DNA of 64,000 nt from Marine Group I thaumarchaeote (GCA_013390745.1 JACASX010000001.1:1-64000); one strand, 5' to 3'; counted from the first letter of the stretch, positions 1 through 64,000 are shown. The notes: generated by a model from the sequence alone, not told the origin. Translations and numbers: made by a program.

Positions 1-70
1 GGCTTCCCTAAAATGAGTTATCTGTATACTATTTAATTACAAATAATTACCCAGAATTATAGATTAAATT

Positions 71-1354
71 ATGGTATTTGGATGGGGCATGAAAAAACCA
101 AAAAAACAGGAGACTGAAATAGCTCCTCAAAAAAAACAAATTTTGCTTTCTGATGTACCGAATGTTGTTGATGAGATACGTTCAATTCGAACAAAAACAA
201 TAATTGCTGAGACTAAAACATTTAAAAATAAAATTAAATCAAGTTGCGAAACAATTCTACATATTGCTATTGATCTAGAACGTGATACGCTAAATGTAGA
301 CGATATAGATATTCACTTAAAAAGATTAGTTGAGCGTGGAAAAAAAGAGGTTATATCAATTATCAAGAGGGAATCAATTGTTCAACTACCAGAGATAAAT
401 TCCTATGATAATGTGAAAAATTTTAATGCAATTGCTGGCAGAATGCTAAAGAAAATTGGGGACTCGTTAGGAAGACAGTCTAGTGTTATCCATATATTTG
501 CAAAGAAATATGCTGGCAAGTTAAAAGATGATCTTAAGGTAATGACAGATGGAAATGCTGAAATTTCTACCATAATTACGAATTACTCCGAATTAGAAAC
601 TAAAATTGAACAAATTTTGAATACTATGAATAAGATTGAGCAATCAAAAAAATCAATTATTGATTTAGGTGAACAGGAAAAACTAACTACGAAAACCATC
701 GATGATCTAATTGCTAAAATTGATAGTGATGAAAAAGGGATTAAGAATATTAAAAACAGCAGTGAGTATACAGAATTTCTACAAATTAATGAAAAGCTAG
801 ATTCTTTATCTTCTGGAAAAAATAAAATTAGGAATGAGATCGAATTACAGCTTACTAAGATTTCAAGACCGCTAAACAAGTATGTTTATGTTTCCTCACT
901 TGATAAGCCACTAAAAAAATTATTAGCAGATTTAATTGCAAATCCATATGATGTATTGGTTGATTCTAACAAACAAGACATTATACAAATATTAGAATCT
1001 ACACGCAATGGAATACAATCAGGCTCAGTATCTGTTAAGGATACTGATAAATCATTATTACAAATTGATGATACACTTTCACTCATTCCCGGATTCATTG
1101 AAAAAATTTCTGTTTTTAATCGATCTAAAAGTGATATTGAAAGTAAATTGTTGGGATTTAACAATAGTCAGCTTAAACAAAAAGAATCTGTTCTTAGTAT
1201 GCATAAAAATGATAAATCATCTTTGGAATCAAAAATTAGATCGATAGAGAAAGAGTTGAAAGATACAACCGAAATCATTCCTAAATTTGTTAAATCTGCA
1301 GAATCTATTTTAAATGAAATTTCAGCTATACAATATGTTATAAGAACGGAGTAA
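71..1354 (+). CDS. Coiled-coil protein of unknown function
   Basis: I do not recognise a named family. The 427-residue product is rich in Lys, Glu, Ile and Ser, has no obvious membrane segment, and its middle (roughly residues 180-280 and 340-410) looks like long amphipathic coiled coil. The N-terminus is basic (KKPKKQE). The next gene, a JAMM protease, starts 4 bases after the stop, so the two are probably co-transcribed. A cytoskeletal or scaffold role would be a guess. Confidence 0.7.
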   Translation: MVFGWGMKKPKKQETEIAPQKKQILLSDVPNVVDEIRSIRTKTIIAETKTFKNKIKSSCETILHIAIDLERDTLNVDDIDIHLKRLVERGKKEVISIIKRESIVQLPEINSYDNVKNFNAIAGRMLKKIGDSLGRQSSVIHIFAKKYAGKLKDDLKVMTDGNAEISTIITNYSELETKIEQILNTMNKIEQSKKSIIDLGEQEKLTTKTIDDLIAKIDSDEKGIKNIKNSSEYTEFLQINEKLDSLSSGKNKIRNEIELQLTKISRPLNKYVYVSSLDKPLKKLLADLIANPYDVLVDSNKQDIIQILESTRNGIQSGSVSVKDTDKSLLQIDDTLSLIPGFIEKISVFNRSKSDIESKLLGFNNSQLKQKESVLSMHKNDKSSLESKIRSIEKELKDTTEIIPKFVKSAESILNEISAIQYVIRTE

Positions 1355-1358
1355 TGGT

Positions 1359-1757
1359 TTGCAATTAAAAAAGAAAAAATTTGAGCGTAAGATATCATTG
1401 ACTAAGGATACAAGAGATGGCATCTTGTCTTTTTGTAAGATGAATCATCCAAACGAAGGTATCTTGATTTTACGCGGAAAAGCAAAACATGGTGATGTAT
1501 TCATAGATGGGTTAGTAGTACCACCATTTTCTGAAACAGGAGCAGATTTTGCTGGATTTCCCAACAATCCATTACCACTGGATCCTAGTTATGTCGGCAT
1601 CGTTCATTCTCATCCTGTTGGTTCAGCTGAACCATCTCTAACTGATTTGAATAATTTTTTTGGTCTTGTGTCAATGATTGTAAAGTCACCTTATGAGGAC
1701 GATGACATATTTGCTTGGGATAGTGATGGAAAAGAAATTCCTTTTGTTATTGTTTAA
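1359..1757 (+). CDS. JAMM/MPN-domain (Mov34/PAD-1) metalloprotease
   Basis: Compact 132-residue MPN domain. The zinc-binding JAMM signature is visible: H83-S-H85-P, then S92 and D96, with E33 as the likely catalytic glutamate. Archaeal JAMM proteins of this size remove ubiquitin-like SAMP modifiers or act in sulfur-carrier chemistry (family knowledge); the substrate here is not shown by the sequence. The start is a TTG four bases after the upstream coiled-coil gene. It could act on small modifier proteins ahead of the proteasome, whose alpha subunit is encoded at 55.8 kb; that link is inference. Confidence 0.85.
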   Translation: MQLKKKKFERKISLTKDTRDGILSFCKMNHPNEGILILRGKAKHGDVFIDGLVVPPFSETGADFAGFPNNPLPLDPSYVGIVHSHPVGSAEPSLTDLNNFFGLVSMIVKSPYEDDDIFAWDSDGKEIPFVIV

Positions 1758-1802
1758 CATTAATAGATTGTAGAATTAAGAGTGCAAAAATCCTGACAAA
1801 CC

Positions 1803-1810
1803 TTTATAAA
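1803..1810 (+). promoter_or_regulatory. TATA box for the membrane zinc-ribbon gene
   Basis: TTTATAAAG lies about 27-30 bases before the ATG at 1836. That spacing puts the expected transcription start at or next to the ATG, so the mRNA would be leaderless and the ATG at 1836 is preferred to the TTG at 1818. Confidence 0.55.
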
Positions 1811-1835
1811 GTTTTTTTTGCTAATTTTTCTCATT

Positions 1836-2153
1836 ATGATAAATTACAAGGGTTATCTGGTATTTTTGTTCGCATCTTTGGCTGTAAGTATTGGACTGCA
1901 ATTGGTTCTACCATTTCCGTATGGTTTGGGTGCAGCACTAGCAATCTTTATCGTCTTTCCACTAATTTTGAGAAAGAGAATGATGTCAAGAATGAGAGGT
2001 TCTAGTGGATCAGGATCAGGATTTAGTTTTGGAGGACTATTTGGTCAAGGTCAAGGTACTAGTGTAAGATATGCCTGCTTAACTTGTAACCACCGATTCA
2101 AGGGCGGAGATTGTCCTCGTTGTGGATCTAAAATGAAACGTGCAGATTTTTAG
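1836..2153 (+). CDS. Small membrane protein with C-terminal zinc ribbon
   Basis: About 105 residues from the ATG at 1836. Two hydrophobic segments (about residues 6-20 and 28-45) are followed by a basic stretch, a Gly/Ser/Phe-rich linker, and a C-terminal zinc ribbon with two CxxC pairs (CLTC and CPRC). This layout would place the ribbon on the cytoplasmic side if the positive-inside rule holds. Function unknown; the family is typical of thaumarchaeal genomes but I cannot name it. Confidence 0.7.
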   Translation: MINYKGYLVFLFASLAVSIGLQLVLPFPYGLGAALAIFIVFPLILRKRMMSRMRGSSGSGSGFSFGGLFGQGQGTSVRYACLTCNHRFKGGDCPRCGSKMKRADF

Positions 2154-2171
2154 AATTAACAAGCTATAACT

Positions 2172-2450
2172 TTGGCAAGTAAGATAAAGTGTTCACATAT
2201 TCTTGTAGAAAAGCAAAGTCAGGCTATTGCTATACTAGATAGAATAAAGCAAGGCGAAAAATTTGGAAAACTAGCCAGAGAATTTTCTATTGATTCAGGT
2301 AGCGCAAAGAGGGACGGTAATTTGGGCTATTTTGGTAGGGGAAAAATGGTTAAGGAATTTGAAGCAGTTGCGTTTAAACTGGAAGTAAGTAAAATTTCAG
2401 AGCCTGTGAAAACCCAATACGGTTATCATATCATTAAGAGATTATCCTAA
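2172..2450 (+). CDS. Parvulin-type peptidyl-prolyl cis-trans isomerase (NmPin/CsPinA-like)
   Basis: Single-domain parvulin of 92 residues with no tail. It closely resembles the parvulins known from Cenarchaeum symbiosum (CsPinA) and Nitrosopumilus maritimus (NmPin): the start KIKCSHILV, the GSAKRDG loop, the LGYFGRGKM motif and the ending GYHIIKRL are all present. It catalyses proline cis-trans isomerisation and NmPin is reported to associate with the membrane. The start is TTG. It converges with the helicase gene, with one base between the stop codons. Confidence 0.93.
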   Translation: MASKIKCSHILVEKQSQAIAILDRIKQGEKFGKLAREFSIDSGSAKRDGNLGYFGRGKMVKEFEAVAFKLEVSKISEPVKTQYGYHIIKRLS

Positions 2451-2451
2451 A

Positions 2452-3945
2452 TTAAAAATAGTCATCCATTACCTGTTTTGTTTTTTCAAGATGCTTGGTG
2501 ATCTTATCTGTCATATCATTCGCAGCTTTTACCTTTCGTTTACCAATCCAATAGTATGCCTCATCAATTGTATCCTTTGCAATTAACACAACCAGACGGC
2601 CTTGAGCTTTTCTACCTGTTCTTCCCTTTCTCTGAACAAATCTAATTGAGCTTGGTACGTTATCATAAAAAATTACCAAATTGACTTCAGAAATATCAAG
2701 GCCTTCCTCACCAACTTTTGTTGCTACAAGTGCTCTAGTTATGCCATCCCTAAATCTTTGTACAGTTTCTACCTGTTCTTGCTGTTTTAATCCAGTTTTA
2801 CCTGCCTTTCCAATTAGAATTTCAGCTGCTATGTTCATCCCGACTAATTTTTTCTGAATAACATCAACAGAATCACGATAACTAGAAAAAATTAATACTT
2901 TTGATTTTTCATCACGTAAAATTTCTACTAGTTTGTCAATTTTAGGATGTTCAATATTATTAGCTTGTGCACTTTTTGCTAAATCTATTGCTTTAGTAAA
3001 GTTTTGATCAGTCTCAAAAAGTTCCTTAATCCCAGCACCTTTTTTGTTCTTTGTTCTCTCACAAAATTTTAAAAATGGTGTTATACCATGCGCTTCAAAA
3101 ATATTAAGGGCGTATGTTATCCGAATTGCTGTAAATAGTGGTTTTGCCGAACGCCTATTTTGTTTTAAAACAAATTGCCTTGCGTTTAATAATTGTGAGA
3201 GAGATTTATTATCAGAAAGTCTGAGCCCATTTCTTCGAAGTTCTGTGTAACGTTGGTCTAGCGCAAGCTTGAGGTATCTCTGAATAATTTTCATGTCAGA
3301 TGAAAGATCTACTGAAATCCATTCCGTGTTAGTTTCTTGAATGTATGGTTTTACGTCTGGGCTTGAGTCACTTCGTGCAGCTAGACTTTTGATATGTAAA
3401 TTATCACAAATTTCTTTCGACTTTTCTTTTTCACTAGGTAAAGTAGCTGTCATTCCAAGCATTCGTATAGATAATCCACTCAATTGTTCTGCAATTTCCA
3501 CGTATGCATAATCGCCTACAGCTCTATGTGCCTCATCAAAAATAATCAGATTAAATTGATTTATGTCAACTATTTTTCTAGCAATATCATTTCTAGTGAT
3601 CTCAGGTGTTGCACAGATTATACTATTGATCCAAAGTTTCTTTCTCTTTTCCAGTAAATTTTCACCTGTTATCAGTGCAATGTCATCTACTGCAAGTGTG
3701 TTTTTCAAAAATTCGTAATGCTGATTTACTAATACTTTGGTTGGGGCTAAAAACAAAACTCCGCCATTTCCTTTAGTAAGATAATCAGCAATAACATGTA
3801 ATGCTACCACCGTTTTCCCTAGACCAGTTGGCAGTATGATCAAACAATTTTCATTTTTTGCCTGATCTGCTAAATTAACCTGGTAGTCACGTATTTCAAC
3901 TGAATTTGGAACAATGAATTTATGTTCAACATTTTTTGCAGACAA
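2452..3945 (-). CDS. hef: Hef/FANCM-type superfamily 2 DNA helicase (helicase part only)
   Basis: Superfamily 2 helicase of 497 residues. Walker A is TGLGKT (40-45), the DEAH box is at 137-140, SAT-like TATLPSE follows, and motif VI is QRKGRTGR near residue 437. The order and spacing match the helicase half of archaeal Hef, the relative of FANCM/Mph1 that processes stalled forks and branched DNA. The XPF-type nuclease and HhH domains of euryarchaeal Hef are absent; in this lineage the nuclease is usually a separate gene (family knowledge). Likely acts with the Hjc-type resolvase encoded at 38.9 kb. Confidence 0.85.
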   Translation of the reverse strand: MSAKNVEHKFIVPNSVEIRDYQVNLADQAKNENCLIILPTGLGKTVVALHVIADYLTKGNGGVLFLAPTKVLVNQHYEFLKNTLAVDDIALITGENLLEKRKKLWINSIICATPEITRNDIARKIVDINQFNLIIFDEAHRAVGDYAYVEIAEQLSGLSIRMLGMTATLPSEKEKSKEICDNLHIKSLAARSDSSPDVKPYIQETNTEWISVDLSSDMKIIQRYLKLALDQRYTELRRNGLRLSDNKSLSQLLNARQFVLKQNRRSAKPLFTAIRITYALNIFEAHGITPFLKFCERTKNKKGAGIKELFETDQNFTKAIDLAKSAQANNIEHPKIDKLVEILRDEKSKVLIFSSYRDSVDVIQKKLVGMNIAAEILIGKAGKTGLKQQEQVETVQRFRDGITRALVATKVGEEGLDISEVNLVIFYDNVPSSIRFVQRKGRTGRKAQGRLVVLIAKDTIDEAYYWIGKRKVKAANDMTDKITKHLEKTKQVMDDYF

Positions 3946-4045
3946 ATCTCATCTATTAGAAATTAATATTATTTTGATTTTATAGTTTTGAATTACATAT
4001 TTTTGACTTTAACATAACTACAAATCATCCATATTTTTCATTAGG

Positions 4046-4312
4046 CTATGATTCAAGTGAAATTTCCATTTTTAACCATAAATGTCCTTTAGCCATATCA
4101 CATTCGTAGTTTTTCTCTTTAATGCTGGTTTTCAGTAATTCAAAAAGTTCTTGTGGAATATCTTCCCAGTAATCATTTTCAGTTTCAACCTTCAATATGT
4201 CCTGTTTTTGCATTTTTAGTAGCCAGTCATGAATTTCATTTTCAGATAAAGAATCAGTTGAATCGTATCTATCACCGATAATTGTCTCAACATTAAACCT
4301 CAATTTTTTCAC
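4046..4312 (-). CDS. Hypothetical small acidic protein
   Basis: Product of 88 residues, acidic and without membrane segments or motifs I recognise. It is divergent from the HIT gene (start to start about 50 bases), so the two share a short promoter region. Length, ATG start and uninterrupted frame support a real gene; no function can be given. Confidence 0.6.
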   Translation of the reverse strand: MKKLRFNVETIIGDRYDSTDSLSENEIHDWLLKMQKQDILKVETENDYWEDIPQELFELLKTSIKEKNYECDMAKGHLWLKMEISLES

Positions 4313-4363
4313 TTGTTGTAGATGATGCTAATATATTAATTGAATTTTATTTAGATAGTAACA

Positions 4364-4774
4364 TTGTCAAAATGTATTTTTTGTGATATGATAGAAGGAA
4401 AACTTTCATGTTATGTGATTTACCAAGATGATGATTGTATAGCTATTTTGGATAAATATCCAATAGATAATGGTCACTCTCTTGTTATTACAAAAAAACC
4501 GTATGAAAAATTAACAGATATGGATGTAGATGAAGTTGCTAAACTATTTTCCAAAATTCCAAAAATTGCTAATGCAATTATCAAGGCAACTAATGCTGAT
4601 GCATTTAGTATTGCGCAAAATAATGGTAAAGCTGCAAAACAAATTGTACCACATGTTCATGTGCATATAATTCCACGGTATAACAAGACTGGAATATTAT
4701 GGACAAAACGAAAAATTCTAAAAGATAATGAATTGAATGAATTAGCACAAAAAATAAAAAATTGTTTTGAATAA
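4364..4774 (+). CDS. HIT-family nucleotide hydrolase
   Basis: 136 residues with the histidine triad H97-V-H99-V-H101-I-I-P near the C-terminus, and an N-terminal CxxC (C4, C7) of the zinc-binding HIT type. Such proteins hydrolyse nucleoside phosphoramidates, AMP-lysine or dinucleoside polyphosphates; the substrate is not shown here. The start is TTG at 4364, which places the CIFC motif at the N-terminus as in other HIT proteins. Converges with the aRF1 gene 4 bases downstream. Confidence 0.9.
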   Translation: MSKCIFCDMIEGKLSCYVIYQDDDCIAILDKYPIDNGHSLVITKKPYEKLTDMDVDEVAKLFSKIPKIANAIIKATNADAFSIAQNNGKAAKQIVPHVHVHIIPRYNKTGILWTKRKILKDNELNELAQKIKNCFE

Positions 4775-4778
4775 TTAT

Positions 4779-6059
4779 TTAATTTGAATAATTTGGATTG
4801 TAACGTAAAATAGCACCGATGTTACCAAGATTAGATACCATAGAACCATGTTCAGATACGCCAGAAATTACTTCAATTTTTGTTCCCGTTTTTGCACTTA
4901 GTAATGAAAGATAATCCACAATATCTTGTTCTGACGCTTCTATATCCAATGATTTACATGATAAACATGGAGAGTCTTCAAGTTTAGTTTTAGTCTGGAA
5001 TACTTTTGTCCGTTCAATAATTTTTTCTTGTGCATCATTGCATCTCTTACATTTGGATTCAATTCTATAAAGTCCAATTTTATCTGTTACAATGATTGTA
5101 TCAACAACATTATTTTTTAAATAGTTAATAATTTCATTCAAACCATATACACCCAATCCAGAATTACTGTTGATTTGCTTGAACAATTTTTCAACAATTT
5201 GTTTTTCTTCAACCAATCTGAAATTAGAAAGAATGTCTGCTGATCTGTCAAAAGCTTCTCTTATTCCTTCTGAGCCAGCATACGATGCATCTATAGTTGA
5301 GATAATCATATCCTGCAATCTATATTCTAAATAATTATCATTAACAAACTCCTCTTTTGTAGGTCCAGGACCAGAAATAATCAGACCTTTAATTGGATAA
5401 ATGTCAATAAAAAATTCTCGTGTAATTTGTGCTACCCTATTAAAATAATAAGTAAGTTCCATCTCTCTTAATTTTTGAAATCTTTTTGCCGATTGGCCTC
5501 CTTGCCTATGTTTACCTGCAACACCAGAGCTTGTTTCTTTCAAAACTTGAACTCTATCTCCATATAAGATTCCCCAACCTGCATCTTTAGCATCAATTGC
5601 TAAAAATCCAATTAGGTTGTCATCCTTTAACATATCTTTTAAGATATCAACATGAAAATGATCATCACATCTGTACAGGAATGTTTTTAGGTCTTTTGGT
5701 GGATCAATTTCAAACACTTTTACTATTTCACTACCTAGAGGTCCACCTTCTTCCCTTGGAAGTGCGCCACAAAATATTACCAATCCCCTTTCTGGAGTTT
5801 TTTTGTATAATTTTAATCGCTGAAGAACTTTTGATAATGAATCAACAACATGTGTTCGAGTAACATCAGATTTTATATTATCTGCAGTACCCTGCTCTTC
5901 CCTCAGATTTGTTATTACTTCATGCAGCTGTTTGCCTTTTGGAATGTAGACAGTTATCAACTCAGTTCCACGTCCTGTGAATGTTGAAAGTTCTTGTAAC
6001 GTTTTTCTTATTTTATAAAGCTTAACAGAATCTTGTTTTTGTATTTCAATTTTTGGCAA
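4779..6059 (-). CDS. prf1: Peptide chain release factor aRF1
   Basis: Archaeal class 1 release factor that reads all three stop codons and releases the peptide. The stop-decoding NIKS motif is at residues 61-64 and the peptidyl-transferase GGQ motif at 187-189 (AGKHRQGGQSA). A four-cysteine zinc site (CKRCN and CLSCK) lies in domain 3, near residues 336-368. Length 426 is typical. Convergent with the HIT gene. Confidence 0.97.
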   Translation of the reverse strand: MPKIEIQKQDSVKLYKIRKTLQELSTFTGRGTELITVYIPKGKQLHEVITNLREEQGTADNIKSDVTRTHVVDSLSKVLQRLKLYKKTPERGLVIFCGALPREEGGPLGSEIVKVFEIDPPKDLKTFLYRCDDHFHVDILKDMLKDDNLIGFLAIDAKDAGWGILYGDRVQVLKETSSGVAGKHRQGGQSAKRFQKLREMELTYYFNRVAQITREFFIDIYPIKGLIISGPGPTKEEFVNDNYLEYRLQDMIISTIDASYAGSEGIREAFDRSADILSNFRLVEEKQIVEKLFKQINSNSGLGVYGLNEIINYLKNNVVDTIIVTDKIGLYRIESKCKRCNDAQEKIIERTKVFQTKTKLEDSPCLSCKSLDIEASEQDIVDYLSLLSAKTGTKIEVISGVSEHGSMVSNLGNIGAILRYNPNYSN

Positions 6060-6217
6060 TTGTATCTATTTTTAAATTGTTAGTATTAAGGTAAATATTT
6101 TTAATGAATCATTTATAGAATTTAGTCATATTTTATGATCGGTATTAGATCAGTTCTAAATTATTTCTAAAATAGGTTATCGTGATAACTTAAATATCGA
6201 TTTTAGCGCAAGGTAAT

Positions 6218-6433
6218 ATGTCATTTTTAGTCCAATCAACCAAGTTCATTAATGCTGTTCCAAAAGTTGCTTTGGCCATTCTTGCTTCAGTGTTTGTTAT
6301 TGGATTGTTTATTGTTGGATTCGATCAAGGTCATATTTTTAGTATAATATATGGTGAATCATCTTTTACCGAACAATTTCTGCATGAACTTACTCATGAT
6401 ATGAGACATGCAGCAGGATTTCCTTGCCATTAA
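6218..6433 (+). CDS. cbtB: CbtB-family predicted cobalt transporter subunit
   Basis: 71-residue protein with one hydrophobic segment (about 15-36) and a metal-binding-like tail that ends HDMRHAAGFPCH. The conserved H-D-x-R-H and G-F-P-C-H ending is the hallmark of CbtB, a small predicted cobalt uptake subunit usually paired with the larger CbtA. No cbtA is adjacent here. Thaumarchaea make cobalamin, so a cobalt role fits, but transport by this protein is inferred from family and context elsewhere. Confidence 0.8.
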   Translation: MSFLVQSTKFINAVPKVALAILASVFVIGLFIVGFDQGHIFSIIYGESSFTEQFLHELTHDMRHAAGFPCH

Positions 6434-6451
6434 TTCAAGTTGAATTGATTT

Positions 6452-6796
6452 TTAATAATTATTTGGATAAAGTAATACTTTTGAATTATTTTCATTAATA
6501 GAAATATCTGCTTTTTTAATCCTACTACGGTACATCTTAATTTTTTTACCATCATCTGTAATTTTGAACCTTTGAATTTCTACTAATGATAATTTTTCCA
6601 GATTTGTTAGGGATTTGTAAGTGGTTGATAACGAAATCTGTAATTCATTAGATATTTCTACCACGTCTTTTTCAACATTTACAATCGAAAATAATACTGC
6701 ATGTGAACAAGTAGTTGTAAGCGCCTCTATAACACGTTGATTAATATCATATTCATCAAGTTCCAGCAGTGTTGGTTTTGGAAGTGTACCTTTCAT
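6452..6796 (-). CDS. Winged-helix transcriptional regulator (tandem copy 1)
   Basis: 114 residues with a winged helix-turn-helix core: VVEISNELQISLSTTYKSL is the HTH, and the wing ends in KIKMYRSRI. It is a clear paralogue of the next upstream gene: same length, same YDI(N/T)Q(R/K)VI(E/M)AL opening and the same MYRSRI(K/N)KA ending. The two lie in tandem 5 bases apart and are probably co-transcribed. Targets unknown. Converges with cbtB. Confidence 0.8.
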   Translation of the reverse strand: MKGTLPKPTLLELDEYDINQRVIEALTTTCSHAVLFSIVNVEKDVVEISNELQISLSTTYKSLTNLEKLSLVEIQRFKITDDGKKIKMYRSRIKKADISINENNSKVLLYPNNY

Positions 6797-6801
6797 AATA
6801 A

Positions 6802-7146
6802 TTAGTTAGCAGATAGTGAAAGCGTCGGCTCTGGTTTTTTAATGGATATTTCTGCCTTGTTGATTCTGCTTCGATAAATCTTGAAGCGTCTTCCTTTTTC
6901 TGACAAAATAGTTTTTTCTACTCGTACCAGCGTTAAATTTTCTAAATCTGATAATTTTTTATAAACTGAACTTAGTGGGATTTTTAATGATCCAGAAAGG
7001 TCAGATGCTGTTTTACCTTTGCGTATAATTGAAAAAAGAATTACTCTTGATTCAGCATCTGCCAAAGCCATAATAACTTTTTGAGTTATATCATATTTTT
7101 TTAGTTGTGGGAGAGTAATTTTATGTTTCATCACAATTTGATTCAC
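6802..7146 (-). CDS. Winged-helix transcriptional regulator (tandem copy 2)
   Basis: 114 residues, paralogue of the gene at 6452-6796, first gene of the pair. The HTH is TASDLSGSLKIPLSSVYKKL and the wing ends KIYRSRINKA. A TATA-like AT-rich stretch lies just before the start. Such small winged-helix proteins are numerous in thaumarchaea; ligand and targets cannot be read from the sequence. A more distant third member is encoded at 8610-8951. Confidence 0.8.
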   Translation of the reverse strand: MNQIVMKHKITLPQLKKYDITQKVIMALADAESRVILFSIIRKGKTASDLSGSLKIPLSSVYKKLSDLENLTLVRVEKTILSEKGRRFKIYRSRINKAEISIKKPEPTLSLSAN

Positions 7147-7235
7147 TAATAATGTATATAGGCATATTGATTGTTCCCTATTCTAAGAATATAGAATAGT
7201 AATAATTTGTAATATTTTAGTCCACGTGATTAAAA

Positions 7236-8261
7236 TTATGTTGTAATGTTTTTTAATTGATTGTTTGTATCCGCTTCTTTAATTTCTCTAGCAATACGAC
7301 GTCCCATACTCATCGGTTCATCAAAAATTAAAGTAGTGTATGGTGAACCATTCATGAAAATGTTTGTTCCAGCTACGATTCTAGCTGAAAATTCAAATGC
7401 ACTAAACTGTGCATTTTCATCGTATACACCCTCTATACAAAATGGTCCATTCATTCCAGGTGGAACAAGTTTTGCAGATGCTTTTACAAAATTTTCTCCC
7501 ATTGTATATACATTATCTAGTAATGATTCACGTAATACAAGTGGGCTGTTTGCTATAACATTAAATGATGTAGATTTTTCCATGTTAAGCTGATTTTTAG
7601 CTGGGATTCTAGCTAAACCTTCAATGTCAGATTCATGTCTTTTATCTACTCCAAAAAATTCAAGTTCTTGTTTTAGTGGGGAGTAAAAGAACTGTAAGTA
7701 AGCCAGAACACCAGAAGTGTATTCTTGGAGATACAAATCACTGTCTCCATTTATTATTCCTTCTTTGATTAATTGATCTCGCTTTTCGTTGTATTCTTTT
7801 TCATTGGAGGCAAGAAAATATCCCTTACCGCCTGCTGCACCATGTCTTTTTGCAATAACAAGTCTATTGATCTCTTTAGGATTTGGTACAGATTTTGGTG
7901 TTTCAAGTTTTGCTTCTTTCATCAACTGTTCTTTTAATGCTCTATCAGATTCCCAACGTAAGATATGTTTATTTCCAAAAATTGGTGTTTTAATTGATTC
8001 AATTTGTTTGGAATCCATTTGTGAGATTAATGTTCCATGCGGAATCAAAATAGAATTATTTTTCTGAAGAATAGACTCACATTTTTGTTCAAGTATTTCT
8101 GAAAATGTATCTACAAGCACTAGTTCATCGATAAATTTGAAGCGTCGGTAAAGACTTTCTCGTTTTTTTTCACATATTAGAAGCGTTTCAAGTCCCTCAT
8201 CTTTTGCACCTTTTAAGAGCTGAAGTGCGCAATGTGAACCCAGTGTTGCTACTGATATCAA
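7236..8261 (-). CDS. purP: PurP, formate-dependent FAICAR synthetase (ATP-grasp)
   Basis: 341-residue ATP-grasp enzyme of the archaeal PurP family. It makes 5-formaminoimidazole-4-carboxamide ribonucleotide from AICAR, formate and ATP, replacing the transformylase half of PurH in IMP synthesis. Visible features are the opening ISVATLGSHCALQLLKGAK, the ATP-grasp loop KRHGAAGGKGYF, and the metal/ATP-binding EFSARIVAGTN near the end. purE and purK are in this window at 31-33 kb. Confidence 0.92.
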   Translation of the reverse strand: MISVATLGSHCALQLLKGAKDEGLETLLICEKKRESLYRRFKFIDELVLVDTFSEILEQKCESILQKNNSILIPHGTLISQMDSKQIESIKTPIFGNKHILRWESDRALKEQLMKEAKLETPKSVPNPKEINRLVIAKRHGAAGGKGYFLASNEKEYNEKRDQLIKEGIINGDSDLYLQEYTSGVLAYLQFFYSPLKQELEFFGVDKRHESDIEGLARIPAKNQLNMEKSTSFNVIANSPLVLRESLLDNVYTMGENFVKASAKLVPPGMNGPFCIEGVYDENAQFSAFEFSARIVAGTNIFMNGSPYTTLIFDEPMSMGRRIAREIKEADTNNQLKNITT

Positions 8262-8295
8262 TTAGAATATCACTTTAGTACATGCACATATGAAA

Positions 8296-8502
8296 CTATG
8301 TATCAAAACGTGTGGCTGAGACATATAAAAATACACTATCAATTAATTCCATTGTAACATCTTGTTTAATATTTTCAGGCACAGTTTTTAATATAAAATC
8401 TATCATTGAGATGTTTTTTGGTAATTGATTAGTATTTTGTTGCATTGAAAAAACAGTAATTGCGCTAGCAATATGAGCAATTGCTTTTTCTTTTACATTC
8501 AA
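8296..8502 (-). CDS. Hypothetical small protein
   Basis: 68 residues, mostly helical in appearance, with no membrane segment or motif. It lies just upstream of purP on the same strand (35-base gap). Function unknown. Confidence 0.55.
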   Translation of the reverse strand: MNVKEKAIAHIASAITVFSMQQNTNQLPKNISMIDFILKTVPENIKQDVTMELIDSVFLYVSATRFDT

Positions 8503-8609
8503 TGTGTTAATTCAGTATTAATTGTAATTAAGTAAAAATTTTTAATGGTTATTAAATAATATGGAAAAATAATGGAACTAATTTATAATGGTATTACACC
8601 GATCGATTA

Positions 8610-8951
8610 TTGCAAATTTCAACAACATCAACTACAATTAAGGATGATGTAAGAAAACAGATTTACCTACAAATCTTATCTGATCAATTTTGTGTTGGGA
8701 TAATTTCTTCAATTATTGATAATCCTAAAACTGCTGTCGAAATTGCTAAAGCGACAAATATTCCTATTAGCACGGTTTACCGAAGATTGCAATTTCTTCA
8801 GGAAAATAAAATGCTGAAAATTTCAGGCGGATTAAACAAGGATGGGAAATATTTTGTATATCTAAGTAAATTAAAAACAATCTCAACCTTCTTTGATGGT
8901 TCAAATATGTGGGTTTCAGTTACACCAAACCTTAATTTCACAATTAACTAA
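8610..8951 (+). CDS. Winged-helix transcriptional regulator (third paralogue)
   Basis: 113 residues with a clear HTH (TAVEIAKATNIPISTVYRRL) followed by a wing (GKYFVYLSKLKTI). It resembles the tandem pair at 6.4-7.1 kb in size and in the S-T-V-Y-(K/R)-(K/R)-L recognition helix, but its C-terminal tail is different. The only start in reach is TTG. It reads toward aspS, 49 bases downstream, with its own stop, so co-transcription is possible but unproven. Confidence 0.75.
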   Translation: MQISTTSTTIKDDVRKQIYLQILSDQFCVGIISSIIDNPKTAVEIAKATNIPISTVYRRLQFLQENKMLKISGGLNKDGKYFVYLSKLKTISTFFDGSNMWVSVTPNLNFTIN

Positions 8952-9000
8952 CAAATACTAAAAAAATCATAATAAATACTCAAATTTAAAAAGAGATGCA

Positions 9001-10311
9001 ATGGTTGAAACTGAATTAGGTGAATGGCGTAGAAGTCATTATTCAAAAGACCTAGACGCATCCATGGAAGGATCAGATGTAACAATAATGGGTTGGATTT
9101 CCAGCATAAGAGGCCATGGCAACATTACATTTCTAACACTTGTAGACAAAATGGGAGCGATCCAGGTTGTTGCAAAAAAGGGTTCAAGTCCAGATGATCT
9201 AGTTCAAAGCATATCCAAACTGAAGGAGCATTCTTCTATAGGGTTAATTGGAACGGTGAAAACATCTGAAAAGGCACCAAATGGAATAGAAGTGTCACCA
9301 AAGGATCTTAGAATATTTTCATCTGTTGAGAAGATTCCGCCATTTGATCCACATGCAAAAACTGTAAAAAATATTGATACACGACTTGAGATTAGAGCAA
9401 TTGATTTACGTCGTAATGCACTGCAACAGGTTTTCAAAGCACGAAGTAATGTACTCAAATCAATACGTCAGTATTTTTATGATCATAATTTTACTGAAAT
9501 TAACACACCAAAAATGATCGCTACTGCCACAGAAGGTGGTGCAGCATTGTTTCCAATTTTTTATTACAACAAAGAAGCATTTCTTGCTCAAAGCCCACAA
9601 TTGTATAAGGAGCAATTAACAATGAGTTTTGAGAAAGTTTTCGAGATCGCACCAATCTTTCGAGCTGAGCCATCCAGAACAAACAGGCATTTGTCTGAGG
9701 CAATATCCATCGACTTTGAGGAAGCATATGTTGATTATAACGACGTGATGAGTAGAATTGAGCAAATCATAAAACAAACAATTTTGACAATGCAGGAGTT
9801 TTCTAAAGATAACGATGATGTTGAATTTACAATTCCTGAGATCTCAGATACTATTCCACAATATACTTATTCTGATTTATTAGAAAAAATTCAAGCTACT
9901 GGTGCTAAGAGTCAATGGGGTGATGATTTGTATCCAGCGCAATTAAACAAAATTGGGATAACTGGATTTTACTTTATCAAAGATTGGCCTGTAGGTCCAA
10001 AGCCATTTTACGTCAAAGTGAGCAATGACAATCCTAAGATTTCCGAGTCATTTGATTTAATGTATGGAGACTTGGAGCTTTCTTCTGGCAGTACTAGAAT
10101 TGCGAAAAAATCTGAGCTTGAAGATAGAATGAAAAACAAAGGTATGAAGATTGATACATTTGGTTATCATCTGAATGTTTTTGATTATGGTGTTCCACCA
10201 CATGCAGGATGCGGAATTGGTCTTGAAAGATTAATGATGGCACTGACAGGCATAGAAAATATTCGCGACACAACATTTTATCCTAGGGATGTTGATAGGT
10301 TAACACCATAG
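9001..10311 (+). CDS. aspS: Aspartyl-tRNA synthetase (probably non-discriminating)
   Basis: 436-residue archaeal-type class IIb synthetase with an N-terminal OB-fold anticodon domain (about 1-110) and a class II core. Motif 2 is IFRAEPSRTNRH and motif 3 GCGIGLERLMMAL. gatC starts at the next base, so AspRS is co-transcribed with the whole GatCAB amidotransferase. That arrangement suggests the enzyme charges both tRNA-Asp and tRNA-Asn and hands Asp-tRNA-Asn to GatCAB; the dual specificity is inferred from context. Confidence 0.95.
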   Translation: MVETELGEWRRSHYSKDLDASMEGSDVTIMGWISSIRGHGNITFLTLVDKMGAIQVVAKKGSSPDDLVQSISKLKEHSSIGLIGTVKTSEKAPNGIEVSPKDLRIFSSVEKIPPFDPHAKTVKNIDTRLEIRAIDLRRNALQQVFKARSNVLKSIRQYFYDHNFTEINTPKMIATATEGGAALFPIFYYNKEAFLAQSPQLYKEQLTMSFEKVFEIAPIFRAEPSRTNRHLSEAISIDFEEAYVDYNDVMSRIEQIIKQTILTMQEFSKDNDDVEFTIPEISDTIPQYTYSDLLEKIQATGAKSQWGDDLYPAQLNKIGITGFYFIKDWPVGPKPFYVKVSNDNPKISESFDLMYGDLELSSGSTRIAKKSELEDRMKNKGMKIDTFGYHLNVFDYGVPPHAGCGIGLERLMMALTGIENIRDTTFYPRDVDRLTP

Positions 10312-10587
10312 GTGAAAAATTTGGTTAGTGAGGAAGAGATTTCTGAAGTTGCAAAATTAATGAAAATTAATCTTGAAGATCATAGTGATCATGTTAAAAG
10401 AGTACAAAAAATGCTTGAATATTTTGATATTCTAGATAATGCTAATATTGAATCTGAGGAAATCATTGTTCAAGAAACTGATTTAGGTAAACTAAGAGAT
10501 GATAAGTATATTCCTTACGACAAAAATTTACTGAAATTTCTGAAGAGCTATCAGGAGAAGTATGTAAAAGCGCCAAAGTTGAATTAA
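10312..10587 (+). CDS. gatC: GatC subunit of Asp/Glu-tRNA amidotransferase
   Basis: 91 residues. GatC is the small belt that wraps around GatA and GatB. The N-terminal helix pair (EEISEVAKLMKINL and the following helix) and the I-P-Y segment fit the family. Starts at a GTG immediately after the aspS stop, and gatA follows one base after its own stop, so translation is likely coupled. Confidence 0.88.
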   Translation: MKNLVSEEEISEVAKLMKINLEDHSDHVKRVQKMLEYFDILDNANIESEEIIVQETDLGKLRDDKYIPYDKNLLKFLKSYQEKYVKAPKLN

Positions 10588-10588
10588 A

Positions 10589-12037
10589 TTGGATTTAGGA
10601 ATTAGTGCATTAAATTATGTAAATGGTATAAAAAATAATGAATTCACTGTTGAAGAATTCATTTCTGAATCTTTAGAGCATATTAATCAAGTTGATAAAA
10701 AGCTTCATGCATTTCTACGAATAAATGATTTTGCAATAAAAAATGCACGAGAGATTGATACTAAAATAAAATCGAATCAGAATGTTGGGAAATGTTATGG
10801 AATGCCTGTATCTATTAAAGATAATATCTGCATAGAAGGCTCAAAAACTACATGCGCATCAAAAGTTTTGGAAAATTTTATTTCACCATATACCTCTACC
10901 GTAATCAGTAAACTAAATTCTGAAGATGCAATAATAATCGGGAAAACAAATCTTGATGAGTTTGCAATGGGTCTTAGCACAGAATTTAGTGCATATGGAC
11001 CTAGTAGAAATCCATGGAATACAGATTATGTTCCAGGTGGTTCCTCTGGTGGAAGCGGAGTATCAGTTTCTGCAAATGAATGCATTGCATCATTAGGTTC
11101 AGATACAGGCGGTTCAATTAGAAACCCAGCAAGCTTTTGCTCTGTGGTTGGATTAAAACCAACATACGGACTAGTAAGCCGCTATGGTCTTGTTTCGTAT
11201 GCCAATAGCATTGAACAAATTGGACCAATGGCAAAAACTGTAGAAGATTCTGCATTCTTACTAAACATAATTTCTGGAATTGATTCTAACGATAATACAA
11301 CTGTAGATAATAAAAATCAAGATTATCTAACTGATATTGATGCAGGAATAAATGGAAAAAAAATTGGGATAGTGACAGAAATGACAAATCCTGATGGACT
11401 TAGTACTGATGTACTAGATACAACTAATGATGCAATTAAGACATTTGAAAAGCTTGGAGCAAATTGTGAGCAGGTATCATTAGAAATGGTTCGTTATGCG
11501 GTTGCTGCGTATTATACTATAACATCAACAGAAGCGGGAAGTAATCTCGCAAGATATGACAACATAAGATATGGATATGAATTCGATTCATCAGGGTTTG
11601 AATTTAATTCATACATATCACAAGCGAGAAGTAAATTTGGTCCTGAGGTTATAAGAAGAATGATCCTTGGTGGCTTTGTACCATCTGCTGGGCATGCGGG
11701 AAAATATTTTTCAAAGGCATTAAAGGTGAAATCTAAACTGACTGCTGAAATAAAACACGTATTTGAAAAATTTGATTATCTAATTTCACCTACCGTTCCT
11801 ATACAGCCATTCAAATTCGGTGAAAAAATTAATGATCCTGTATCATTAATGATGGTTGATTTTAATACGGTTACTGCCAATCTTACTGGAATTCCAGCAA
11901 TATCAGTACCATACAAAATTACAAACGGATTGCCCATAGGAATTCAAATAATGGCTAATCATGAAGAGGAGCATTCATTGTTACAAGCTGCGTATGCATT
12001 AGAAAAAACTGTAGATTTACCCGAGGTGCCAATCTAA
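10589..12037 (+). CDS. gatA: GatA amidase subunit of Asp/Glu-tRNA amidotransferase
   Basis: 482-residue amidase-signature protein that hydrolyses Gln or Asn to ammonia for transamidation. The Ser-cisSer-Lys triad is present: K77 (VSIKDN), S152 in PGGSSGGS, and S176 in GSDTGGS. Length is normal. Starts with TTG one base after gatC; its stop TAA overlaps the gatB ATG by one base (TAATG). Confidence 0.97.
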   Translation: MDLGISALNYVNGIKNNEFTVEEFISESLEHINQVDKKLHAFLRINDFAIKNAREIDTKIKSNQNVGKCYGMPVSIKDNICIEGSKTTCASKVLENFISPYTSTVISKLNSEDAIIIGKTNLDEFAMGLSTEFSAYGPSRNPWNTDYVPGGSSGGSGVSVSANECIASLGSDTGGSIRNPASFCSVVGLKPTYGLVSRYGLVSYANSIEQIGPMAKTVEDSAFLLNIISGIDSNDNTTVDNKNQDYLTDIDAGINGKKIGIVTEMTNPDGLSTDVLDTTNDAIKTFEKLGANCEQVSLEMVRYAVAAYYTITSTEAGSNLARYDNIRYGYEFDSSGFEFNSYISQARSKFGPEVIRRMILGGFVPSAGHAGKYFSKALKVKSKLTAEIKHVFEKFDYLISPTVPIQPFKFGEKINDPVSLMMVDFNTVTANLTGIPAISVPYKITNGLPIGIQIMANHEEEHSLLQAAYALEKTVDLPEVPI

Positions 12038-13446
12038 TGACGAAAATTGGTCTTGAGATACACTGTCAATTGACAAAACTTGAAAGCAAATTATTTTGTT
12101 CATGCAAAGCTGATTACAGGGGGTTTGAACCTAATACAAACATCTGTCCGGTTTGCATGGGGATTCCAGGTTCGTTACCATTACTGAATAAAAGCGCTGT
12201 TGAAAAAGCAACGCTAATTGCAATGGCACTTGATTGTAAAACTCCAAACAGAATTGCATTTTTTAGGAAAAATTATTTTTATCCTGACTTGCCAAAAAAC
12301 TTCCAAATTACCCAGCTTAATGCATATGGAAATACAAGCATTGGTTGGGAAGGTAAAATCTCAGTAGAAAATAAGGAGATAAAAATTAGAAGGATACAAT
12401 TGGAGGAAGACCCTGGACGACTAATTTACGAAGGTGCCACTGAAAAAACTGAACTAACACTAGTTGATTACAATAGAGCTGGAACTCCATTAGTTGAAAT
12501 TGTAACCGAGCCAGATTTTGAAACTCCTCATCAAGTTAGAGAATTTTTGAATATACTTTCAGATTTGCTTGAAAATTTGAATGTGTCAGATCCTGGGCTA
12601 GAAGGTGCGATGCGTGCAGACGCTAATGTATCAATTGAGGGAGGTTCAAAAGTTGAAATAAAGAACATCGGTTCATTTCATGATTTAGAGAAAGCTGTTC
12701 ATTTTGAAATAACAAGGCAGCAGAGTCTTGCAGAAAGAAAAATTGAGATTATTCAAGAAACTCGGCATTGGGATGATGGGCGAAAAATCACTGTTTCAGC
12801 AAGAACAAAAGAAGAAGAGGCTGAGTATAGATATCATCTGGAGGCAGATATACCGTGGGTTAGAATTGATGATAACACAAAAAATCAATTGCAATTACAT
12901 ATGCCTGAAAGCATCAGTTCCAAGAAGGAACGATACGTTTCAAAATACGGTATTACATCACAGGTTGCAGACATCTTATCTTCAGACAGGTACTTTTCTG
13001 AACTTTTTGAAAAGGCAAACAACGAAACGAATGCGAAAGACATTGCAAATATGATTACTACAGATATTATGGGATTGCTTGATACACGTGAAAAGCGTGA
13101 AATGTCAAAACTAGAAGGAGATCATATTTCAGATTTAGTTGAATACATCAAATCAAATAAGATTACCAGAGCCTCTGCAAAATTAGCTCTAGATGAGGTT
13201 ATAAAAAATGGAAAACCGTTATCACAAATAATTGAGGATCTTGATTTGGGTCACGTTTCAGACGAAGCTACATTATCTGACATTATAACAGAAGTCTTAA
13301 ACGAAGAAGCAAAAGCAGTAGAAGACGCAAAACAAAATCCTGATATAGTTAATTTCTTGGTGGGAAAAGTTATGCAAAAAACACGCGGGAAGGCAGACCC
13401 AGAATTAACATTAGTCCTTTTGAAAAAAAATCTTGGTGTTAAATGA
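12037..13446 (+). CDS. gatB: GatB kinase/transamidase subunit of Asp/Glu-tRNA amidotransferase
   Basis: 469 residues. GatB phosphorylates the misacylated aminoacyl-tRNA and transfers ammonia. The N-terminal zinc site is intact (C21, C23, C37, C40), and the cradle domain and C-terminal YqeY-like tail domain are complete. This closes the aspS-gatCAB operon. It converges with the FixC-X gene 27 bases downstream. Confidence 0.97.
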   Translation: MTKIGLEIHCQLTKLESKLFCSCKADYRGFEPNTNICPVCMGIPGSLPLLNKSAVEKATLIAMALDCKTPNRIAFFRKNYFYPDLPKNFQITQLNAYGNTSIGWEGKISVENKEIKIRRIQLEEDPGRLIYEGATEKTELTLVDYNRAGTPLVEIVTEPDFETPHQVREFLNILSDLLENLNVSDPGLEGAMRADANVSIEGGSKVEIKNIGSFHDLEKAVHFEITRQQSLAERKIEIIQETRHWDDGRKITVSARTKEEEAEYRYHLEADIPWVRIDDNTKNQLQLHMPESISSKKERYVSKYGITSQVADILSSDRYFSELFEKANNETNAKDIANMITTDIMGLLDTREKREMSKLEGDHISDLVEYIKSNKITRASAKLALDEVIKNGKPLSQIIEDLDLGHVSDEATLSDIITEVLNEEAKAVEDAKQNPDIVNFLVGKVMQKTRGKADPELTLVLLKKNLGVK

Positions 13447-13473
13447 TAATCATTATTGTGGTTTAGTACTTGC

Positions 13474-15351
13474 TTAACCATATCGATAGTTTATTCCCTT
13501 TTCTCCTCGTGGATGTTTCCAATCAGTTTGCTCAGAACATGTTCCACATTCAATACACCCTTCATGCTGTATCGTAACTTGACCATTTTCTTCACTATAA
13601 CATTTAGTTGGACACAACATAACTAACTTTTTCATAAAATCATTATTGGGGTTTAGTACTTTGATATGAGAAACTTTATCATCATTATAATTCAGCTTTG
13701 CAATACGATCTGCAAGTAATGGAATAGAAGGCGTGTAGGATGAAGAAATGGTCTTTCCACTTCGTTCGGCAAGCTCGGTTGGTACTTTTACATAGCTTTC
13801 TTCTGATTCTATCACTGGAAGCAGACGCTCATAGCCTAAAACATTTACAAACTTTGCTGCCATACTTCTAATTGCCCCGCTTGACATGAGTTTTAGGACT
13901 AGGCTGTGCTTTGCACTCAAAATGTCTTTCGGCACATCTTTTGTGGCATCAATAAAGATTTTCAGATATTCTTTGTCAATCTCTTTCATGTCTTTTGTGT
14001 ATGGACTTTCTTCAATTGATTTTGTGTAATATTCACCAAGATAACCTTGAGAGAAATTATTCTTTTCTAATGCCCTCGCAATCGCGTTGGCAGCTCGTAC
14101 TCCATCATCAATTCCTACGTTAAGACCTTCAATTCTTGGACCGACAAAAACTCCTCTGCCGGCTGCATCACCTACAAACAAGACATTCTTGTGGTAGGGT
14201 TTTTTCATTCTACAGCGTTTTCCGTCAGGAATTAATTTTGCGCCGTATTCATCCTCAACATAATCTGTTTTAAACTGGATTCCGTACTGAGATGACATCT
14301 TTTCGCGAGTCTCAGATAATTTTGATTTGATTTCATCCTCAGAGTTAAATTTTCCAGTCTTGATCAGCTCTTTCCTTCTGCTTGAAGAAAGATACACATC
14401 ACGAATTTCATACCAAGTTTTTATCAGCTTTGTTACAGCAAAACGGATCTGCATCTGTTTTTCCTTCTCTAAGGTCTTGTCAATCTTTCCCCTTACCGGT
14501 ACCTCATCTTTGATTAACTCAGTAATCATTGGATTTTTTAACAAAGCGTCTAGCAGTGTATTGGGCTCTATTGGACTGTCTAAAAGAGAGTCAAAGTGAT
14601 ATACTGCACCAACTGACAAGGTGTCGCGGTTTGTGTAAAGGAATCCGCCTCCTAGATGGTTTAGTGTGATGTCGCCTGCAAAAAGATGAGCTTCTCCATC
14701 ATCCGCTCCGATTGCAAATGTCTCGTTAATTATATCTTCAGGTAATTTTACAATAGCTTTAACACCTTGATACAACTGTACTGCCGAAAATTTTGGTCTT
14801 GCACGGGTAATCTGTGCAACTTCGGAGTTTACACCATCAGCCGCTATTACTGCCTTTACTTGAAACTCATCTAACTCATCAGTCTGAATTATTGTTCTTT
14901 CTTTTTCATCATCCCAAGAAATGTTATTTACATGAACGCCAGGAACTATTCCACCGCCACATTTTTGCGCACTTTCATCAGCACTTTGTGCAAACCAGGC
15001 ATTTAGATCGTTCATAAGAACTGAGTAACCAAAATTTGATTGGTATTCATGCGCTGCTGTGAGATCCATAGAAAAAACTTTGTCTTTTGAAGTTGCGTGC
15101 AGAAGATACTTTGTAATTTTTCTTTGCAGTGGTGCCTCATTGACAAAGTTTTGTCCGTAAATATCTTCTACATTGTAGACTCTTCCCTTGTTTGGTTTTT
15201 TTGAATAAAGGATTCCACCAGAAATATTTTTTACACCTACCTTTTTACCTGCCTCAAGTAGGACTGCCTGTTTGCCCAAAGTTGATAACTGTTTTAGTGC
15301 AGCCAAGCCAGCTGAACCACCACCAATGATAGCTACGTCATACTTTTCCAT
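13474..15351 (-). CDS. fixC: FixC-FixX fusion: ETF-quinone oxidoreductase with ferredoxin-like tail
   Basis: About 625 residues. An N-terminal FAD-binding Rossmann motif (DVAIIGGGSAGLAAL) starts a FixC/ETF-QO flavoprotein. A second dinucleotide motif (VLFVGDAAGRGVF) lies in the middle. The last 60 residues form a FixX-like ferredoxin with CPTKC and GCIECGTC, so two usual subunits are fused. It would take electrons from the EtfAB pair encoded upstream and reduce quinone or a bifurcation partner. The ATG at 15351 is preferred because it opens directly on the FAD fold; an upstream start at 15399 would overlap etfA. Confidence 0.9.
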   Translation of the reverse strand: MEKYDVAIIGGGSAGLAALKQLSTLGKQAVLLEAGKKVGVKNISGGILYSKKPNKGRVYNVEDIYGQNFVNEAPLQRKITKYLLHATSKDKVFSMDLTAAHEYQSNFGYSVLMNDLNAWFAQSADESAQKCGGGIVPGVHVNNISWDDEKERTIIQTDELDEFQVKAVIAADGVNSEVAQITRARPKFSAVQLYQGVKAIVKLPEDIINETFAIGADDGEAHLFAGDITLNHLGGGFLYTNRDTLSVGAVYHFDSLLDSPIEPNTLLDALLKNPMITELIKDEVPVRGKIDKTLEKEKQMQIRFAVTKLIKTWYEIRDVYLSSSRRKELIKTGKFNSEDEIKSKLSETREKMSSQYGIQFKTDYVEDEYGAKLIPDGKRCRMKKPYHKNVLFVGDAAGRGVFVGPRIEGLNVGIDDGVRAANAIARALEKNNFSQGYLGEYYTKSIEESPYTKDMKEIDKEYLKIFIDATKDVPKDILSAKHSLVLKLMSSGAIRSMAAKFVNVLGYERLLPVIESEESYVKVPTELAERSGKTISSSYTPSIPLLADRIAKLNYNDDKVSHIKVLNPNNDFMKKLVMLCPTKCYSEENGQVTIQHEGCIECGTCSEQTDWKHPRGEKGINYRYG

Positions 15352-15355
15352 TAAA

Positions 15356-16543
15356 TCATCCAGCCTGTACAACTTGTTGTTGTTTTTTGAGCTCTTCAAC
15401 TAATAGCGGTATAACATCTTCCATCCTTCCATTGATGAAAATATCACATTCATTCTTTATTGGCGAATTCTCATCTGGATTTATTGCAACAACAAACTCT
15501 GAATCCTGCATGCCTGCTATATGCTGCATCGCTCCACTTATTCCAATTGCCACATAAAGCATCGGACTTATTTTACTTCCACTCGTTCCAATCACTCTAG
15601 CTGGAATCATGTAAGTCGAGCTGATTGCTTGGCTTGCAGGCAGCAGCTTTTTTGAAATTGGTAACGAAATTCCTATCTCCGCATCTAGTTGTTTGGCAAG
15701 TTCAACTACAAGCTTTATGTTTTCATCTGGGGCATCTTTGATTCCTCGTCCAAAGCTTACAACGGCTTTGCGAATTTCAAAGTCAACCTCACTTTTGACA
15801 ATTTTATGACTTAGAACTTTTACTTTAAGATCATTTTCATCTATTTTTGGTTCATAAAATATTATTTCTCCACTCCTTTTTGGGTCTGGTTTGATGGGCT
15901 CAAAAACACCAGGTATGATACTACAACCTTGAGGATAGTATTCACGCTTTATTGATGGGGTTGTGTTATTGAGGCAAAGAATTGTTGTCCACAAAAATCC
16001 TGAAAAATCCGGTCTGTACATTTCTAGAGTTTTTTTGAAGAGAGTTGGTTTACCTTCTGTCTTAATTTGATGTGTTACCGTCATATCGTGAATTACGAGT
16101 TTGTTAATATCCGAAGCAAGACCTGACTCTAACTCTACTAGTACGGTAGATGATAAATGTCTGCCAATGCTGTCTGCTGCAAAAAATATGTAACGCGGTT
16201 TTTTGAATTCTTTGGCATAATCTGGCTCAATCCTTGACGCGATCTCTTTGTCTAAAGCAATTTGGCTAATTACTTTGGTATGAATTGTGTTTCTCAAATC
16301 TTTTAGCTCTGGATGATCAGCACAAACTACTGCGTCTGCACCATATTCAATCAACTCTTTAGAAAAATCCTTAATATTATTCCCTAAGATTACTGCAACT
16401 ATTTTTTCATTTGATGAATACCTTGCGTTGAAATCATCAAATAGTCTTCTTGCCTCTCCAAGCATTTCAAGACTTACAGGAAGAAGCTTTCCATCAATGT
16501 GTTCGATTACAACATAAACATGGCGATAGTTTTCTTCAGTCAT
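15356..16543 (-). CDS. etfA: Electron transfer flavoprotein alpha subunit (FixB)
   Basis: 395 residues. The C-terminal FAD-binding domain of ETF-alpha is clear: ARVIGTSGSKISPMLYVAIG, then GISGAMQHIAGM and VVAINPDENSPI. An N-terminal alpha/beta domain pairs with ETF-beta. It overlaps the upstream etfB by 4 bases (ATGA) and is followed 4 bases later by the FixC-X gene, so the three form an operon. Confidence 0.93.
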   Translation of the reverse strand: MTEENYRHVYVVIEHIDGKLLPVSLEMLGEARRLFDDFNARYSSNEKIVAVILGNNIKDFSKELIEYGADAVVCADHPELKDLRNTIHTKVISQIALDKEIASRIEPDYAKEFKKPRYIFFAADSIGRHLSSTVLVELESGLASDINKLVIHDMTVTHQIKTEGKPTLFKKTLEMYRPDFSGFLWTTILCLNNTTPSIKREYYPQGCSIIPGVFEPIKPDPKRSGEIIFYEPKIDENDLKVKVLSHKIVKSEVDFEIRKAVVSFGRGIKDAPDENIKLVVELAKQLDAEIGISLPISKKLLPASQAISSTYMIPARVIGTSGSKISPMLYVAIGISGAMQHIAGMQDSEFVVAINPDENSPIKNECDIFINGRMEDVIPLLVEELKKQQQVVQAG

Positions 16544-17418
16544 TTAATCACCATCGCAGAGAGCGCCTCTCTCATCTTAGCAACAACTTTGCGTATGTGT
16601 TCTGAATTTGAACCATCAAAAACCTCGGCCTGTCTTGTGGCCTTTCCTTTTGGTATGCGCTCTACTTGGTATACTATAGTTGGTGAGCCGGCAAGCCCTA
16701 CTAATGTTTTATCAACACCAAGCTCATCAATATTGAAAACTTTGAGGGATTGCTTGAAATTTCTGGCTCTCTCGTAAGCCTCTTTTTGATATTTTTCAAA
16801 AGCGATTCTCTGAGAAACAGTAGTGAAATTTGATTTGTAGGAAGGATCAATTGTGAGAAAGACTGGAAGCGGAGCTTCGATTTCTTCGATAACATTTGGT
16901 ACGCCATTTAAGGTCAGCAAACACTTGGCCACAACGGTTCTTTTTTCTAAATTTACATCATAACTAATGACATTTCCAATAAATGTGAATCCTAGCTTCC
17001 ATGCAGTTTGTGGACCTGTCTGACCCGTCTCACCATCAGAGGCTCTGTGTCCAGAAAACACAATGTCCATCTTTCCTTGCATTTTTTCTATGCCTGTTTT
17101 TAGAGTCTCGGCAGTTGCTAGTGTGTCTGCCCCTGCGAAAATTCTATCACTATACAGATGAAGTACATCTGCATCACAAGTTTGCTGAGCTTGCTGCAAA
17201 GCTATGTCCGCCCATGGTGGGCCCATTGAACAAACAGAAATCTTTGCACCGTACTTTACCTTGGCATAAAAAGCAGCTTTAGCAGCTATTCCACTGTGAG
17301 GACCTAGCGTGCTTTTTGTTTCATTTCTATTGAGTGTCCCATCAGGCTTGTAGCTTACATTTCCTTCAGAAAAATCGGGCTCTAATTTGACAATTACGGC
17401 AAGATTTAGTGGTTCCAC
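16540..17418 (-). CDS. etfB: Electron transfer flavoprotein beta subunit (FixA)
   Basis: 292 residues. The ETF-beta signature region is visible (FSGHRASDGETGQTGPQTAW) together with the opening LAVIVKLEPD. It starts with GTG at 17418 and is the first gene of the etfB-etfA-fixCX operon. FixABCX systems either feed quinone from acyl-CoA dehydrogenases or bifurcate electrons to ferredoxin; the sequence does not decide which. Confidence 0.92.
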   Translation of the reverse strand: MEPLNLAVIVKLEPDFSEGNVSYKPDGTLNRNETKSTLGPHSGIAAKAAFYAKVKYGAKISVCSMGPPWADIALQQAQQTCDADVLHLYSDRIFAGADTLATAETLKTGIEKMQGKMDIVFSGHRASDGETGQTGPQTAWKLGFTFIGNVISYDVNLEKRTVVAKCLLTLNGVPNVIEEIEAPLPVFLTIDPSYKSNFTTVSQRIAFEKYQKEAYERARNFKQSLKVFNIDELGVDKTLVGLAGSPTIVYQVERIPKGKATRQAEVFDGSNSEHIRKVVAKMREALSAMVIK

Positions 17419-17472
17419 AATTTGTCCATCTTTGTGTAGTAGATTTAAGTGTACATCAAAACCCGATCAATA

Positions 17473-17841
17473 TTATAATTTTTCAACTGATTTTAAAATT
17501 TTGAGTGAAATGTTTTCAAACCGCGCATTTTTTTCCATTGTTATCATCAGAATATCACTTTCTATTGGAAAACTCATCACAATGATTTTTTCACGAAGTG
17601 ACATTGAAAATCTCACTTTCCCAAGATCATTGTTAAATTCACTTCTCATCTTAACTCTAAGTGCAAGTTCCATGAATAGCATTTCGTCCTTTTTTTCATC
17701 TTCTAATGCTTTTTTACCAGTAATCATACCACCGGCAATGAGTTTGCCTCTATAGTTAATTATGCCTGCAAATCTAATTTTGCTGTCTACCTTTTGAGCC
17801 AATTTACATAGATTTTCATAATCCATGCTTACATTTTTCAT
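17473..17841 (-). CDS. Hypothetical protein, possible roadblock/profilin-like fold
   Basis: 122 residues. The pattern of alternating strands and helices around FAGIINYRGKLIAGG, then FSMSLREKIIVMSFPI, resembles small sensory domains of the roadblock or profilin-like kind; this is a fold impression only. It lies between etfB and the divergent phaE gene. The family recurs in thaumarchaea and its function is unknown. Confidence 0.6.
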   Translation of the reverse strand: MKNVSMDYENLCKLAQKVDSKIRFAGIINYRGKLIAGGMITGKKALEDEKKDEMLFMELALRVKMRSEFNNDLGKVRFSMSLREKIIVMSFPIESDILMITMEKNARFENISLKILKSVEKL

Positions 17842-17878
17842 GCGATCTATTTATTGCAAACTATTTATGAATAATTAC

Positions 17879-18448
17879 ATGGAAAATGAGTCTAACATAA
17901 CTGATTATTATAAGAAAACAGCAACATTTTGGTCTGACATGATGGAAATGATGTCATCCAAGTCTACAACACTTTCTGCTGTTGGACCACTACGTAACCT
18001 TTCGACCAATTTGAAGAAAATTACAAATGAGTTAACTGAAGCAAATAAGGAAACTGTAGAATTTAACAACTTTTTAATCAAATATTATAAGCAATTATCT
18101 GATACATGGACTAACGCTCAAAAAGAGGTAGCATCAAAGACAACTAAGATACCACCAAATGAGGAGGGAACTGAGGCTTACAAAAGAGTCTGGATTGACA
18201 TTTTTGAGAATAATTTCACTGGATTGTTTGATTCTAAAAAATTCTCTGAAAATTATAATAATCTTGTTTCAACTGAGCTTGATCTTCTGAAAAGATGGAA
18301 TACAATAACGGATGTAATGTTAAAATCAGCTAATCTACCAACCAAGGAAGAGATAGAGGAAATCTATGAAGAGCTTCATATTTTAAAGAATCGAATTGCA
18401 AAGCTAGAGTTATCTAAAAAGCAATCTGAAAAAAATGTCAGAAAATAA
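17879..18448 (+). CDS. phaE: PhaE-like subunit of class III PHA synthase
   Basis: About 190 residues, helical, ending in a coiled coil (EEIYEELHILKNRIAKLEL). It sits directly before phaC and overlaps it by 14 bases, the position and character of PhaE, the accessory subunit that activates class III PhaC. The ATG at 17879 lies about 27 bases after a TATA-like TATTTATTG; ATG at 17867 is an alternative. PhaE proteins are poorly conserved, so the call relies on context. Confidence 0.75.
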   Translation: MENESNITDYYKKTATFWSDMMEMMSSKSTTLSAVGPLRNLSTNLKKITNELTEANKETVEFNNFLIKYYKQLSDTWTNAQKEVASKTTKIPPNEEGTEAYKRVWIDIFENNFTGLFDSKKFSENYNNLVSTELDLLKRWNTITDVMLKSANLPTKEEIEEIYEELHILKNRIAKLELSKKQSEKNVRK

Positions 18449-19496
18449 ATTTGATCCAAGAATTATTGGCAACCTTCTGAATTTTGGTAGAAGCTTTATA
18501 CAAGCTCCTATGAAGGCTTCTATACCACATGATGTTGATATTGGTTCAACGCAATTTGATGTAGCATACAAGGAAGATAAAATGCGCTTACTGCATTTCA
18601 GACCGCTTACATCAAGACAAGTCAGAACGCCATTACTTATCTCATATGCAATTATTAACAGATATTATATTTTTGATATTGACCCAAAGAAAAGCTGGGT
18701 AAAAAACTTACTTGAGCAAGGATTTGATGTTTATTTGATTGATTGGGGAACACCTTCGAAGATTGACAAATTTTTGGGATTTGATGAATATGTGAATCGT
18801 TACATGGATAATTGTGTGGATTTTATTTGCGATGAAACTAATGTGGACAAGGTATCAATTCAGGGTTATTGTACAGGCGGAACATTAGCAGCTGTATATT
18901 CATCACTTCATCCAGAACGAGTCAAAAATTTAATCGCAACTGCACCAGTAATTGATGGCTGGAAGGATACTACAGTAGTGAGTAATATTGCAAAATATTT
19001 TGATGTTGACAAATTAGTGGATACGATAGGAAACATGCCACCAGAATTCATCTATTACTGCTTTTCAATTTTAAAGCCATTTGAGCAAGGTGTTGAAAAA
19101 TACATAAAATTTTTGGATAATATTGATGATGAAAAATTTGTTGAGAGATTTCTTAAAATTGAAAAATGGGCAGGTGAAACTCCGCCTATTCCTGGTGAGC
19201 TATTCAAACAGTGGATAAAAGGCATTTATCAAGATAATTTGTTAATACAAAATAAGATGTATGTCAAGAATGAGTTAGTTTCATTAAAGAATATAGACAT
19301 GCCTGTTTTTACTCAGGTTGCTGTTGGTGATCATTTAGTTTCTCCAGAATGTAGCATGCCATTACATTATGCAGTATCAAGTACTGACAAGATATTGAAA
19401 TTATATCCTACAGGGCATGTTGGAATGATAGCTAGTTCATTCAGTCAAAAAACTGTCTTACCAGAGCTTGGTAAGTGGCTTAAAGAAAGGTCATAA
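18435..19496 (+). CDS. phaC: Class III poly(3-hydroxyalkanoate) synthase PhaC
   Basis: 353 residues, the size of class III synthases. The lipase-box-like GYCTGGT has the catalytic cysteine at C146; D299 (VGDH) and H328 (TGHVG) complete the triad. The enzyme polymerises hydroxyacyl-CoA into storage polyester granules. It overlaps phaE. A phasin-like gene, an AbrB-type regulator and an alpha/beta hydrolase follow on the opposite strand. Confidence 0.93.
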   Translation: MSENKFDPRIIGNLLNFGRSFIQAPMKASIPHDVDIGSTQFDVAYKEDKMRLLHFRPLTSRQVRTPLLISYAIINRYYIFDIDPKKSWVKNLLEQGFDVYLIDWGTPSKIDKFLGFDEYVNRYMDNCVDFICDETNVDKVSIQGYCTGGTLAAVYSSLHPERVKNLIATAPVIDGWKDTTVVSNIAKYFDVDKLVDTIGNMPPEFIYYCFSILKPFEQGVEKYIKFLDNIDDEKFVERFLKIEKWAGETPPIPGELFKQWIKGIYQDNLLIQNKMYVKNELVSLKNIDMPVFTQVAVGDHLVSPECSMPLHYAVSSTDKILKLYPTGHVGMIASSFSQKTVLPELGKWLKERS

Positions 19497-19516
19497 AAAA
19501 AAGAAAAACATTCACA

Positions 19517-19939
19517 CTAGTATTTTGGTGTGAATGCGGTTACCCAAGATTGCAATACACCTTTGTTAAGATCAGCAAAAGCCTTTGCATTCTCGTTGAA
19601 GGTCTTGATATTCTGTCTGGTAGCATCGATTGTTGCTAATGCTATCTTGTTTTGAACATCTTGAACCTTACTAATCTGTTCATTTGTTTTGTTTACAACG
19701 TTTTCTGTTGCTTCTGGAAGAGCAGTGTTGATTCCTGTCCTGTTTGCAAATTCTCTCTGCAAAGCAATGGTTGAATCTACAATGTTCTGATATGCTTCAG
19801 TGTATTCTTGCTGTAAGCTTGTAACAGATGTTTGATAGTTTGGGAATGATTTCTCGGTAGTGTTGATCTGTTTTTCGACAGTATCTTCTACGGTTGAGAA
19901 AACGTCATTCTTGACTGTTTTGTTTGATTCGTTACTCAT
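19517..19939 (-). CDS. Phasin-like PHA granule-associated protein
   Basis: 140 residues, entirely helical and rich in Gln, Asn, Thr and Ala, with no motif and no membrane segment. Phasins coat PHA granules and have this composition. The call comes from the position next to phaEC and the AbrB-type gene, an arrangement like the phaR-phaP pair known in haloarchaea. Converges with phaC. Confidence 0.65.
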   Translation of the reverse strand: MSNESNKTVKNDVFSTVEDTVEKQINTTEKSFPNYQTSVTSLQQEYTEAYQNIVDSTIALQREFANRTGINTALPEATENVVNKTNEQISKVQDVQNKIALATIDATRQNIKTFNENAKAFADLNKGVLQSWVTAFTPKY

Positions 19940-20012
19940 GGTTTGTCATGAATGGCAGCACTATATATAGGTAGTGGTAATAATAACCATTTGTAACCAT
20001 TTACTACCATTT

Positions 20013-20309
20013 TCAGTTATTTTTAGGAACGACTGGAATCACAAGAACTTGAACTAAATCACCTTCATCCAAATTAAGAGCCTGTCTTTCTGCCTCAGGT
20101 ATTGAAATTCTTCCATTGCTGCCAACACTAGTTTTGAAAGCAGCCCATGAGAGAAAGTTTGGTATCATATTTTGCAGACTGAATGGATTTTGAAAGTTTG
20201 TCTGAAATGGATTAACATTCTTTGCAAAATCAGATTGTGCTTGCGATGTTTTTTCTAGCCATTGCTTGAATAATTCAGCTGGATCATATGGGTTTTTCTT
20301 TCCTTCCAT
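20013..20309 (-). CDS. AbrB/SpoVT-type DNA-binding protein, PhaR-like
   Basis: 98 residues. The C-terminal half is an AbrB swapped-hairpin domain (VGSNGRISIPEAERQAL, then GDLVQVLVIPV). The N-terminal half (PAELFKQWLEKTSQAQSDF) is helical and amphipathic and could bind the granule or PhaP. In haloarchaea an AbrB-type PhaR represses phaP and senses granules; the same logic is inferred here. The ATG at 20309 is preferred over 20315 because a TATA box (TTTATAAG) is centred 26 bases upstream, giving a leaderless mRNA. Confidence 0.75.
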   Translation of the reverse strand: MEGKKNPYDPAELFKQWLEKTSQAQSDFAKNVNPFQTNFQNPFSLQNMIPNFLSWAAFKTSVGSNGRISIPEAERQALNLDEGDLVQVLVIPVVPKNN

Positions 20310-20345
20310 TACCATCAGTGGGTGGATTACCTTATAAAATGATCG

Positions 20346-21125
20346 CTAATTAAGAAAATTTGACATAATTTCAAAGAATTTCTCTGGTTTTTCTACGTAT
20401 GGAGTATGTCCACATCCTACCATTTTGTAAAATCTACAATCATTGATTGCAGAAACAAAAGGTTGTGCATATTTAATTGGAATTACAGGGTCATTTTCAC
20501 CCCAAATAATTAGTGTAGGAATTGTGATCAGCTTTAATTTTTTAATAGTTATCTCCGAGTTAGTTAATTCTAGAAGTGTTGACAGAAAGGCTCGTTTTGC
20601 ATTTGGTAGTTGCATCCTTTCTATGAATCCAGAAACAATTTTTTCGTTAATTTTCTTTCTGCCAGACATAACTTGAAATGCATTCAATGCTGATTCACTA
20701 CTTGGGTACATTGCAGCTGAAATGTACGCATCTAATGCAGGGGTTGAATGTTTCATAATACCAGATGGTGAGACGAGAACAAGTTTTCTCACATTCATAT
20801 TATTAATTACATATTCAGCAGCAATTTGACCACCAAGCGAAGAGCCAATAATATTCAGATTTTTAATTCCGATTTTGTTCACAAATTTGGATAGAAACTC
20901 TGCAAAGTAGTCAGTTGTATAATCAACAATTGGTTTGTCACTATATCCAAAGCCAATAAGGTCCGGAACAACAACTCTAAATTTTTTAGCAAAAAGTGGT
21001 ATTACATTTTCCCATCTTTCCGCAGAAGCTCCAAGACCATGAAGAAAAAGAAGCGTATCCTTCGAAGTTCCTTTCTCAAAATAGCGTATTTTGTTACTAT
21101 CTATTTCAGTCGTTTTTACTGTCAT
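20346..21125 (-). CDS. Alpha/beta hydrolase, possibly PHA-related
   Basis: 259 residues with a complete alpha/beta hydrolase pattern: oxyanion HGLGAS, nucleophile elbow IGSSLGGQ, acid WGENDPVIP and histidine GCGHTPYVEKP. It lies on the same strand just upstream of the AbrB-type gene (30-base gap), so a role in PHA mobilisation is possible. A general esterase is equally compatible with the sequence. Confidence 0.8.
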   Translation of the reverse strand: MTVKTTEIDSNKIRYFEKGTSKDTLLFLHGLGASAERWENVIPLFAKKFRVVVPDLIGFGYSDKPIVDYTTDYFAEFLSKFVNKIGIKNLNIIGSSLGGQIAAEYVINNMNVRKLVLVSPSGIMKHSTPALDAYISAAMYPSSESALNAFQVMSGRKKINEKIVSGFIERMQLPNAKRAFLSTLLELTNSEITIKKLKLITIPTLIIWGENDPVIPIKYAQPFVSAINDCRFYKMVGCGHTPYVEKPEKFFEIMSNFLN

Positions 21126-21238
21126 ATTAGCTGGCTTGAAGTGGCTAAGATATAAGATTTTACGGATTCATTTGTTTATGATTTTCATCATGAAACTTTT
21201 GCTTAACAAATTATTAGACATATAACACAAATTCAGGC

Positions 21239-21349
21239 ATGAATATAGGTTTCCTTTATTTGGCATCAGGCGTTGTCGCCGGAGTTTTAGGTGGTATTTT
21301 CCTTGTATCCTTTTTCTATAATCCTGAAAGCTTGTTTATGCCTCCTTAG
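21239..21349 (+). CDS. 36-residue single-helix membrane peptide
   Basis: Starts MNIGFLYLASGVVAGVLGG and ends ESLFMPP. One glycine-rich transmembrane helix covers about residues 4-26. A TATA-like ATATAAC lies about 20 bases before the ATG, consistent with a leaderless transcript. Function unknown; it could be a small subunit of a membrane complex. Confidence 0.5.
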   Translation: MNIGFLYLASGVVAGVLGGIFLVSFFYNPESLFMPP

Positions 21350-21363
21350 TTTTTAATTCAAAA

Positions 21364-22575
21364 TCATAGTTCTTTAGCGACCATTGGCAAAAAGGCACCA
21401 GCATCAGATACAATTCCTAATGCTTGCCATGTACCACGATCCATCAATTTTGTAACAGTTGGCTGGTTTATGTCAATAACTATCACTTTGACATTAGCAG
21501 GAAGCATATTTCCAGTTGCAATTGAATGTAGCATGGTAGCCACCATTATGACCATTGAAGCACCTTTTAGAATTTCCTTGTATTTTTTCTGAGCAAGTGC
21601 AACATCTGTAATCACACCAGGCAAAGGACCGTCATCACGTAAGGATCCAGCTAAAACAAATGGTACTTTCTTTTTTATGCATTCATACATTATTCCTCTT
21701 GTTAGCTTTTTTGATTTCACCATTTTTTCGATAGAACCAGCTTTAAAGACTGCATTTATCGCTTCCATGTGATTTCTGTGACCCCTTACAGCAAGAGTTC
21801 CATCACGAATGTTCATGCCAAGAGATGTTCCCAGTGTAGCATATTCAATGTCATGAACTGCGAGTGCATTTCCAGCCAAAAGCGCATCGATATATCCATG
21901 ACGGATAAGTTTTGAAACTGATTCAGTTGCACCTGTATGAATAATTGCAGGACCACCAACTAGAATAATTTTACCGCCATTCTTTTTGGTACGTCGTATA
22001 TCTTCTGCAACTTTTTTAGCTATATGCTGTGTTGGTCTCTCACTAGAGCTCCCACTTCCCATGAATTCAAATACATTCATTCCCTCTCGAGGTCTTTCAG
22101 GTGGAATAATTTTGACGCCATTTTCTCCTACAACAATTTTGTCACCTTTTTTTATCTGACGGATTGGAACACACATTGCTTTTTTGGATTTAACAATAAC
22201 ACATTTGTCCATCATCATGTTGTCCACATCAATCCATTTGTTGTTAAGAAAAATTTGTGTTGGATTATTTGTTGTACTGTAAAAATTATCAGGCATTACC
22301 ATATCTCTTGTTGCAGCCTTTAACATTACATTTTTTTGAGTTTTAGATGTGGCACCTTGACGATAAACATAGTTTAAGATTATGTCCAGATTTTTTGCAT
22401 TCGTTCCAGTAACAAGCAGTTTTGCATAACTTTCATCCTTCTTCTTCTTACCAACCTGTATATCTAAAACCTCAAACGAGCCACCATGATCCATAATCCC
22501 ATCAAATACCTTTGTCAGGATCAGCGAATCTATAAGATGTCCTTGCAGTTCTATTTCGGATGAAAATTTCTTCAT
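21364..22575 (-). CDS. LOR/SDH-domain protein, archaeal ornithine cyclodeaminase family (TIGR00300)
   Basis: 403 residues. The N-terminal LOR/SDH bifunctional-enzyme domain (IELQGHLIDSLILTKVFD, GGSFEVLDIQVG) is followed by a nucleotide-binding C-terminal half (GGPAIIHTGA, LLAGNALAVHDIE). Members such as Methanococcus MMP1218 act as ornithine cyclodeaminase, making proline from ornithine. The family match is strong; the exact activity here is inferred. Confidence 0.85.
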   Translation of the reverse strand: MKKFSSEIELQGHLIDSLILTKVFDGIMDHGGSFEVLDIQVGKKKKDESYAKLLVTGTNAKNLDIILNYVYRQGATSKTQKNVMLKAATRDMVMPDNFYSTTNNPTQIFLNNKWIDVDNMMMDKCVIVKSKKAMCVPIRQIKKGDKIVVGENGVKIIPPERPREGMNVFEFMGSGSSSERPTQHIAKKVAEDIRRTKKNGGKIILVGGPAIIHTGATESVSKLIRHGYIDALLAGNALAVHDIEYATLGTSLGMNIRDGTLAVRGHRNHMEAINAVFKAGSIEKMVKSKKLTRGIMYECIKKKVPFVLAGSLRDDGPLPGVITDVALAQKKYKEILKGASMVIMVATMLHSIATGNMLPANVKVIVIDINQPTVTKLMDRGTWQALGIVSDAGAFLPMVAKEL

Positions 22576-22632
22576 ATGTTCACCTAAATTATTGGTAAGT
22601 AAAACGTTACGACAATATAATTTGATTATTTA

Positions 22633-22980
22633 CTATACTGGGAGGCTAACCTCACCATCATACTCCTGAATATTATCTGATTTTAGCGAATTTATTATGC
22701 TGGTCTTTTCTTCATCAGACAATCCTTGTACAATCGTCTTCGCAATTCCATTTTTATCACATAACACAAGAAGGTATCCACCATCATCAGTTACAACAAA
22801 TCCAGATGCGCCATTAACAACCGCATACAAATTTTCTTCCCCAACTGGTTCCCAGATGTTTGTTTTGTTGTCCTTTAGCGCTAATGCGGGCATTGCTTTG
22901 CCATTTGCAAACTTGTTTAGGTACTCTCTTGCATCATTAACACGTTTCTGACCAACTTTTAGAGCCATAAAATATTGCAT
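22633..22980 (-). CDS. Hypothetical protein
   Basis: 115 residues, globular in appearance and not membrane bound; the segment NGASGFVVTDDGGYLLVLCD suggests a beta-rich core. It may start at the ATG for MQYF or the internal ATG for MALKVG. It is followed on the same strand by a short Lys-rich gene. No family recognised. Confidence 0.6.
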   Translation of the reverse strand: MQYFMALKVGQKRVNDAREYLNKFANGKAMPALALKDNKTNIWEPVGEENLYAVVNGASGFVVTDDGGYLLVLCDKNGIAKTIVQGLSDEEKTSIINSLKSDNIQEYDGEVSLPV

Positions 22981-22991
22981 TGTATATCATC

Positions 22992-23180
22992 TCAAGATTG
23001 CTTCTTATTATTTGATTTTTTTTTAGGGTGATGATTACTCTTTTTTTTCTTTGGTTTCGCGTAGTAATCGGCAGCAGCTATTTTTGGATTTAAAACTTGC
23101 ATTACTTGTTTTTTAATACCACCAGTTTTCTTTTTTGATTCATTATTCTTTTTTCCAAGAAAATTAAAAAAACCCATCAT
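22992..23180 (-). CDS. Small Lys-rich protein
   Basis: 62 residues with a short hydrophobic N-terminus (MGFFNFLG) and then an extremely basic tail (KKKKSNHHPKKK). Nucleic-acid or ribosome binding is plausible from charge alone. It lies 11 bases upstream of the preceding hypothetical gene's start on the same strand. Low-complexity composition lowers confidence. Confidence 0.5.
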   Translation of the reverse strand: MMGFFNFLGKKNNESKKKTGGIKKQVMQVLNPKIAAADYYAKPKKKKSNHHPKKKSNNKKQS

Positions 23181-23207
23181 GAGAATTTAGGCATTATATG
23201 ATAAATA

Positions 23208-23735
23208 TCATTCCATAAAATTTGAAAGAATATTACGTAAATTTTTGCTTTTAATTTCCTTTTTTGCAGTATTGAAGAAGGTTTGTAGTTTTTCTTTGGA
23301 AATTCCCTTGTTTTGATAAAATTTTGCTTGAAACGCCATTTCCAATTTATCAATGTCATGTAGTAATCTAGATTCTTGCGAAGAATTTTTTTGATATTCA
23401 TTCCATATTTCAAAATATGGTTCAGCAATTCTATCTGGCAGGTTTTTTAAAATTTGTTTCATTGCAATATTTTCTTTTCTAACTTTTTCATTTTTTGCTA
23501 TATTGTCTGGAATTATGTCTCCAATAATAGATTCGGCTAAATCATGCAATAATGCCATCTTGACAATTTTTTCAGTGTTTAATCCTTCCAAGTCTGATAA
23601 AATCATTGATATCACCGCAGTTGAATAACTGTGTTCCGCAACAGATTCTGGATTAATGATTTCTAGTTTTTCTTTCCAGCCTTGTCTTGGCACATTTTTT
23701 AATTCCAAAACTTTTTGAAAAAATTCTTCGATCAT
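23208..23735 (-). CDS. HD-domain phosphohydrolase (YfbR/HDDC2-like)
   Basis: About 175 residues. The HD metal-binding set is visible: AEHSYSTA, then LLHDLAESIIGD, and a late LLHDIDKLE, which matches the 5'-deoxynucleotidase YfbR/HDDC2 group. It would dephosphorylate nucleoside monophosphates. The ATG at 23735 is chosen: a longer frame extends into the tRNA-Phe gene and cannot be the natural protein. Confidence 0.82.
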   Translation of the reverse strand: MIEEFFQKVLELKNVPRQGWKEKLEIINPESVAEHSYSTAVISMILSDLEGLNTEKIVKMALLHDLAESIIGDIIPDNIAKNEKVRKENIAMKQILKNLPDRIAEPYFEIWNEYQKNSSQESRLLHDIDKLEMAFQAKFYQNKGISKEKLQTFFNTAKKEIKSKNLRNILSNFME

Positions 23736-23801
23736 TTTATTTATACCTCTAATATTTTGAAAGGACAAGCTTAAATTCCTAACAATTTGAATTTGCGGTA
23801 T

Positions 23802-23875
23802 GCCAGGGTAGCTCAGCCTGGGAGAGCACTCGGCTGAAGACCGAGCTGTCGCGCGTTCAAGTCCCGCCCCTGGCA
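23802..23875 (+). tRNA. tRNA-Phe (anticodon GAA)
   Basis: Full cloverleaf. The acceptor stem is GCCAGGG/CCCTGGC with discriminator A at 23875. The D-arm is GCTC/GAGC, the anticodon stem CTCGG/CCGAG with loop CTGAAGA (GAA at 23836-23838), and the T-loop TTCAAGT. CCA is not encoded. The T-stem as read (GCGCG/CCCGC) contains one C-C mismatch. No intron is seen. Confidence 0.95.
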
Positions 23876-23947
23876 CTTGTTTTTGTTAATAAAATTGAAA
23901 ATGATAATATTTTAATAGAAGATATCATATTGTTTTCTGATTTTCTT

Positions 23948-24148
23948 ATGAAATCTAAAAAGACTATAACAAAATCTAAGAAAACTGGAAAGAAACCAGC
24001 TAAGAAAAAAGCAAAAAAATCATCTGATTCAACAGACGATTCAGGTATTGTACTAATAGATGATGATTTGGAAATTGATGAAGAAAAGGAACTGGAAGAG
24101 CGTAAAGCATTTTTGGAAGAAGCACGCTCACAAGATACTGGTGACTAG
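23948..24148 (+). CDS. Small bipolar-charge protein (Lys-rich head, acidic tail)
   Basis: About 66 residues from the ATG at 23948. The first third is almost all Lys, Ser and Thr (KPAKKKAKK) and the rest is acidic (DDDLEIDEEKELEE). It is probably largely disordered apart from a C-terminal helix. It lies downstream of tRNA-Phe on the same strand. Function unknown. Confidence 0.6.
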   Translation: MKSKKTITKSKKTGKKPAKKKAKKSSDSTDDSGIVLIDDDLEIDEEKELEERKAFLEEARSQDTGD

Positions 24149-24185
24149 ACTAAATCTTTATTCGTTTTAAGATCTAATTTTAAAC

Positions 24186-24425
24186 ATGAGAGCATTATCC
24201 TTGATTAGCATTAAACCTGGGACGATTGATCAAGTTACAGAATTACTCTCAAAAAAACGTAAGATAACAAAAGAGGTATTACCAGTAACTGGTAGAGCAG
24301 ACATCTGTGTTCTTATGAACGGTTCTATTAATGATATCAACATTACAATTATGGATTTTAAAAAGATCGATAATATAGTCGCAACAGAAACCCTTATGGA
24401 AATGGAGGTTGATCTAGGTTGGTAA
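24186..24425 (+). CDS. Stand-alone AsnC/Lrp ligand-binding (RAM) domain protein, copy 1
   Basis: 79 residues. The beta-alpha-beta-beta-alpha-beta pattern with VLPVTGRADICVLMNG matches the effector domain of Lrp/AsnC regulators without any DNA-binding HTH. Such proteins bind amino acids or form mixed oligomers with full Lrp proteins. It overlaps the next gene, a second copy, by 7 bases. Confidence 0.78.
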   Translation: MRALSLISIKPGTIDQVTELLSKKRKITKEVLPVTGRADICVLMNGSINDINITIMDFKKIDNIVATETLMEMEVDLGW

Positions 24426-24637
24426 AAGCTATCGTATTAGTAAAATCACCTAAAAAACTCATCGCAGCAAGATTGAAACAAGTAAATTTAGTAAATGAAT
24501 CTTTTCCTGTTAGTGGACAGTTTGATGCAGTTGCAGTGATTCAAGTGGAAAGGTTAGTTCAGATTAAAGATGTTACCACTCAGATTCAAAAAATAAATGG
24601 AGTAGAAAGAACAGAAACAATGGTAGAGGTACAGTAA
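24419..24637 (+). CDS. Stand-alone AsnC/Lrp ligand-binding (RAM) domain protein, copy 2
   Basis: 72 residues with the same fold and core (ESFPVSGQFDAVAVIQV, then GVERTETMVEV). It starts with TTG inside the end of copy 1, so the two are translationally coupled and may assemble as a heteromer. A diverged tandem duplication is the simplest origin. Confidence 0.75.
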   Translation: MVKAIVLVKSPKKLIAARLKQVNLVNESFPVSGQFDAVAVIQVERLVQIKDVTTQIQKINGVERTETMVEVQ

Positions 24638-24671
24638 TAAAGAATTTACAATAGAGGCTGTTAGAAGATTC

Positions 24672-25076
24672 ATGAATATTAAAAAAGTTGGTAATGTTAT
24701 ATTGGCAGTAAAGGATCTAAACAAATCAGTTGAATTTTATAATAAAATTTTAGGCATGCCGATTAAAAAACAAAGGGAGAATTGGGTTGACCTTGGTCAA
24801 TCTGGGGCATTACTTAGCCTTCACCCAGCATCTGCGGAACTTCTAACACCAAATGATATGATTATGATCGGTTTTGTAGTAGGTGATGTTTCTTCTGTTA
24901 TTGATGAATTGAAATCTAAAAATGTAAAAATTCATAGAGATATACAAAACAAGTCATCTGGAAAAAATGCAATTATATTAGATCCTGATGGTTATATGAT
25001 TTCGTTGTTCGAACCAGATTTTAGCGCTGAAAAACACATACAGTCAGGCGGTTACATAGGATTTACTCCTGCATAA
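24672..25076 (+). CDS. VOC-superfamily (glyoxalase/dioxygenase-like) protein
   Basis: 134 residues with two beta-alpha-beta-beta-beta modules: VGNVILAVKDLNKSVEFYNK opens the first, and GKNAIILDPDGYMISLFEPD closes the second. This is the VOC fold shared by glyoxalase I, methylmalonyl-CoA epimerase and bleomycin-binding proteins. The metal ligands are not complete enough to assign a reaction. Confidence 0.8.
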   Translation: MNIKKVGNVILAVKDLNKSVEFYNKILGMPIKKQRENWVDLGQSGALLSLHPASAELLTPNDMIMIGFVVGDVSSVIDELKSKNVKIHRDIQNKSSGKNAIILDPDGYMISLFEPDFSAEKHIQSGGYIGFTPA

Positions 25077-25080
25077 AATT

Positions 25081-25446
25081 TTATTTTTTATTTTCTAATT
25101 TCTTTTTTAATTCCAAATTTTCTTTAAGAATTTTTTGTTTTTCTTCTTTTAGTAATGTAATTGAATTTTCTTTTGAATACATCGGGTGTCCAGGGGGAAT
25201 TAATTTATCCAGAGACATATTTAGAAGACCTGCAGCCATTTGTTGATACATCTGTGCAAAATTTTCTAGTTTAGGAGTTAGTGCAGCACCATCAGCAGAC
25301 ATTTTTTCTTTTAGTTTTGGAGTATTAACTAAACCCTTTGGTATACTAACACCAGGTGGATAACGGATTGAATCCGGTGCTAACGTCGAAAAATCTGCTG
25401 GGAGACCATACACGCCAATTTTTTTTTTCGCAGCATAATAATCCAT
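25081..25446 (-). CDS. Hypothetical protein with C-terminal coiled coil
   Basis: 121 residues. The N-terminal half is proline-rich (RYPPGVSIPKGLVNTPK), the middle is helical, and the last 30 residues are a Lys/Glu coiled coil. Converges with the VOC gene. No family recognised. Confidence 0.6.
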   Translation of the reverse strand: MDYYAAKKKIGVYGLPADFSTLAPDSIRYPPGVSIPKGLVNTPKLKEKMSADGAALTPKLENFAQMYQQMAAGLLNMSLDKLIPPGHPMYSKENSITLLKEEKQKILKENLELKKKLENKK

Positions 25447-25539
25447 ATTTTTCTAGATATATTGGCATATTTGTTCTTTAGTGTACGCCTAAAACATTGC
25501 ATAATGTAAAGACGCGGTTAGTTCTTATCAATTAGTGTC

Positions 25540-25562
25540 GATCGCTGATCCTTATAGCGATC
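25540..25562 (+). promoter_or_regulatory. Inverted repeat over the TATA box of the CxxC miniprotein gene
   Basis: GATCGCT (25540-25546) and AGCGATC (25556-25562) form a perfect 7-base inverted repeat with a 9-base spacer, and the TATA-like TTATAG sits at its right edge. The ATG at 25581 is about 27 bases from the TATA centre. This geometry suggests a repressor operator blocking TBP. Confidence 0.45.
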
Positions 25563-25580
25563 ATAAGTTTTTTGAAAAAA

Positions 25581-25730
25581 ATGATTCAGCGGCAAAAAAA
25601 GAAATGTATGAAATGTAAGAAAAGCATACATCCAATGGAACTACACAAACTTGTCATGTATGTTATTGAAGAGGAATTTACTGAACATCATTACGAGCAT
25701 GTTGAATGTCCTGAAAAGTTTACGGTTTGA
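25581..25730 (+). CDS. 49-residue CxxC miniprotein
   Basis: Starts MIQRQKKKCMKCKKSIHP. C9 and C12 with a later C43 and nearby His residues could bind one zinc, and the tail is acidic and His-rich (EEFTEHHYEHVECPE). The start is supported by the upstream TATA box. Function unknown. Confidence 0.5.
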   Translation: MIQRQKKKCMKCKKSIHPMELHKLVMYVIEEEFTEHHYEHVECPEKFTV

Positions 25731-25763
25731 ATAGATTTTATGTAATAGATTTTATGGTAAGGC

Positions 25764-26600
25764 ATGAGATTAGGTAGTAAAACAGACGATGAGTTTTTGA
25801 TTAAACTTAATAAAAAAAATAGTCAGATTCAAAGCATTTTTCATGAAAAAATTAAGGAAATTGCAAAAAAACATCTGGTTGATGTTATGATGCAGGATGG
25901 TATTGTAAAAAAACAGGAAACATTTGATGTAGAGAAAATTCATCAGGTTTACAATGGATTTGCTAACAGATTGCAAGATTGGACGTTAGATGGTATTTCA
26001 AGTACTAATAATGAGGGAATTAGGAGAAATTTTATTAAATTAAATACAAACGCAGATAACTGTAAAATTTCGTTGCATTTTTCTATACAATACCATGTTA
26101 TACTGTTTTATCAGCCAAACTATGAAGTCATGAAAAAACAAAAAGAGTTATCAGATTTTATGGACATGACAAAAAAACAGGAAGGTGAACTTACTGAAAA
26201 AAGTGATCATGTAATACTTGAAAAATTAAGGGCTGAAGGATACAAGGATCTGGATACCCAGAATCTTTTTGAAATTTTTTACAATGATGATAAAATCAGA
26301 GAAAAAATCATGAATGAAATTGACTTACAGACTGATGGTGATTTACAAAAAATTAGTCAGCGTAAAGAAAATCTATTAAAGGAATTGGATGATTTGCTTC
26401 TTGAAACATATCAAATGGAGCCTATACTTATTGACGAAGCTAGACTTGTGACGGGTGAGGAAGGATGTGTATGCAATATAGACATTGAAATGATTGAAAA
26501 TGGCCAAAAAAGTGGTTTGTTTGACTCTAATCAAATTTCAAGCAGTACAAAAGAAAAAATCAGTATCTTGATTGATCAGGTTCTAGAAGCTATTACTTAA
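25764..26600 (+). CDS. Hypothetical helical protein
   Basis: 278 residues with no membrane segment. Long helices dominate the C-terminal half (LQKISQRKENLLKELDDLLLE). A central segment (NCKISLHFSIQYHVILFYQP) looks beta-rich. It follows the CxxC miniprotein by 33 bases and could be in its transcript. No family recognised. Confidence 0.65.
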   Translation: MRLGSKTDDEFLIKLNKKNSQIQSIFHEKIKEIAKKHLVDVMMQDGIVKKQETFDVEKIHQVYNGFANRLQDWTLDGISSTNNEGIRRNFIKLNTNADNCKISLHFSIQYHVILFYQPNYEVMKKQKELSDFMDMTKKQEGELTEKSDHVILEKLRAEGYKDLDTQNLFEIFYNDDKIREKIMNEIDLQTDGDLQKISQRKENLLKELDDLLLETYQMEPILIDEARLVTGEEGCVCNIDIEMIENGQKSGLFDSNQISSSTKEKISILIDQVLEAIT

Positions 26601-26605
26601 TCATC

Positions 26606-27430
26606 CTAAATCATAGTTCTGGTAAAAATGAACGGTGTGTCAACTGGCTGATCAACTGTCCAATATGTCGGTAATGTGACAGTCTTGATAACTTCAAGGT
26701 TGTAACGTTCCATTACTTTTCCCCAGCCCCATTTTGATTTATCACTGGAATCTTTTCTCATTATGTGGCTGCCGGTAAACACAAAGACAGGATTCGTTTT
26801 TAAATTCTGCATAGATGTGATCCTAGGAATTACATTATTTGCCAACATTTCACCAACCTCCGGAAGTCCAGATATGAAGAATATTGGTTGAGACAATTCA
26901 AGTGATGCGTAATCAAATTGTGTAGCATCTGCTATCATTGGATGGAAATCCACTCCAGTATTTGATGAAATTTTATTCTCCAAACTTACAAGGTTTTCAT
27001 CAATTTCAATTCCATACGACTCTAGACCTGCTACCTTGGCGCAATATGCAATTCTGCCATCACCTGAACCAATGTCAATTATCTGTTTAACACCAAGATT
27101 TTTTGATTCTAATACAAGTGCATAAGCTGAAAGTATCCATATAGGATAAAACGGGGTATAGCTTGTATCATGTTTTATGCTATCAAGCCAATAGTTACTC
27201 ACATCTCCCTGATAGACCTTACATACAGTATCTAGTATATTCATTTCATAAGAGTCAGAGTAAATTGAATTGCTTTCAGCAAACTTGTGTAGCATCTCCA
27301 ATTCATGTTCGTCAATAGAAAGCGATTCAGGTAAAGTGGGCATAATCTCTTGGATGTGACTACCACCCTCGTTTCTTTTCATAAATTCAGTCTTCAATGT
27401 AACTATAGCCTCAACAAGCGCTTCGTTCAT
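26606..27430 (-). CDS. Class I SAM-dependent methyltransferase
   Basis: 274 residues. The SAM-binding motif I is IIDIGSGDGRIAYCAK followed by the acidic end of strand 2 in YGIEIDENLVSLE; a later ADATQFDY is compatible with motif II. A helical N-terminal domain of about 120 residues precedes it. The substrate is not apparent. Confidence 0.75.
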   Translation of the reverse strand: MNEALVEAIVTLKTEFMKRNEGGSHIQEIMPTLPESLSIDEHELEMLHKFAESNSIYSDSYEMNILDTVCKVYQGDVSNYWLDSIKHDTSYTPFYPIWILSAYALVLESKNLGVKQIIDIGSGDGRIAYCAKVAGLESYGIEIDENLVSLENKISSNTGVDFHPMIADATQFDYASLELSQPIFFISGLPEVGEMLANNVIPRITSMQNLKTNPVFVFTGSHIMRKDSSDKSKWGWGKVMERYNLEVIKTVTLPTYWTVDQPVDTPFIFTRTMI

Positions 27431-27533
27431 ACTATAACGAGATATTCGTTATTTTTGAACCTATCAAATCTATTGATTTAGAATTTAATGCTATAGCTAC
27501 AAATAACCCAGTAATTAAAAAAATAGGAATTAC

Positions 27534-28742
27534 ATGAGCGTTACATATGATAATATTGTGAGTGCACAACAAGAACAGGGTGATGTGATCAGAAAAACAT
27601 CTCTTACCTTTTCAGATACATTTACTCAGCTTACAGGCTCAACCGTTTACTTGAAAAATGAGTTTGAACAAAAAACTGGTTCATTCAAACTGCGTGGAGC
27701 ATATTATAAAATTAAAACATTATCTGAAGAAGAAAGAAAAAATGGGGTCGTTGCCGCTTCTGCAGGCAATCATGCACAGGGAGTTGCATATGCATCAGCG
27801 TTAGAAAAGATCAACTGTACTATAGTTATGCCAAAAAATGCTTCCCCAGCAAAGGTTGCTGCTACAAGGGGGTATGGCGCAACAGTAGTTTTGGAAGGAA
27901 AAAATTATGACGAGTCCTGGATAAAGGCACAAGAAATTGCTAAAACAACTGGCTCAACAATCATTCATGCGTTTGATGACTCGCAAATTATAGCAGCACA
28001 AGGCGTGATAGGCTTGGAAATAATTGAACAGCTTCCAGATGTTGACGAGATTTATGTACCGATAGGTGGTGGTGGATTAGCAGCGGGTATTTTGGTGGCT
28101 ATCAAAGATAAAAACCCAAATGTAAAAGTTATTGGTGTAGAATCAAAATCATTTCCTTCAATGAAAAAGTCATTAGATTCCGGTAAAGTAGAAACTATTG
28201 AAGGTGGATTTACCGTTGCAGATGGAATAGCAGTCAGAACACCGGGTGAACAAACATTTGAAATTATCAAAGATAAGATTGACGAAATTGTGCTTGTTGA
28301 TGATGATGAAATCATCAACGCAATGTTTCTTTTAATGGAAAGATCAAAGTCAGTGGTTGAACCTGCTGGTGCAGCTGGACTTGCATATCTAGTAAGCAAA
28401 AAACCGTCTCCCGGGAAAAAAGTTGTTCCGATATTATGTGGTGGAAATATTGATATGTACTTGCTTGGCCAAATAGTTGCAAAAGGTTTGGCAACGATGG
28501 GTAGAATGGTAAAGATTTTCATTTTGCTTAAGGACAAACCAGGAGCGTTGAAAGAAGTTGTTGACGAGTTAGCATCACTTAGTGCAAATATTGTAGAAGT
28601 TGTTCATGACAGATTAAGCTCAAACGTGCGTGCTGGAACAACTGGCGTGACATTAAGTTTAGAAACGGAAGATCAAAAACATATGGACAAACTAATACAA
28701 CATTTGAAAGAAAAAAACATAGATTTCAAGGTCCTCACTTAA
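27534..28742 (+). CDS. ilvA: Threonine ammonia-lyase with C-terminal ACT domain
   Basis: 402 residues, PLP fold II. The PLP lysine is K52 in GSFKLRGA, the glycine loop is PIGGGGLAAG, and GGNIDM closes the cofactor site. An ACT domain (about 325-402) suggests feedback control, for example by isoleucine. It deaminates threonine to 2-oxobutyrate for isoleucine synthesis. Threonine synthase is encoded at 41.4 kb. The first small-gene island begins right after its stop. Confidence 0.92.
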   Translation: MSVTYDNIVSAQQEQGDVIRKTSLTFSDTFTQLTGSTVYLKNEFEQKTGSFKLRGAYYKIKTLSEEERKNGVVAASAGNHAQGVAYASALEKINCTIVMPKNASPAKVAATRGYGATVVLEGKNYDESWIKAQEIAKTTGSTIIHAFDDSQIIAAQGVIGLEIIEQLPDVDEIYVPIGGGGLAAGILVAIKDKNPNVKVIGVESKSFPSMKKSLDSGKVETIEGGFTVADGIAVRTPGEQTFEIIKDKIDEIVLVDDDEIINAMFLLMERSKSVVEPAGAAGLAYLVSKKPSPGKKVVPILCGGNIDMYLLGQIVAKGLATMGRMVKIFILLKDKPGALKEVVDELASLSANIVEVVHDRLSSNVRAGTTGVTLSLETEDQKHMDKLIQHLKEKNIDFKVLT

Positions 28743-28745
28743 TTA

Positions 28746-28787
28746 GATAAGAAGGACTTTAACCAATTCCATAATTAAATTATTTGC
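28746..28787. repeat. 42-base direct repeat, copy 1 (shared 3' region of basic-peptide genes)
   Basis: Identical over 42 bases to 29783-29824. Read on the minus strand it covers the stop codon and 3' flank of the basic-peptide gene at 28780-28893, exactly as copy 2 does for its paralogue. It begins 4 bases after the ilvA stop, so it may serve as a bidirectional terminator region. Confidence 0.8.
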
Positions 28788-28893
28788 TCTGACGTGCAAG
28801 TTTGTTTTGTCTTTCCAAGTTTAACATTCTAGCTCTTTTTCTGCTAATTTTTTTGGATCTTATTCCTTTATCTTTTCGTACTTTTGTTGCCAC
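28780..28893 (-). CDS. Basic 37-residue peptide (family with 29817-29909)
   Basis: From the GTG the product starts MATKVRKDKGIRSKKISRK: almost all Lys and Arg, probably nucleic-acid binding. It is a paralogue of 29817-29909 and shares 42 identical bases across the stop. In the paralogue translation starts at an ATG two codons earlier (MFVATK); here that ATG is out of frame because of one extra T, so GTG at 28893 is used or the gene is damaged. Confidence 0.45.
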   Translation of the reverse strand: MATKVRKDKGIRSKKISRKRARMLNLERQNKLARQSK

Positions 28894-28914
28894 AAAACAT
28901 CCAAAGATCTGACT

Positions 28915-28980
28915 TCATCTTAAGAATTGTGGATATTCAGGAATAAACCATAGTCCGAGTTTAACTAACGATAAGGCCAA
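28915..28980 (-). CDS. Short member of the WFIPEYPQFLR peptide family (possible fragment)
   Basis: 21 codons from a TTG, ending GLWFIPEYPQFLR with stop TGA. The last 13 residues match the intact 56-residue gene at 35296-35466. The same bases hold a TATA-like TTCTTAAGATGA that sits before the basic-peptide gene at 28893. It may be a remnant kept for its promoter. Confidence 0.35.
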   Translation of the reverse strand: MALSLVKLGLWFIPEYPQFLR

Positions 28981-29003
28981 CGCCGCACCGGTTTTTATCT
29001 AGT

Positions 29004-29153
29004 TTATTTTATTTCCTCAAAAGCATGTAGGTAACTATTGGTGTTTGTTTTGAGTTGGTCTTTTATGTAAGAATCTGAAAAACCATGTACTTTCTTAATA
29101 TGTTCTATAACATCATTACAAGTTTTATTGCAAGTTTTACACAAGAACTTCAT
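29004..29153 (-). CDS. C2H2-like zinc-finger miniprotein (paralogue of 32061-32210)
   Basis: 49 residues. C5-x2-C8 with H18 and H23 (CKTCNKTCNDVIEHIKKVH) is one zinc finger with a helical tail. About half the residues match the gene at 32061-32210, and 22 bases upstream of the two starts are also identical (29160-29181 and 32217-32238), so promoter and gene were duplicated together. DNA, RNA or protein binding is possible. Confidence 0.6.
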   Translation of the reverse strand: MKFLCKTCNKTCNDVIEHIKKVHGFSDSYIKDQLKTNTNSYLHAFEEIK

Positions 29154-29235
29154 ACCTAGTACGAAATATCACATTATACATATTGATCTACTTTCATCTT
29201 AAAAATTGTGGACATTCAGGAATAAACAACTAGCA

Positions 29236-29260
29236 AAGTCGATTAGAAAAGAATCGAGTT
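29236..29260. terminator. Recurrent hairpin, copy 1
   Basis: TCGATT-AGAAAAG-AATCGA forms a 6-base-pair stem with a 7-base loop. It lies just after the stop of the minus-strand gene 29264-29473. The same hairpin recurs at 30197-30221 and, with a longer perfect stem, at 55176-55200. Position after stop codons suggests a terminator; a small-RNA role is also possible. Confidence 0.5.
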
Positions 29261-29263
29261 AAG

Positions 29264-29473
29264 TTAAGGTTTTTCTTTTGGGATTAACTCGTCTCTTATT
29301 GTTTGTAGTGTCATGATTGTTCTAGTAATAGATTTATCAAATTCATAATTATATTCATTAATGTCTAATCCATGATGTTTGCGTCTTTGTTCCTTTAGAT
29401 ATGCAAGTTCTTTGTCTATCATGTGACAGCACTTTCTTTTCACTATTTGGTCTTTATTTAATTTCTCAATCAT
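29264..29473 (-). CDS. Hypothetical small helical protein
   Basis: 69 residues, charged and helical, with two cysteines and two histidines near the start (KCCHMIDKELAYLKEQRRKHH) that could bind metal. Its ATG overlaps the end of the upstream CxxC peptide gene by 8 bases, so the two are coupled. Function unknown. Confidence 0.5.
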   Translation of the reverse strand: MIEKLNKDQIVKRKCCHMIDKELAYLKEQRRKHHGLDINEYNYEFDKSITRTIMTLQTIRDELIPKEKP

Positions 29474-29561
29474 TTGATTTATCAGTCATATCGTCTTTAT
29501 CGCCTTTATCGTCTTTTTTCGTAAACCATTTTTTAATCGCATTACAAATTCCACATTCCAT
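29466..29561 (-). CDS. 31-residue CxxC peptide
   Basis: Starts MECGICNAIKKWFTKK and ends in an Asp/Lys stretch. CGIC could be a half zinc site. It overlaps the next gene. The region before its ATG (29559-29597) is repeated with one mismatch before the gene at 34435. Confidence 0.4.
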   Translation of the reverse strand: MECGICNAIKKWFTKKDDKGDKDDMTDKSND

Positions 29562-29597
29562 AAAAAAGAAAAGGTCAGGAAGTACAAAAGTCAGCTA
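29559..29597. repeat. 39-base repeat shared with 34433-34471
   Basis: One mismatch between the copies. In both, the repeat reads on the minus strand from the 3' side of one small gene into the ATG of the next (CCTGACCTTTTC just before the start). A third, shorter relative lies before 34729. It is probably a 5' leader or promoter spread by duplication. Confidence 0.7.
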
Positions 29598-29623
29598 ATG
29601 CCTGAAAACTCGTTTTTGTGTAT

Positions 29624-29746
29624 TCATCTTCTTCTTTCTTTATAGTATTTCCGACGAGTGAAAGTACATCTCGGTTCATGTTTTTTTAATACTTCTTCTG
29701 ATTCAAATTCCCTTCCACAAATTCTGCACGAAATTAGCTGACCCAT
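29624..29746 (-). CDS. Zinc-finger miniprotein (CxxC...H...C type)
   Basis: 40 residues. CRICGREF, then KKHEPRC, gives a C-x2-C, H, C ligand set, followed by a very basic tail (RRKYYKERRR). This is a plausible single-finger nucleic-acid binder. The sequence upstream (29751-29790) is repeated before 30511. Confidence 0.5.
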   Translation of the reverse strand: MGQLISCRICGREFESEEVLKKHEPRCTFTRRKYYKERRR

Positions 29747-29750
29747 ATCC

Positions 29751-29790
29751 ACATGTAATCTAATTAACTAAATTTAACAATTGATAAGAA
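29751..29790. repeat. 40-base repeat shared with 30508-30547
   Basis: One mismatch in 40 bases. On the minus strand it carries GTTAAATTTAG about 25 bases before an ATG, so it looks like a duplicated promoter. At 30511 that ATG opens a WFIPEYPQFLR-family gene; at 29753 the ATG gives only a 6-codon frame and the zinc-finger start lies 9 bases further on. Confidence 0.7.
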
Positions 29791-29824
29791 GGACTTTAAC
29801 CAATTCCATAATTAAATTATTTGC
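29783..29824. repeat. 42-base direct repeat, copy 2
   Basis: Identical to 28746-28787. It covers the stop and 3' flank of the basic-peptide gene at 29817-29909. Confidence 0.8.
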
Positions 29825-29909
29825 GATTAGTACCTACTCTACTTCTTTTACTCTTACTTTTTTTGGATCTTCTTTCTTTTTCTTTTTGTACTTTTGTTGC
29901 CACAAACAT
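29817..29909 (-). CDS. Basic 30-residue peptide
   Basis: Starts MFVATKVQKEKERRSKKSK and ends RSRVGTNRK. A TATA-like TTTTTAAGATAA lies about 25 bases upstream. Its 3' half is nearly identical in DNA to the plus-strand gene at 52723-52812 (shared ending SKRSRVGTNR), and its 5' half resembles 28780-28893, so the family has recombined. Confidence 0.5.
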   Translation of the reverse strand: MFVATKVQKEKERRSKKSKSKRSRVGTNRK

Positions 29910-29923
29910 TATGAAATAACACT

Positions 29924-29938
29924 TTATCTTAAAAATTG
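29924..29938 (-). promoter_or_regulatory. Recurrent TATA element before the basic-peptide gene
   Basis: CAATTTTTAAGATAA on the minus strand, 14 bases before the ATG at 29909. The identical 15-base string recurs at 30155-30169, 31074-31088, 35006-35020 and 35296-35310. Here it stands without the WFIPEYP codons, so it is kept as a promoter in its own right. Confidence 0.6.
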
Positions 29939-29979
29939 CTGAAAACTCATTTTTAATTCAGTTGACAGTTTCATACACT

Positions 29980-30135
29980 TTAAGCATATTTGCCAGTGCC
30001 AACCCTTTGCTTTTTTTGTGGTTTTGAATGTGCTTTAACCATATGTTTCACCGTTCTTTCAGGATCAGAAAATTTCATACCACATATTTTACACACTAAA
30101 CTTGTAGTAGTTTTAGATTTTCCAAACAAACCCAT
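29980..30135 (-). CDS. C2H2 zinc-finger miniprotein
   Basis: 51 residues. CKICGMKF, then HMVKAH, forms a classical C-x2-C ... H-x4-H finger; N- and C-termini are basic. Promoter and leader (30136-30169, with TTTTTAAGATAA) are almost identical to those of the gene at 34750-34986. Likely a nucleic-acid-binding finger; target unknown. Confidence 0.6.
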   Translation of the reverse strand: MGLFGKSKTTTSLVCKICGMKFSDPERTVKHMVKAHSKPQKKQRVGTGKYA

Positions 30136-30196
30136 AATATTCTAAGATTATACCTTATCTTAAAAATTGTGGACATTCAGGAATAAACAACTAGCA

Positions 30197-30221
30197 AAGT
30201 CGATTAGAAAAGAATCGAGTT
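30197..30221. terminator. Recurrent hairpin, copy 2
   Basis: Same sequence as 29236-29260, again just after the stop of a minus-strand gene (30231-30365) and just before a copy of the recurrent promoter element. Confidence 0.5.
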
Positions 30222-30230
30222 GAACATATT

Positions 30231-30365
30231 TTACCAATAACCATCAAAATAAGTTAACAATTTTTTGAGTGCTTCTAACTGTGTGGATTTAGCTGAATCA
30301 TTCTCATTATCAATCAAATTATCAAGAAGTCGTAAAGCTTCTTTGAATTTTTCTTCATTTGTCAT
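30231..30365 (-). CDS. Hypothetical 44-residue helical protein
   Basis: Starts MTNEEKFKEALRLLDNLID, an amphipathic helix, and ends TYFDGYW. Its promoter is the TTTTTAAGATAG element embedded in the 3' end of the upstream WFIPEYPQFLR gene (stop at 30398). Function unknown. Confidence 0.5.
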   Translation of the reverse strand: MTNEEKFKEALRLLDNLIDNENDSAKSTQLEALKKLLTYFDGYW

Positions 30366-30397
30366 AACTAAATCCTACTAGGTTTTGTATTTCAAAC

Positions 30398-30511
30398 CTA
30401 TCTTAAAAATTGTGGATATTCAGGGATAAACCAATCCAAGACACTAACCAAACATTCCATCATTTGTGGTGATGGTTCACCTAACGTTATTTCACGACTT
30501 ATGAAGAACAT
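30398..30511 (-). CDS. 37-residue member of the WFIPEYPQFLR family
   Basis: The middle reads GEPSPQMMECLV and the end LDWFIPEYPQFLR. It is a homologue of the plus-strand gene 52457-52573, with which it shares about 120 bases of sequence including flank. The final codons contain the TATA-like element that serves the next gene (30231-30365). Wobble-position differences between copies keep the peptide unchanged, which argues that it is translated. Function unknown. Confidence 0.6.
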   Translation of the reverse strand: MFFISREITLGEPSPQMMECLVSVLDWFIPEYPQFLR

Positions 30512-30549
30512 GTAATCTAATTAACTAAATTTAACAATCGATAAGAAAC

Positions 30550-30584
30550 GATTGAATGAGATAGTACCAGTATCTCACCCAATC
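30550..30584. ncRNA. Strong hairpin, possible terminator or small RNA
   Basis: GATTG (30550-30554) pairs with CAATC (30580-30584) and TGAGATA (30557-30563) with TATCTCA (30571-30577), around a 7-base loop GTACCAG; the internal AA/CC is unpaired. It lies between the small membrane-peptide gene and the WFIPEYPQFLR gene, so it may end the former's transcript. Confidence 0.4.
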
Positions 30585-30602
30585 TTTTGGTTTGGTACAA
30601 TA

Positions 30603-30683
30603 TTAGCTCAAAAATCTAACAATAAAAATTATTCCAACAATGCCAAAACCAATCAAGTAGAGCTTATTTCTTCGCGTTATCAT
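30603..30683 (-). CDS. 26-residue membrane peptide
   Basis: A basic start (MITRRNKLY) is followed by one hydrophobic helix (LIGFGIVGIIFIV). A TATA-like stretch (TATAGATAATATAAAC on the minus strand) precedes it. Function unknown. Confidence 0.4.
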   Translation of the reverse strand: MITRRNKLYLIGFGIVGIIFIVRFLS

Positions 30684-30718
30684 GATCGAGCTTAGGTGTT
30701 TATATTATCTATAAGTCG

Positions 30719-30871
30719 TTATTCCATATTTTTTCTCATTTCTGGTTTTAGATTACCTTTTCTCTTTTCATTCTTTGGATGACATGTACAAAAACAGTTG
30801 TCATGCCTAAAGTCGTGATTATTTCTGTATGTACATTCCTTAGTATGTATCATATCTGATTTATCAGACAT
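30719..30871 (-). CDS. 50-residue Cys/His-rich miniprotein
   Basis: Contains ECTYRNNHDF and then HDNCFCTCHP, enough Cys and His for one or two metal sites, with a basic C-terminus. Third gene of a compact three-gene set; it overlaps the upstream membrane-peptide gene by 8 bases. Confidence 0.45.
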   Translation of the reverse strand: MSDKSDMIHTKECTYRNNHDFRHDNCFCTCHPKNEKRKGNLKPEMRKNME

Positions 30872-30965
30872 GATGAAAAAACAGATGAATGATTATATGA
30901 GCAATAATCGTTAATGCGATAATAGAACCAATGAGTTTTTTTTTACCAAGTTTATCACAAATCAT
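30864..30965 (-). CDS. 33-residue membrane peptide
   Basis: A basic head (MICDKLGKKK) precedes a hydrophobic helix (LIGSIIALTIIAHIIIHLFF) ending in histidines. Second gene of the set starting at 31053; one base separates it from the upstream stop. Confidence 0.42.
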   Translation of the reverse strand: MICDKLGKKKLIGSIIALTIIAHIIIHLFFHHV

Positions 30966-30966
30966 G

Positions 30967-31053
30967 TTAGATTCCAAACACATACAAAATAATAGCCAGT
31001 ATTGGTAAGCCTATCAGAATCCAAACACCCTTTCTCTTAAATGGGATTTTCAT
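30967..31053 (-). CDS. 28-residue membrane peptide
   Basis: MKIPFKRKG then one helix (VWILIGLPILAIILYVFGI). First gene of a three-gene minus-strand set; the recurrent TATA element at 31074-31088 lies 20 bases upstream, at leaderless-promoter spacing. Function unknown. Confidence 0.42.
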   Translation of the reverse strand: MKIPFKRKGVWILIGLPILAIILYVFGI

Positions 31054-31073
31054 ACAATTTTATTCAGTATACT

Positions 31074-31088
31074 TTATCTTAAAAATTG
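31074..31088 (-). promoter_or_regulatory. Recurrent TATA element before the membrane-peptide set
   Basis: Same CAATTTTTAAGATAA as at 29924-29938, without in-frame WFIPEYP codons. The 200 bases upstream to 31291 hold only short inverted repeats (for example GTTCTAACAGAAC) and no convincing gene. Confidence 0.55.
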
Positions 31089-31291
31089 TGCTTCATAATT
31101 CGGCGTTCTAACAGAACGAACTCATCATACCCTTAGGAAGTCAGAGAGAACCACTTCTATAATCATCAGCAGTATACTGAAACATTCTCATCTTAAAAAA
31201 ATAACATATATTATTTTTAGAGTGTCATAACTAAGCTTACTACCCAAGCTTGCATGATATAATACAGACAAAAAGAACCAGGTTAAGGTAT

Positions 31292-31864
31292 TTACTTGAA
31301 CTTTTTCTTGACAAACTTCTTCAGACCCATTCTCTTCAGATCCTGAGATTCCTTGAGAACTGATTTATGTTGCTTTTCCTTGTGAGATTTTAACATCTTT
31401 CTGATATTGTTGGATTCGTTAGCTAGGATTTTCAGGGCATAAATTCCAGCATTTGTTGCCTTGTTTACACCTACAGTTACTACTGCAGACCCAGCAGTAG
31501 TTGGCATCTCAGAGATTGAGAGCAAAGAATCAAGACCTCCAAACGCAGAAATGTTATGCTTACCAGATTTTTTTTGCAACTTGTCATTGTAAACCAATAT
31601 TGGAACACCAATCACTGGCAGAATGGTATGTGATGCCATCATTCCTGGTAGGTGTGCCGCACCTCCAGCGCCAGCAATTATTACTTTGAATCCATTTTTT
31701 TCTGCATGTTTTGCATATTCTTCCAATCTTGTTGGGGTTCTGTGCGCCGATATTATTTGGTCCTCATGTGGGACATCAAACTCATCAAGAATTTCAGCTG
31801 CATCATGCATTATTCTACTGTCAGAACTGGAACCCATTATGATTCCAACAAGTGGCTTTTTCAT
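31292..31864 (-). CDS. purE: PurE, N5-CAIR mutase (class I)
   Basis: 190 residues. MGSSSDSRIM is the phosphate-binding loop, and SAHRTP carries the catalytic His of class I PurE. It converts N5-CAIR to CAIR in purine synthesis, using the product of PurK, encoded divergently at 32.3 kb. The last 35 residues are a Lys-rich tail beyond the normal fold. Two miniprotein genes on the same strand lie between purE and purK. Confidence 0.95.
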   Translation of the reverse strand: MKKPLVGIIMGSSSDSRIMHDAAEILDEFDVPHEDQIISAHRTPTRLEEYAKHAEKNGFKVIIAGAGGAAHLPGMMASHTILPVIGVPILVYNDKLQKKSGKHNISAFGGLDSLLSISEMPTTAGSAVVTVGVNKATNAGIYALKILANESNNIRKMLKSHKEKQHKSVLKESQDLKRMGLKKFVKKKFK

Positions 31865-31983
31865 AATTTTTATAGACCTGAAGATGTTTTTAATGTAGCG
31901 AACATCGGTGTCTAGCTTGATAAAGCGAGCTACTCGGTAGGAAGTAGTTATTTGAGTATTCTGAATATATATAAAAAATATAT

Positions 31984-32064
31984 TTATTTTTGTTTATTCT
32001 CTTTACGTCTTTTCTGTTTAGACGAACCACCAGCATTATGTCCATGGGGTTTTTTCTTAGTCAT
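31984..32064 (-). CDS. 26-residue basic peptide
   Basis: Starts MTKKKPHGHNAGGSSKQKRR. Its ATG overlaps the stop of the zinc-finger gene 32061-32210 (ATGA), so translation is coupled. The composition is Lys/Arg-rich as in the other basic peptides of the island, but it is not an obvious homologue. Confidence 0.42.
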   Translation of the reverse strand: MTKKKPHGHNAGGSSKQKRRKENKQK

Positions 32065-32210
32065 TTTATTATCTCGAAAGCATTTTTGTAGGCATCTGGT
32101 TTATTTTTGAGATCTTGTTTTATGTGAGCTTCTGAAAAGCCATGTACTTTTCTAATATGTTCTGGAATATCATTACAAGGTTTTTTACAAGTTTTACACA
32201 TGTATTTCAT
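32061..32210 (-). CDS. C2H2-like zinc-finger miniprotein (paralogue of 29004-29153)
   Basis: 49 residues. CKTCKKPCNDIPEHIRKVHGF aligns with 29004-29153 without gaps, with the zinc ligands conserved. The upstream 22 bases are identical in both copies. First gene of a pair with the overlapping basic peptide, in the gap between purE and purK. Confidence 0.6.
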   Translation of the reverse strand: MKYMCKTCKKPCNDIPEHIRKVHGFSEAHIKQDLKNKPDAYKNAFEIIK

Positions 32211-32308
32211 ATCTAATACGAAATATCACATTATACATACCCTTCTCATTGTTTAGTCGTATTCATTGTGTCGCACTGGTTTTTATCTAGTTTATTTTTA
32301 GGGTGATT

Positions 32309-33451
32309 ATGGCAAAAAGGCTTGGCATCATAGGAGGAGGTCAGCTTGGCATGATGATAACGGAGGCTGCCAAAAATCTAAGTGAGTATATATCAGAAAT
32401 CATAGTGCTTGACCCAACAGAGAACTGTCCAGCTGCTCAGGCTGGAGCAAAACAAATTGTTGGTGACTTTAAGGATGAACTTGCAATCCTAAAACTTGCA
32501 GAACAATCTGACATCATTACATACGAGATAGAATCTGGTAATACAGATGTGCTAAGCAAACTAAAGGCAAAGATTGAACCATCACCATCCACCCTAGGCA
32601 TAATCCAAGACAAATTTTTACAAAAAACTTTCCTTTCAGAGAATGAACTTCCTGTTTCACAATTTTATGAGATTACATCCTTGGGCGACCTACATGAAAA
32701 AATTAAGGAACTTGGGCTTCCTGTTTTACTAAAGTCAAGGAGGGATGCATATGATGGAAGGGGAAATTTCAAGATTACTTCCTCGGATGAGATTGAAAAG
32801 GCATACAATCACTTTGACGGAAAAAGCCTGATGGTTGAAAAATTTGTCAATTTTAAGATGGAAGTATCTGTAATAGCAGCCAGAAACACAAAGGGTAAGA
32901 TTACTGGATATCCATTGGTGGAAAACATTCATGAAAATAATATTTTAAAGATGACTATTGCACCTGCGCGTGTATCCATTGATGTGATAAAGAACGCTGG
33001 CGAGATTGCAAAAAAGACGATGGAAGTCTTGAAAGGTGCTGGTGTTTTTGGAATTGAGATGTTTATTGATCAAGATGACAAGATTCTCATAAATGAGATA
33101 GCGCCTAGAGTACACAATTCTGGTCATCATACATTGCAGTCATCTAAGACCTCACAGTTTGAACAGCATCTTCGTGCAATACTTGGGTTAGAGCTTGGGA
33201 GCACTGATTTGGTTCATAGAACAGTCATGTGCAATATCTTGGGACCGTATGGGTTTGAAGGAAAATACAATCCGATTAAGTTAGAAAAGGATGGTGTATA
33301 TCTGAAGATGTATAGAAAAGATGTATCAAAGCCACAACGTAAGCTTGGCCACTTTAACGTTGTAGATTTGAATGACTCTAAGGATGTATCCGAATTACTC
33401 GAAACTGCTGACGAGATAAAAAATTCAATTTCAATCAATCAACTAGATTAG
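32309..33451 (+). CDS. purK: PurK, N5-CAIR synthase (ATP-grasp)
   Basis: About 380 residues. GIIGGGQLGMMI is the N-terminal nucleotide fold, KSRRDAYDGRGNF the ATP-grasp loop, and NEIAPRVHNSGHHT the conserved metal-site segment. It makes N5-CAIR from AIR, bicarbonate and ATP. A TATA-like TTTTTATCTAG about 24 bases before the ATG at 32309 favours that start over the GTG at 32303. The promoter sequence (32273-32298) has a near-identical copy at 28985-29010. Confidence 0.95.
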   Translation: MAKRLGIIGGGQLGMMITEAAKNLSEYISEIIVLDPTENCPAAQAGAKQIVGDFKDELAILKLAEQSDIITYEIESGNTDVLSKLKAKIEPSPSTLGIIQDKFLQKTFLSENELPVSQFYEITSLGDLHEKIKELGLPVLLKSRRDAYDGRGNFKITSSDEIEKAYNHFDGKSLMVEKFVNFKMEVSVIAARNTKGKITGYPLVENIHENNILKMTIAPARVSIDVIKNAGEIAKKTMEVLKGAGVFGIEMFIDQDDKILINEIAPRVHNSGHHTLQSSKTSQFEQHLRAILGLELGSTDLVHRTVMCNILGPYGFEGKYNPIKLEKDGVYLKMYRKDVSKPQRKLGHFNVVDLNDSKDVSELLETADEIKNSISINQLD

Positions 33452-33480
33452 TTTATTAATTCTGAAACTTCCAGCTAAGC

Positions 33481-33873
33481 ATGGCAAAAGCTGCAGCATT
33501 AGTAATCACTGGCATTTCAATCGCATTGCTAGTAATTTACGGTGCAGATGCCGCTGTTGGCATGGACAATCCTGACAAGCAGGGCTTTCTAGATATGGAC
33601 CACATGACAAGAGGGCTTGGTCTTGGTGGTCCAGCAATGATTTTGCCATTAATCGCATATTTTATTTCACGAAATGATTCATCCAAGGGGCTTGGTGGAA
33701 TGATACTAGTTACGGGCATCCTAATCATAATTGGCGCTGTAACAGTGATTGGTATGGCTGATCTTTCTGAAGTAGAAGAAGCAACTAGAAACCCACTCAT
33801 GGAGAATGCTTCGTTACTGGTAGTTGGTGGAATTCAAATGGGTCTTGGCGTACTAAAGATAAAAAAATCCTAG
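33481..33873 (+). CDS. Hypothetical multi-pass membrane protein
   Basis: 130 residues with about four hydrophobic segments (near 5-25, 52-65, 75-95 and 110-125) and small loops. It follows purK by 29 bases and may share its transcript. No family recognised. Confidence 0.65.
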   Translation: MAKAAALVITGISIALLVIYGADAAVGMDNPDKQGFLDMDHMTRGLGLGGPAMILPLIAYFISRNDSSKGLGGMILVTGILIIIGAVTVIGMADLSEVEEATRNPLMENASLLVVGGIQMGLGVLKIKKS

Positions 33874-33878
33874 ACGAT

Positions 33879-33998
33879 ATGCCAGTTTGTACAAAATGTA
33901 AAAACAAAGTTCCTAAAGTGTATAATTGTGAACATACGGATGAGCAGGATTATTGTACAGATTGCTATACAGAACTACATTACTATTTGACTGAATAA
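33879..33998 (+). CDS. 39-residue zinc-ribbon miniprotein
   Basis: Starts MPVCTKCKNKVPK. CTKC and a second CTDC pair, with a further C and H between, fit a zinc ribbon or B-box-like site. It starts 5 bases after the upstream membrane-protein gene, on the same strand. Confidence 0.5.
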   Translation: MPVCTKCKNKVPKVYNCEHTDEQDYCTDCYTELHYYLTE

Positions 33999-34050
33999 AA
34001 CAGTAATAGCCTTTTAGCTTAACTCTTTATATTGATTATAACGAGATTGC

Positions 34051-34152
34051 ATGTATTTTATGGGCATATATGATAAACTCTATACAAACTCAATGATTCC
34101 GATTGGCATTATGGTCGTTGCAGTCATAATACTTTTGTTTAATCTAATTTAA
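34051..34152 (+). CDS. 33-residue membrane peptide
   Basis: MYFMGIYDKLYTNSM then one helix (IPIGIMVVAVIILLFNLI). A TATA-like TTTATATTG about 25 bases upstream supports a leaderless start at 34051 or the internal ATG at 34060. Function unknown. Confidence 0.45.
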   Translation: MYFMGIYDKLYTNSMIPIGIMVVAVIILLFNLI

Positions 34153-34186
34153 TACATTTTTTTAGGTGAGGTGGATCTTTCGTAGG

Positions 34187-34212
34187 TCTAGTAGGTCGCA
34201 ACTCCTACTAGA
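34187..34212. terminator. Hairpin after the small membrane gene
   Basis: TCTAGTAGG (34187-34195) and CCTACTAGA (34204-34212) form a perfect 9-base-pair stem with an 8-base loop. It lies between convergent genes (34051-34152 plus, 34265-34435 minus), so a bidirectional terminator is the simplest reading. Confidence 0.5.
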
Positions 34213-34264
34213 ACCCTTACGGATAAGGATATGATATTACAACGTGTTAAAAAACGTTGAAAAA

Positions 34265-34435
34265 TTAAGATAAGGTTTCTTTCAGTTTTTCTAGTAACTG
34301 TTTTTGATTTAGAATGTGTTTGATTGCTAAATTATTCAGGTCAGGATTTTTATCACATTCCTGTAATATTGAACGAGTTAACTCAAGCAAGTCATCAATT
34401 ATTTTCAAAGTATTTTGAATTTTCATTTCAGACAT
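34265..34435 (-). CDS. Hypothetical 56-residue coiled-coil protein
   Basis: Starts MSEMKIQNTLKIIDDLLE and ends LLEKLKETLS. The ending resembles that of the gene at 34750-34986 (LEKIKETLS), so the two may be distant duplicates. Last gene of a three-gene minus-strand run from 34986. Function unknown. Confidence 0.5.
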   Translation of the reverse strand: MSEMKIQNTLKIIDDLLELTRSILQECDKNPDLNNLAIKHILNQKQLLEKLKETLS

Positions 34436-34471
34436 AAAAAAGAAAAGGTCAGGAAGTACAAAAATCAGCTA
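34433..34471. repeat. 39-base repeat shared with 29559-29597
   Basis: Copy of the leader repeat described at 29559-29597, here between the stop of the gene at 34469-34729 and the ATG at 34435. Confidence 0.7.
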
Positions 34472-34729
34472 GGTTTTGACTTCCCAAGTGTCAAAGAAAG
34501 TTTTGCCACATGATTTTTTGATAAAATCCTTCATACATTGATTAACCGACTTCATTGAAATTGACATTTCCCAAGTGTCAAACTGTGTATTGCCACATGA
34601 TTTTTTGATAAAATCCTTCATACATTGATTAATTTGAGCTAGGTCATGTGATAACATTTCCTTATGACAAACAGGGCAAGTTTCTAATTTATCACCATAA
34701 CCATTTGTCATTTTACCAAATCTGCCCAT
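34469..34729 (-). CDS. Zinc-binding protein with an internal 29-residue tandem repeat
   Basis: 86 residues. An N-terminal CPVCHKEMLSH could bind zinc. Then NQCMKDFIKKSCG...FDTWE occurs twice, 29 residues apart. At DNA level this is an 87-base in-frame duplication with 41 identical bases (34505-34545 and 34592-34632), so it is recent. Each repeat carries two cysteines. No family recognised. Confidence 0.55.
   Translation of the reverse strand: MGRFGKMTNGYGDKLETCPVCHKEMLSHDLAQINQCMKDFIKKSCGNTQFDTWEMSISMKSVNQCMKDFIKKSCGKTFFDTWEVKT
34505..34632. repeat. 87-base tandem duplication inside a gene
   Basis: 41 bases are identical at an offset of 87, and a flanking TTCCCAAGTGTCAAA (34481 and 34568) repeats at the same offset. 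87 is a multiple of 3, so the frame is kept. Confidence 0.85.
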
Positions 34730-34749
34730 AAAAAAATAAAAGGTCAGGA

Positions 34750-34986
34750 TTATGATAAGGTTTCTTTGATTTTTTCTAAATCTTCTATTGTCTCTTTTGT
34801 CATAAAGTAGTTATCAGGTTGATCAGAGGTCATATACATATCAAGATTGATTTCGTATTTTTTAATCAATTCGTCAATAAGGTCTGAAGCCTGTTTGAGT
34901 TTTTCCTGTCTTATCATCGAACTTGACAATAATGTGTTAAGATCTTTGAGTTCCTTTTCAATATCTTCTATTGCATTATCATTCAT
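34750..34986 (-). CDS. Hypothetical 78-residue coiled-coil protein
   Basis: Acidic, helical, with a heptad-like first half (IEDIEKELKDLNTLLSSSMI). First gene of the run to 34265. Its upstream sequence with the recurrent TATA element (35006-35020) is nearly identical to that of the zinc-finger gene 29980-30135. Confidence 0.55.
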   Translation of the reverse strand: MNDNAIEDIEKELKDLNTLLSSSMIRQEKLKQASDLIDELIKKYEINLDMYMTSDQPDNYFMTKETIEDLEKIKETLS

Positions 34987-35005
34987 AACATTCTAAGATT
35001 ATACT

Positions 35006-35020
35006 TTATCTTAAAAATTG
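35006..35020 (-). promoter_or_regulatory. Recurrent TATA element before the coiled-coil gene
   Basis: CAATTTTTAAGATAA on the minus strand, 19 bases before the ATG at 34986. It is preceded by in-frame IPEYP codons, but a stop lies just upstream of them, so here the peptide is not made and only the promoter survives. Confidence 0.6.
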
Positions 35021-35038
35021 TGGATATTCAGGAATAAT

Positions 35039-35152
35039 TCAAATCTGAATAAAGTATATGATAGAAACAATAGCAATCACTATCGGTACAACATAATATC
35101 TACGAATTGGATTAGTTTTATCCTTCATTGTGTCGCCACCAAATGTTCCCAT
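35039..35152 (-). CDS. 37-residue membrane peptide
   Basis: A hydrophilic basic head (DKTNPIRRYY) precedes one hydrophobic helix (VVPIVIAIVSIIYFI). It follows another membrane-peptide gene by 3 bases. Function unknown. Confidence 0.42.
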   Translation of the reverse strand: MGTFGGDTMKDKTNPIRRYYVVPIVIAIVSIIYFIQI

Positions 35153-35155
35153 GTC

Positions 35156-35233
35156 TCAAGAAACCATCAAGCAACAAACCATAATTCCAGTACTGATAAC
35201 ACCAGTCAAAAGTAATTTGTGATAATAATCCAT
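35156..35233 (-). CDS. 25-residue membrane peptide
   Basis: MDYYHKLLLTGVISTGIMVC, a single hydrophobic helix. A TATA-like AATTATAAGG on the minus strand lies about 20-25 bases upstream. Probably co-transcribed with 35039-35152. Confidence 0.4.
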   Translation of the reverse strand: MDYYHKLLLTGVISTGIMVCCLMVS

Positions 35234-35295
35234 GACAATAAACCATAATTTTCCTTATAATTACGCTGTCACAGTTCTAGTCACGTCAGGAATTC

Positions 35296-35466
35296 TTATC
35301 TTAAAAATTGTGGATATTCAGGAATAAACCATAATCCAACATCAACTAAACAGAATTTTTCTATATTTTTGAAAATAAACGTGTAAAGATTGAGGGTATT
35401 TCCTGAGGATTTACTTTTATGTTTAAGGAAATCTTCCTTAGTTCTTTTAACATCTAGAATAGACAT
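35296..35466 (-). CDS. 56-residue member of the WFIPEYPQFLR family (longest copy)
   Basis: Opens MSILDVKRTKEDFLKHKS and ends VDVGLWFIPEYPQFLR. The frame is open throughout, and a TATA-like TTTATTAAAAATAC lies about 28 bases before the ATG. It is the longest family member here; CLVDVGLW aligns with MECLVSVLDW of the 30.4-kb copy. The last codons hold the recurrent TATA element. Function unknown. Confidence 0.55.
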   Translation of the reverse strand: MSILDVKRTKEDFLKHKSKSSGNTLNLYTFIFKNIEKFCLVDVGLWFIPEYPQFLR

Positions 35467-35564
35467 GCAGTAAACTCAGTATGTATTTTTAATAAATTGG
35501 TGCCATAACTAAGCTTACAAGTTAAGCTTAAGCCTTTTAATGCAGTTTACAGTTTACTTTTTTT

Positions 35565-36257
35565 ATGAAAGCCATGATATTATCAGGTGGACGTGGTAAA
35601 AGATTACGACCTGTAACTGACACTATACCAAAACCACTGATCAAAATCAATGGGAAGCCATTAATTGAATGGAAAATTAATTATCTGAAAAAATTTGGAA
35701 TTAAAGATATTATCATCTGTAGTGGCTATAAGGGGAAAAAGATTGAAAACTACATTAAGAAAAAAAAGAATTTTGGCTGCAACATAGAATATTCGGTTGA
35801 GACATCACCACTTGGCACTGGAGGTGCAATTAAAAAAGCAATTAAGAATATTGTTGGTGATTCATTTATTGTGTTAAATGGTGACATAATTACAAACATT
35901 AATTTGAAAAAAATGATGATTAAACCAAACAGTATTGCTGCAATTGAATTGAGAACAAACTATGGAACAATGAAAATTAAAAATAACAAAATTCTCCAAT
36001 TCAATGAAAAAACTGATGTTAAAGATATATGGATGAATGGAGGAATCTATCATCTAAATACAAACATTGCTAAAATTTTACCTACAAGGGGTAGTATAGA
36101 AGGTATAGTTTTCCCAAAATTAGCCAAAAAAAAATCATTAAACACAGTAAAATTCAAGAATGTATTGTGGCGCTCTATCGATTCTCACAAGGATGTTGAA
36201 ACATGCTCAAAGGAAATGATTCAAAAAAAATATATGAAATTTATTTCAAAAAGATGA
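35565..36257 (+). CDS. Sugar-phosphate nucleotidyltransferase
   Basis: 230 residues. ILSGGRGKRLRPVTDTIPKP is the N-terminal nucleotidyltransferase signature; SPLGTGGAI and LNGDIIT (metal-binding Asp) follow. It has only the catalytic domain, without a left-handed beta-helix. Mannose-1-phosphate guanylyltransferase or glucose-1-phosphate uridylyl/thymidylyltransferase are all possible; it probably feeds glycan or S-layer glycosylation. Confidence 0.88.
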   Translation: MKAMILSGGRGKRLRPVTDTIPKPLIKINGKPLIEWKINYLKKFGIKDIIICSGYKGKKIENYIKKKKNFGCNIEYSVETSPLGTGGAIKKAIKNIVGDSFIVLNGDIITNINLKKMMIKPNSIAAIELRTNYGTMKIKNNKILQFNEKTDVKDIWMNGGIYHLNTNIAKILPTRGSIEGIVFPKLAKKKSLNTVKFKNVLWRSIDSHKDVETCSKEMIQKKYMKFISKR

Positions 36258-36263
36258 ACCAAA

Positions 36264-37235
36264 ATGCGTTTGTCATATAGCCTAGGTTCATTGTTAACAG
36301 TTGAGCAAGTTCTAGCGTGTTCAAGAAAATTAAATGAATTCAAGCCTGATACAGTATGGATTCCAGAAACATGGGGAATGGAGAATTTTTCAATGCTTAG
36401 TATGGCAAGTAGGGAAAATAGTTTCTCAAAAATTGGTTCGTCTATAGTCAATATCTATTCTCGAAGTCCTAGCTTGATTGCGATGGGAGCAGCAACTGTT
36501 GATACAATTTCAAACGAACGTCTAGTTTTAGGACTAGGAACAAGCAGTCAACCACTAGTTGAAGATTTTCACGGTGATAAATTTGAGAGACCGCTTAAAC
36601 GAATGAAAGAATATGTGGAGATTATACGGTTAATTCTTAGTGGTAAAACAGTAAATTATTCTGGAGAAATTTTTTCACTGAAAAATTTTTCATTACTTAT
36701 CAAACCTCCCAGAGATAGAATTCCAATTTATCTCGCAGCAGTTAACAAAAAAATGGTAGAACTTACATGGAAAATTGCAGATGGTGTGATTTTTTATCTC
36801 AGACCAAAAAGTGAGATTAAGACAACGCTCGCAAAGATGCAAAATCAAAAAAAGATTGATGTGTCGCTCCAAATTATTACATGTGTTAATGAGGACTCTG
36901 AAAAAGCTATGATTCGTGCCAAAAAGACGTTGGCGTTTTATGTTTCTGTTGGGAAGATTTACCGAGAATTTTTGGCATTGAACGGATTTGAAAGTGAAAC
37001 AAAAAATATCCTTGAGGAATATGAAAAAAATGGATTACAAAATAACCACGAATTGGTGTCTGAGTCAATGGTAAATGAGCTATGTATTGCTGGAACTCCT
37101 GGTGAATGTAAAACTCAACTAAGGCAATTCCGCGAAACGGGAATAGATTTACCAATTATACAGTTTAATCCAACAGATAACGTGGAAGATTCATTTAATT
37201 TGGTTACTACAACATTTTCGGAGGAATCTGATTGA
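36264..37235 (+). CDS. LLM-class (F420-dependent) oxidoreductase
   Basis: 323 residues of the bacterial-luciferase-like TIM-barrel family, which includes methylene-H4MPT reductase. Markers are VWIPETWGMENFSML, TISNERLVLGLGTS, and RMKEYVEIIRLILSGKTVNY. Thaumarchaea make F420, so F420 is the likely cofactor; the substrate is unknown. It starts 6 bases after the nucleotidyltransferase and overlaps the thiolase by 4 bases. Confidence 0.85.
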   Translation: MRLSYSLGSLLTVEQVLACSRKLNEFKPDTVWIPETWGMENFSMLSMASRENSFSKIGSSIVNIYSRSPSLIAMGAATVDTISNERLVLGLGTSSQPLVEDFHGDKFERPLKRMKEYVEIIRLILSGKTVNYSGEIFSLKNFSLLIKPPRDRIPIYLAAVNKKMVELTWKIADGVIFYLRPKSEIKTTLAKMQNQKKIDVSLQIITCVNEDSEKAMIRAKKTLAFYVSVGKIYREFLALNGFESETKNILEEYEKNGLQNNHELVSESMVNELCIAGTPGECKTQLRQFRETGIDLPIIQFNPTDNVEDSFNLVTTTFSEESD

Positions 37236-38338
37236 AAAAAGTTGCAGTAGTTGGATATGGGAATACAAAATTCACAAAGGATGAATTACCAATTGAATCA
37301 CTATTGCTAGAATCAACAAAAAAAGTGTTTGATACCACAAAAAATTTGTCACAAGATCTTATCGATGGCGTTATAGTTTCAACTAATGACAATTCTAAAT
37401 ATCTTGGTGCTATCTTATCTGAACTTTCTGGCATTAAACCAAAAATTTCTCACACGGTTGAACATCTGTGTAGTTCTGGTTCTAGCGCAGTGATTTCTGG
37501 GTTTTCATATATTGCATCTGGATTGGCAGATACTGTTTTAGTTACTGGTGCAGATAAAATTGGTAACCCAGGGCAAATTTTAGAGTGGGACAAATCAAGG
37601 GGCGAATATGATCATCCAATTTACTGGGCATCCATGTTTACAAAAGCACACAAAAGACAATTTAGTACAACAGATGAAGAACTAGCGATAGTATCTGCTA
37701 AAAACCATAAGCAAGCAATGGATAATCCAAATGCATATTCACACAAACCATATACAATTTCTGAGATTATGAATTCAAAGAATGTAACTGAGGATTTACG
37801 AATTTTAGATTGTTCTTATTCGTGTTCAGGTAGTTCATCAATTCTTTTAACATCTGAGGAAAACGCAAAAAGATTCACTGATGAACCAATTTGGATATCT
37901 GGCATAGGACAAAAAACAAATTCTGCAAGTTTCACAAAAAATGAGTTAACAACATTATCTAGCACAGTTACAGCAGCCAATAATGCATACAAAATGGCTA
38001 AAATAACACCACAGGAAATTGATACAGCTGAAATACATGACGCATTTTCGGTTTGTGAGTTAATGGCTGTGGAAGCTCTTAGTTTAACAGAAAAAAATAC
38101 CGGTGCAACGTATGTTAGAAATTTATTCAACACAGAAGACAGAAAAATAAATCCAAGGGGAGGATTAATCGGCGCTGGACATCCTTTAGGTGCAACAGGT
38201 ATTGCTCAGATTGTAGAAATTACACAACAGTTACAAAATAAGGCAAAAAATAGACAGGTTTCAAATGCTAAAAGAGGTTTGATACATAACATGTCAGCAG
38301 CAGCTACATCTAGCACTGTATTGGTTTTGGAATCATGA
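37232..38338 (+). CDS. Thiolase-family protein (SCP-x/acetyl-CoA acetyltransferase-like)
   Basis: 368 residues. The first catalytic Cys lies in VEHLCSSGSSAV, EIHDAFSVCE is the SCP-x-type replacement for the usual NEAFA, and GGLIGAGHPLGATG is the C-terminal glycine loop with the catalytic His. It is paired with a DUF35 gene that overlaps by 4 bases, the standard archaeal arrangement. It may make acetoacetyl-CoA for the HMG-CoA synthase encoded at 46.3 kb. Confidence 0.88.
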   Translation: MKKVAVVGYGNTKFTKDELPIESLLLESTKKVFDTTKNLSQDLIDGVIVSTNDNSKYLGAILSELSGIKPKISHTVEHLCSSGSSAVISGFSYIASGLADTVLVTGADKIGNPGQILEWDKSRGEYDHPIYWASMFTKAHKRQFSTTDEELAIVSAKNHKQAMDNPNAYSHKPYTISEIMNSKNVTEDLRILDCSYSCSGSSSILLTSEENAKRFTDEPIWISGIGQKTNSASFTKNELTTLSSTVTAANNAYKMAKITPQEIDTAEIHDAFSVCELMAVEALSLTEKNTGATYVRNLFNTEDRKINPRGGLIGAGHPLGATGIAQIVEITQQLQNKAKNRQVSNAKRGLIHNMSAAATSSTVLVLES

Positions 38339-38667
38339 ATAAATTTGAGAGTGAGTTAAAAGCAGGAAATTTCGTTACTAGTGAATGCTCATATTGTAAA
38401 AAAATCGTATGGCCTCCAAGCGATTATTGTGATTATTGCTTTAAAGAGGTCAATTGGCGAAAAGTTTCTGAAAACGGGACAATTGTTGAATTATCAAGAA
38501 AAGAAAATGATGTTTTTTGTATTACAGAATTTGAGAATAAAATACGTGTTATGGGAAAATTGGATGCTGAAATTCATATGGCAAAACCTGGTCAAACTGT
38601 TAAACTAACTAAATGTTTGTTTAATGATAAGAATAGTTTTTTCTTTAGTTTAGAAAACAAGCAATAA
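38335..38667 (+). CDS. DUF35 OB-fold/zinc-ribbon protein, thiolase partner
   Basis: 110 residues. A rubredoxin-like zinc ribbon (CSYCKK and CDYCFK) precedes an OB-fold (GTIVELSRKE ... PGQTVKL). DUF35 proteins bridge thiolase and HMG-CoA synthase and channel acetoacetyl-CoA in archaea. It overlaps the thiolase gene (ATGA). Confidence 0.85.
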   Translation: MNKFESELKAGNFVTSECSYCKKIVWPPSDYCDYCFKEVNWRKVSENGTIVELSRKENDVFCITEFENKIRVMGKLDAEIHMAKPGQTVKLTKCLFNDKNSFFFSLENKQ

Positions 38668-38675
38668 TTACAAAA

Positions 38676-38801
38676 TTATTTATGCTTTACACGACTTTTT
38701 TCATGAACATCTCTGATATGTAATGCTAGTTTATCTGGCTGATCACCAAATTCTTTCCCACAATATGTACAGTGAAATCCATCTTCCCAGTGCATCTTCA
38801 T
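38676..38801 (-). CDS. C2H2 zinc-finger miniprotein
   Basis: 41 residues. C10-x2-C13 then H26-x4-H31 (CTYCGKEF, LALHIRDVH) is a classical finger, followed by a basic tail. It belongs to the same broad class as the island miniproteins but stands alone, converging with the DUF35 gene. Confidence 0.55.
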   Translation of the reverse strand: MKMHWEDGFHCTYCGKEFGDQPDKLALHIRDVHEKSRVKHK

Positions 38802-38909
38802 TATATTGATTCAACATGAATTAATCAATTGTTATTCGTAATTTCAGTTAACATAATAGTTGATAATATAATTACCAAGTATTCTATATGTTCAAAATTT
38901 AGGAAAATT

Positions 38910-39473
38910 ATGACAATTATCAGATTAAACCAGATTGGTCAAAATGAATACGAAAGAATAAAGGCAATTAATAAAAAAACTGCACGGACCAGAAGACAGC
39001 GTGGCTATAACTGGGAGGATACACTTGTAAAAAGATTCAATGCCACCAAATCTTGGAAGGCATTTAGACTTGGCTCACCCAGTGTTGCTTTGCCAGATGT
39101 TTTAACAGTAAACAATGTAAAAAGCACAATTTTTACAATTGAAGCAAAATCTGGAACTGGAACAACCTTACATGTTCCATTTGATCAAATAGAAAGATGT
39201 CTAAGATGGATTGATAACTTTCAGGTTTATCAAAATCGTGAGGTAATTTTGGCCTTTAAATTCCTTTCAAAAAAAAGGGTTGGTACTGGCAAATATGAAA
39301 AACGTGAATTGCATGAATTCTACAAAGTTTGGGATAAAAAAAAGAAGTTAATAGATTGTGTATGTACTTATGATGGAAAAACATATGCATTAAAAAATGG
39401 TAAGCAAAAAAAACTAGTGCTAAAGGATTTTGTAATGCCATTCAAGTCAAAATACCAATTATTTTATACCTGA
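38910..39473 (+). CDS. hjc: Hjc-like Holliday junction resolvase
   Basis: 187 residues from the ATG at 38910. RRQRGYNWEDTLVKRF is the N-terminal helix with the first acidic ligand; SPSVALPDVLTV and TIEAKSGTGTTLHVP give the D...ExK metal site of archaeal Hjc. It cleaves four-way junctions in recombination. The C-terminal 80 residues extend beyond the roughly 130-residue euryarchaeal Hjc, as in thaumarchaeal versions. Confidence 0.8.
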   Translation: MTIIRLNQIGQNEYERIKAINKKTARTRRQRGYNWEDTLVKRFNATKSWKAFRLGSPSVALPDVLTVNNVKSTIFTIEAKSGTGTTLHVPFDQIERCLRWIDNFQVYQNREVILAFKFLSKKRVGTGKYEKRELHEFYKVWDKKKKLIDCVCTYDGKTYALKNGKQKKLVLKDFVMPFKSKYQLFYT

Positions 39474-39518
39474 ATAAAATTTCCAATCATTTTTTAGTAA
39501 TAAATTTCTGAATATAGT

Positions 39519-40286
39519 ATGGATTTTAAACGATATTTTGGGAAAATAAAAAATAAAAATGAAAAATCTAAGCAGGAACCTGAAACTGTTGATGAAACAG
39601 AAGATAATATTGCTCAAGAGCAGGAATCTGAAATAACTAAGCAAGTAGATGTTAATGTAAAAAAAACTCTGAGTTTTGTTGATGACAAGAAAGATCCACA
39701 TGAATACATTAGAAGATATTTAATGGAATCAAAATACAAAGATTGGTTCAACCGTAATTATCCCAACCACACAATATATGATGCAGTTGGATTATCTATG
39801 TCAGATTATCTAAGCATGAAAAGAGAGTTATTTCCAGAATCAGAGACCATTAATGAAGAAAAATCAAACAGGAAGGAAAAATCTGTTAACACAAATTTTA
39901 AACCAACAACTACACATGAAACTAAAACTAGCTTTGATGAATTTATCGATGAACGAATATTGTCAAGTCATAACGCATTTGGTGATAAAGAAATGAAGAT
40001 TAAGATACTTGAAGTATCTGACGAAATTGCGCCGTTGGTAACAAAATTTGGTGACCGAGTTAAAATAAACAAAATTATTGTTACAATCAAACATTTACAA
40101 ACTCAGCAAATCGAAGAGGGAGAATTTGATATAGAATCTATTGAGAAAGAGTTAATTGAAAAAAGACATTACACTTCTACTAATCGTTGGGTTCCTACAA
40201 GTGATATCAAAAATGGTTATGTAACAAATTCTAGACATACATCATTGATTAGTGATGCAGCGGCATTAGATTATATAACATTTTGA
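39519..40286 (+). CDS. Hypothetical protein with acidic N-terminal region
   Basis: 255 residues. The first 60 are charged and probably disordered (EPETVDETEDN). A central helical region follows (HEYIRRYLMESKYKDWFNR NYPNH), then a C-terminal domain with alternating charge. No family recognised. It follows hjc by 45 bases. Confidence 0.6.
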   Translation: MDFKRYFGKIKNKNEKSKQEPETVDETEDNIAQEQESEITKQVDVNVKKTLSFVDDKKDPHEYIRRYLMESKYKDWFNRNYPNHTIYDAVGLSMSDYLSMKRELFPESETINEEKSNRKEKSVNTNFKPTTTHETKTSFDEFIDERILSSHNAFGDKEMKIKILEVSDEIAPLVTKFGDRVKINKIIVTIKHLQTQQIEEGEFDIESIEKELIEKRHYTSTNRWVPTSDIKNGYVTNSRHTSLISDAAALDYITF

Positions 40287-40360
40287 AATAATTATTAATG
40301 TAATTTTGTATTAATTCATTACAAGAAAAGTATAAGAAGGCATAAGAAAAAATCTTAGCA

Positions 40361-40684
40361 ATGATAACAAAAGAAATTAAGATTAATGGAGAAAAGTTTC
40401 GACTTGTACTTACTGACCAGATTATAAATCAAGTAAATAACCTAAAATCACTTTATAACACTACATATGATGATCCTGAAAGTTTTGAACAAGTCAGTGC
40501 AGAAATTTCATCAATTATACAGGAAATTTCTAATGCAGTTGAACCAAAACCTGGTGATAGTCATTTAGATAATTTAATCCAACAAGTAATCAAAATCGTT
40601 GATGATAAAAAGGAACAAACAGATAAACAATCAAATGAAAAACCAGTTACAAAAAAGAATAAAAAAACAAAATCAAAAAAATAA
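40361..40684 (+). CDS. Hypothetical protein with Lys-rich tail
   Basis: 107 residues. An ordered N-terminal part (ITKEIKINGEKFRLVLTDQI) and two helices are followed by a low-complexity tail of Lys, Asn and Thr. Function unknown. Confidence 0.55.
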   Translation: MITKEIKINGEKFRLVLTDQIINQVNNLKSLYNTTYDDPESFEQVSAEISSIIQEISNAVEPKPGDSHLDNLIQQVIKIVDDKKEQTDKQSNEKPVTKKNKKTKSKK

Positions 40685-40774
40685 GTTGTCTTATTTTTGA
40701 CTAGTCACATTTAACATTATGCAGAACTCATAAAAATACGTTTTAGTTATATCTAACAATGCTGTGGTGTTAGT

Positions 40775-40897
40775 ATGGGAACACATTGCGAGTGCGGAAT
40801 TTGTGGACATTTTGAGGAAAAAGACTGTATCGAAAAAAACTGTAAGTGTTGCAGTAATTTTCATATAAGATCTGGTTCTAATGTAAATGAAAAATAA
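40775..40897 (+). CDS. 40-residue Cys-rich miniprotein
   Basis: MGTHCECGICGHFEEKDC, then NCKCCSNFH: seven cysteines and two to three histidines in 30 residues, probably binding zinc, copper or an Fe-S centre. It lies alone between genes; thaumarchaea use many copper proteins, so metal storage is conceivable. Confidence 0.5.
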   Translation: MGTHCECGICGHFEEKDCIEKNCKCCSNFHIRSGSNVNEK

Positions 40898-40910
40898 TAT
40901 AATAAAAAAA

Positions 40911-41333
40911 CTATAATCTGTTTAATATTGCTTGAAGTTTTTCAATCAGTTTTTTATCATTCAGCGAATCGATAATCAACAATCTCAAATTTTTTAATCT
41001 ATTAGAATCATTAAAATAAACTGGTGCTAAATTTTCAATTTCTCTTGTGAAATCATACGTATCAATATAATATGTTGATAATTTGTATAAGGCAACTAAA
41101 TGATCAGATTGATATTTTTTTCCTCCTAATTTACTACATATAACTTGCAAAAGTCCTCTGATTTTGGATAATTCTTTTTTAATTGTATCAAGATCATCTG
41201 GACCATCATTTAATTCAGTTAAAATTTTGTATGAGGCTAAAATTTGTCCTAAAATTCCTTTTAAATATTCATCCATATCTGCCAAAGCAATTGATAATTT
41301 GTATAGCCATTCAAAAAGTTTAGGAATATTCAA
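40911..41333 (-). CDS. Hypothetical helical protein
   Basis: 140 residues, all-helical in appearance, without membrane segments. It is divergent from thrC with a 60-base gap that holds the thrC promoter. No family recognised. Confidence 0.6.
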   Translation of the reverse strand: MNIPKLFEWLYKLSIALADMDEYLKGILGQILASYKILTELNDGPDDLDTIKKELSKIRGLLQVICSKLGGKKYQSDHLVALYKLSTYYIDTYDFTREIENLAPVYFNDSNRLKNLRLLIIDSLNDKKLIEKLQAILNRL

Positions 41334-41393
41334 TCAAATTAACAATAGAATTTTGCTAAATTTCTTATCTTTAAATTGCCAGCAACCACATGT

Positions 41394-42737
41394 ATGGCGT
41401 TGCAAGGCAAATCATGTTTAAAATGCATTAGTCACAAATGTGGAAAAGAGTATCCTATTCCAGTTTTTGAATTTAATTGTACATGTGGAAATCTTTTGGA
41501 TGTTAAATATAATGATACTCCATCGCAAAATCTCAAAGAAGTGTTTTATCAAAGAAGAAATCCACAGGGGAGTATATTTAATGAAAGTGGTGTATGGCGA
41601 TTTCGTGAACTATTAAATTTTTGTGAGATTGATACAGAAGATCTAACGCAGTGTTCACAACACTTGGTTTCACTTGATGGTGCTGAAGGAAGACAATCAA
41701 AACCATATCATATGTCAAAAGTTGCAAAATTTGTGGGAATTGAAAATGAAAAATTAATGTTACAACCAGAAGGCTACAATCCAAGTGGTTCATTTAAAGA
41801 TAATGGTATGTCTGCTGCTGTTACACACGCAAAATTAGTTGGAGCAAAAAAAATCATTTGTGCATCAACTGGTAATACTTCAGCTTCAGCAGGTATGTTT
41901 GCCGCAAATGAAAATATGGAATGTGACGTATATATTCCAGAAGGCGAAATCGCTCCAGGTAAACTTAGTCAAGCATATCAATTTGGTACACAATTGATAC
42001 ACGTTCAAGGAAATTTTGATGATGCATTCACTAAATCATTAACAGCTGCTAAAGAATCTGGTAGTTATACAGTAAATTCAATTAATCCATTTAGAATTGA
42101 GGGCCAAAAAACTATTCCATATCGTGCATTAGAATTTTTGGAATGGAAAACTCCTGATTGGATAGTTTATCCAGGCGGTGCACTTGGCAATACATCAAGC
42201 TGTGGAAAATGTTTAATGGAATTATATGAGTGGGGTTGGATTAAAAAAATTCCACGAATAGCTGTTATTAATGCTGAGGGTGCTAATACTTTGGATGTTT
42301 TATACAATGGAAAATTTGATGAGACAGAATTACGGTGGAATAATGGAAGTCCTAATACTGAATTAATTGAACGATACTACACTAAAATGAATGATGATGG
42401 GATACGACCAAAAACAAAGGCTACTGCAATACAAATTGGTAAACCATCTAACTTACTGAAGGGAATACGTGCGTTAGAATATACAGATGGAATTGTCATT
42501 AGTGTAACCGATAAAGAAATGTTGGATGGAATGTCAGTAGTAGGATTAAATGGTTTTGACTGTGAAATGGCTTCAGGTGCAGTTCCAGCTGGCATAAAGA
42601 AACTTCTTCACGAAAATATCATGAAGAAAGACGATGAAATTGTTGGCATTTTAACTGGAAGACAAAAAGAACCATTGTTGCCAATAAACTATCACAATGA
42701 ACCAACAAACCAGTTTGCGAGACCACCAAAACGATAA
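41394..42737 (+). CDS. thrC: Threonine synthase
   Basis: About 447 residues, PLP fold II. NPSGSFKDNGMSAA carries the PLP lysine, ASTGNTSASAG is the phosphate-binding region, and an N-terminal four-Cys ribbon (CLKC ... CTCG) is typical of archaeal ThrC. It makes threonine from O-phosphohomoserine. A TATA-like TTATCTTTAAAT about 25 bases upstream favours the ATG at 41394 over the TTG at 41376. Confidence 0.93.
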   Translation: MALQGKSCLKCISHKCGKEYPIPVFEFNCTCGNLLDVKYNDTPSQNLKEVFYQRRNPQGSIFNESGVWRFRELLNFCEIDTEDLTQCSQHLVSLDGAEGRQSKPYHMSKVAKFVGIENEKLMLQPEGYNPSGSFKDNGMSAAVTHAKLVGAKKIICASTGNTSASAGMFAANENMECDVYIPEGEIAPGKLSQAYQFGTQLIHVQGNFDDAFTKSLTAAKESGSYTVNSINPFRIEGQKTIPYRALEFLEWKTPDWIVYPGGALGNTSSCGKCLMELYEWGWIKKIPRIAVINAEGANTLDVLYNGKFDETELRWNNGSPNTELIERYYTKMNDDGIRPKTKATAIQIGKPSNLLKGIRALEYTDGIVISVTDKEMLDGMSVVGLNGFDCEMASGAVPAGIKKLLHENIMKKDDEIVGILTGRQKEPLLPINYHNEPTNQFARPPKR

Positions 42738-42868
42738 TTACATTTACGTGAATTCACCATAAATGTGAAACCTTAAAAGAACCTTTGATTAATTGTGAAC
42801 ATAAGAAAATGTGGTGTATTTTCAATTAATGACTAAGATCTTCGTCATCGGAGTTTGTAATTACTAAA

Positions 42869-44116
42869 ATGGACATTACGTATGAAATTAGCGTATTAAT
42901 CATTTTAATTGGTTTATCTGGATTTTTCAGCGGTCTAGAAGTAGCATTAGTTGGTGTTAGTCGCTCGAAAGTTAATCAGATGCTTAATCAAAAATTACCA
43001 GGTGCTACTGCACTTCACAAGCTAAAATCCAATCCGAGTAGGATGATGGCTAGTGTTAATCTTGGAAATAATTTGGTTAATGTTGCATCTACAGCATTAG
43101 CAACTAATATTGCATTAAAAATATTTGAAAACAATGGTTTAGCCATTGTAATTGGTGTAATGACATTTTTAATCCTAGTTTTTGGTGAAATAACTCCAAA
43201 AACATATTGCAATGCAAATGCAGCAAAAATCGCACTTAGATATAGTAGAGTATTACTTGCATTTAGTTATGCATTTTATCCGGTTGTATGGATTTTTGAA
43301 CAGATAACAAAGGGAATAATAAAATTAACAGGTAGTAGTCAAGAGCCACCTAGATTAACTGAAGAAGAAATTAAAGGTGTAATTGAACAAGGTCTTGAAG
43401 ATAATGCAATTGAAAAACAAGAAAGTAAATTAGTTCATGGCGCACTGAATTTCGATGATATTGTAATTCGTTCAGTCATGACCCCAAGAACCAAAATGTT
43501 TACACTAAACTCAAAAATGCTACTTTTTGAGGCATTACCACTAATCAACAAAAGTGGATTTTCCAGAATACCACTATATGGAAAAAATCATGATGAAATT
43601 ACAGGAATTGTTAATGTTAGAGATATTTTGAAATATTTAGAAATAGATGAAAAATTTGTTAATTTACAACAGCTCGCGAGAAAACCTATTTTTGTGTCTC
43701 AAGAAAAAAAAGTTAGTGATCTATTAAAAGAAATGCAGGGAAGAAAAGCTCACATGGCGATAGTTTTAGATGAATTTGAAGGAGTAGAAGGTTGCGTAAC
43801 ATTAGAAGATCTGGTAGAAGAAATTGTTGGTGAAATACATGATGAAACAGATGTAGCAAAATCAAATTTTCAAAAAGAAGGCGATGGTGTAATAATTACT
43901 AATGGTGATATTGAAATTGATGAAATTAATGAAATTTTTAGAACAGATATTCCTCCAGGTGACGATTACGCTTCGCTTAGTGGTTTATTACATGAGAAAT
44001 TACGTGATATTCCAAAAGAAGGTGATAAAATAGTTATAGGCTCGCTTCGTATTATTGTAGAAAAGGTTCTGGGTAACAAACCTGAAAAAATCAGAATTGA
44101 AAAAGTTGTAATTTAA
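42869..44116 (+). CDS. CNNM/CorC-family membrane transporter (DUF21-CBS-CorC_HlyC)
   Basis: 415 residues. An N-terminal DUF21 domain with about four membrane helices (1-150) begins GFFSGLEVALVGVSRSKV. A CBS pair (about 190-310; VMTPRTKMF, HMAIVLDEFEG) and a C-terminal CorC_HlyC domain follow. The family is linked to magnesium efflux or homeostasis. It converges with gap, overlapping by 4 bases. Confidence 0.9.
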   Translation: MDITYEISVLIILIGLSGFFSGLEVALVGVSRSKVNQMLNQKLPGATALHKLKSNPSRMMASVNLGNNLVNVASTALATNIALKIFENNGLAIVIGVMTFLILVFGEITPKTYCNANAAKIALRYSRVLLAFSYAFYPVVWIFEQITKGIIKLTGSSQEPPRLTEEEIKGVIEQGLEDNAIEKQESKLVHGALNFDDIVIRSVMTPRTKMFTLNSKMLLFEALPLINKSGFSRIPLYGKNHDEITGIVNVRDILKYLEIDEKFVNLQQLARKPIFVSQEKKVSDLLKEMQGRKAHMAIVLDEFEGVEGCVTLEDLVEEIVGEIHDETDVAKSNFQKEGDGVIITNGDIEIDEINEIFRTDIPPGDDYASLSGLLHEKLRDIPKEGDKIVIGSLRIIVEKVLGNKPEKIRIEKVVI

Positions 44117-45165
44117 TCTTTTTTTGAAAAATGTTCTTCTAGCAATTTTTTCTTTTGATCCATATTGAACAATTTTTCTGTCCGTTTTAGCGCATCTTTA
44201 TAATCACGCTGAAATAGCATTGCCTGCAATAACATATAATTTTCTGGGATTACAATGCCTGTTTGATCATCAGAGTACATTAATTGAATTGTATCCCCCG
44301 TGGACGTAGTCATGTTAGCATGAATATGTAGCATATTTGTATCCTTAAAACTAAATTTTGTAGATTCAGCAAAGTCACGAATATCTTTTGTTCCCTTAGC
44401 TGTCCATAGAATTGCAACGCCATATTCGTTCTTAAATAATTCGTGAATTTCATTTGAAGTTGGAGCATTTCCATTGAAACGTATATCCATAATATGTAAA
44501 TGCATTTGTTTAGTGGGCACTTTAATTGCTCTAACAAATAACGGCACATCATTTCCAAAATATGCTTTTACATCAGTTGCATGATGTGGCTGTTCTGTCA
44601 TTTCAATAGTATCAACAGTTTGTTTATCAGTTTGTTCAAGGTCAGCCCATCTTCTTATTAATGTTGCATCAAATCGTGCTAACTTATCAGCATATTTTTC
44701 TCTTAATGGATTTAGAATTCTACCCATTCCAGTTACATTACAGCTTCCTTGCATAACGTATTTTTTATTAAATGCCTCAGTATAGTTTACTCTAGAATTA
44801 AAAAGAATGTCAGCTACTGCATTATCATTAAATATTGTTTCACCACCCTGAAAAATAGCCTTAATACCCTTTGGTTCGTAAATATTTTTTTTATTAACGA
44901 ATCCATTACCACCAGGTGAAGCATCTATTACTAAATCACAGTTATCTATTACAGATTCAATTGAGCCCGAAATATCATAATTTTTGAAATTATCAATTTT
45001 ATCTCCAGGAACATAAACAGAAAATCCATCATTAATAACATGCTGCACTTTTTCATTTGAGGAATGTTTTCCAATTCCCACTACATCTATGTCAGGATCA
45101 TCCTTGATAAATTTTGTAATACGGCTACCAATTGATCCATATCCATTTACAAAAACTTTCTTCAT
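44113..45165 (-). CDS. gap: Type II (archaeal) glyceraldehyde-3-phosphate dehydrogenase
   Basis: 350 residues. VNGYGSIGSRI is the NAD(P)-binding start and QGSCNVTGMGR holds the catalytic cysteine. The archaeal type II enzyme is distant from bacterial GAPDH. In autotrophic thaumarchaea it serves mainly gluconeogenesis. The C-terminal 25 residues are a charged helix. Confidence 0.93.
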   Translation of the reverse strand: MKKVFVNGYGSIGSRITKFIKDDPDIDVVGIGKHSSNEKVQHVINDGFSVYVPGDKIDNFKNYDISGSIESVIDNCDLVIDASPGGNGFVNKKNIYEPKGIKAIFQGGETIFNDNAVADILFNSRVNYTEAFNKKYVMQGSCNVTGMGRILNPLREKYADKLARFDATLIRRWADLEQTDKQTVDTIEMTEQPHHATDVKAYFGNDVPLFVRAIKVPTKQMHLHIMDIRFNGNAPTSNEIHELFKNEYGVAILWTAKGTKDIRDFAESTKFSFKDTNMLHIHANMTTSTGDTIQLMYSDDQTGIVIPENYMLLQAMLFQRDYKDALKRTEKLFNMDQKKKLLEEHFSKKD

Positions 45166-45303
45166 AATTATTTTCAGAGACTGTCATTTATTTACATACT
45201 GTATGCTTAACGATCCATAATCTATAAGTTAGAAATTATTGGTAATTTTGATTTTTTAGACGTATAATAAAGACCTAAATCCTCATGATTTTTTATTGCA
45301 ACC

Positions 45304-46158
45304 ATGGAACCTGATTCAAAACTACCATCAAATGATAATATACCAAGCTTTTTTTCTAATGACGATAAAAATACTGAAGAATTATCTCATAAAAAAAATG
45401 ATATAACTAATTCAGTTGAATCTACATCAAAAAAATCACAGAGAACATCTAATCGAACTGTTCATTGGCCATCACTTGGAATTGGGGCTGGAATTGCCAT
45501 TGCTTGTATTTTTTGTGGTGTATTATTGGTAAATATGATTAACACAGAATCTACACAAGTTTTAGATGAAATTACAATAAATGAAATTACAACAACAAAA
45601 AAACCTACAATTGCATCATTTTATGACAATGCATCACCAATCTTAGGTGATCTAAATGCGCCGCTTACTATGGTTGAGTTTGGTGACTATCAATGTACAT
45701 TTTGTAAAAAATTTTTCCATGAAACAGAGGAATCTATTATAACAAATTATGTTAAAACTGGAAAAGTGAAGATGCTGTTTAAAGATTTCATAGTGGTTAA
45801 TGAGGATTCTGTAAATGCAGCTAGTGCTGCGCATTGTGCAAATGATCAAGAAATGTTTTGGCAGTATCACTCAACTTTATATAATAATTGGGATGGTGAG
45901 GGAACTGGATGGGCATCTTCTGAACAACTTCATAAGTTTGCATCTACATTAGGTTTAGACATGGATCAATTTTCAGAATGTATGTCTAAATCAAAATGGA
46001 AAGAATTAGTTGATTCAAGCCATGCAGATGGTCGTACATTAGGTGTTGATGCAACACCAACATTTTTTATCATCGATCAAAATAATAAAGTACTAAAAAT
46101 TACTGGTGCACAACGTTATGATGTGTTTCAGGAAGTGTTTGATTCATTACTTGAATGA
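45304..46158 (+). CDS. Membrane-anchored DsbA-like thioredoxin-fold protein
   Basis: 284 residues. A Ser/Lys-rich cytoplasmic head (1-55), one membrane helix (about 57-78), then an external DsbA domain with active site C131-T-F-C134 and the cis-proline loop DATPTFFI. It probably forms or isomerises disulfides in exported proteins, such as copper proteins and S-layer, outside the membrane. Several DsbA paralogues are usual in this group. Confidence 0.9.
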   Translation: MEPDSKLPSNDNIPSFFSNDDKNTEELSHKKNDITNSVESTSKKSQRTSNRTVHWPSLGIGAGIAIACIFCGVLLVNMINTESTQVLDEITINEITTTKKPTIASFYDNASPILGDLNAPLTMVEFGDYQCTFCKKFFHETEESIITNYVKTGKVKMLFKDFIVVNEDSVNAASAAHCANDQEMFWQYHSTLYNNWDGEGTGWASSEQLHKFASTLGLDMDQFSECMSKSKWKELVDSSHADGRTLGVDATPTFFIIDQNNKVLKITGAQRYDVFQEVFDSLLE

Positions 46159-46259
46159 TAGTAATTTTCAGAAAAATTAACATTGATCTAAAAATTTGTT
46201 AATAAGATCTGAAAAAATTAACAGGAAATGTATATATTCCAAGTTCGAAAGGCTAGCTC

Positions 46260-47654
46260 ATGGCAGCAGGTATAGATGATATCGCAATTTACATTCCTAG
46301 ACTTTATCTTGATGCAAGTGATTTTGCTAAAGCAAGAGGTCTAGATCCAGAAAAATTAGAGCGTGGATTAGGAATTGGTCAAATGGCCATTGTTGATACA
46401 AATCAGGATCCAGCATGTCTTGCGGCAAACGCTTGTCTAAGAGTTATGCAAAAAAACAAACTAACGCCTGATGAAATTGGCCGATTGTATGTTGCAACTG
46501 AATCAGCATTTGACGAATCGAAGGCTATGAATTCGTATGTAATAGGAATGTTAGAGCAGGTTTACGGTAAAGATACTTTTGGACACTGCGGTGGAATTGA
46601 ATGTAAATTTGCCTGCGTTAGCGGTTCATATGCATTATATGATAATACTAATTGGATTAGGGCCGGTGAGGCTGAAGGTAAGTATGCACTAGTTGTTGTT
46701 TCAGACATTGCAAAATATGACTTGGGTTCAAGCGGTGAAGTAACTCAGGGTGCAGGTGCTATAGCAATGCTATTGAATGATAATCCTAGATTATTATCAT
46801 TTGATCCTAAAGTTACAGCAACATCAATCAAGAACGAGTATGATTTTTACAGACCATTTGGAAAAGAAACGCCAATTGTACATGGACAATATTCTAACCT
46901 TCTTTATCTAATTCAAGTAAAAAATGCACTAATAGATTATAAAAGGAAAGTGAAAGAAACAGGATTAATCAAACTAAAGGATGGTGAGACCATTCTTGAT
47001 CATATTGATTATCTAAACATGCATCTTCCATACAGTAACATGGGTAAAAAAGCTCTTGCTTATCTTGTTAGACATGAATGGAGAGATTTACCAAGATGGA
47101 AAAAAATTATTGAAGAGATAGGAATGGAAGAGCCAATTCCAAAAGATCCACGTGGAACAATTGAATCAGTACTTCAGGACGCAGATTTTATGACTAAAGA
47201 TCACCAATTTACAAAATTATTTACAAGTACCGAAATATATGCTGAACTTTATGAATCAAAACTTGCTAGCTCCCTAATTGCATCTAAAATGATTGGTAAT
47301 TTGTATACTGCATCATTATATCTTGGATTTAGAAGTAGCTTAGAATTTGAATACCAAAAGGGAGTTGACATGAATGGGAAGCGTGTAGGATTTTGTTCTT
47401 ACGGAAGTGGGGCTAGTGCCATGATCTTTAGTGGTGTAATACAACCTGAATATGAACAAGTTGTAAAAGATATGAACCTTGAAGCAGAACTTGGACCAAG
47501 AACTAAGCTGTCTCTAGATGAATACGAAGAACTTCATGAAAATAAGCGTACATATGAAGAAAATATCCGTTCAGCAAACAAAGAGTTCGTTATAGTTGAT
47601 GTAAAAACATCAGCTGAAAGTAGAGGTGAACGTCATTATGCCTTTGTTGATTAA
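46260..47654 (+). CDS. Hydroxymethylglutaryl-CoA synthase (long form)
   Basis: 464 residues. C119 in ECKFACVSGS is the catalytic cysteine, TESAFDE has the catalytic Glu, and HLPYSNMGKKA the catalytic His. It condenses acetoacetyl-CoA and acetyl-CoA for the mevalonate pathway to archaeal lipids. It is about 110 residues longer than the usual archaeal enzyme (about 350) and nearer the bacterial/eukaryotic size. No DUF35 gene is adjacent; the thiolase-DUF35 pair is at 37.2 kb. Confidence 0.9.
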   Translation: MAAGIDDIAIYIPRLYLDASDFAKARGLDPEKLERGLGIGQMAIVDTNQDPACLAANACLRVMQKNKLTPDEIGRLYVATESAFDESKAMNSYVIGMLEQVYGKDTFGHCGGIECKFACVSGSYALYDNTNWIRAGEAEGKYALVVVSDIAKYDLGSSGEVTQGAGAIAMLLNDNPRLLSFDPKVTATSIKNEYDFYRPFGKETPIVHGQYSNLLYLIQVKNALIDYKRKVKETGLIKLKDGETILDHIDYLNMHLPYSNMGKKALAYLVRHEWRDLPRWKKIIEEIGMEEPIPKDPRGTIESVLQDADFMTKDHQFTKLFTSTEIYAELYESKLASSLIASKMIGNLYTASLYLGFRSSLEFEYQKGVDMNGKRVGFCSYGSGASAMIFSGVIQPEYEQVVKDMNLEAELGPRTKLSLDEYEELHENKRTYEENIRSANKEFVIVDVKTSAESRGERHYAFVD

Positions 47655-47659
47655 ATCTG

Positions 47660-48208
47660 ATGAGTGAAAGTTCACCCATTAAAGATGCATTATACGCAAA
47701 GATAGAGGACGTCGGGCAAGAACAAATACACCAATTATTGTTAAACGGTAAGTTTTCAGAATTATTTGAAAAAATTTACGAACCAGTTATTCAAAGTGTA
47801 CATAATATAGAAGAATATGAAAAACATGGGACATTAGCAGAAAGCCTAACACATTATCTGTTTACAGAGATGTTAATTCCTAGTCAACGAAAAATTACTT
47901 TTAAAAATATAGAACTAGACATGATAATTCCAAATACAGAAGAATTACAAAAAAATAGTCATAATACGATAATGATATTTTTTGTTAAAACATCCAATAT
48001 TGAAGAAATAAAACAAAGAATTCAAGATATAAAGAAAATTCAGAAAGAGGATCTAAACATATGGATTATTTCAAAAGATCATATTGAAATTCCACAATCT
48101 ACATACATAACAGAAAAAGAGTCTTTTGGTAAATTTTTGAAAAATGCTCAAAATTTTATTAAAACAAAGAAGATGAATAAACTAAATATTTTCAAGACCA
48201 AGGTTTGA
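47660..48208 (+). CDS. Hypothetical protein
   Basis: 182 residues, soluble. The region ELDMIIPNTEELQKNSHNTIM followed by an alternating beta/alpha stretch could be a restriction-like or receiver-like fold, but key residues are not clear. It starts 6 bases after HMG-CoA synthase and its 3' end overlaps bioD on the other strand by 27 bases. Confidence 0.6.
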   Translation: MSESSPIKDALYAKIEDVGQEQIHQLLLNGKFSELFEKIYEPVIQSVHNIEEYEKHGTLAESLTHYLFTEMLIPSQRKITFKNIELDMIIPNTEELQKNSHNTIMIFFVKTSNIEEIKQRIQDIKKIQKEDLNIWIISKDHIEIPQSTYITEKESFGKFLKNAQNFIKTKKMNKLNIFKTKV

Positions 48209-48880
48209 CATATCAACAAAATTTGGAAAATTTTCAACATACGATTCAATGGTAAATGAATGATTGTATGGAATTGCACCAAAAACTTTGCGCCCAGTTA
48301 GACCAAAGATTTGATGCTTCAAATTAGTTAACTCATATCCGTCAGAAACATTTTGATTTACCAAAAATCCTTTTAAATTCAAATTTTTTTGTCGTACATG
48401 CTCGTATGTCAACATGAAATGATTTACAGCACCGATTTTAGAACCAGTTACAATGAATGAACTCAATTGTAAATCAGAAATCAGATCAGAAACAAAATAA
48501 TTTTTAGATATAGGAGTCATAATTCCACCGATTCCTTCTACAATTACAACATCATGTATTGAAGCAAGTTGTTTGTATGATTCAATTACCTTGGAGATGT
48601 CAATTTCAAGATTAAGTTGTTTAGATGCATCATATGGAGAAGTAGGAATTTCAAAATAATATGGATTTACAAGATCAACAGGATCTTTTACTCCCGAATA
48701 TTTCATTAAAATTTCAACATCCTTGGATACAGAATCAGGTGTTGCCTTGTAACCAGATGCAAAAGGCTTCATCACACCAACATCTACATCAATATCACGA
48801 AGATGTTTAGATATTGAAGCACTGACACATGTTTTTCCAACATCAGTATCAGTTCCAGTAACAAAAAAAGAATTCATCAT
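48182..48880 (-). CDS. bioD: Dethiobiotin synthetase
   Basis: 232 residues. The P-loop is VTGTDTDVGKTCVSAS, MKPFASG binds substrate, and VEGIGGIMTPI is the second conserved loop. It closes the ureido ring of dethiobiotin with ATP and CO2. It overlaps bioA by 4 bases (ATGA), so bioA-bioD form an operon divergent from bioB-bioF. Confidence 0.93.
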   Translation of the reverse strand: MMNSFFVTGTDTDVGKTCVSASISKHLRDIDVDVGVMKPFASGYKATPDSVSKDVEILMKYSGVKDPVDLVNPYYFEIPTSPYDASKQLNLEIDISKVIESYKQLASIHDVVIVEGIGGIMTPISKNYFVSDLISDLQLSSFIVTGSKIGAVNHFMLTYEHVRQKNLNLKGFLVNQNVSDGYELTNLKHQIFGLTGRKVFGAIPYNHSFTIESYVENFPNFVDMSNLGLENI

Positions 48881-50223
48881 AATTTCCTAGATATTGATTT
48901 GATTGTACATATGGTTCCATCAATTAGAAAGTTAAGATCTTTTTGAGATATCGCTAATGGAGGAACGAGCATTATGGTATTTCCAAGTGTTCGGAAATAG
49001 ATTTGATGTTTTCTACCTTCATCAAATACTAATTTGTTAATGGATGTTTTAGATGAAATAGGTTTGTTTGAGTTTTTGTTTTGAACAAGATCAATTCCCA
49101 TAACCATTCCCTTATGACGAATTTCTCCCACAATATCTAAATTAGAAATATCATTAATTTTATTTTCAAAAACCTTAGATGTTTTTTGAATTTTTTCAAT
49201 TAGATGGTATTTTTCATACAATTCAATATTTTTTAGAGATAATGCAGCAGCTATGGGATTTCCAGTATAGGTATGACCATGAAAAAGATGTTTGAATTCA
49301 GAGAACTTACCAAGAAAAGAATCATTAATTTTCTTCGTGGTTAAAGTTGCAGCAAATGTTTGATATCCCCCAGTAAGCATTTTTCCAAACGAAACAATAT
49401 CAGGAATAGAGTTTTGAGATTGATATTCAACCATAGATCCTAGTCTGCCAAAACCAGTTGCAATTTCATCTAAGACAAATAAAACATCATTTTTTTTGCA
49501 TATCTGAGATATCTTTTTTTGGAAAGTTTTAGGATAAATTATTACACCCCCAGCCATCTGTGCACCACTTTCCATAACAAATGCAGCAATAGAATTATCT
49601 TTTTTTAGTTTATCTTCAATTTTTGATAGACAGTATTCTTCATATTCCTTAGAAGACATTTTTTTGTGAGTTCCAGCAAATATAGTTCTTGGAACAGGAA
49701 ATTGTATAGTTGAAAATAATTTTGAACGGAATTTTGAGAAAAATTCAGGCACATATCCTACAGACATTGCACCAAAAGTATCACCGTGATATCCATTTTC
49801 CAGAGTGGCAATATTTGTTTTTTTATTTTCCCCAACATTATTCCAATATTGCAATGCAATTTTTATAGCAACTTCCATGGCAGTTGATCCATTATCAGAA
49901 AAAAAAACTTGAGTCATGTTTGGAGACAATTTTATTAATTTTTTAGCAAGTGATTCAGAGGGTTCATTTGTAAGATTGAATAATGGTGCATGTTGAAGTT
50001 TTTTTGTTTGCTTAATGATTGCATTAACCAACTCTTTTTTGGAATGCCCCCAAACGTTACACCACATACTTGCAACACCATCAAGTAACCTATTCCCATC
50101 TTCATCAATCAACCACATTCCTTCACCACGAACAATTTTTGGAAATTTGTTCCATTCTGACATCTGTGTATTTGGATGCCACAAATGATTCTGGTTTTTC
50201 ATTACTGCACAAATATTATTCAT
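48877..50223 (-). CDS. bioA: Adenosylmethionine-8-amino-7-oxononanoate transaminase
   Basis: 448 residues, class III PLP aminotransferase. HLWHPNTQM is the BioA-type opening, LDEIATGFGR the PLP-ring segment, and SFGKMLTGGY holds the PLP lysine. It makes DAPA from KAPA. First gene of bioA-bioD; the 70-base gap to bioB holds both promoters. Confidence 0.95.
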   Translation of the reverse strand: MNNICAVMKNQNHLWHPNTQMSEWNKFPKIVRGEGMWLIDEDGNRLLDGVASMWCNVWGHSKKELVNAIIKQTKKLQHAPLFNLTNEPSESLAKKLIKLSPNMTQVFFSDNGSTAMEVAIKIALQYWNNVGENKKTNIATLENGYHGDTFGAMSVGYVPEFFSKFRSKLFSTIQFPVPRTIFAGTHKKMSSKEYEEYCLSKIEDKLKKDNSIAAFVMESGAQMAGGVIIYPKTFQKKISQICKKNDVLFVLDEIATGFGRLGSMVEYQSQNSIPDIVSFGKMLTGGYQTFAATLTTKKINDSFLGKFSEFKHLFHGHTYTGNPIAAALSLKNIELYEKYHLIEKIQKTSKVFENKINDISNLDIVGEIRHKGMVMGIDLVQNKNSNKPISSKTSINKLVFDEGRKHQIYFRTLGNTIMLVPPLAISQKDLNFLIDGTICTIKSISRKL

Positions 50224-50293
50224 TACTAATAATAGTTAACCTCAACAAATATTTTGGTTAACGCTTAATTATGTATCAAAATTAAAAAAATCA

Positions 50294-51274
50294 ATGTCTG
50301 AAAAACGTGAACTGATATTAAAATACCGTAATGATGTTGTGAATGACAAAAAACTAACAAGATCTACTATATCTGAATTATTTAATATTAATAATAAATT
50401 CCTTCTAAATTTATCAGATGCAGCAAACTACATAACAAGACATTTTCATGGTTCAGAAGTTGATATTGAGGAATTAGCAAATATTAAAAAAAATTTTTGT
50501 AGTGAAGATTGTACATTTTGTTCACAATCAGCATTCTTTAATACAAAAATTACTGGATATGAGCTTCCACCACCAGAAGAAATAGTTGAACAGGCACTAA
50601 ATGCAAAAAATGATGGTGCTGGTTCATTTTGTCTTGTTGCTGCATGGAGAGAACCTAGCATACTTGATTTCAAAAAGGTGTGTGTAATTATTGAAGAGAT
50701 TAATAAAAAAGTTGGAATTTCAGTTGAATGTAGTCTTGGGTTTTTAACTGATGAACAAGCTAAAACACTAAAGAAACTTCAAGTAAAACGATATAACCAT
50801 AACCTGGAGACATCACGTAGCAAATTCCCAGAAATTTGTACAACTCATACATATGATGATAGAATAAAAACACTAAAAATTGCCAGAAACGCTGGTTTAG
50901 AACTTTGCACCGGTGGGATAATTGGTATTGGCGAAACTAGAAAACAGCGTGAAGAACTAATTTTTGAAATTTCAGAATTAAAGCCTGAAGAAGTTACTGT
51001 AAATATGTTGGTTCCAATGCCAGGCACACCATTAGAACTTCAGACACAATTAGATATTACAGAGATCTTGAGGGTCTTTAGTACACTAAGGTTTCTTTTA
51101 CCAAAATCAATAATCAAAATTTCTGGCGGCCGTGAAGTAAACCTAAAAGACGATGGGCAAAAATTACTGCTTAGTGGAGCAAATGGAATAATCAGTGCTG
51201 GATATCTAACAATGGGTGGTAATACGATAAAAAAAGACATCAAAATGATTAATGAGATAAATCTTGAAACATAA
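50294..51274 (+). CDS. bioB: Biotin synthase (radical SAM)
   Basis: 326 residues. The radical-SAM cluster motif is C69-x3-C73-x2-C76 (CSEDCTFCSQ). YNHNLETSRSKFPEIC and the GGREVNLKD segment match BioB. It inserts sulfur into dethiobiotin. It overlaps bioF by 11 bases. Confidence 0.95.
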   Translation: MSEKRELILKYRNDVVNDKKLTRSTISELFNINNKFLLNLSDAANYITRHFHGSEVDIEELANIKKNFCSEDCTFCSQSAFFNTKITGYELPPPEEIVEQALNAKNDGAGSFCLVAAWREPSILDFKKVCVIIEEINKKVGISVECSLGFLTDEQAKTLKKLQVKRYNHNLETSRSKFPEICTTHTYDDRIKTLKIARNAGLELCTGGIIGIGETRKQREELIFEISELKPEEVTVNMLVPMPGTPLELQTQLDITEILRVFSTLRFLLPKSIIKISGGREVNLKDDGQKLLLSGANGIISAGYLTMGGNTIKKDIKMINEINLET

Positions 51275-52393
51275 GTTAGAATACATTAATTCTGAATTAA
51301 AAGAAATTAAAAAATATAATCTTTATAGAAAAATGCATGATAGTAAAATTACTGGTGCATACATAACTGTTAATTCAAAAACTCTCATTAACCTATGCTC
51401 AAATGATTATTTAGGAATAGTGCAACCAAAAATTTCAAACAAACAAAACCAATCTAGCTCACGTCTAGTTTCTGGGAATGATAATTCGTTTAGAATTCTT
51501 GAAGAAAAATTGGCAAAGCACAAATCACAGGAAAGTTCATTAATTTTCCCAACTGGATATATGGCAAATCTTGGTGTGATATCATCACTTGTTAGAAAAA
51601 ATGATCTTGTGTTAAGTGATAAACTAAATCATGCAAGCCTCATTGAAGCATGTAAACTAACAAATGCAAAACTATCAATTTTTAAACACAATGATATGAA
51701 TGATCTAACTCATAAAATAAAAATAAAAGCCAAACGAAAATTCATAATTACAGAAGGAATATTTAGCATGGATGGAGATTTTTCCAATCTAAACGAAATT
51801 TCTGAAATTTCTAAAAGAAATAATGCAATAATCATATTAGACGATGCTCATGGTGACTTTGTTATTGGTAATGATGGCAAAGGCACGGCAAATCATTTTG
51901 GTGTTTCGAAAAAATTGATGCCTATATTAGCAGTTTAAGTAAGGGATTAGGATCATTTGGAGGATATGTATCAGCAAAGAAAAACATCATTGAATTATGT
52001 ATTAATAAATCAAAATCGTTTATCTATACGTCTGCATTGCCAAGGCTTCTAATTGATGATGCAACAAAAAGATTTGAATCCAATAGAGAGAAAAATCGAA
52101 AAAAATTATGGAGAAATGTTAAGAAATTTTCAGATGGTTTGAAAAAAATAGGTTTTAATGATAATTCAAATTCGCATATTTTTCCCATTATTATTGGAAA
52201 TGAAAAGATAGCGATGGAATTTGGTAAATATCTTTTTAAAAATGGAATTTTTGCACAGCCAATCAGGTATCCAACTGTTTCACGTAATCATGCAAGAATT
52301 AGAATTTCAATTACTGCCAGGTTAACGGATGAACAGATAGCAAAATCATTGTATGTATTAGAAAATGCAAAAAGTAAATTTCATTTAATATAA
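51264..52393 (+). pseudogene. bioF: 8-amino-7-oxononanoate synthase, split by a frameshift
   Basis: The first part (TTG at 51264 to a stop at 51936-51938) has the KAPA-synthase features CSNDYLG, FPTGYMANLGV and DDAHGDFVIG. The frame breaks at six As (51909-51914). One more A would restore reading into IDAYISSLSKGLGSFGG, which holds the PLP lysine, and on to the stop at 52393. The first part alone lacks that lysine. bioA, bioB and bioD are intact, so this may be a recent mutation, a sequencing error in a homopolymer, or slippage-corrected expression. Confidence 0.85.
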
Positions 52394-52456
52394 TTAACGA
52401 TATTACTGACAATTCGGTCATTTAATCAACTGAATACTACGAATACCAATGAAAAG

Positions 52457-52573
52457 ATGAAATTAATTGTAAATCGTGATGGTTCGTTAGGTGAACCACC
52501 ACCACAACAAATGGAATGTATAGTTGATCTTTGCGATTGGTTTATCCCCGAGTATCCACAATTTTTAAGATAG
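52457..52573 (+). CDS. 38-residue member of the WFIPEYPQFLR family
   Basis: Starts MKLIVNRDGSLGEPPPQQ and ends DLCDWFIPEYPQFLR. It is the closest relative of the minus-strand gene 30398-30511, and the similarity continues through about 40 bases after the stop. Codons for I, P and E in the shared ending differ only at third positions (ATC, CCC, GAG). The final bases include CAATTTTTAAGATAG, a candidate promoter for what follows. First gene of the second island. Confidence 0.6.
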   Translation: MKLIVNRDGSLGEPPPQQMECIVDLCDWFIPEYPQFLR

Positions 52574-52659
52574 GTTTGGAATACAAAACCAAGAAGATTT
52601 TAGTTATCGTGAGTACCTGTGGTTTTGGTGTTTGTGCTTCGGTTTGGGCATGGATATTT

Positions 52660-52709
52660 TAATTTTTAAGATAAGGTGAGAGGCGAGTTTTCAGGAATTT
52701 TTAAGATAA
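52660..52709 (+). promoter_or_regulatory. Two recurrent TATA elements in tandem
   Basis: AATTTTTAAGATAAGG (from 52661) and AATTTTTAAGATAAAG (from 52696) lie 35 bases apart. The second is 14-25 bases before the ATG at 52723. Between them is GCGAGTTTTCAGG, a motif also seen near 53124-53140 and 29600. A 17-codon GTG frame at 52609-52662 ends in the first element but is too short to call. Confidence 0.5.
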
Positions 52710-52722
52710 AGTACATTGAATA

Positions 52723-52812
52723 ATGTTTGTGGGAACACACAAAAAGAAAAAGAAAAAGATCGAAAAAACAGTAGGAAGTAAAAGAAGTAGAGTAGGTACT
52801 AATCGCAGATAA
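52723..52812 (+). CDS. Basic 29-residue peptide
   Basis: Starts MFVGTHKKKKKKIEK and ends SKRSRVGTNRR. Homologue of 29817-29909 on the other strand 23 kb away; the last 30 bases are nearly identical. A recurrent TATA element is in front. Probably binds nucleic acid. Confidence 0.5.
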   Translation: MFVGTHKKKKKKIEKTVGSKRSRVGTNRR

Positions 52813-52907
52813 TTAAAAACGAGTTTTGAAATAAATATTCTAAAATTTTTGATAAATCTGATAGACTAAAAAGAATAATGTAGAAGCCATACCTAGTAGA
52901 ATTTAGA

Positions 52908-53123
52908 ATGAACAGATATGCTAGGATAGACGATAAGGAAAAATTACGAATGGCAAAAAATTTAGTAAAATCGAATAACAAAAAAATCAAAAAAGCTTTA
53001 GATCATATTAATCGTTTTTTAGCTGAAAGAGAAGAGAGCAAAAACGAATTACCAATCTTTCTTTCAGATATAACCGATATCAAAGAAATCTTAGAAACCG
53101 GAAAACTTCCGGATTATAAATAA
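52908..53123 (+). CDS. Hypothetical 71-residue helical protein
   Basis: Basic N-terminal helix (MNRYARIDDKEKLRMAKNLV), then a more acidic half. The sequence before its ATG (CCTAGTAGAATTTAG) resembles that before 30365 (CCTAGTAGGATTTAG), so it may be a distant relative of that gene's family. Function unknown. Confidence 0.5.
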   Translation: MNRYARIDDKEKLRMAKNLVKSNNKKIKKALDHINRFLAEREESKNELPIFLSDITDIKEILETGKLPDYK

Positions 53124-53224
53124 AAACGAGTTTTCAGCGTTACTAACTCGAAAGTTTTCAGGCTTACACACTCAAAATATTTAGAAGATCTTTCTATTCA
53201 TGTTTCATTAAATAGATATTTAAT

Positions 53225-53311
53225 TTATAGAAATAGAATAACTACTATTATCAATGCCATTCCAGACACATTCGCAACAACTAAAATCTTTTTGAGTTTT
53301 GATCTATTCAT
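53225..53311 (-). CDS. 28-residue membrane peptide
   Basis: MNRSKLKKI then a helix (LVVANVSGMALIIVVILFL). Its ATG lies inside the end of the upstream zinc-ribbon gene (8-base overlap), so it is probably made by coupled translation. Confidence 0.45.
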   Translation of the reverse strand: MNRSKLKKILVVANVSGMALIIVVILFL

Positions 53312-53579
53312 CGTAATCATCTAAACAATATGGACATTCAGCTTTTTTGTCATACCAACTAGTTAATACTAAAAATTCTGTACTACAATTAAGACAATAC
53401 ATTTTCTTTCTATGTCGTCTTATCAGTTTGTAATACCAAATTAACAAAGGATTGATTCTTTTTGTTTGCATTTTCCAATCCTCATCATAATAATAAATAG
53501 ACCAAGTACCATTTTTCACGCATGCGTGATTGTTTTTGTGTCTTTTTGATACACTTACGACATATTTCACCAACCTCAT
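53304..53579 (-). CDS. Zinc-ribbon protein
   Basis: 91 residues. A basic N-terminal half (VKYVVSVSKRHKNNH) and a C-terminal ribbon with CLNC and CPYC. It overlaps the 28-residue membrane peptide. The phased repeat block at 53632-53710 lies just upstream of its start and may control it. Confidence 0.6.
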   Translation of the reverse strand: MRLVKYVVSVSKRHKNNHACVKNGTWSIYYYDEDWKMQTKRINPLLIWYYKLIRRHRKKMYCLNCSTEFLVLTSWYDKKAECPYCLDDYDE

Positions 53580-53631
53580 AACAACCTCTATTCAACCTCA
53601 ATAGAGTATCGAATTTATGTAGATATGTAAC

Positions 53632-53710
53632 GAAAAGGTCACGAAAAATATTGAAAAGGTATTGAAAACATACAAAAAGGTTTGGAAAGGTTACGAAAAG
53701 GTAACGAAAA
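53632..53710. repeat. Phased 10-11-base repeats (GAAAAGGTTAC type)
   Basis: About seven units of GAAAAGGTNAC or close variants follow each other at 10-11-base steps. This puts A-tracts on one face of the helix, a pattern that bends DNA, and also looks like an iteron or multi-site operator. It lies upstream of the minus-strand zinc-ribbon gene (53579). Confidence 0.65.
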
Positions 53711-53784
53711 TCTAGTTACAACTAACCATTTGATATAATATTTAGTTCAAATCTTAAAAGTTAACCAACAATTACGAGCTCAAT

Positions 53785-53901
53785 CTAACGACTGGTATCA
53801 AAGGCCAAACAACCAATTGCCTTGTTTGGACAACCAATAAAAAACGCTATTGTAATGGCAATTCCTAGAAATATACCAACTACGATTAATCGCTTATTCA
53901 C
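53785..53901 (-). CDS. 38-residue membrane or secreted peptide
   Basis: From a GTG at 53901: MNKRLIVVGIFLGIAITIAF is a basic head plus hydrophobic helix, followed by GCPNKAIGCLAFDTS with two cysteines. A TATA-like TTTTTATCTAAC on the minus strand lies about 25-30 bases upstream. It could be a signal-anchored Cys-pair peptide. TTG at 53907 is an alternative start. Confidence 0.42.
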   Translation of the reverse strand: MNKRLIVVGIFLGIAITIAFFIGCPNKAIGCLAFDTSR

Positions 53902-54058
53902 ATTCAAAATAAAAAATAGTTAGATAAAAAGCAATGTAATTTTGAAACTTCCTTGTGTTTAGGTTCAAAAATGAAATTACATAAAATATTTTGATCCAAT
54001 TAGATCAAAATATTTTAGTTAAGTCACAAAATGTAGATTTTTTGAATAATTTTAGAAG

Positions 54059-54709
54059 ATGGGTTATATAGCTAAAAATTGGCGGGAGGTTAAAAATAGT
54101 ATTCTATCACAGAAATTTCTAGATAGAGTTAGGCCAGAAGCCACATTTAAAAACAAAATTGATAGTGCTGGAAAGAAAATGGAATGCCAAATTTTACGAC
54201 TTGAACAGACACACAATAAATTAAAGCAAAATTATGATTACATTTTCAAAAAAATTGTTGATGCAAAACTAACACGAAATGAATCAAAAGCAAGGACGTA
54301 TGCAATAGAATTACAAGAAGTTAAAAAAGCAAAAAATAAAATTGCTGAAGCAAAATTGGCAATGGAGCAAATTAAGATTAGGTTGGGTACTGTCTCTGAA
54401 TTAGGTGATATTGTTGTTACATTAAGCCCATGTATGTCATTAATTAAAGGACTCGCCCCATCAATTTCTACGTTAATGCCGCAAATGCACACATCGATGG
54501 AAGATTTAACAAACATGTTTGGTGATATGTTAACTAATTCATCACTATCGCAAGAATCAATGACACCAACATATCAAGGAAATACAGATACAGATGCAAT
54601 ACTTCAGGAAGCACATAATGTTATTGAGGGAAAAACAAGAACCGCTATGCCAGAACCACCAACCACATCATTACAACATTTTTCAAAAGAAAAAGAATCT
54701 ATGATTTAG
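54059..54709 (+). CDS. CdvB-like ESCRT-III (Snf7-type) protein
   Basis: 216 residues. The helical ESCRT-III core is visible: a basic first helix (FLDRVRPEATFKNKIDSAGKK) and a long second helix (about 35-110), then LAPSISTLMPQMHTSMEDLT, as in archaeal CdvB. ESCRT-III proteins polymerise to cut membranes in cell division. Thaumarchaea have several CdvB paralogues; this one is not next to cdvA or cdvC and lacks a clear winged-helix tail. Its 3' end overlaps the gene at 54699. Confidence 0.82.
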   Translation: MGYIAKNWREVKNSILSQKFLDRVRPEATFKNKIDSAGKKMECQILRLEQTHNKLKQNYDYIFKKIVDAKLTRNESKARTYAIELQEVKKAKNKIAEAKLAMEQIKIRLGTVSELGDIVVTLSPCMSLIKGLAPSISTLMPQMHTSMEDLTNMFGDMLTNSSLSQESMTPTYQGNTDTDAILQEAHNVIEGKTRTAMPEPPTTSLQHFSKEKESMI

Positions 54710-55043
54710 ACTTTTTTTTACTAATCTGAACAAGTAATTTTTTAATTCGAGAGATTGTTGGGTAACTATAACCCCTTCTACGATAATTTGCAATCATCAT
54801 TTTCCAGTTTTTTAATCGCCATTGAGCCTGCTCGGTAGTAACAGAATGGGTTTCTTTTTGTAAAATGCTTTTCCTTCCAACTTTTAGTATACCAGCATCT
54901 TTAGCAATCCAACGATTGTTTGCAAATTTTAAACCAGATAATATTTCAAATAGTGGAATTTCTTTGAAATATTTTTCCAGTTTTTTAATCTGAGAAGATG
55001 TAGGTGTTTCAGAAAGTTTCAAATTAATTTCAAATTCACCCAT
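54699..55043 (-). CDS. Hypothetical protein, possible DNA-binding
   Basis: About 114 residues from the ATG at 55043 (MGEFEINLKL). The C-terminal half is basic (YRRRGYSYPTISRIKKLLVQ) and could form a helix-turn-helix. It is convergent with the CdvB-like gene. No family recognised. Confidence 0.55.
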   Translation of the reverse strand: MGEFEINLKLSETPTSSQIKKLEKYFKEIPLFEILSGLKFANNRWIAKDAGILKVGRKSILQKETHSVTTEQAQWRLKNWKMMIANYRRRGYSYPTISRIKKLLVQISKKKSKS

Positions 55044-55175
55044 AACAATTAACCAACAATATTCATTAAAAATGTAGATTGTTGACAAGATTGATGATAT
55101 AACACGGTATACCGAGATTTACAATGCGTGAAAAATCAGTACTAGAGCGATGTAAGATTAATCAAAGAGTTCGCA

Positions 55176-55200
55176 AAGTCGATTAGAAAAGAATCGACTT
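55176..55200. ncRNA. Hairpin 0 of the hairpin array (9-base-pair stem)
   Basis: AAGTCGATT (55176-55184) pairs perfectly with AATCGACTT (55192-55200) around AGAAAAG. It is a homologue of the hairpins at 29236 and 30197, but with the stem extended to 9 pairs. It abuts the first repeat of the array. Confidence 0.5.
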
Positions 55201-55260
55201 AAGACAAGACTAAAATTATGATATTTTTTATGGTTAATGGAAACACAGGACAAATTTGCC

Positions 55261-55296
55261 GGTATGGTCTTAGCGTGTAAACGCTAATTCCATACC
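55261..55296. ncRNA. Hairpin 1 of the array (GTAA tetraloop)
   Basis: GGTATGG/CCATACC (55261-55267, 55290-55296) and TTAGCGT/ACGCTAA (55270-55276, 55281-55287) stack with a 2x2 internal loop and close on GTAA, a GNRA-type tetraloop. This is much stronger than a chance hairpin in AT-rich DNA and suggests a folded RNA. Confidence 0.55.
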
Positions 55297-55355
55297 TATG
55301 TTTTTGACAAGACTAAAATTGTGATATTTTTTACTGTACATTGGATCAGTGAGGG

Positions 55356-55372
55356 TTAGGGCTTTGCCCTAA
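55356..55372. ncRNA. Hairpin 2 of the array
   Basis: TTAGGGC (55356-55362) pairs with GCCCTAA (55366-55372) around three Ts. It lies between the second and third repeats. Confidence 0.5.
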
Positions 55373-55440
55373 TTCTTACTTAAGACAAGACTAAAATCAT
55401 GATACTTTTTACGATACATTGGTTGATTCCAAAAACCGAT

Positions 55441-55470
55441 TGAGAATGAGGTGTTAAAACCTCAATCTCA
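55441..55470. ncRNA. Hairpin 3 of the array
   Basis: TGAGAATGAGGT (55441-55452) pairs with ACCTCAATCTCA (55459-55470) with one A-A mismatch and a 6-base loop. An outer TGATTC/GAATCA pair with AAAA/TTTT can extend it to about 55424-55480. Its right end overlaps the stop codon of the zinc-finger gene at 55468, so it may also terminate that gene. Confidence 0.5.
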
Positions 55471-55560
55471 TTTTGAATCATTAAGATGATCTTTCATATG
55501 TTTTCGTAAAGATAAGACATTATCAAATTTTTCCTTACAAATTAAACAAGTAAATTTCAT
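55468..55560 (-). CDS. 30-residue C2H2 zinc-finger peptide
   Basis: Classical spacing C5-x2-C8-x12-H21-x3-H25 (CLICKEKFDNVLSLRKHMKDH in two overlapping halves) makes this little more than one free-standing zinc finger. It reads from 55560 toward the hairpin array. Function unknown; RNA or DNA binding is plausible. Confidence 0.55.
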   Translation of the reverse strand: MKFTCLICKEKFDNVLSLRKHMKDHLNDSK

Positions 55561-55658
55561 TAAGCATACTAGATTTTAGCTAAAGTTAAGTCATAAATTG
55601 TTCACATTGTAAATGTATTAAATCATTAATTTGTAGTATAAACCCATGTTACACTAAT

Positions 55659-55772
55659 TTAACAATCTAATCTTAGTGCGCCATTACAAATTATATTAAA
55701 AACAGTCGGAATAAAAAATGCAGATATAAAAATTGCAAGTGAAATAACAACGATTTTTTGTATTATACGCAT
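55659..55772 (-). CDS. 37-residue membrane peptide
   Basis: MRIIQKIVVISLAIFISAFF is a hydrophobic helix, followed by a short tail with two cysteines (IICNGALRLDC). The layout resembles 53785-53901. It is divergent from psmA. Confidence 0.45.
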   Translation of the reverse strand: MRIIQKIVVISLAIFISAFFIPTVFNIICNGALRLDC

Positions 55773-55831
55773 AAGAAATTTCTAATACGACTAAACTTAA
55801 ATTAAACTTTCTAAGATTCTCAATTGAATTG

Positions 55832-56563
55832 ATGCCATCACAACAAGGTTATGATCGAGCAATTACTGTTTTTTCACCAGATGGAAGATTGTATCAAGTT
55901 GAATATGCGATTGAAACAGTAAAAAGAGGAACGATCGCTCTTGGTATTAAAACAAAATATGGCATTATATTTGCAGCAGACGAAAAACCAAGAAAATTCC
56001 AGGTTATAGAAGAATCACAAAAATTATTCAAGGTTGACCAACATATCGGGATTGCAGCAGCGGGTTATATTCCAGATGCACGCGGTCAAGTAACTGATGC
56101 AAGATTTTTTTCACAGAGTAGTAAGATAGTTTATGATGAACCTGTAAGTGTTGAAATTGTTGCAAAACATATAGCTGATCAATGTCAACAGTATACTCAA
56201 TATGCTGGAGCTAGACCAATTGGTGTAGCATTAATTATTGGAGGAATAGATAAAAATGAGAATTCGTTATTTTTAACTGACCCTAGTGGGGCATATGTTC
56301 CATATAACGCGGTTGCAATTGGTGCATATTCAGATAAGGTTACAGAATTTTTAATAAAAGAATACAAATCAGAAATGACATTAGAAGAATCTAAAATATT
56401 AGCCATTGCTGCAATTTTAGTAAGTAATGATACAGCTAATTCTGAACAAATTAAAATTTGCCAGATTAAATCTGATACTAAACGATTTGAGGTTATAGAT
56501 AAAAATCAGGTTACAGATTTGTTACGATCTGCAACAGAAAAATATCATATTGAAAAAAAGTGA
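55832..56563 (+). CDS. psmA: 20S proteasome alpha subunit
   Basis: 243 residues. The N-terminal gate segment GYDRAITVFSPDGRLYQVEYA is the alpha-type signature, and KFQVIEESQKLFKVD matches the alpha core. It forms the outer rings of the archaeal proteasome. The ATG at 55832 follows a TATA-like TTAAATTAAAC at about -30; an in-frame TTG one codon earlier is less likely. Confidence 0.96.
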   Translation: MPSQQGYDRAITVFSPDGRLYQVEYAIETVKRGTIALGIKTKYGIIFAADEKPRKFQVIEESQKLFKVDQHIGIAAAGYIPDARGQVTDARFFSQSSKIVYDEPVSVEIVAKHIADQCQQYTQYAGARPIGVALIIGGIDKNENSLFLTDPSGAYVPYNAVAIGAYSDKVTEFLIKEYKSEMTLEESKILAIAAILVSNDTANSEQIKICQIKSDTKRFEVIDKNQVTDLLRSATEKYHIEKK

Positions 56564-56600
56564 ACATTATAGTTTTGTAATTATGGAGCAACGTTAGTTA

Positions 56601-57416
56601 TTGAATTTATCAATTGCTATACCTGATTCATCACTACTAGATGAATCAACCATTTTAAACAAAACTAAAAAAATATCAATAATTGCAAGAGCGTGTGCAA
56701 TTTTTAAAATAAATCAGATTTTTATTTACCAAGATGGAAAACAGAATAAAAATGATTCAGCGCTTTTATCAACATCATTAAAATATTTAGAAACACCACA
56801 ATATTTTCGTAAAGAAATATTTCCAAAAACACAATTACTGAAATATGCAGGTGTACTACAACCACTGAATATTTCTAGTCATATAACAACATCAAATCAA
56901 AAAATGATAAAAACAGGTGATGTACGTGATGCACTAATTATAAACTACAAGGGAAAAAAATTTCTAAACATTGGAACAAACAAACTTATTCAATATTTTG
57001 GAAAAATGAAATCTGGTACAAGAATTGCCATACAAATTAAAACTACACAACCGGAACTTACAGCAAAAGAGATTTCAAGAGAAGATATTAAAGATTATTG
57101 GGGATACAGTGTAAAAGAAAGATCTAATTTACTTTCTATTTTATCAACATGGAAAGGCAAAATAATTCTAACGTCAAAAAAAGGAAAAAATTTTACCGTA
57201 TTAGACGCAAAAAAAATGATTGAGATAGATGAACCAATACTTATTGTGTTTGGAACTACGAATAAGGGAATTCATGATATTTTAGGTACTGATATTAAGA
57301 AAATCCAAAATTCTAAGATCTTCAACTTTTTCCCAAATCAGGCAACACAAACTGTACGTCTTGAAGAAGCAATATTAGGAATATTATCAATAATTAACAT
57401 TCTTAATTATAATTAA
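56601..57416 (+). CDS. SPOUT-family RNA methyltransferase (DUF171/C9orf114-like)
   Basis: 271 residues. LSIAIPDSSLL is the usual start of this putative RNA methyltransferase family. The C-terminal trefoil-knot region reads EPILIVFGTTNKGIHDIL, then NFFPNQATQTVRLEEAILGIL. A central OB-like insert is present. In archaea the gene often lies just ahead of the L3 operon, as here. The target is probably rRNA. Confidence 0.82.
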   Translation: MNLSIAIPDSSLLDESTILNKTKKISIIARACAIFKINQIFIYQDGKQNKNDSALLSTSLKYLETPQYFRKEIFPKTQLLKYAGVLQPLNISSHITTSNQKMIKTGDVRDALIINYKGKKFLNIGTNKLIQYFGKMKSGTRIAIQIKTTQPELTAKEISREDIKDYWGYSVKERSNLLSILSTWKGKIILTSKKGKNFTVLDAKKMIEIDEPILIVFGTTNKGIHDILGTDIKKIQNSKIFNFFPNQATQTVRLEEAILGILSIINILNYN

Positions 57417-57442
57417 TATCTAGTATTGAACTATCTAAAATA

Positions 57443-57553
57443 ATGGTTGCAAAAAAAAAATTTTTAATTTTGGCGATGGCAGTTGGGTTTATTGGGCTTG
57501 CTTTAGGAAGTTACACAATATTTTTGTCAATTAATAATATCATTAAACCATAA
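57443..57553 (+). CDS. 36-residue membrane peptide
   Basis: MVAKKKFLILAMAVGFIGLA is a basic head and a hydrophobic helix (about 7-30). It sits between the methyltransferase and rpl3 on the same strand. Function unknown. Confidence 0.5.
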   Translation: MVAKKKFLILAMAVGFIGLALGSYTIFLSINNIIKP

Positions 57554-57626
57554 GATCTATTACAAAAAAAAAACAATTAAAATTCTAGTAGGTATATAAT
57601 GGGGTTAACGACTTTTTTCGTTTGTT

Positions 57627-58619
57627 ATGGGTCATAGAAGACATAGTGCACCACGTAGAGGTAGTCTTGCATACCTACCTAGAGGTAGAGCTAAAAGTTT
57701 TGAAGCTCGAATTAGAGCATGGCCTAAAGTTAACTCAGAGGAACCAAAATTATTGGTACATGCAGGATTCAAAGCAGGATGTGTACAAATAGTAAATATT
57801 GACGATCGTGAAAAAACACCCAACTATGGAAAGCAGCTTGTTAGCCTTGGTACAGTAATTGTGACACCGCCAATTCTGATTGTAGGGATAAGAGGGTATT
57901 CAAAAGATCAAGATGGTAAGCATGCACAATTTGATTTGTATGCTGATAATCTACCAAAAAATATTTCTCAATTATTCAAGCTAAAAAACAAAGAAGATTT
58001 GTTGGAATATTCAGAAAAAATATTCAAAAAAATTAAAGAGATTTATGCCATAATTGCTGTTATTCCTAGAAATGCTGGTTTAGAACAAAAAAAACCATAC
58101 ATTTTTGAAGCATCTGTAAAGGGCGGAAATATTAAAAAACAATTTACATTTGTGAAAGAGCTTTTAGGTAAAGAAGTAAAAATTGATCAAGTTTTTGAAT
58201 CAGGTGATACTGTTGATACAGCTGCAATTACTAAGGGTAAAGGTTGGGAAGGTCCTATTACAAGATGGGGAGTGAAAAGGAAACAACATAAATCAAGAAA
58301 AAGTGTTAGAGAAGTAGGTTCTCTTGGTCCTATATCTCCACAATATGTAATGTACACTGTACCGAGAGCAGGTCAACGTGGTCTTCATCAAAGAATAGAA
58401 TATGACAAAAAAATTATGGTTATGGATAACACTGAAAATATAAAATATGAGATAAATCCAAAAGGGGGCTTCAAACATTTTGGAAATGTTAACGGAGATT
58501 TTATTATAGTACGTGGGTCTGTGCCAGGAACCTATAAGAGATTAATTAAATTACGAACACAGATACGAAACATGCCAAAAAAGATAACCAAACCAAATAT
58601 TTTAGAGGTGGTTGTCTAA
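57627..58619 (+). CDS. rpl3: Ribosomal protein uL3
   Basis: 330 residues, the archaeal/eukaryotic length. The N-terminal GHRRHSAPRRGSLAYLPRGR and the central TKGKGWEGPITRWGVKRKQH are the L3 signature and the extension reaching the peptidyl-transferase centre. First gene of the ribosomal run; its stop overlaps the rpl4 ATG by one base. Confidence 0.97.
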   Translation: MGHRRHSAPRRGSLAYLPRGRAKSFEARIRAWPKVNSEEPKLLVHAGFKAGCVQIVNIDDREKTPNYGKQLVSLGTVIVTPPILIVGIRGYSKDQDGKHAQFDLYADNLPKNISQLFKLKNKEDLLEYSEKIFKKIKEIYAIIAVIPRNAGLEQKKPYIFEASVKGGNIKKQFTFVKELLGKEVKIDQVFESGDTVDTAAITKGKGWEGPITRWGVKRKQHKSRKSVREVGSLGPISPQYVMYTVPRAGQRGLHQRIEYDKKIMVMDNTENIKYEINPKGGFKHFGNVNGDFIIVRGSVPGTYKRLIKLRTQIRNMPKKITKPNILEVVV

Positions 58620-59431
58620 TGAATGTACCAACATTTACTATAAATGGAACAAAAGAAGATGATATAGAATTACCGTTAGTGTTTTCAACCATATTTAGAA
58701 AAGATTTGATCAGTAAATCATTTACTCACCTGACTTCACATAAATTTCAGCCACAGGGAACACATCCAACAGCTGGTATGGATGTTGTTGCAAGATCGAA
58801 TGACCCACCAACTGGTCAGGGAAGATCAAGAATTGCTAAGATGCTTGGAGGTGGAGGTGGACGTCAAGGTCAAGCGGGTGGAGTTGCCTCAGTGAAAGGT
58901 GGAAGACAGGCACATCCTCCTAAAGTACAAAAAGTAATTTTTAAGAAATTAAATAAAAAAGAAAATAAACTTGCGTTATGTTCAGCAATAGCTGCAACGC
59001 AATCAAAAGAAATTATTAAATCAAGAGGACACAAAATTGAAAATCTAAAAACATTTCCTATTGTTATATCTGATGATATAGAATCTATTACAAAAACTAA
59101 AGAAGCGTTAAAAGTATTAAATTCTTTAAATTTAATGCAAGATGTTGATAGGTTAAAATCACGAAAAGCTAGGTCTGGAAAATCCTTACTGCGGGGAAGA
59201 GGTGCAAAAATTGGTAAAAGTGTATTATTTGTTGTATCAAACTCAAAACGATTGTCAAATGCGTGTGGTGCAATTCCTGGAGTTGAGGCGCGTGCGGCTA
59301 AAGATTTGAGTGTATTAGATCTGGCTCCAGGCGGAGTCCCAATTAGATTAGTTGTATACTCAAAAAGTGCATTAAAAGAAATTGAAAAAATTAAGTCGCC
59401 TCATTTAGAATTACTGGTGAATGTTATATGA
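58619..59431 (+). CDS. rpl4: Ribosomal protein uL4
   Basis: 270 residues. GQGRSRIAKMLGGGGGRQGQ and GGRQAHPPK form the tunnel loop of archaeal L4, and RGRGAKIGKSVLFVV follows. Overlaps rpl23 by 4 bases. Confidence 0.96.
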   Translation: MNVPTFTINGTKEDDIELPLVFSTIFRKDLISKSFTHLTSHKFQPQGTHPTAGMDVVARSNDPPTGQGRSRIAKMLGGGGGRQGQAGGVASVKGGRQAHPPKVQKVIFKKLNKKENKLALCSAIAATQSKEIIKSRGHKIENLKTFPIVISDDIESITKTKEALKVLNSLNLMQDVDRLKSRKARSGKSLLRGRGAKIGKSVLFVVSNSKRLSNACGAIPGVEARAAKDLSVLDLAPGGVPIRLVVYSKSALKEIEKIKSPHLELLVNVI

Positions 59432-59694
59432 AAGTAAGACTTGCAAATAAAATTATTCTAAATCCATACATTACAGAAAAAACATTTGAGTTAGTAGAAA
59501 CTGAAAAAAAAATTTGCTTCATTGTAGAAAAAACAGCTACAAAATTGGCAATAAAAGATGCAATAAACACTCTTTATGAACAAAAAGCTATAACAGTTAA
59601 TACAGCAAGAACAATTTATGGCAAAAAAGCATTTGTGGAATTTGAAACTGTTGATATTGCAAGAGACTTGGCAACCAAAATAGGAATGCTATAA
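59428..59694 (+). CDS. rpl23: Ribosomal protein uL23
   Basis: 88 residues. ILNPYITEKTF and the closing GKKAFVEFETVDIARDLATK fit archaeal L23 at the tunnel exit. In most archaea rpl2 comes next; here rps19 does. Confidence 0.95.
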   Translation: MKVRLANKIILNPYITEKTFELVETEKKICFIVEKTATKLAIKDAINTLYEQKAITVNTARTIYGKKAFVEFETVDIARDLATKIGML

Positions 59695-59737
59695 TATGGA
59701 CCAAAAAACGTCTTTAACAGAAAAATGGTGAAAATGG

Positions 59738-60133
59738 TTGGTTAAACAATTTACGTACCGTGGGTTATCGCAAAAAGAATTAGAAGAAGTACCATTAGAA
59801 AAATTGCTTAAATTATTTCCTGCACGTGCCAGAAGATCATTAACCAGAGGAATAAACGATGGTAAAAGAAAATTGATTGGAGAGATTAAAGCCACAAAAG
59901 CGGGCAAACTAAAGACTGTCATTAACACCCATCTTCGTGATTTACTTGTTTTGCCATATATGGTAGGTGTAACTGTAAATGTTTATTCAGGTAAAGAATT
60001 TGTTCCTGTAACTATAACTACGGAAATGATTGGACATTATTTAGGAGAATATGTGATTACAAATAAACGTGTAAGTCATGGCGCGCCAGGAGTAGGAGCA
60101 TCAAGATCTAGCTTGTATGTACCATTAAAGTGA
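59738..60133 (+). CDS. rps19: Ribosomal protein uS19
   Basis: 131 residues from TTG. Core: TRGINDGKRKLIGEIKATKA, VLPYMVGVTVNVYSGKEF and GHYLGEYVITNKRVSHGAPG. An in-frame ATG at 59696, two bases after the rpl23 stop, opens MDQKTSLTEKW and then meets TGA (59729-59731), 6 bases before this TTG. The tight spacing of that ATG suggests it was the original start, so S19 is now made from the TTG after a short leader peptide, or the stop is read through or is an error. Confidence 0.93.
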   Translation: MVKQFTYRGLSQKELEEVPLEKLLKLFPARARRSLTRGINDGKRKLIGEIKATKAGKLKTVINTHLRDLLVLPYMVGVTVNVYSGKEFVPVTITTEMIGHYLGEYVITNKRVSHGAPGVGASRSSLYVPLK

Positions 60134-60138
60134 GAAAT

Positions 60139-60597
60139 ATGCCTCAACGTTACTATGCCTTTCAATATTTTGATGCGACTAAACATGTTCGTGCTGCGAT
60201 AAGAGAAAAAACAATTTCTCACAAACATGCTAGAGAAATAGCTACTGCAATGAAGGGATTATCACTTGAAAAAGCTAGAGACTATCTGCTTGATGTAACA
60301 AATTTTAAACGAAGTATTCCGTTTGGAAGATATAAGAACCAAGTGGGGCATAGATCTGACCCTGGAACAATGTCAGGCAGATATCCACAAAAAGCTGCAA
60401 CAGAAATTTTAAAATTATTAGATAATTTAGAATCAAATGCAGAATACAAAGGAATGGATTTGGATAGACTCAAAATAATCAATGCAACTGTACATAAGGG
60501 CAGACTGCTCAAACGAAATACACCACGAGCAATGGGTAGATCTACAGCTAAAAATGATGCGATGACTCATGTAGAAATTGTTGCACAAGAGGCATAA
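60139..60597 (+). CDS. rpl22: Ribosomal protein uL22
   Basis: 153 residues from ATG (MPQRYYAFQYF). SHKHAREIATAMKGLSLEKA and the C-terminal loop KRNTPRAMGRST match archaeal L22. A GTG at 60130 overlapping the rps19 stop (GTGA) is an alternative start adding three residues. Confidence 0.95.
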   Translation: MPQRYYAFQYFDATKHVRAAIREKTISHKHAREIATAMKGLSLEKARDYLLDVTNFKRSIPFGRYKNQVGHRSDPGTMSGRYPQKAATEILKLLDNLESNAEYKGMDLDRLKIINATVHKGRLLKRNTPRAMGRSTAKNDAMTHVEIVAQEA

Positions 60598-60600
60598 CAA

Positions 60601-61329
60601 ATGACACAACTAAAAAATGTAATCAAGGATAATTATAATATGATGCTTCTTAATGATTTTCTTCGAGAAGAGATTAAAGAGGCTGGATTTCATAAAGTAG
60701 AAGTTTCAAAAACTCCTTCTGGAACAAGAATTACACTTTATGTTACTAGACCAGGAATTGTTATAGGTAGAAAAGGATCAGGTATTAAACAGCTGACAGA
60801 AAAAGTTGAGTCAGACTTTGGGTTCAAAGATCCTCAAATTTCAGTTGAAGAGGTTCAAAAAGCAGAATTATCACCAAGTGTAATGTGCAACAGAATGGCA
60901 GCACATATTGAACGTGGAACCGCATTTAGAAGAGCGACTATGTGGACAATGAATCAAGTAATGGAGGCTGGTGCAATGGGTGTTCAAATAACAATTTCCG
61001 GAAAATTACGTGGTGATCGTTCCGCTTTTGAAAAACACGTACAAGGTGTTCTTCCAAGAGCTGGCGAATATGCAAAAAACGTAGTTTCTGAAGATATTGT
61101 TCACGTAAAAACGAAGATGGGATTGATTGGAATCAGAATTAGAATTGCAAACAAAGAAAAAATAGTCCCTGAATTTAAATTGGAAGAAACATTAAAGCCA
61201 GAAACTGAAGAAACGAAAGAAATGGAACAAAAAGATGTAGCAAAAACTGAATCAGAGCAAATAAAAATTGAGGGAGAAAAAATGAAATCACTTGAAACTT
61301 TAGAGGAAGAAGAGCAGAGGCTAAAATAA
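60601..61329 (+). CDS. rps3: Ribosomal protein uS3
   Basis: 242 residues. The KH domain has the GxxG-type loop [12 protein letters not shown], and the C-terminal domain includes [17 protein letters not shown]. The last 40 residues are a Glu/Lys-rich tail. The stop overlaps rpl29 by one base. Confidence 0.96.
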
Positions 61330-61532
61330 TGGTGCGGTTAAGAAATAAAGTAATCATAGAAATGAATGAAAAAGATCTTTACGATAGACTGAAACAAATT
61401 CGTGCAGATCTTTTTAAACTTAATGTAGAATCGAAAAAAGGTACGCTACGAAAAGAAAGCGGTAAGCTTAAACCACATCGAAAAAATATTGCAAGAATAC
61501 TGACTAGGATTAATGAGTTGAAAAAGAAATGA
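61329..61532 (+). CDS. rpl29: Ribosomal protein uL29
   Basis: 67 residues, two helices (DLYDRLKQIRADLFKLNVES and KNIARILTRINELKKK). It overlaps rps17 by 4 bases. The RNase P component 1 gene that usually lies between L29 and S17 in archaea is absent. Confidence 0.92.
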   Translation: MVRLRNKVIIEMNEKDLYDRLKQIRADLFKLNVESKKGTLRKESGKLKPHRKNIARILTRINELKKK

Positions 61533-61858
61533 CGAAGAATATAGGATTACCAGTAAAGGAACCAAAGAAAGAAGCAGTAGAAAATGAAAGTAATAACCCA
61601 TTTAATGGTTCTTTGACAATACGTGGCAAACTGTTTGAAGGAATTGTTATAAATGCAAAAGCAAAAGGAACCGCTGTTATTCAAAAGGAATCTCCAATTT
61701 ATTTCACAAAATTTAAAAGATTTGGACGAAGTAAAAATAAAATTCATGCACATGTTCCATCTAACCTGACTGTACAAGTAGGAGATTATGTTGTAGCTGC
61801 TGAATGTAGACCGGTCTCAAAATCAGTTTCTTTTGTTGTTGTTGAGGTTAAATCATAA
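61529..61858 (+). CDS. rps17: Ribosomal protein uS17
   Basis: 109 residues with an OB-fold core (GKLFEGIVINAKAKGTAVIQ, KNKIHAHVPSNLTVQVGDYV). The N-terminal 30 residues are charged and probably flexible. One-base overlap with rpl14. Confidence 0.94.
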   Translation: MTKNIGLPVKEPKKEAVENESNNPFNGSLTIRGKLFEGIVINAKAKGTAVIQKESPIYFTKFKRFGRSKNKIHAHVPSNLTVQVGDYVVAAECRPVSKSVSFVVVEVKS

Positions 61859-62295
61859 TGTCCCAGGGAAGAAGTCGTGGAAAAGCTTCCAAAGGAGTTG
61901 TGGAATTTAGACCGCGTGTGACCAGAGTCATTCCAGTTGGTGCACGGATTGTATGCGCTGATAATTCCGGTGCTAAAATACTGGAAGTTGTTAACGTTCA
62001 CAAATACCACACAAGACTATCAAGGTTGCCAGCTGCGGCAGTTGGTGACTTTTGTAATGTTGTTGTAAAAAAAGGACCTGCGGAGTTAAGAAAACAAGTA
62101 CATGGTGCAGTTATTATCAGACAAAAATACGCAATCAGAAGATTAAATGGAATAAGAGTATCATTCGAAGATAATGCAGCTGTGATAATTACAGCTGATG
62201 GTGAACTTAAAGGAACTGACATTAAAGGACCTGTAGCTGTAGAAGCATCTGAAAAATGGCCAAGAATAGCTAATCTGGCATCAATGGTGATCTAG
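61858..62295 (+). CDS. rpl14: Ribosomal protein uL14
   Basis: 145 residues. VGARIVCADNSGAKILEVV and AVIIRQKYAIRRLNGIRVSF are the L14 signatures. The stop is directly followed by the rpl24 ATG. Confidence 0.96.
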   Translation: MSQGRSRGKASKGVVEFRPRVTRVIPVGARIVCADNSGAKILEVVNVHKYHTRLSRLPAAAVGDFCNVVVKKGPAELRKQVHGAVIIRQKYAIRRLNGIRVSFEDNAAVIITADGELKGTDIKGPVAVEASEKWPRIANLASMVI

Positions 62296-62784
62296 ATGAA
62301 ACCAACCAAAATTAGAAATAGGAAAATTTATCGAGCTATGAACCAAACTGTAAGTAAACAAATTTGTGCTGCATTATCAAAAGATCTACGTAAAAAATAC
62401 CCACGTCGTAGTGCTAGAATTTTGATTAATGATACAGTCAAAGTGATACGTGGTGAATACAAGGGTCTTACTGGTAAAGTTGCTAAAATCTCAACTGAAA
62501 GTAATAGTATTGCTATAGAAGGCAATAAAAAAGAAAAATTGAAAGGTGAAAAAATTGATGTGTATATTCATTCTACAAATATGATTATAACATCATTAAA
62601 TACGGATGATAAATGGCGTCTCAAAATATTAGAAAAAAAATCAAAGTCAAATATTAAAGCAATGAAAGAAGAGGCTAAAAAGAAAAGTGAAGTTAAATCA
62701 GCAGATGAAAAGAAAAGTGAAGTTAAATCAGCAGATAAAAAGAAAGATCTCAAAGATGGTATTAAGGACCGGGTGAAAAAATAA
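62296..62784 (+). CDS. rpl24: Ribosomal protein uL24 with Lys-rich tail
   Basis: 162 residues. The KOW motif lies in DTVKVIRGEYKGLTGKVAKI. The C-terminal 45 residues are extra, with KKSEVKSAD repeated twice, a recent 27-base tandem duplication (from about 62682). One-base overlap with rps4e. Confidence 0.94.
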   Translation: MKPTKIRNRKIYRAMNQTVSKQICAALSKDLRKKYPRRSARILINDTVKVIRGEYKGLTGKVAKISTESNSIAIEGNKKEKLKGEKIDVYIHSTNMIITSLNTDDKWRLKILEKKSKSNIKAMKEEAKKKSEVKSADEKKSEVKSADKKKDLKDGIKDRVKK

Positions 62785-63500
62785 TGGGTTCAATAGCGGG
62801 TAGTAAAAAACTAAAGCGACAAATGGCTCCCATGTTTTGGGGGATAAATAGAAAGGAGAAAAGATTTGTTATTACAGTTAGACCTGGCTCACACGCAAAA
62901 AATAATTCAATTCCTAGCGCTGTTTTATTACGTGACACATTAAAAAAAGTAAAAACACTAAGAGAGGCTAAATCTTCAATATATGGCGGTAAGGTAAAAG
63001 TTGATGGTGTTACACAAAAATCTCTTCATCATTCTATTGGTTTAATGGATACGATAGAATTAGAAGGAACCACAGATATGTATAGATTGGTACCCAAAGA
63101 TGGGCGTATACTTGTACCAATAAAAATTAATGCAACTGAAAAATCTAAAAAACTTGTTAAAGTAAAAAGTAAAACAAGTATTAAAGGTGGAAAAACACAA
63201 ATTGGATTTCATGATGGAAGAACGATAATTACTGATACAAATGTAAATGTTAATGATACATGCTTATTACAAATTCCTGAACAAAAAATTTTAGAAACGA
63301 TCAAGTTTGAAAAAAATTCTCAAGTAATTATAACAAATGGAACAAATGCTGGGCATATTGGACCTATTAATGAAATTAAGCAGGGTACATTTACACTGCC
63401 AAAAAGAATTAGCCTTCTTATAGATGATAAAGCGATTGAAATTCCTGCAAACATTACTATGGTGGTTGGAAAAGAAAAACCGCTAATACAAATTGAGTGA
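62784..63500 (+). CDS. rps4e: Ribosomal protein eS4
   Basis: 238 residues, archaeal/eukaryotic-specific. KKLKRQMAPMFWGINRKEKRF is the standard start; an S4-type RNA-binding domain, a central domain and a KOW region (TNGTNAGHIGPINEIKQG) follow. Overlaps rpl24 by one base. Confidence 0.95.
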   Translation: MGSIAGSKKLKRQMAPMFWGINRKEKRFVITVRPGSHAKNNSIPSAVLLRDTLKKVKTLREAKSSIYGGKVKVDGVTQKSLHHSIGLMDTIELEGTTDMYRLVPKDGRILVPIKINATEKSKKLVKVKSKTSIKGGKTQIGFHDGRTIITDTNVNVNDTCLLQIPEQKILETIKFEKNSQVIITNGTNAGHIGPINEIKQGTFTLPKRISLLIDDKAIEIPANITMVVGKEKPLIQIE

Positions 63501-63504
63501 TAAT

Positions 63505-64000
63505 ATGTCTCAACAAACTCAAAATTTGATGAAAAAAATTTCAGTGGCTAAGGTTGTTTTAAACATGGGAGTTGGGAAATCGGGTGAACCAATAGAAATA
63601 GGAAAAAAAACCCTCGCCCAAATAACTGGAAAAAAACCAAATACAAGAAATGCAAAAAAATCACATAGGGATTGGGGAGTCAGAAAAGGAGAACCTATTG
63701 GTGTTGCTGTAACTGTTAGAGATAATGATGCAACAGAATTATTAAAAAAACTATTAGAAGTAAAAGACAATCAAATTGCAGAAAAAGCATTTGATAACGA
63801 AGGAAATTTATCATTTGGAATAAAGGAGCATATTGATATTTCTGGAATAAAATATGATCCTAAGATAGGTATTCTAGGTTTAGAAGTTTCAATATCATTA
63901 GCAAGACCTGGATTTAATATTAAATTTAATAAGCGTAAAGCAAAGGTTGGAAAAAATCATAGAATAACTAAAAATGATGCGATTAAATTTTTAACTGAAG
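63505..64000 (+). CDS. rpl5: Ribosomal protein uL5 (3' end beyond the window)
   Basis: 165 codons are present before the window ends. KVVLNMGVGKSGEPIEIGKK and the KSHRDWGVRKGEPIGVAVTV segment match archaeal L5, which binds 5S rRNA. It starts 4 bases after the rps4e stop. The frame is open to base 64000. Confidence 0.95.
   Translation, partial: MSQQTQNLMKKISVAKVVLNMGVGKSGEPIEIGKKTLAQITGKKPNTRNAKKSHRDWGVRKGEPIGVAVTVRDNDATELLKKLLEVKDNQIAEKAFDNEGNLSFGIKEHIDISGIKYDPKIGILGLEVSISLARPGFNIKFNKRKAKVGKNHRITKNDAIKFLTE

Follow-up and report, generated by a model that had tools for sequence, protein, structure and literature searches.

The window analysed here is a stretch of 64,000 nucleotides from a Marine Group I thaumarchaeote, a marine archaeon that oxidises ammonia (contig C1:1-64000 of a 1.075-Mb genome that is 86% complete). 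Among its genes lie five mini-elements, E1 to E5, and four of them (E1, E2, E4 and E5; 0.76-1.5 kb, integrase-less) hold open frames that end in the peptide WFIPEYPQFLR. E1 (28746-29790) stands downstream of a 402-aa gene at 27534-28742, which we take to encode threonine dehydratase, and is bounded by the core GATAAGAA at 28746-28753 and 29783-29790. E2 (29783-30547) is in tandem with it, using the core at 29783-29790 and a further copy at 30540-30547, and the two have arms in common: on the plus strand, the left arm GGACTTTAACCAATTCCATAATTAAATTA is identical at 28754-28782 (E1) and 29791-29819 (E2), and the right arm TAATCTAATTAACTAAATTTAACAAT lies at 29756-29781 (E1) and 30513-30538 (E2). 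Of the repeat, E3 (30681-31258, core CATGAT) has no more than the promoter-like part, while E4 spans 34008-35539 (core AGCCTTTTA) and E5 52395-53791 (core TAACGA).

Comparison with the syntenic contigs of G090, G107, G052, G153 and G158, most of these genomes being draft assemblies, establishes at the level of sequence that the elements were inserted between host genes and are polymorphic among close relatives. Direct repeats of 6-9 bp (GATAAGAA, CATGAT, AGCCTTTTA, TAACGA) flank the elements, and each is single in the empty sites of G090 and G107, where the cores appear on the syntenic contigs as overlaps of -8, -4 to -6, -9 and -6 bp. At the E1 site, which is also that of E2, G090 and G107 have no insert (blast overlap -8), so that the three copies of GATAAGAA in the window (28746, 29783, 30540) face one in G090. 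The E3 site is empty in G107 and G090, and that of E4 in G090, G107, G153 and G158, with other cargo in G052; at the E5 site G090 has no element (overlap -6), and the same gap is seen in G052, G153 and G158. No integrase was found in E1 to E5, the sole trace being a 39-residue integrase N-terminus in E4, and elsewhere on the contig there is just an integrase fragment. The element arms showed no significance as terminal inverted repeats, and Rfam and tRNA scans gave no matches at the islands.

A sequence-only reading of this DNA had proposed that the frames ending in WFIPEYPQFLR form a family of small peptides under selection, whose last codons contain the next promoter. The four frame ends are real: a degenerate pattern places them at 28919-28950, 30402-30433 and 35300-35331 on the minus strand and at 52538-52569 on the plus strand, and these are exactly the 4 sites in the whole genome, all inside the window (the reversed-pattern control gave 0). 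All three stops are indeed in use (TGA at 28915, TAG at 30398, TAA at 35296 and TAG at 52571). Three further partial tails, which that reading did not list, lie at ~29197-29229, ~30158-30190 and ~35009-35035.

The same end belongs to a much longer protein. When 31 same-genus genomes were searched with a profile, WFIPEYPQFLR turned up in a 306-aa open frame of G153, where the intact product is a 302-aa Rep (C7:10601-11509) with this C-terminus and with HFH and Y-x-LSH-x-G motifs. Of 250 Nitrosopumilaceae genomes, 34 have Rep homologues, and in an alignment of 9 homologues H181-F-H183, Y221-x-LSH-x-G and the zinc-type Cys are invariant, Y221 being the candidate catalytic Tyr. The protein matches the Rep of the haloarchaeal plasmid pSCM201 (tblastn 6e-7, hhalign 2e-11) and SNJ1 RepA (profile alignment, E 9e-8), and on these comparisons the parent gene is classed as an SNJ1/pSCM201-type HUH rolling-circle Rep. 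It shares with SNJ1 RepA and pSCM201 Rep the HUH and Y-x-LSH motifs and a profile alignment over 170-210 columns, but identity is only ~23-26%, and the marine subfamily differs in its short WFIPEYPQFLR tail, which overlaps the next promoter-like box. Pfam and PHROGs assigned no confident family to Rep, a PDB search returned none, and neither a Rep-profile scan of viral contigs nor a phage search gave a match. Two apparent relatives in IMG/VR were rejected, both C-terminal-profile matches being a chance ADWFIPEY within a 1944-aa protein.

In G153, rep is part of a larger element on C7. After a gene that is presumably HMG-CoA synthase come the core AAATTATTA, the left arm, an integrase, a ribbon-helix-helix-like gene, rep and an array of tiny genes, and the right end is off-contig. 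The integrase (8387-9454, 355 aa, upstream of rep) is a tyrosine recombinase whose N-terminal Pfam domain scores under the curated cut-off. Integrase and rep genes are found together at L132, L148, L149, L150, L175, L176 and L177, with six loci beyond that of G153, in this and other genera. At the HMG-CoA synthase site itself, G153 has arm, integrase and rep, and G052 arm and rep tail. The genome of the window (86% complete) yielded C-terminal rep pieces only, and no intact element of this subfamily. Homology to an integrase-bearing element was shown for the left arm of E1 and E2 (23/25 positions shared with the G153 arm), the arm of E5, and the integrase piece and rep tail of E4, but not for E3.

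Compared with this parent, the frames in the window are variably 5'-truncated 3' ends of rep. The E1 tail (28915-28950, minus strand, stop TGA) is WFIPEYPQFLR with upstream codons that are not rep, and the E2 tail (30398-30511, minus strand, stop TAG) covers Rep residues ~266-302. In E4, the final 17 Rep residues (35296-35349, minus strand, stop TAA) are fused in frame to integrase residues 1-39 (35350-35466, minus strand), which a family-wide search identified: they are 44% identical to the same residues of a Phage_integrase protein from G235 and 39% identical to a similar G134 protein. An SSV-type split integrase was considered for E4 and rejected, as what faces the att site is the 5' end of the integrase and not the point at which it is broken. 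The E5 tail (52448-52573, plus strand, stop TAG) joins the element arm at TGAAAAGAT; it starts where arm and rep share these bases, and the alignment of the left arm with that of G153 runs through TGAAAAGAT (0/1000 shuffles). Microhomology at the breakpoint is clear at E5 only. The junctions of arm or integrase to a rep tail, with variable 5' limits, are what internal deletions between int (or an arm) and rep would be expected to leave. The WFIPEYPQFLR ends are thus demonstrably, from these alignments, 3' remnants of an SNJ1/pSCM201-type rep in short integrase-less elements.

A family of genuine small functional peptides, ~20-56 aa long, that share a conserved C-terminus and whose genes overlap at their ends with the promoter that follows, is accordingly not borne out, and we regard it as very unlikely. 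Such a family should have its own conserved start and be conserved over its full length in the absence of a longer parent gene; what was found is a 302-aa parent Rep bearing the same end, and N-termini that are mutually unrelated. The frame starts are of chance or hybrid origin, at 35466 from the integrase N-terminus, at 52457 from an internal rep Met, at 30511 from the element arm and at 28980 without an ATG, which argues against a peptide family, as do the 5' limits, which vary until the copies at 29197, 30158 and 35009 are down to 8-11 codons. E2, E5 and one G052 copy can be aligned over ~30 residues, which speaks for the family. For the frame at 28915, the last ~12 residues do belong with the others, but the preceding codons resemble the intergenic DNA between two genes that we take to be purE and purK, including the host flank TTTTTATCTAGTTTATTTT.

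The pattern of substitution also speaks in favour of a peptide. As had been claimed, changes among the last 11 codons of the four window frames fall at third positions only (4/4 variable columns). Across 9 tails from four genomes, third positions account for 5 of 7 variable columns, with a pooled pS of 0.31 and pN of 0.03, or a pN/pS of ~0.1 over the last 11 codons. Selection on the peptide sequence is therefore visible, but it needs no separate peptide, since the parent Rep accounts for it. For the third-position bias, inheritance from rep is the best reading, and the low pN/pS, measured on tails that are few and short, would be attributable to the parent Rep together with constraint on the TATA-like part.

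That one piece of DNA forms a protein end as well as a promoter-like box is the part of the earlier proposal that stands. In the G153 rep, the QFLR codons and the stop form a TATA-like CAATTTTTAAGATGA, and the ATG of the small gene that follows lies 33 nt downstream. In the genome of the window, AATTTTTAAGATAA has exactly 8 occurrences, of which the small-gene islands of the window hold 7. The element also precedes small ORFs where no peptide is present, as had been noted: in the E2 span, the box CAATTTTTAAGATAA at 29924-29938 (minus strand, no rep tail) lies 14 nt before a 30-codon ORF, whose ATG is 29 nt from the first base of the box, and the box in E3 (31074-31088, minus strand) lies 20 nt before a 28-codon ORF. 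On the same strand, partial rep tails with a promoter-like box stand at 30155-30190 before a 51-codon zinc-finger-like ORF, at 29194-29229 with a 49-codon ORF 55 nt downstream, and at 35006-35037 before a 78-codon ORF. E5 has a box on the plus strand (52695-52709) before a 29-codon ORF. In 5 of 10 window copies, the ATG of an ORF of 25 codons or more falls at a distance of 28-36 nt from the element, compared with 4.6% of island positions (P=4e-5, which is optimistic given that the window copies are related to one another); the other 5 of 10 have no ATG at leaderless distance. Leaderless-type spacing is also seen in further copies in relatives. The spacing agrees with that of archaeal leaderless promoters, in which a TATA-like box lies ~26 nt upstream of the start codon, and it gives structural support to the box at the rep end as a candidate TATA promoter of the next small gene. 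Such an overlap of gene end and promoter can stamp one peptide signature on many unrelated ORFs and so mislead searches for small proteins.

We consider it very probable that the minis with rep tails derive from integrative int-rep plasmids by internal deletion, the promoter overlap keeping the tail. The parents would be integrative plasmids with the order arm, tyrosine integrase, ribbon-helix-helix gene, rep, tiny-gene array and arm, from which internal deletions, at least one of them at a short microhomology, would have taken out int and the greater part of rep. The 3' breakpoints appear to stop short of CAATTTTTAAGATAA, probably since the rep end serves the leaderless small gene that follows as its TATA box, and hence each derivative would retain, if not the rep tail, then the promoter part of it. 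Breakpoints that do not cross the TATA-like box are as predicted by selection for the downstream promoter, judged on about a dozen copies gathered by searches that are blind to copies without the box.

A fixed 3' end with variable 5' ends, on a parent that is a HUH Rep, is also what one-ended rolling-circle (IS91/ISCR-like) transposition would produce, with the tails as 5'-truncated products, the 3' end as the Rep recognition site and the small genes as passengers. We regard this explanation as very unlikely, as the copies are enclosed in larger elements that have arms and 6-9 bp cores at either side, an integrase N-terminus or an element arm lies directly 5' of a tail, and of the insertion boundaries that were resolved not one falls at CAATTTTTAAGATAA.

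Following deletion from int-rep plasmids, the minis may either be re-mobilised in trans, by integrases encoded in full elements with the same arms, or be immobile remnants. The tandem E1 and E2 with identical cores, left arms like those of an integrase-bearing element, and recent polymorphism point to mobility; elements without an integrase, in a genome with no intact integrase of this subfamily, point against it, and neither excision nor a circular form was seen. That the minis were moved in trans by the integrases of full elements is a possibility we hold tentatively, with the balance against it. Because the right arm of E5 and the arms of E3 and E4 are unlike those of E1 and E2, one common integrase would be putative at most.

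Immobile remnants, arising by full insertion of a plasmid and decay in place, or by loss in relatives, with the small genes under domestication and no movement in trans, are a serious possibility that we would place somewhat short of even. They would account for elements that lack an integrase and for the mere integrase fragment elsewhere on the contig, and integrase loss after integration has been described in archaea (PMC8371274). However, the tandem E1 and E2 have an identical core and near-identical arms, and the empty sites in relatives keep one core copy, one of them with a 95% identical flank. Single-core empty sites, together with the matching cores and arms of E1 and E2, indicate recent insertion. 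In its fullest form, mobility in trans would mean that Marine Group I harbours a population of cassette-like, non-autonomous elements that is still active, in which units of ~0.6-1.5 kb are moved by int-rep plasmid integrases and deliver tiny leaderless genes behind a fossil rep-end promoter, the overlap of gene and promoter limiting every deletion; we regard this as possible but less likely than not.

The window elements resemble integron gene cassettes and MITEs as short small-gene units with ends like those of a larger integrase-bearing element, but differ in that their two arms show no significant inverted repetition. Among known archaeal elements, the cryptic integrated elements (CIE) of Thaumarchaeota, NitAQ6f-E2 among them, have att repeats down to 8 bp, an integrase by definition and sizes of 2.6-98 kb, and one thaumarchaeal element with an SNJ1-type rolling-circle Rep has been described (Krupovic et al. 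2019, PMC6563490). The window elements share with CIEs integration with short att repeats, and the int-rep element of G153 fits the CIE class, whereas the window elements are 0.57-1.5 kb (core-to-core spacing) and have no integrase and no intact rep. A review of archaeal mobile elements describes integrases lost once integration has taken place and elements integrated in tandem at one locus (PMC8371274), and in comparison the window has several very small derivatives, at several loci, with scars that keep the rep 3' end. Short 8-bp att sites in Thaumarchaeota, integrase loss and tandem integration are thus already known (PMC6563490, PMC8371274), and in the literature searched no description was found of integrase-less derivatives below 1.6 kb that retain a rep-tail promoter. 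For a streamlined marine archaeon, derivation from mobile elements would explain islands of tiny orphan genes as recent mobile insertions and not old host genes, and their exact insertion sites are provided here.

A further island, at ~31903-32279, lies between the two purine genes presumed to be purE and purK. Its core is imperfect. G107, G158 and G052 have nothing inserted at this site, and in G153 it is taken up by a different insert of 1.0 kb.

The site between the purE-like and purK-like genes, which in the window are separated by an insert at 31903-32279 carrying a zinc-finger-like mini gene, is empty in three of the relatives compared (G107, G158 and G052) and holds different inserts in G153 and G090. 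With this varied occupancy, it is an integration hot spot. Within the mini-element E1, positions 28950-29010 resemble the host flank of the same site, a similarity which suggests that E1 captured host DNA through an imprecise event.

Several repeats are common to more than one element. Identical copies of a 25-nt repeat, GCAAAGTCGATTAGAAAAGAATCGA, which contains an inverted repeat, lie in E1 (29233-29257), in its tandem neighbour E2 (30194-30218) and in a further insertion of ~540 bp at 55077-55610 (55173-55197). This insertion, missing from G052 and G153 with a 4-bp overlap, consists of GACAAGACTAAAATnATGATA repeats that come with hairpins; it lacks a rep tail (the 3' remnant of the rolling-circle rep gene). 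A second repeat, AAAACGAGTTTTCAG, lies close to small-gene ends (29602-29616, 29939-29953 and 53123-53137), and in relatives immediately adjoins the promoter-like box that is also present in the window elements. The sequence TTTTGTACTTCCTGACCTTTTC is repeated on the minus strand directly 5' of small genes (29568-29589 and 34442-34463), and likewise recurs within the small-gene array of G153.

A small ORF of E4 contains a duplication (34481-34632; 87-bp spacing, 92% over 65 nt). Beyond the window, a separate small-gene island on the same contig includes a fragment of an integrase N-terminus as well as a lysine-rich mini gene (locus L166:1104-1358; G000 C1:105104-105358).
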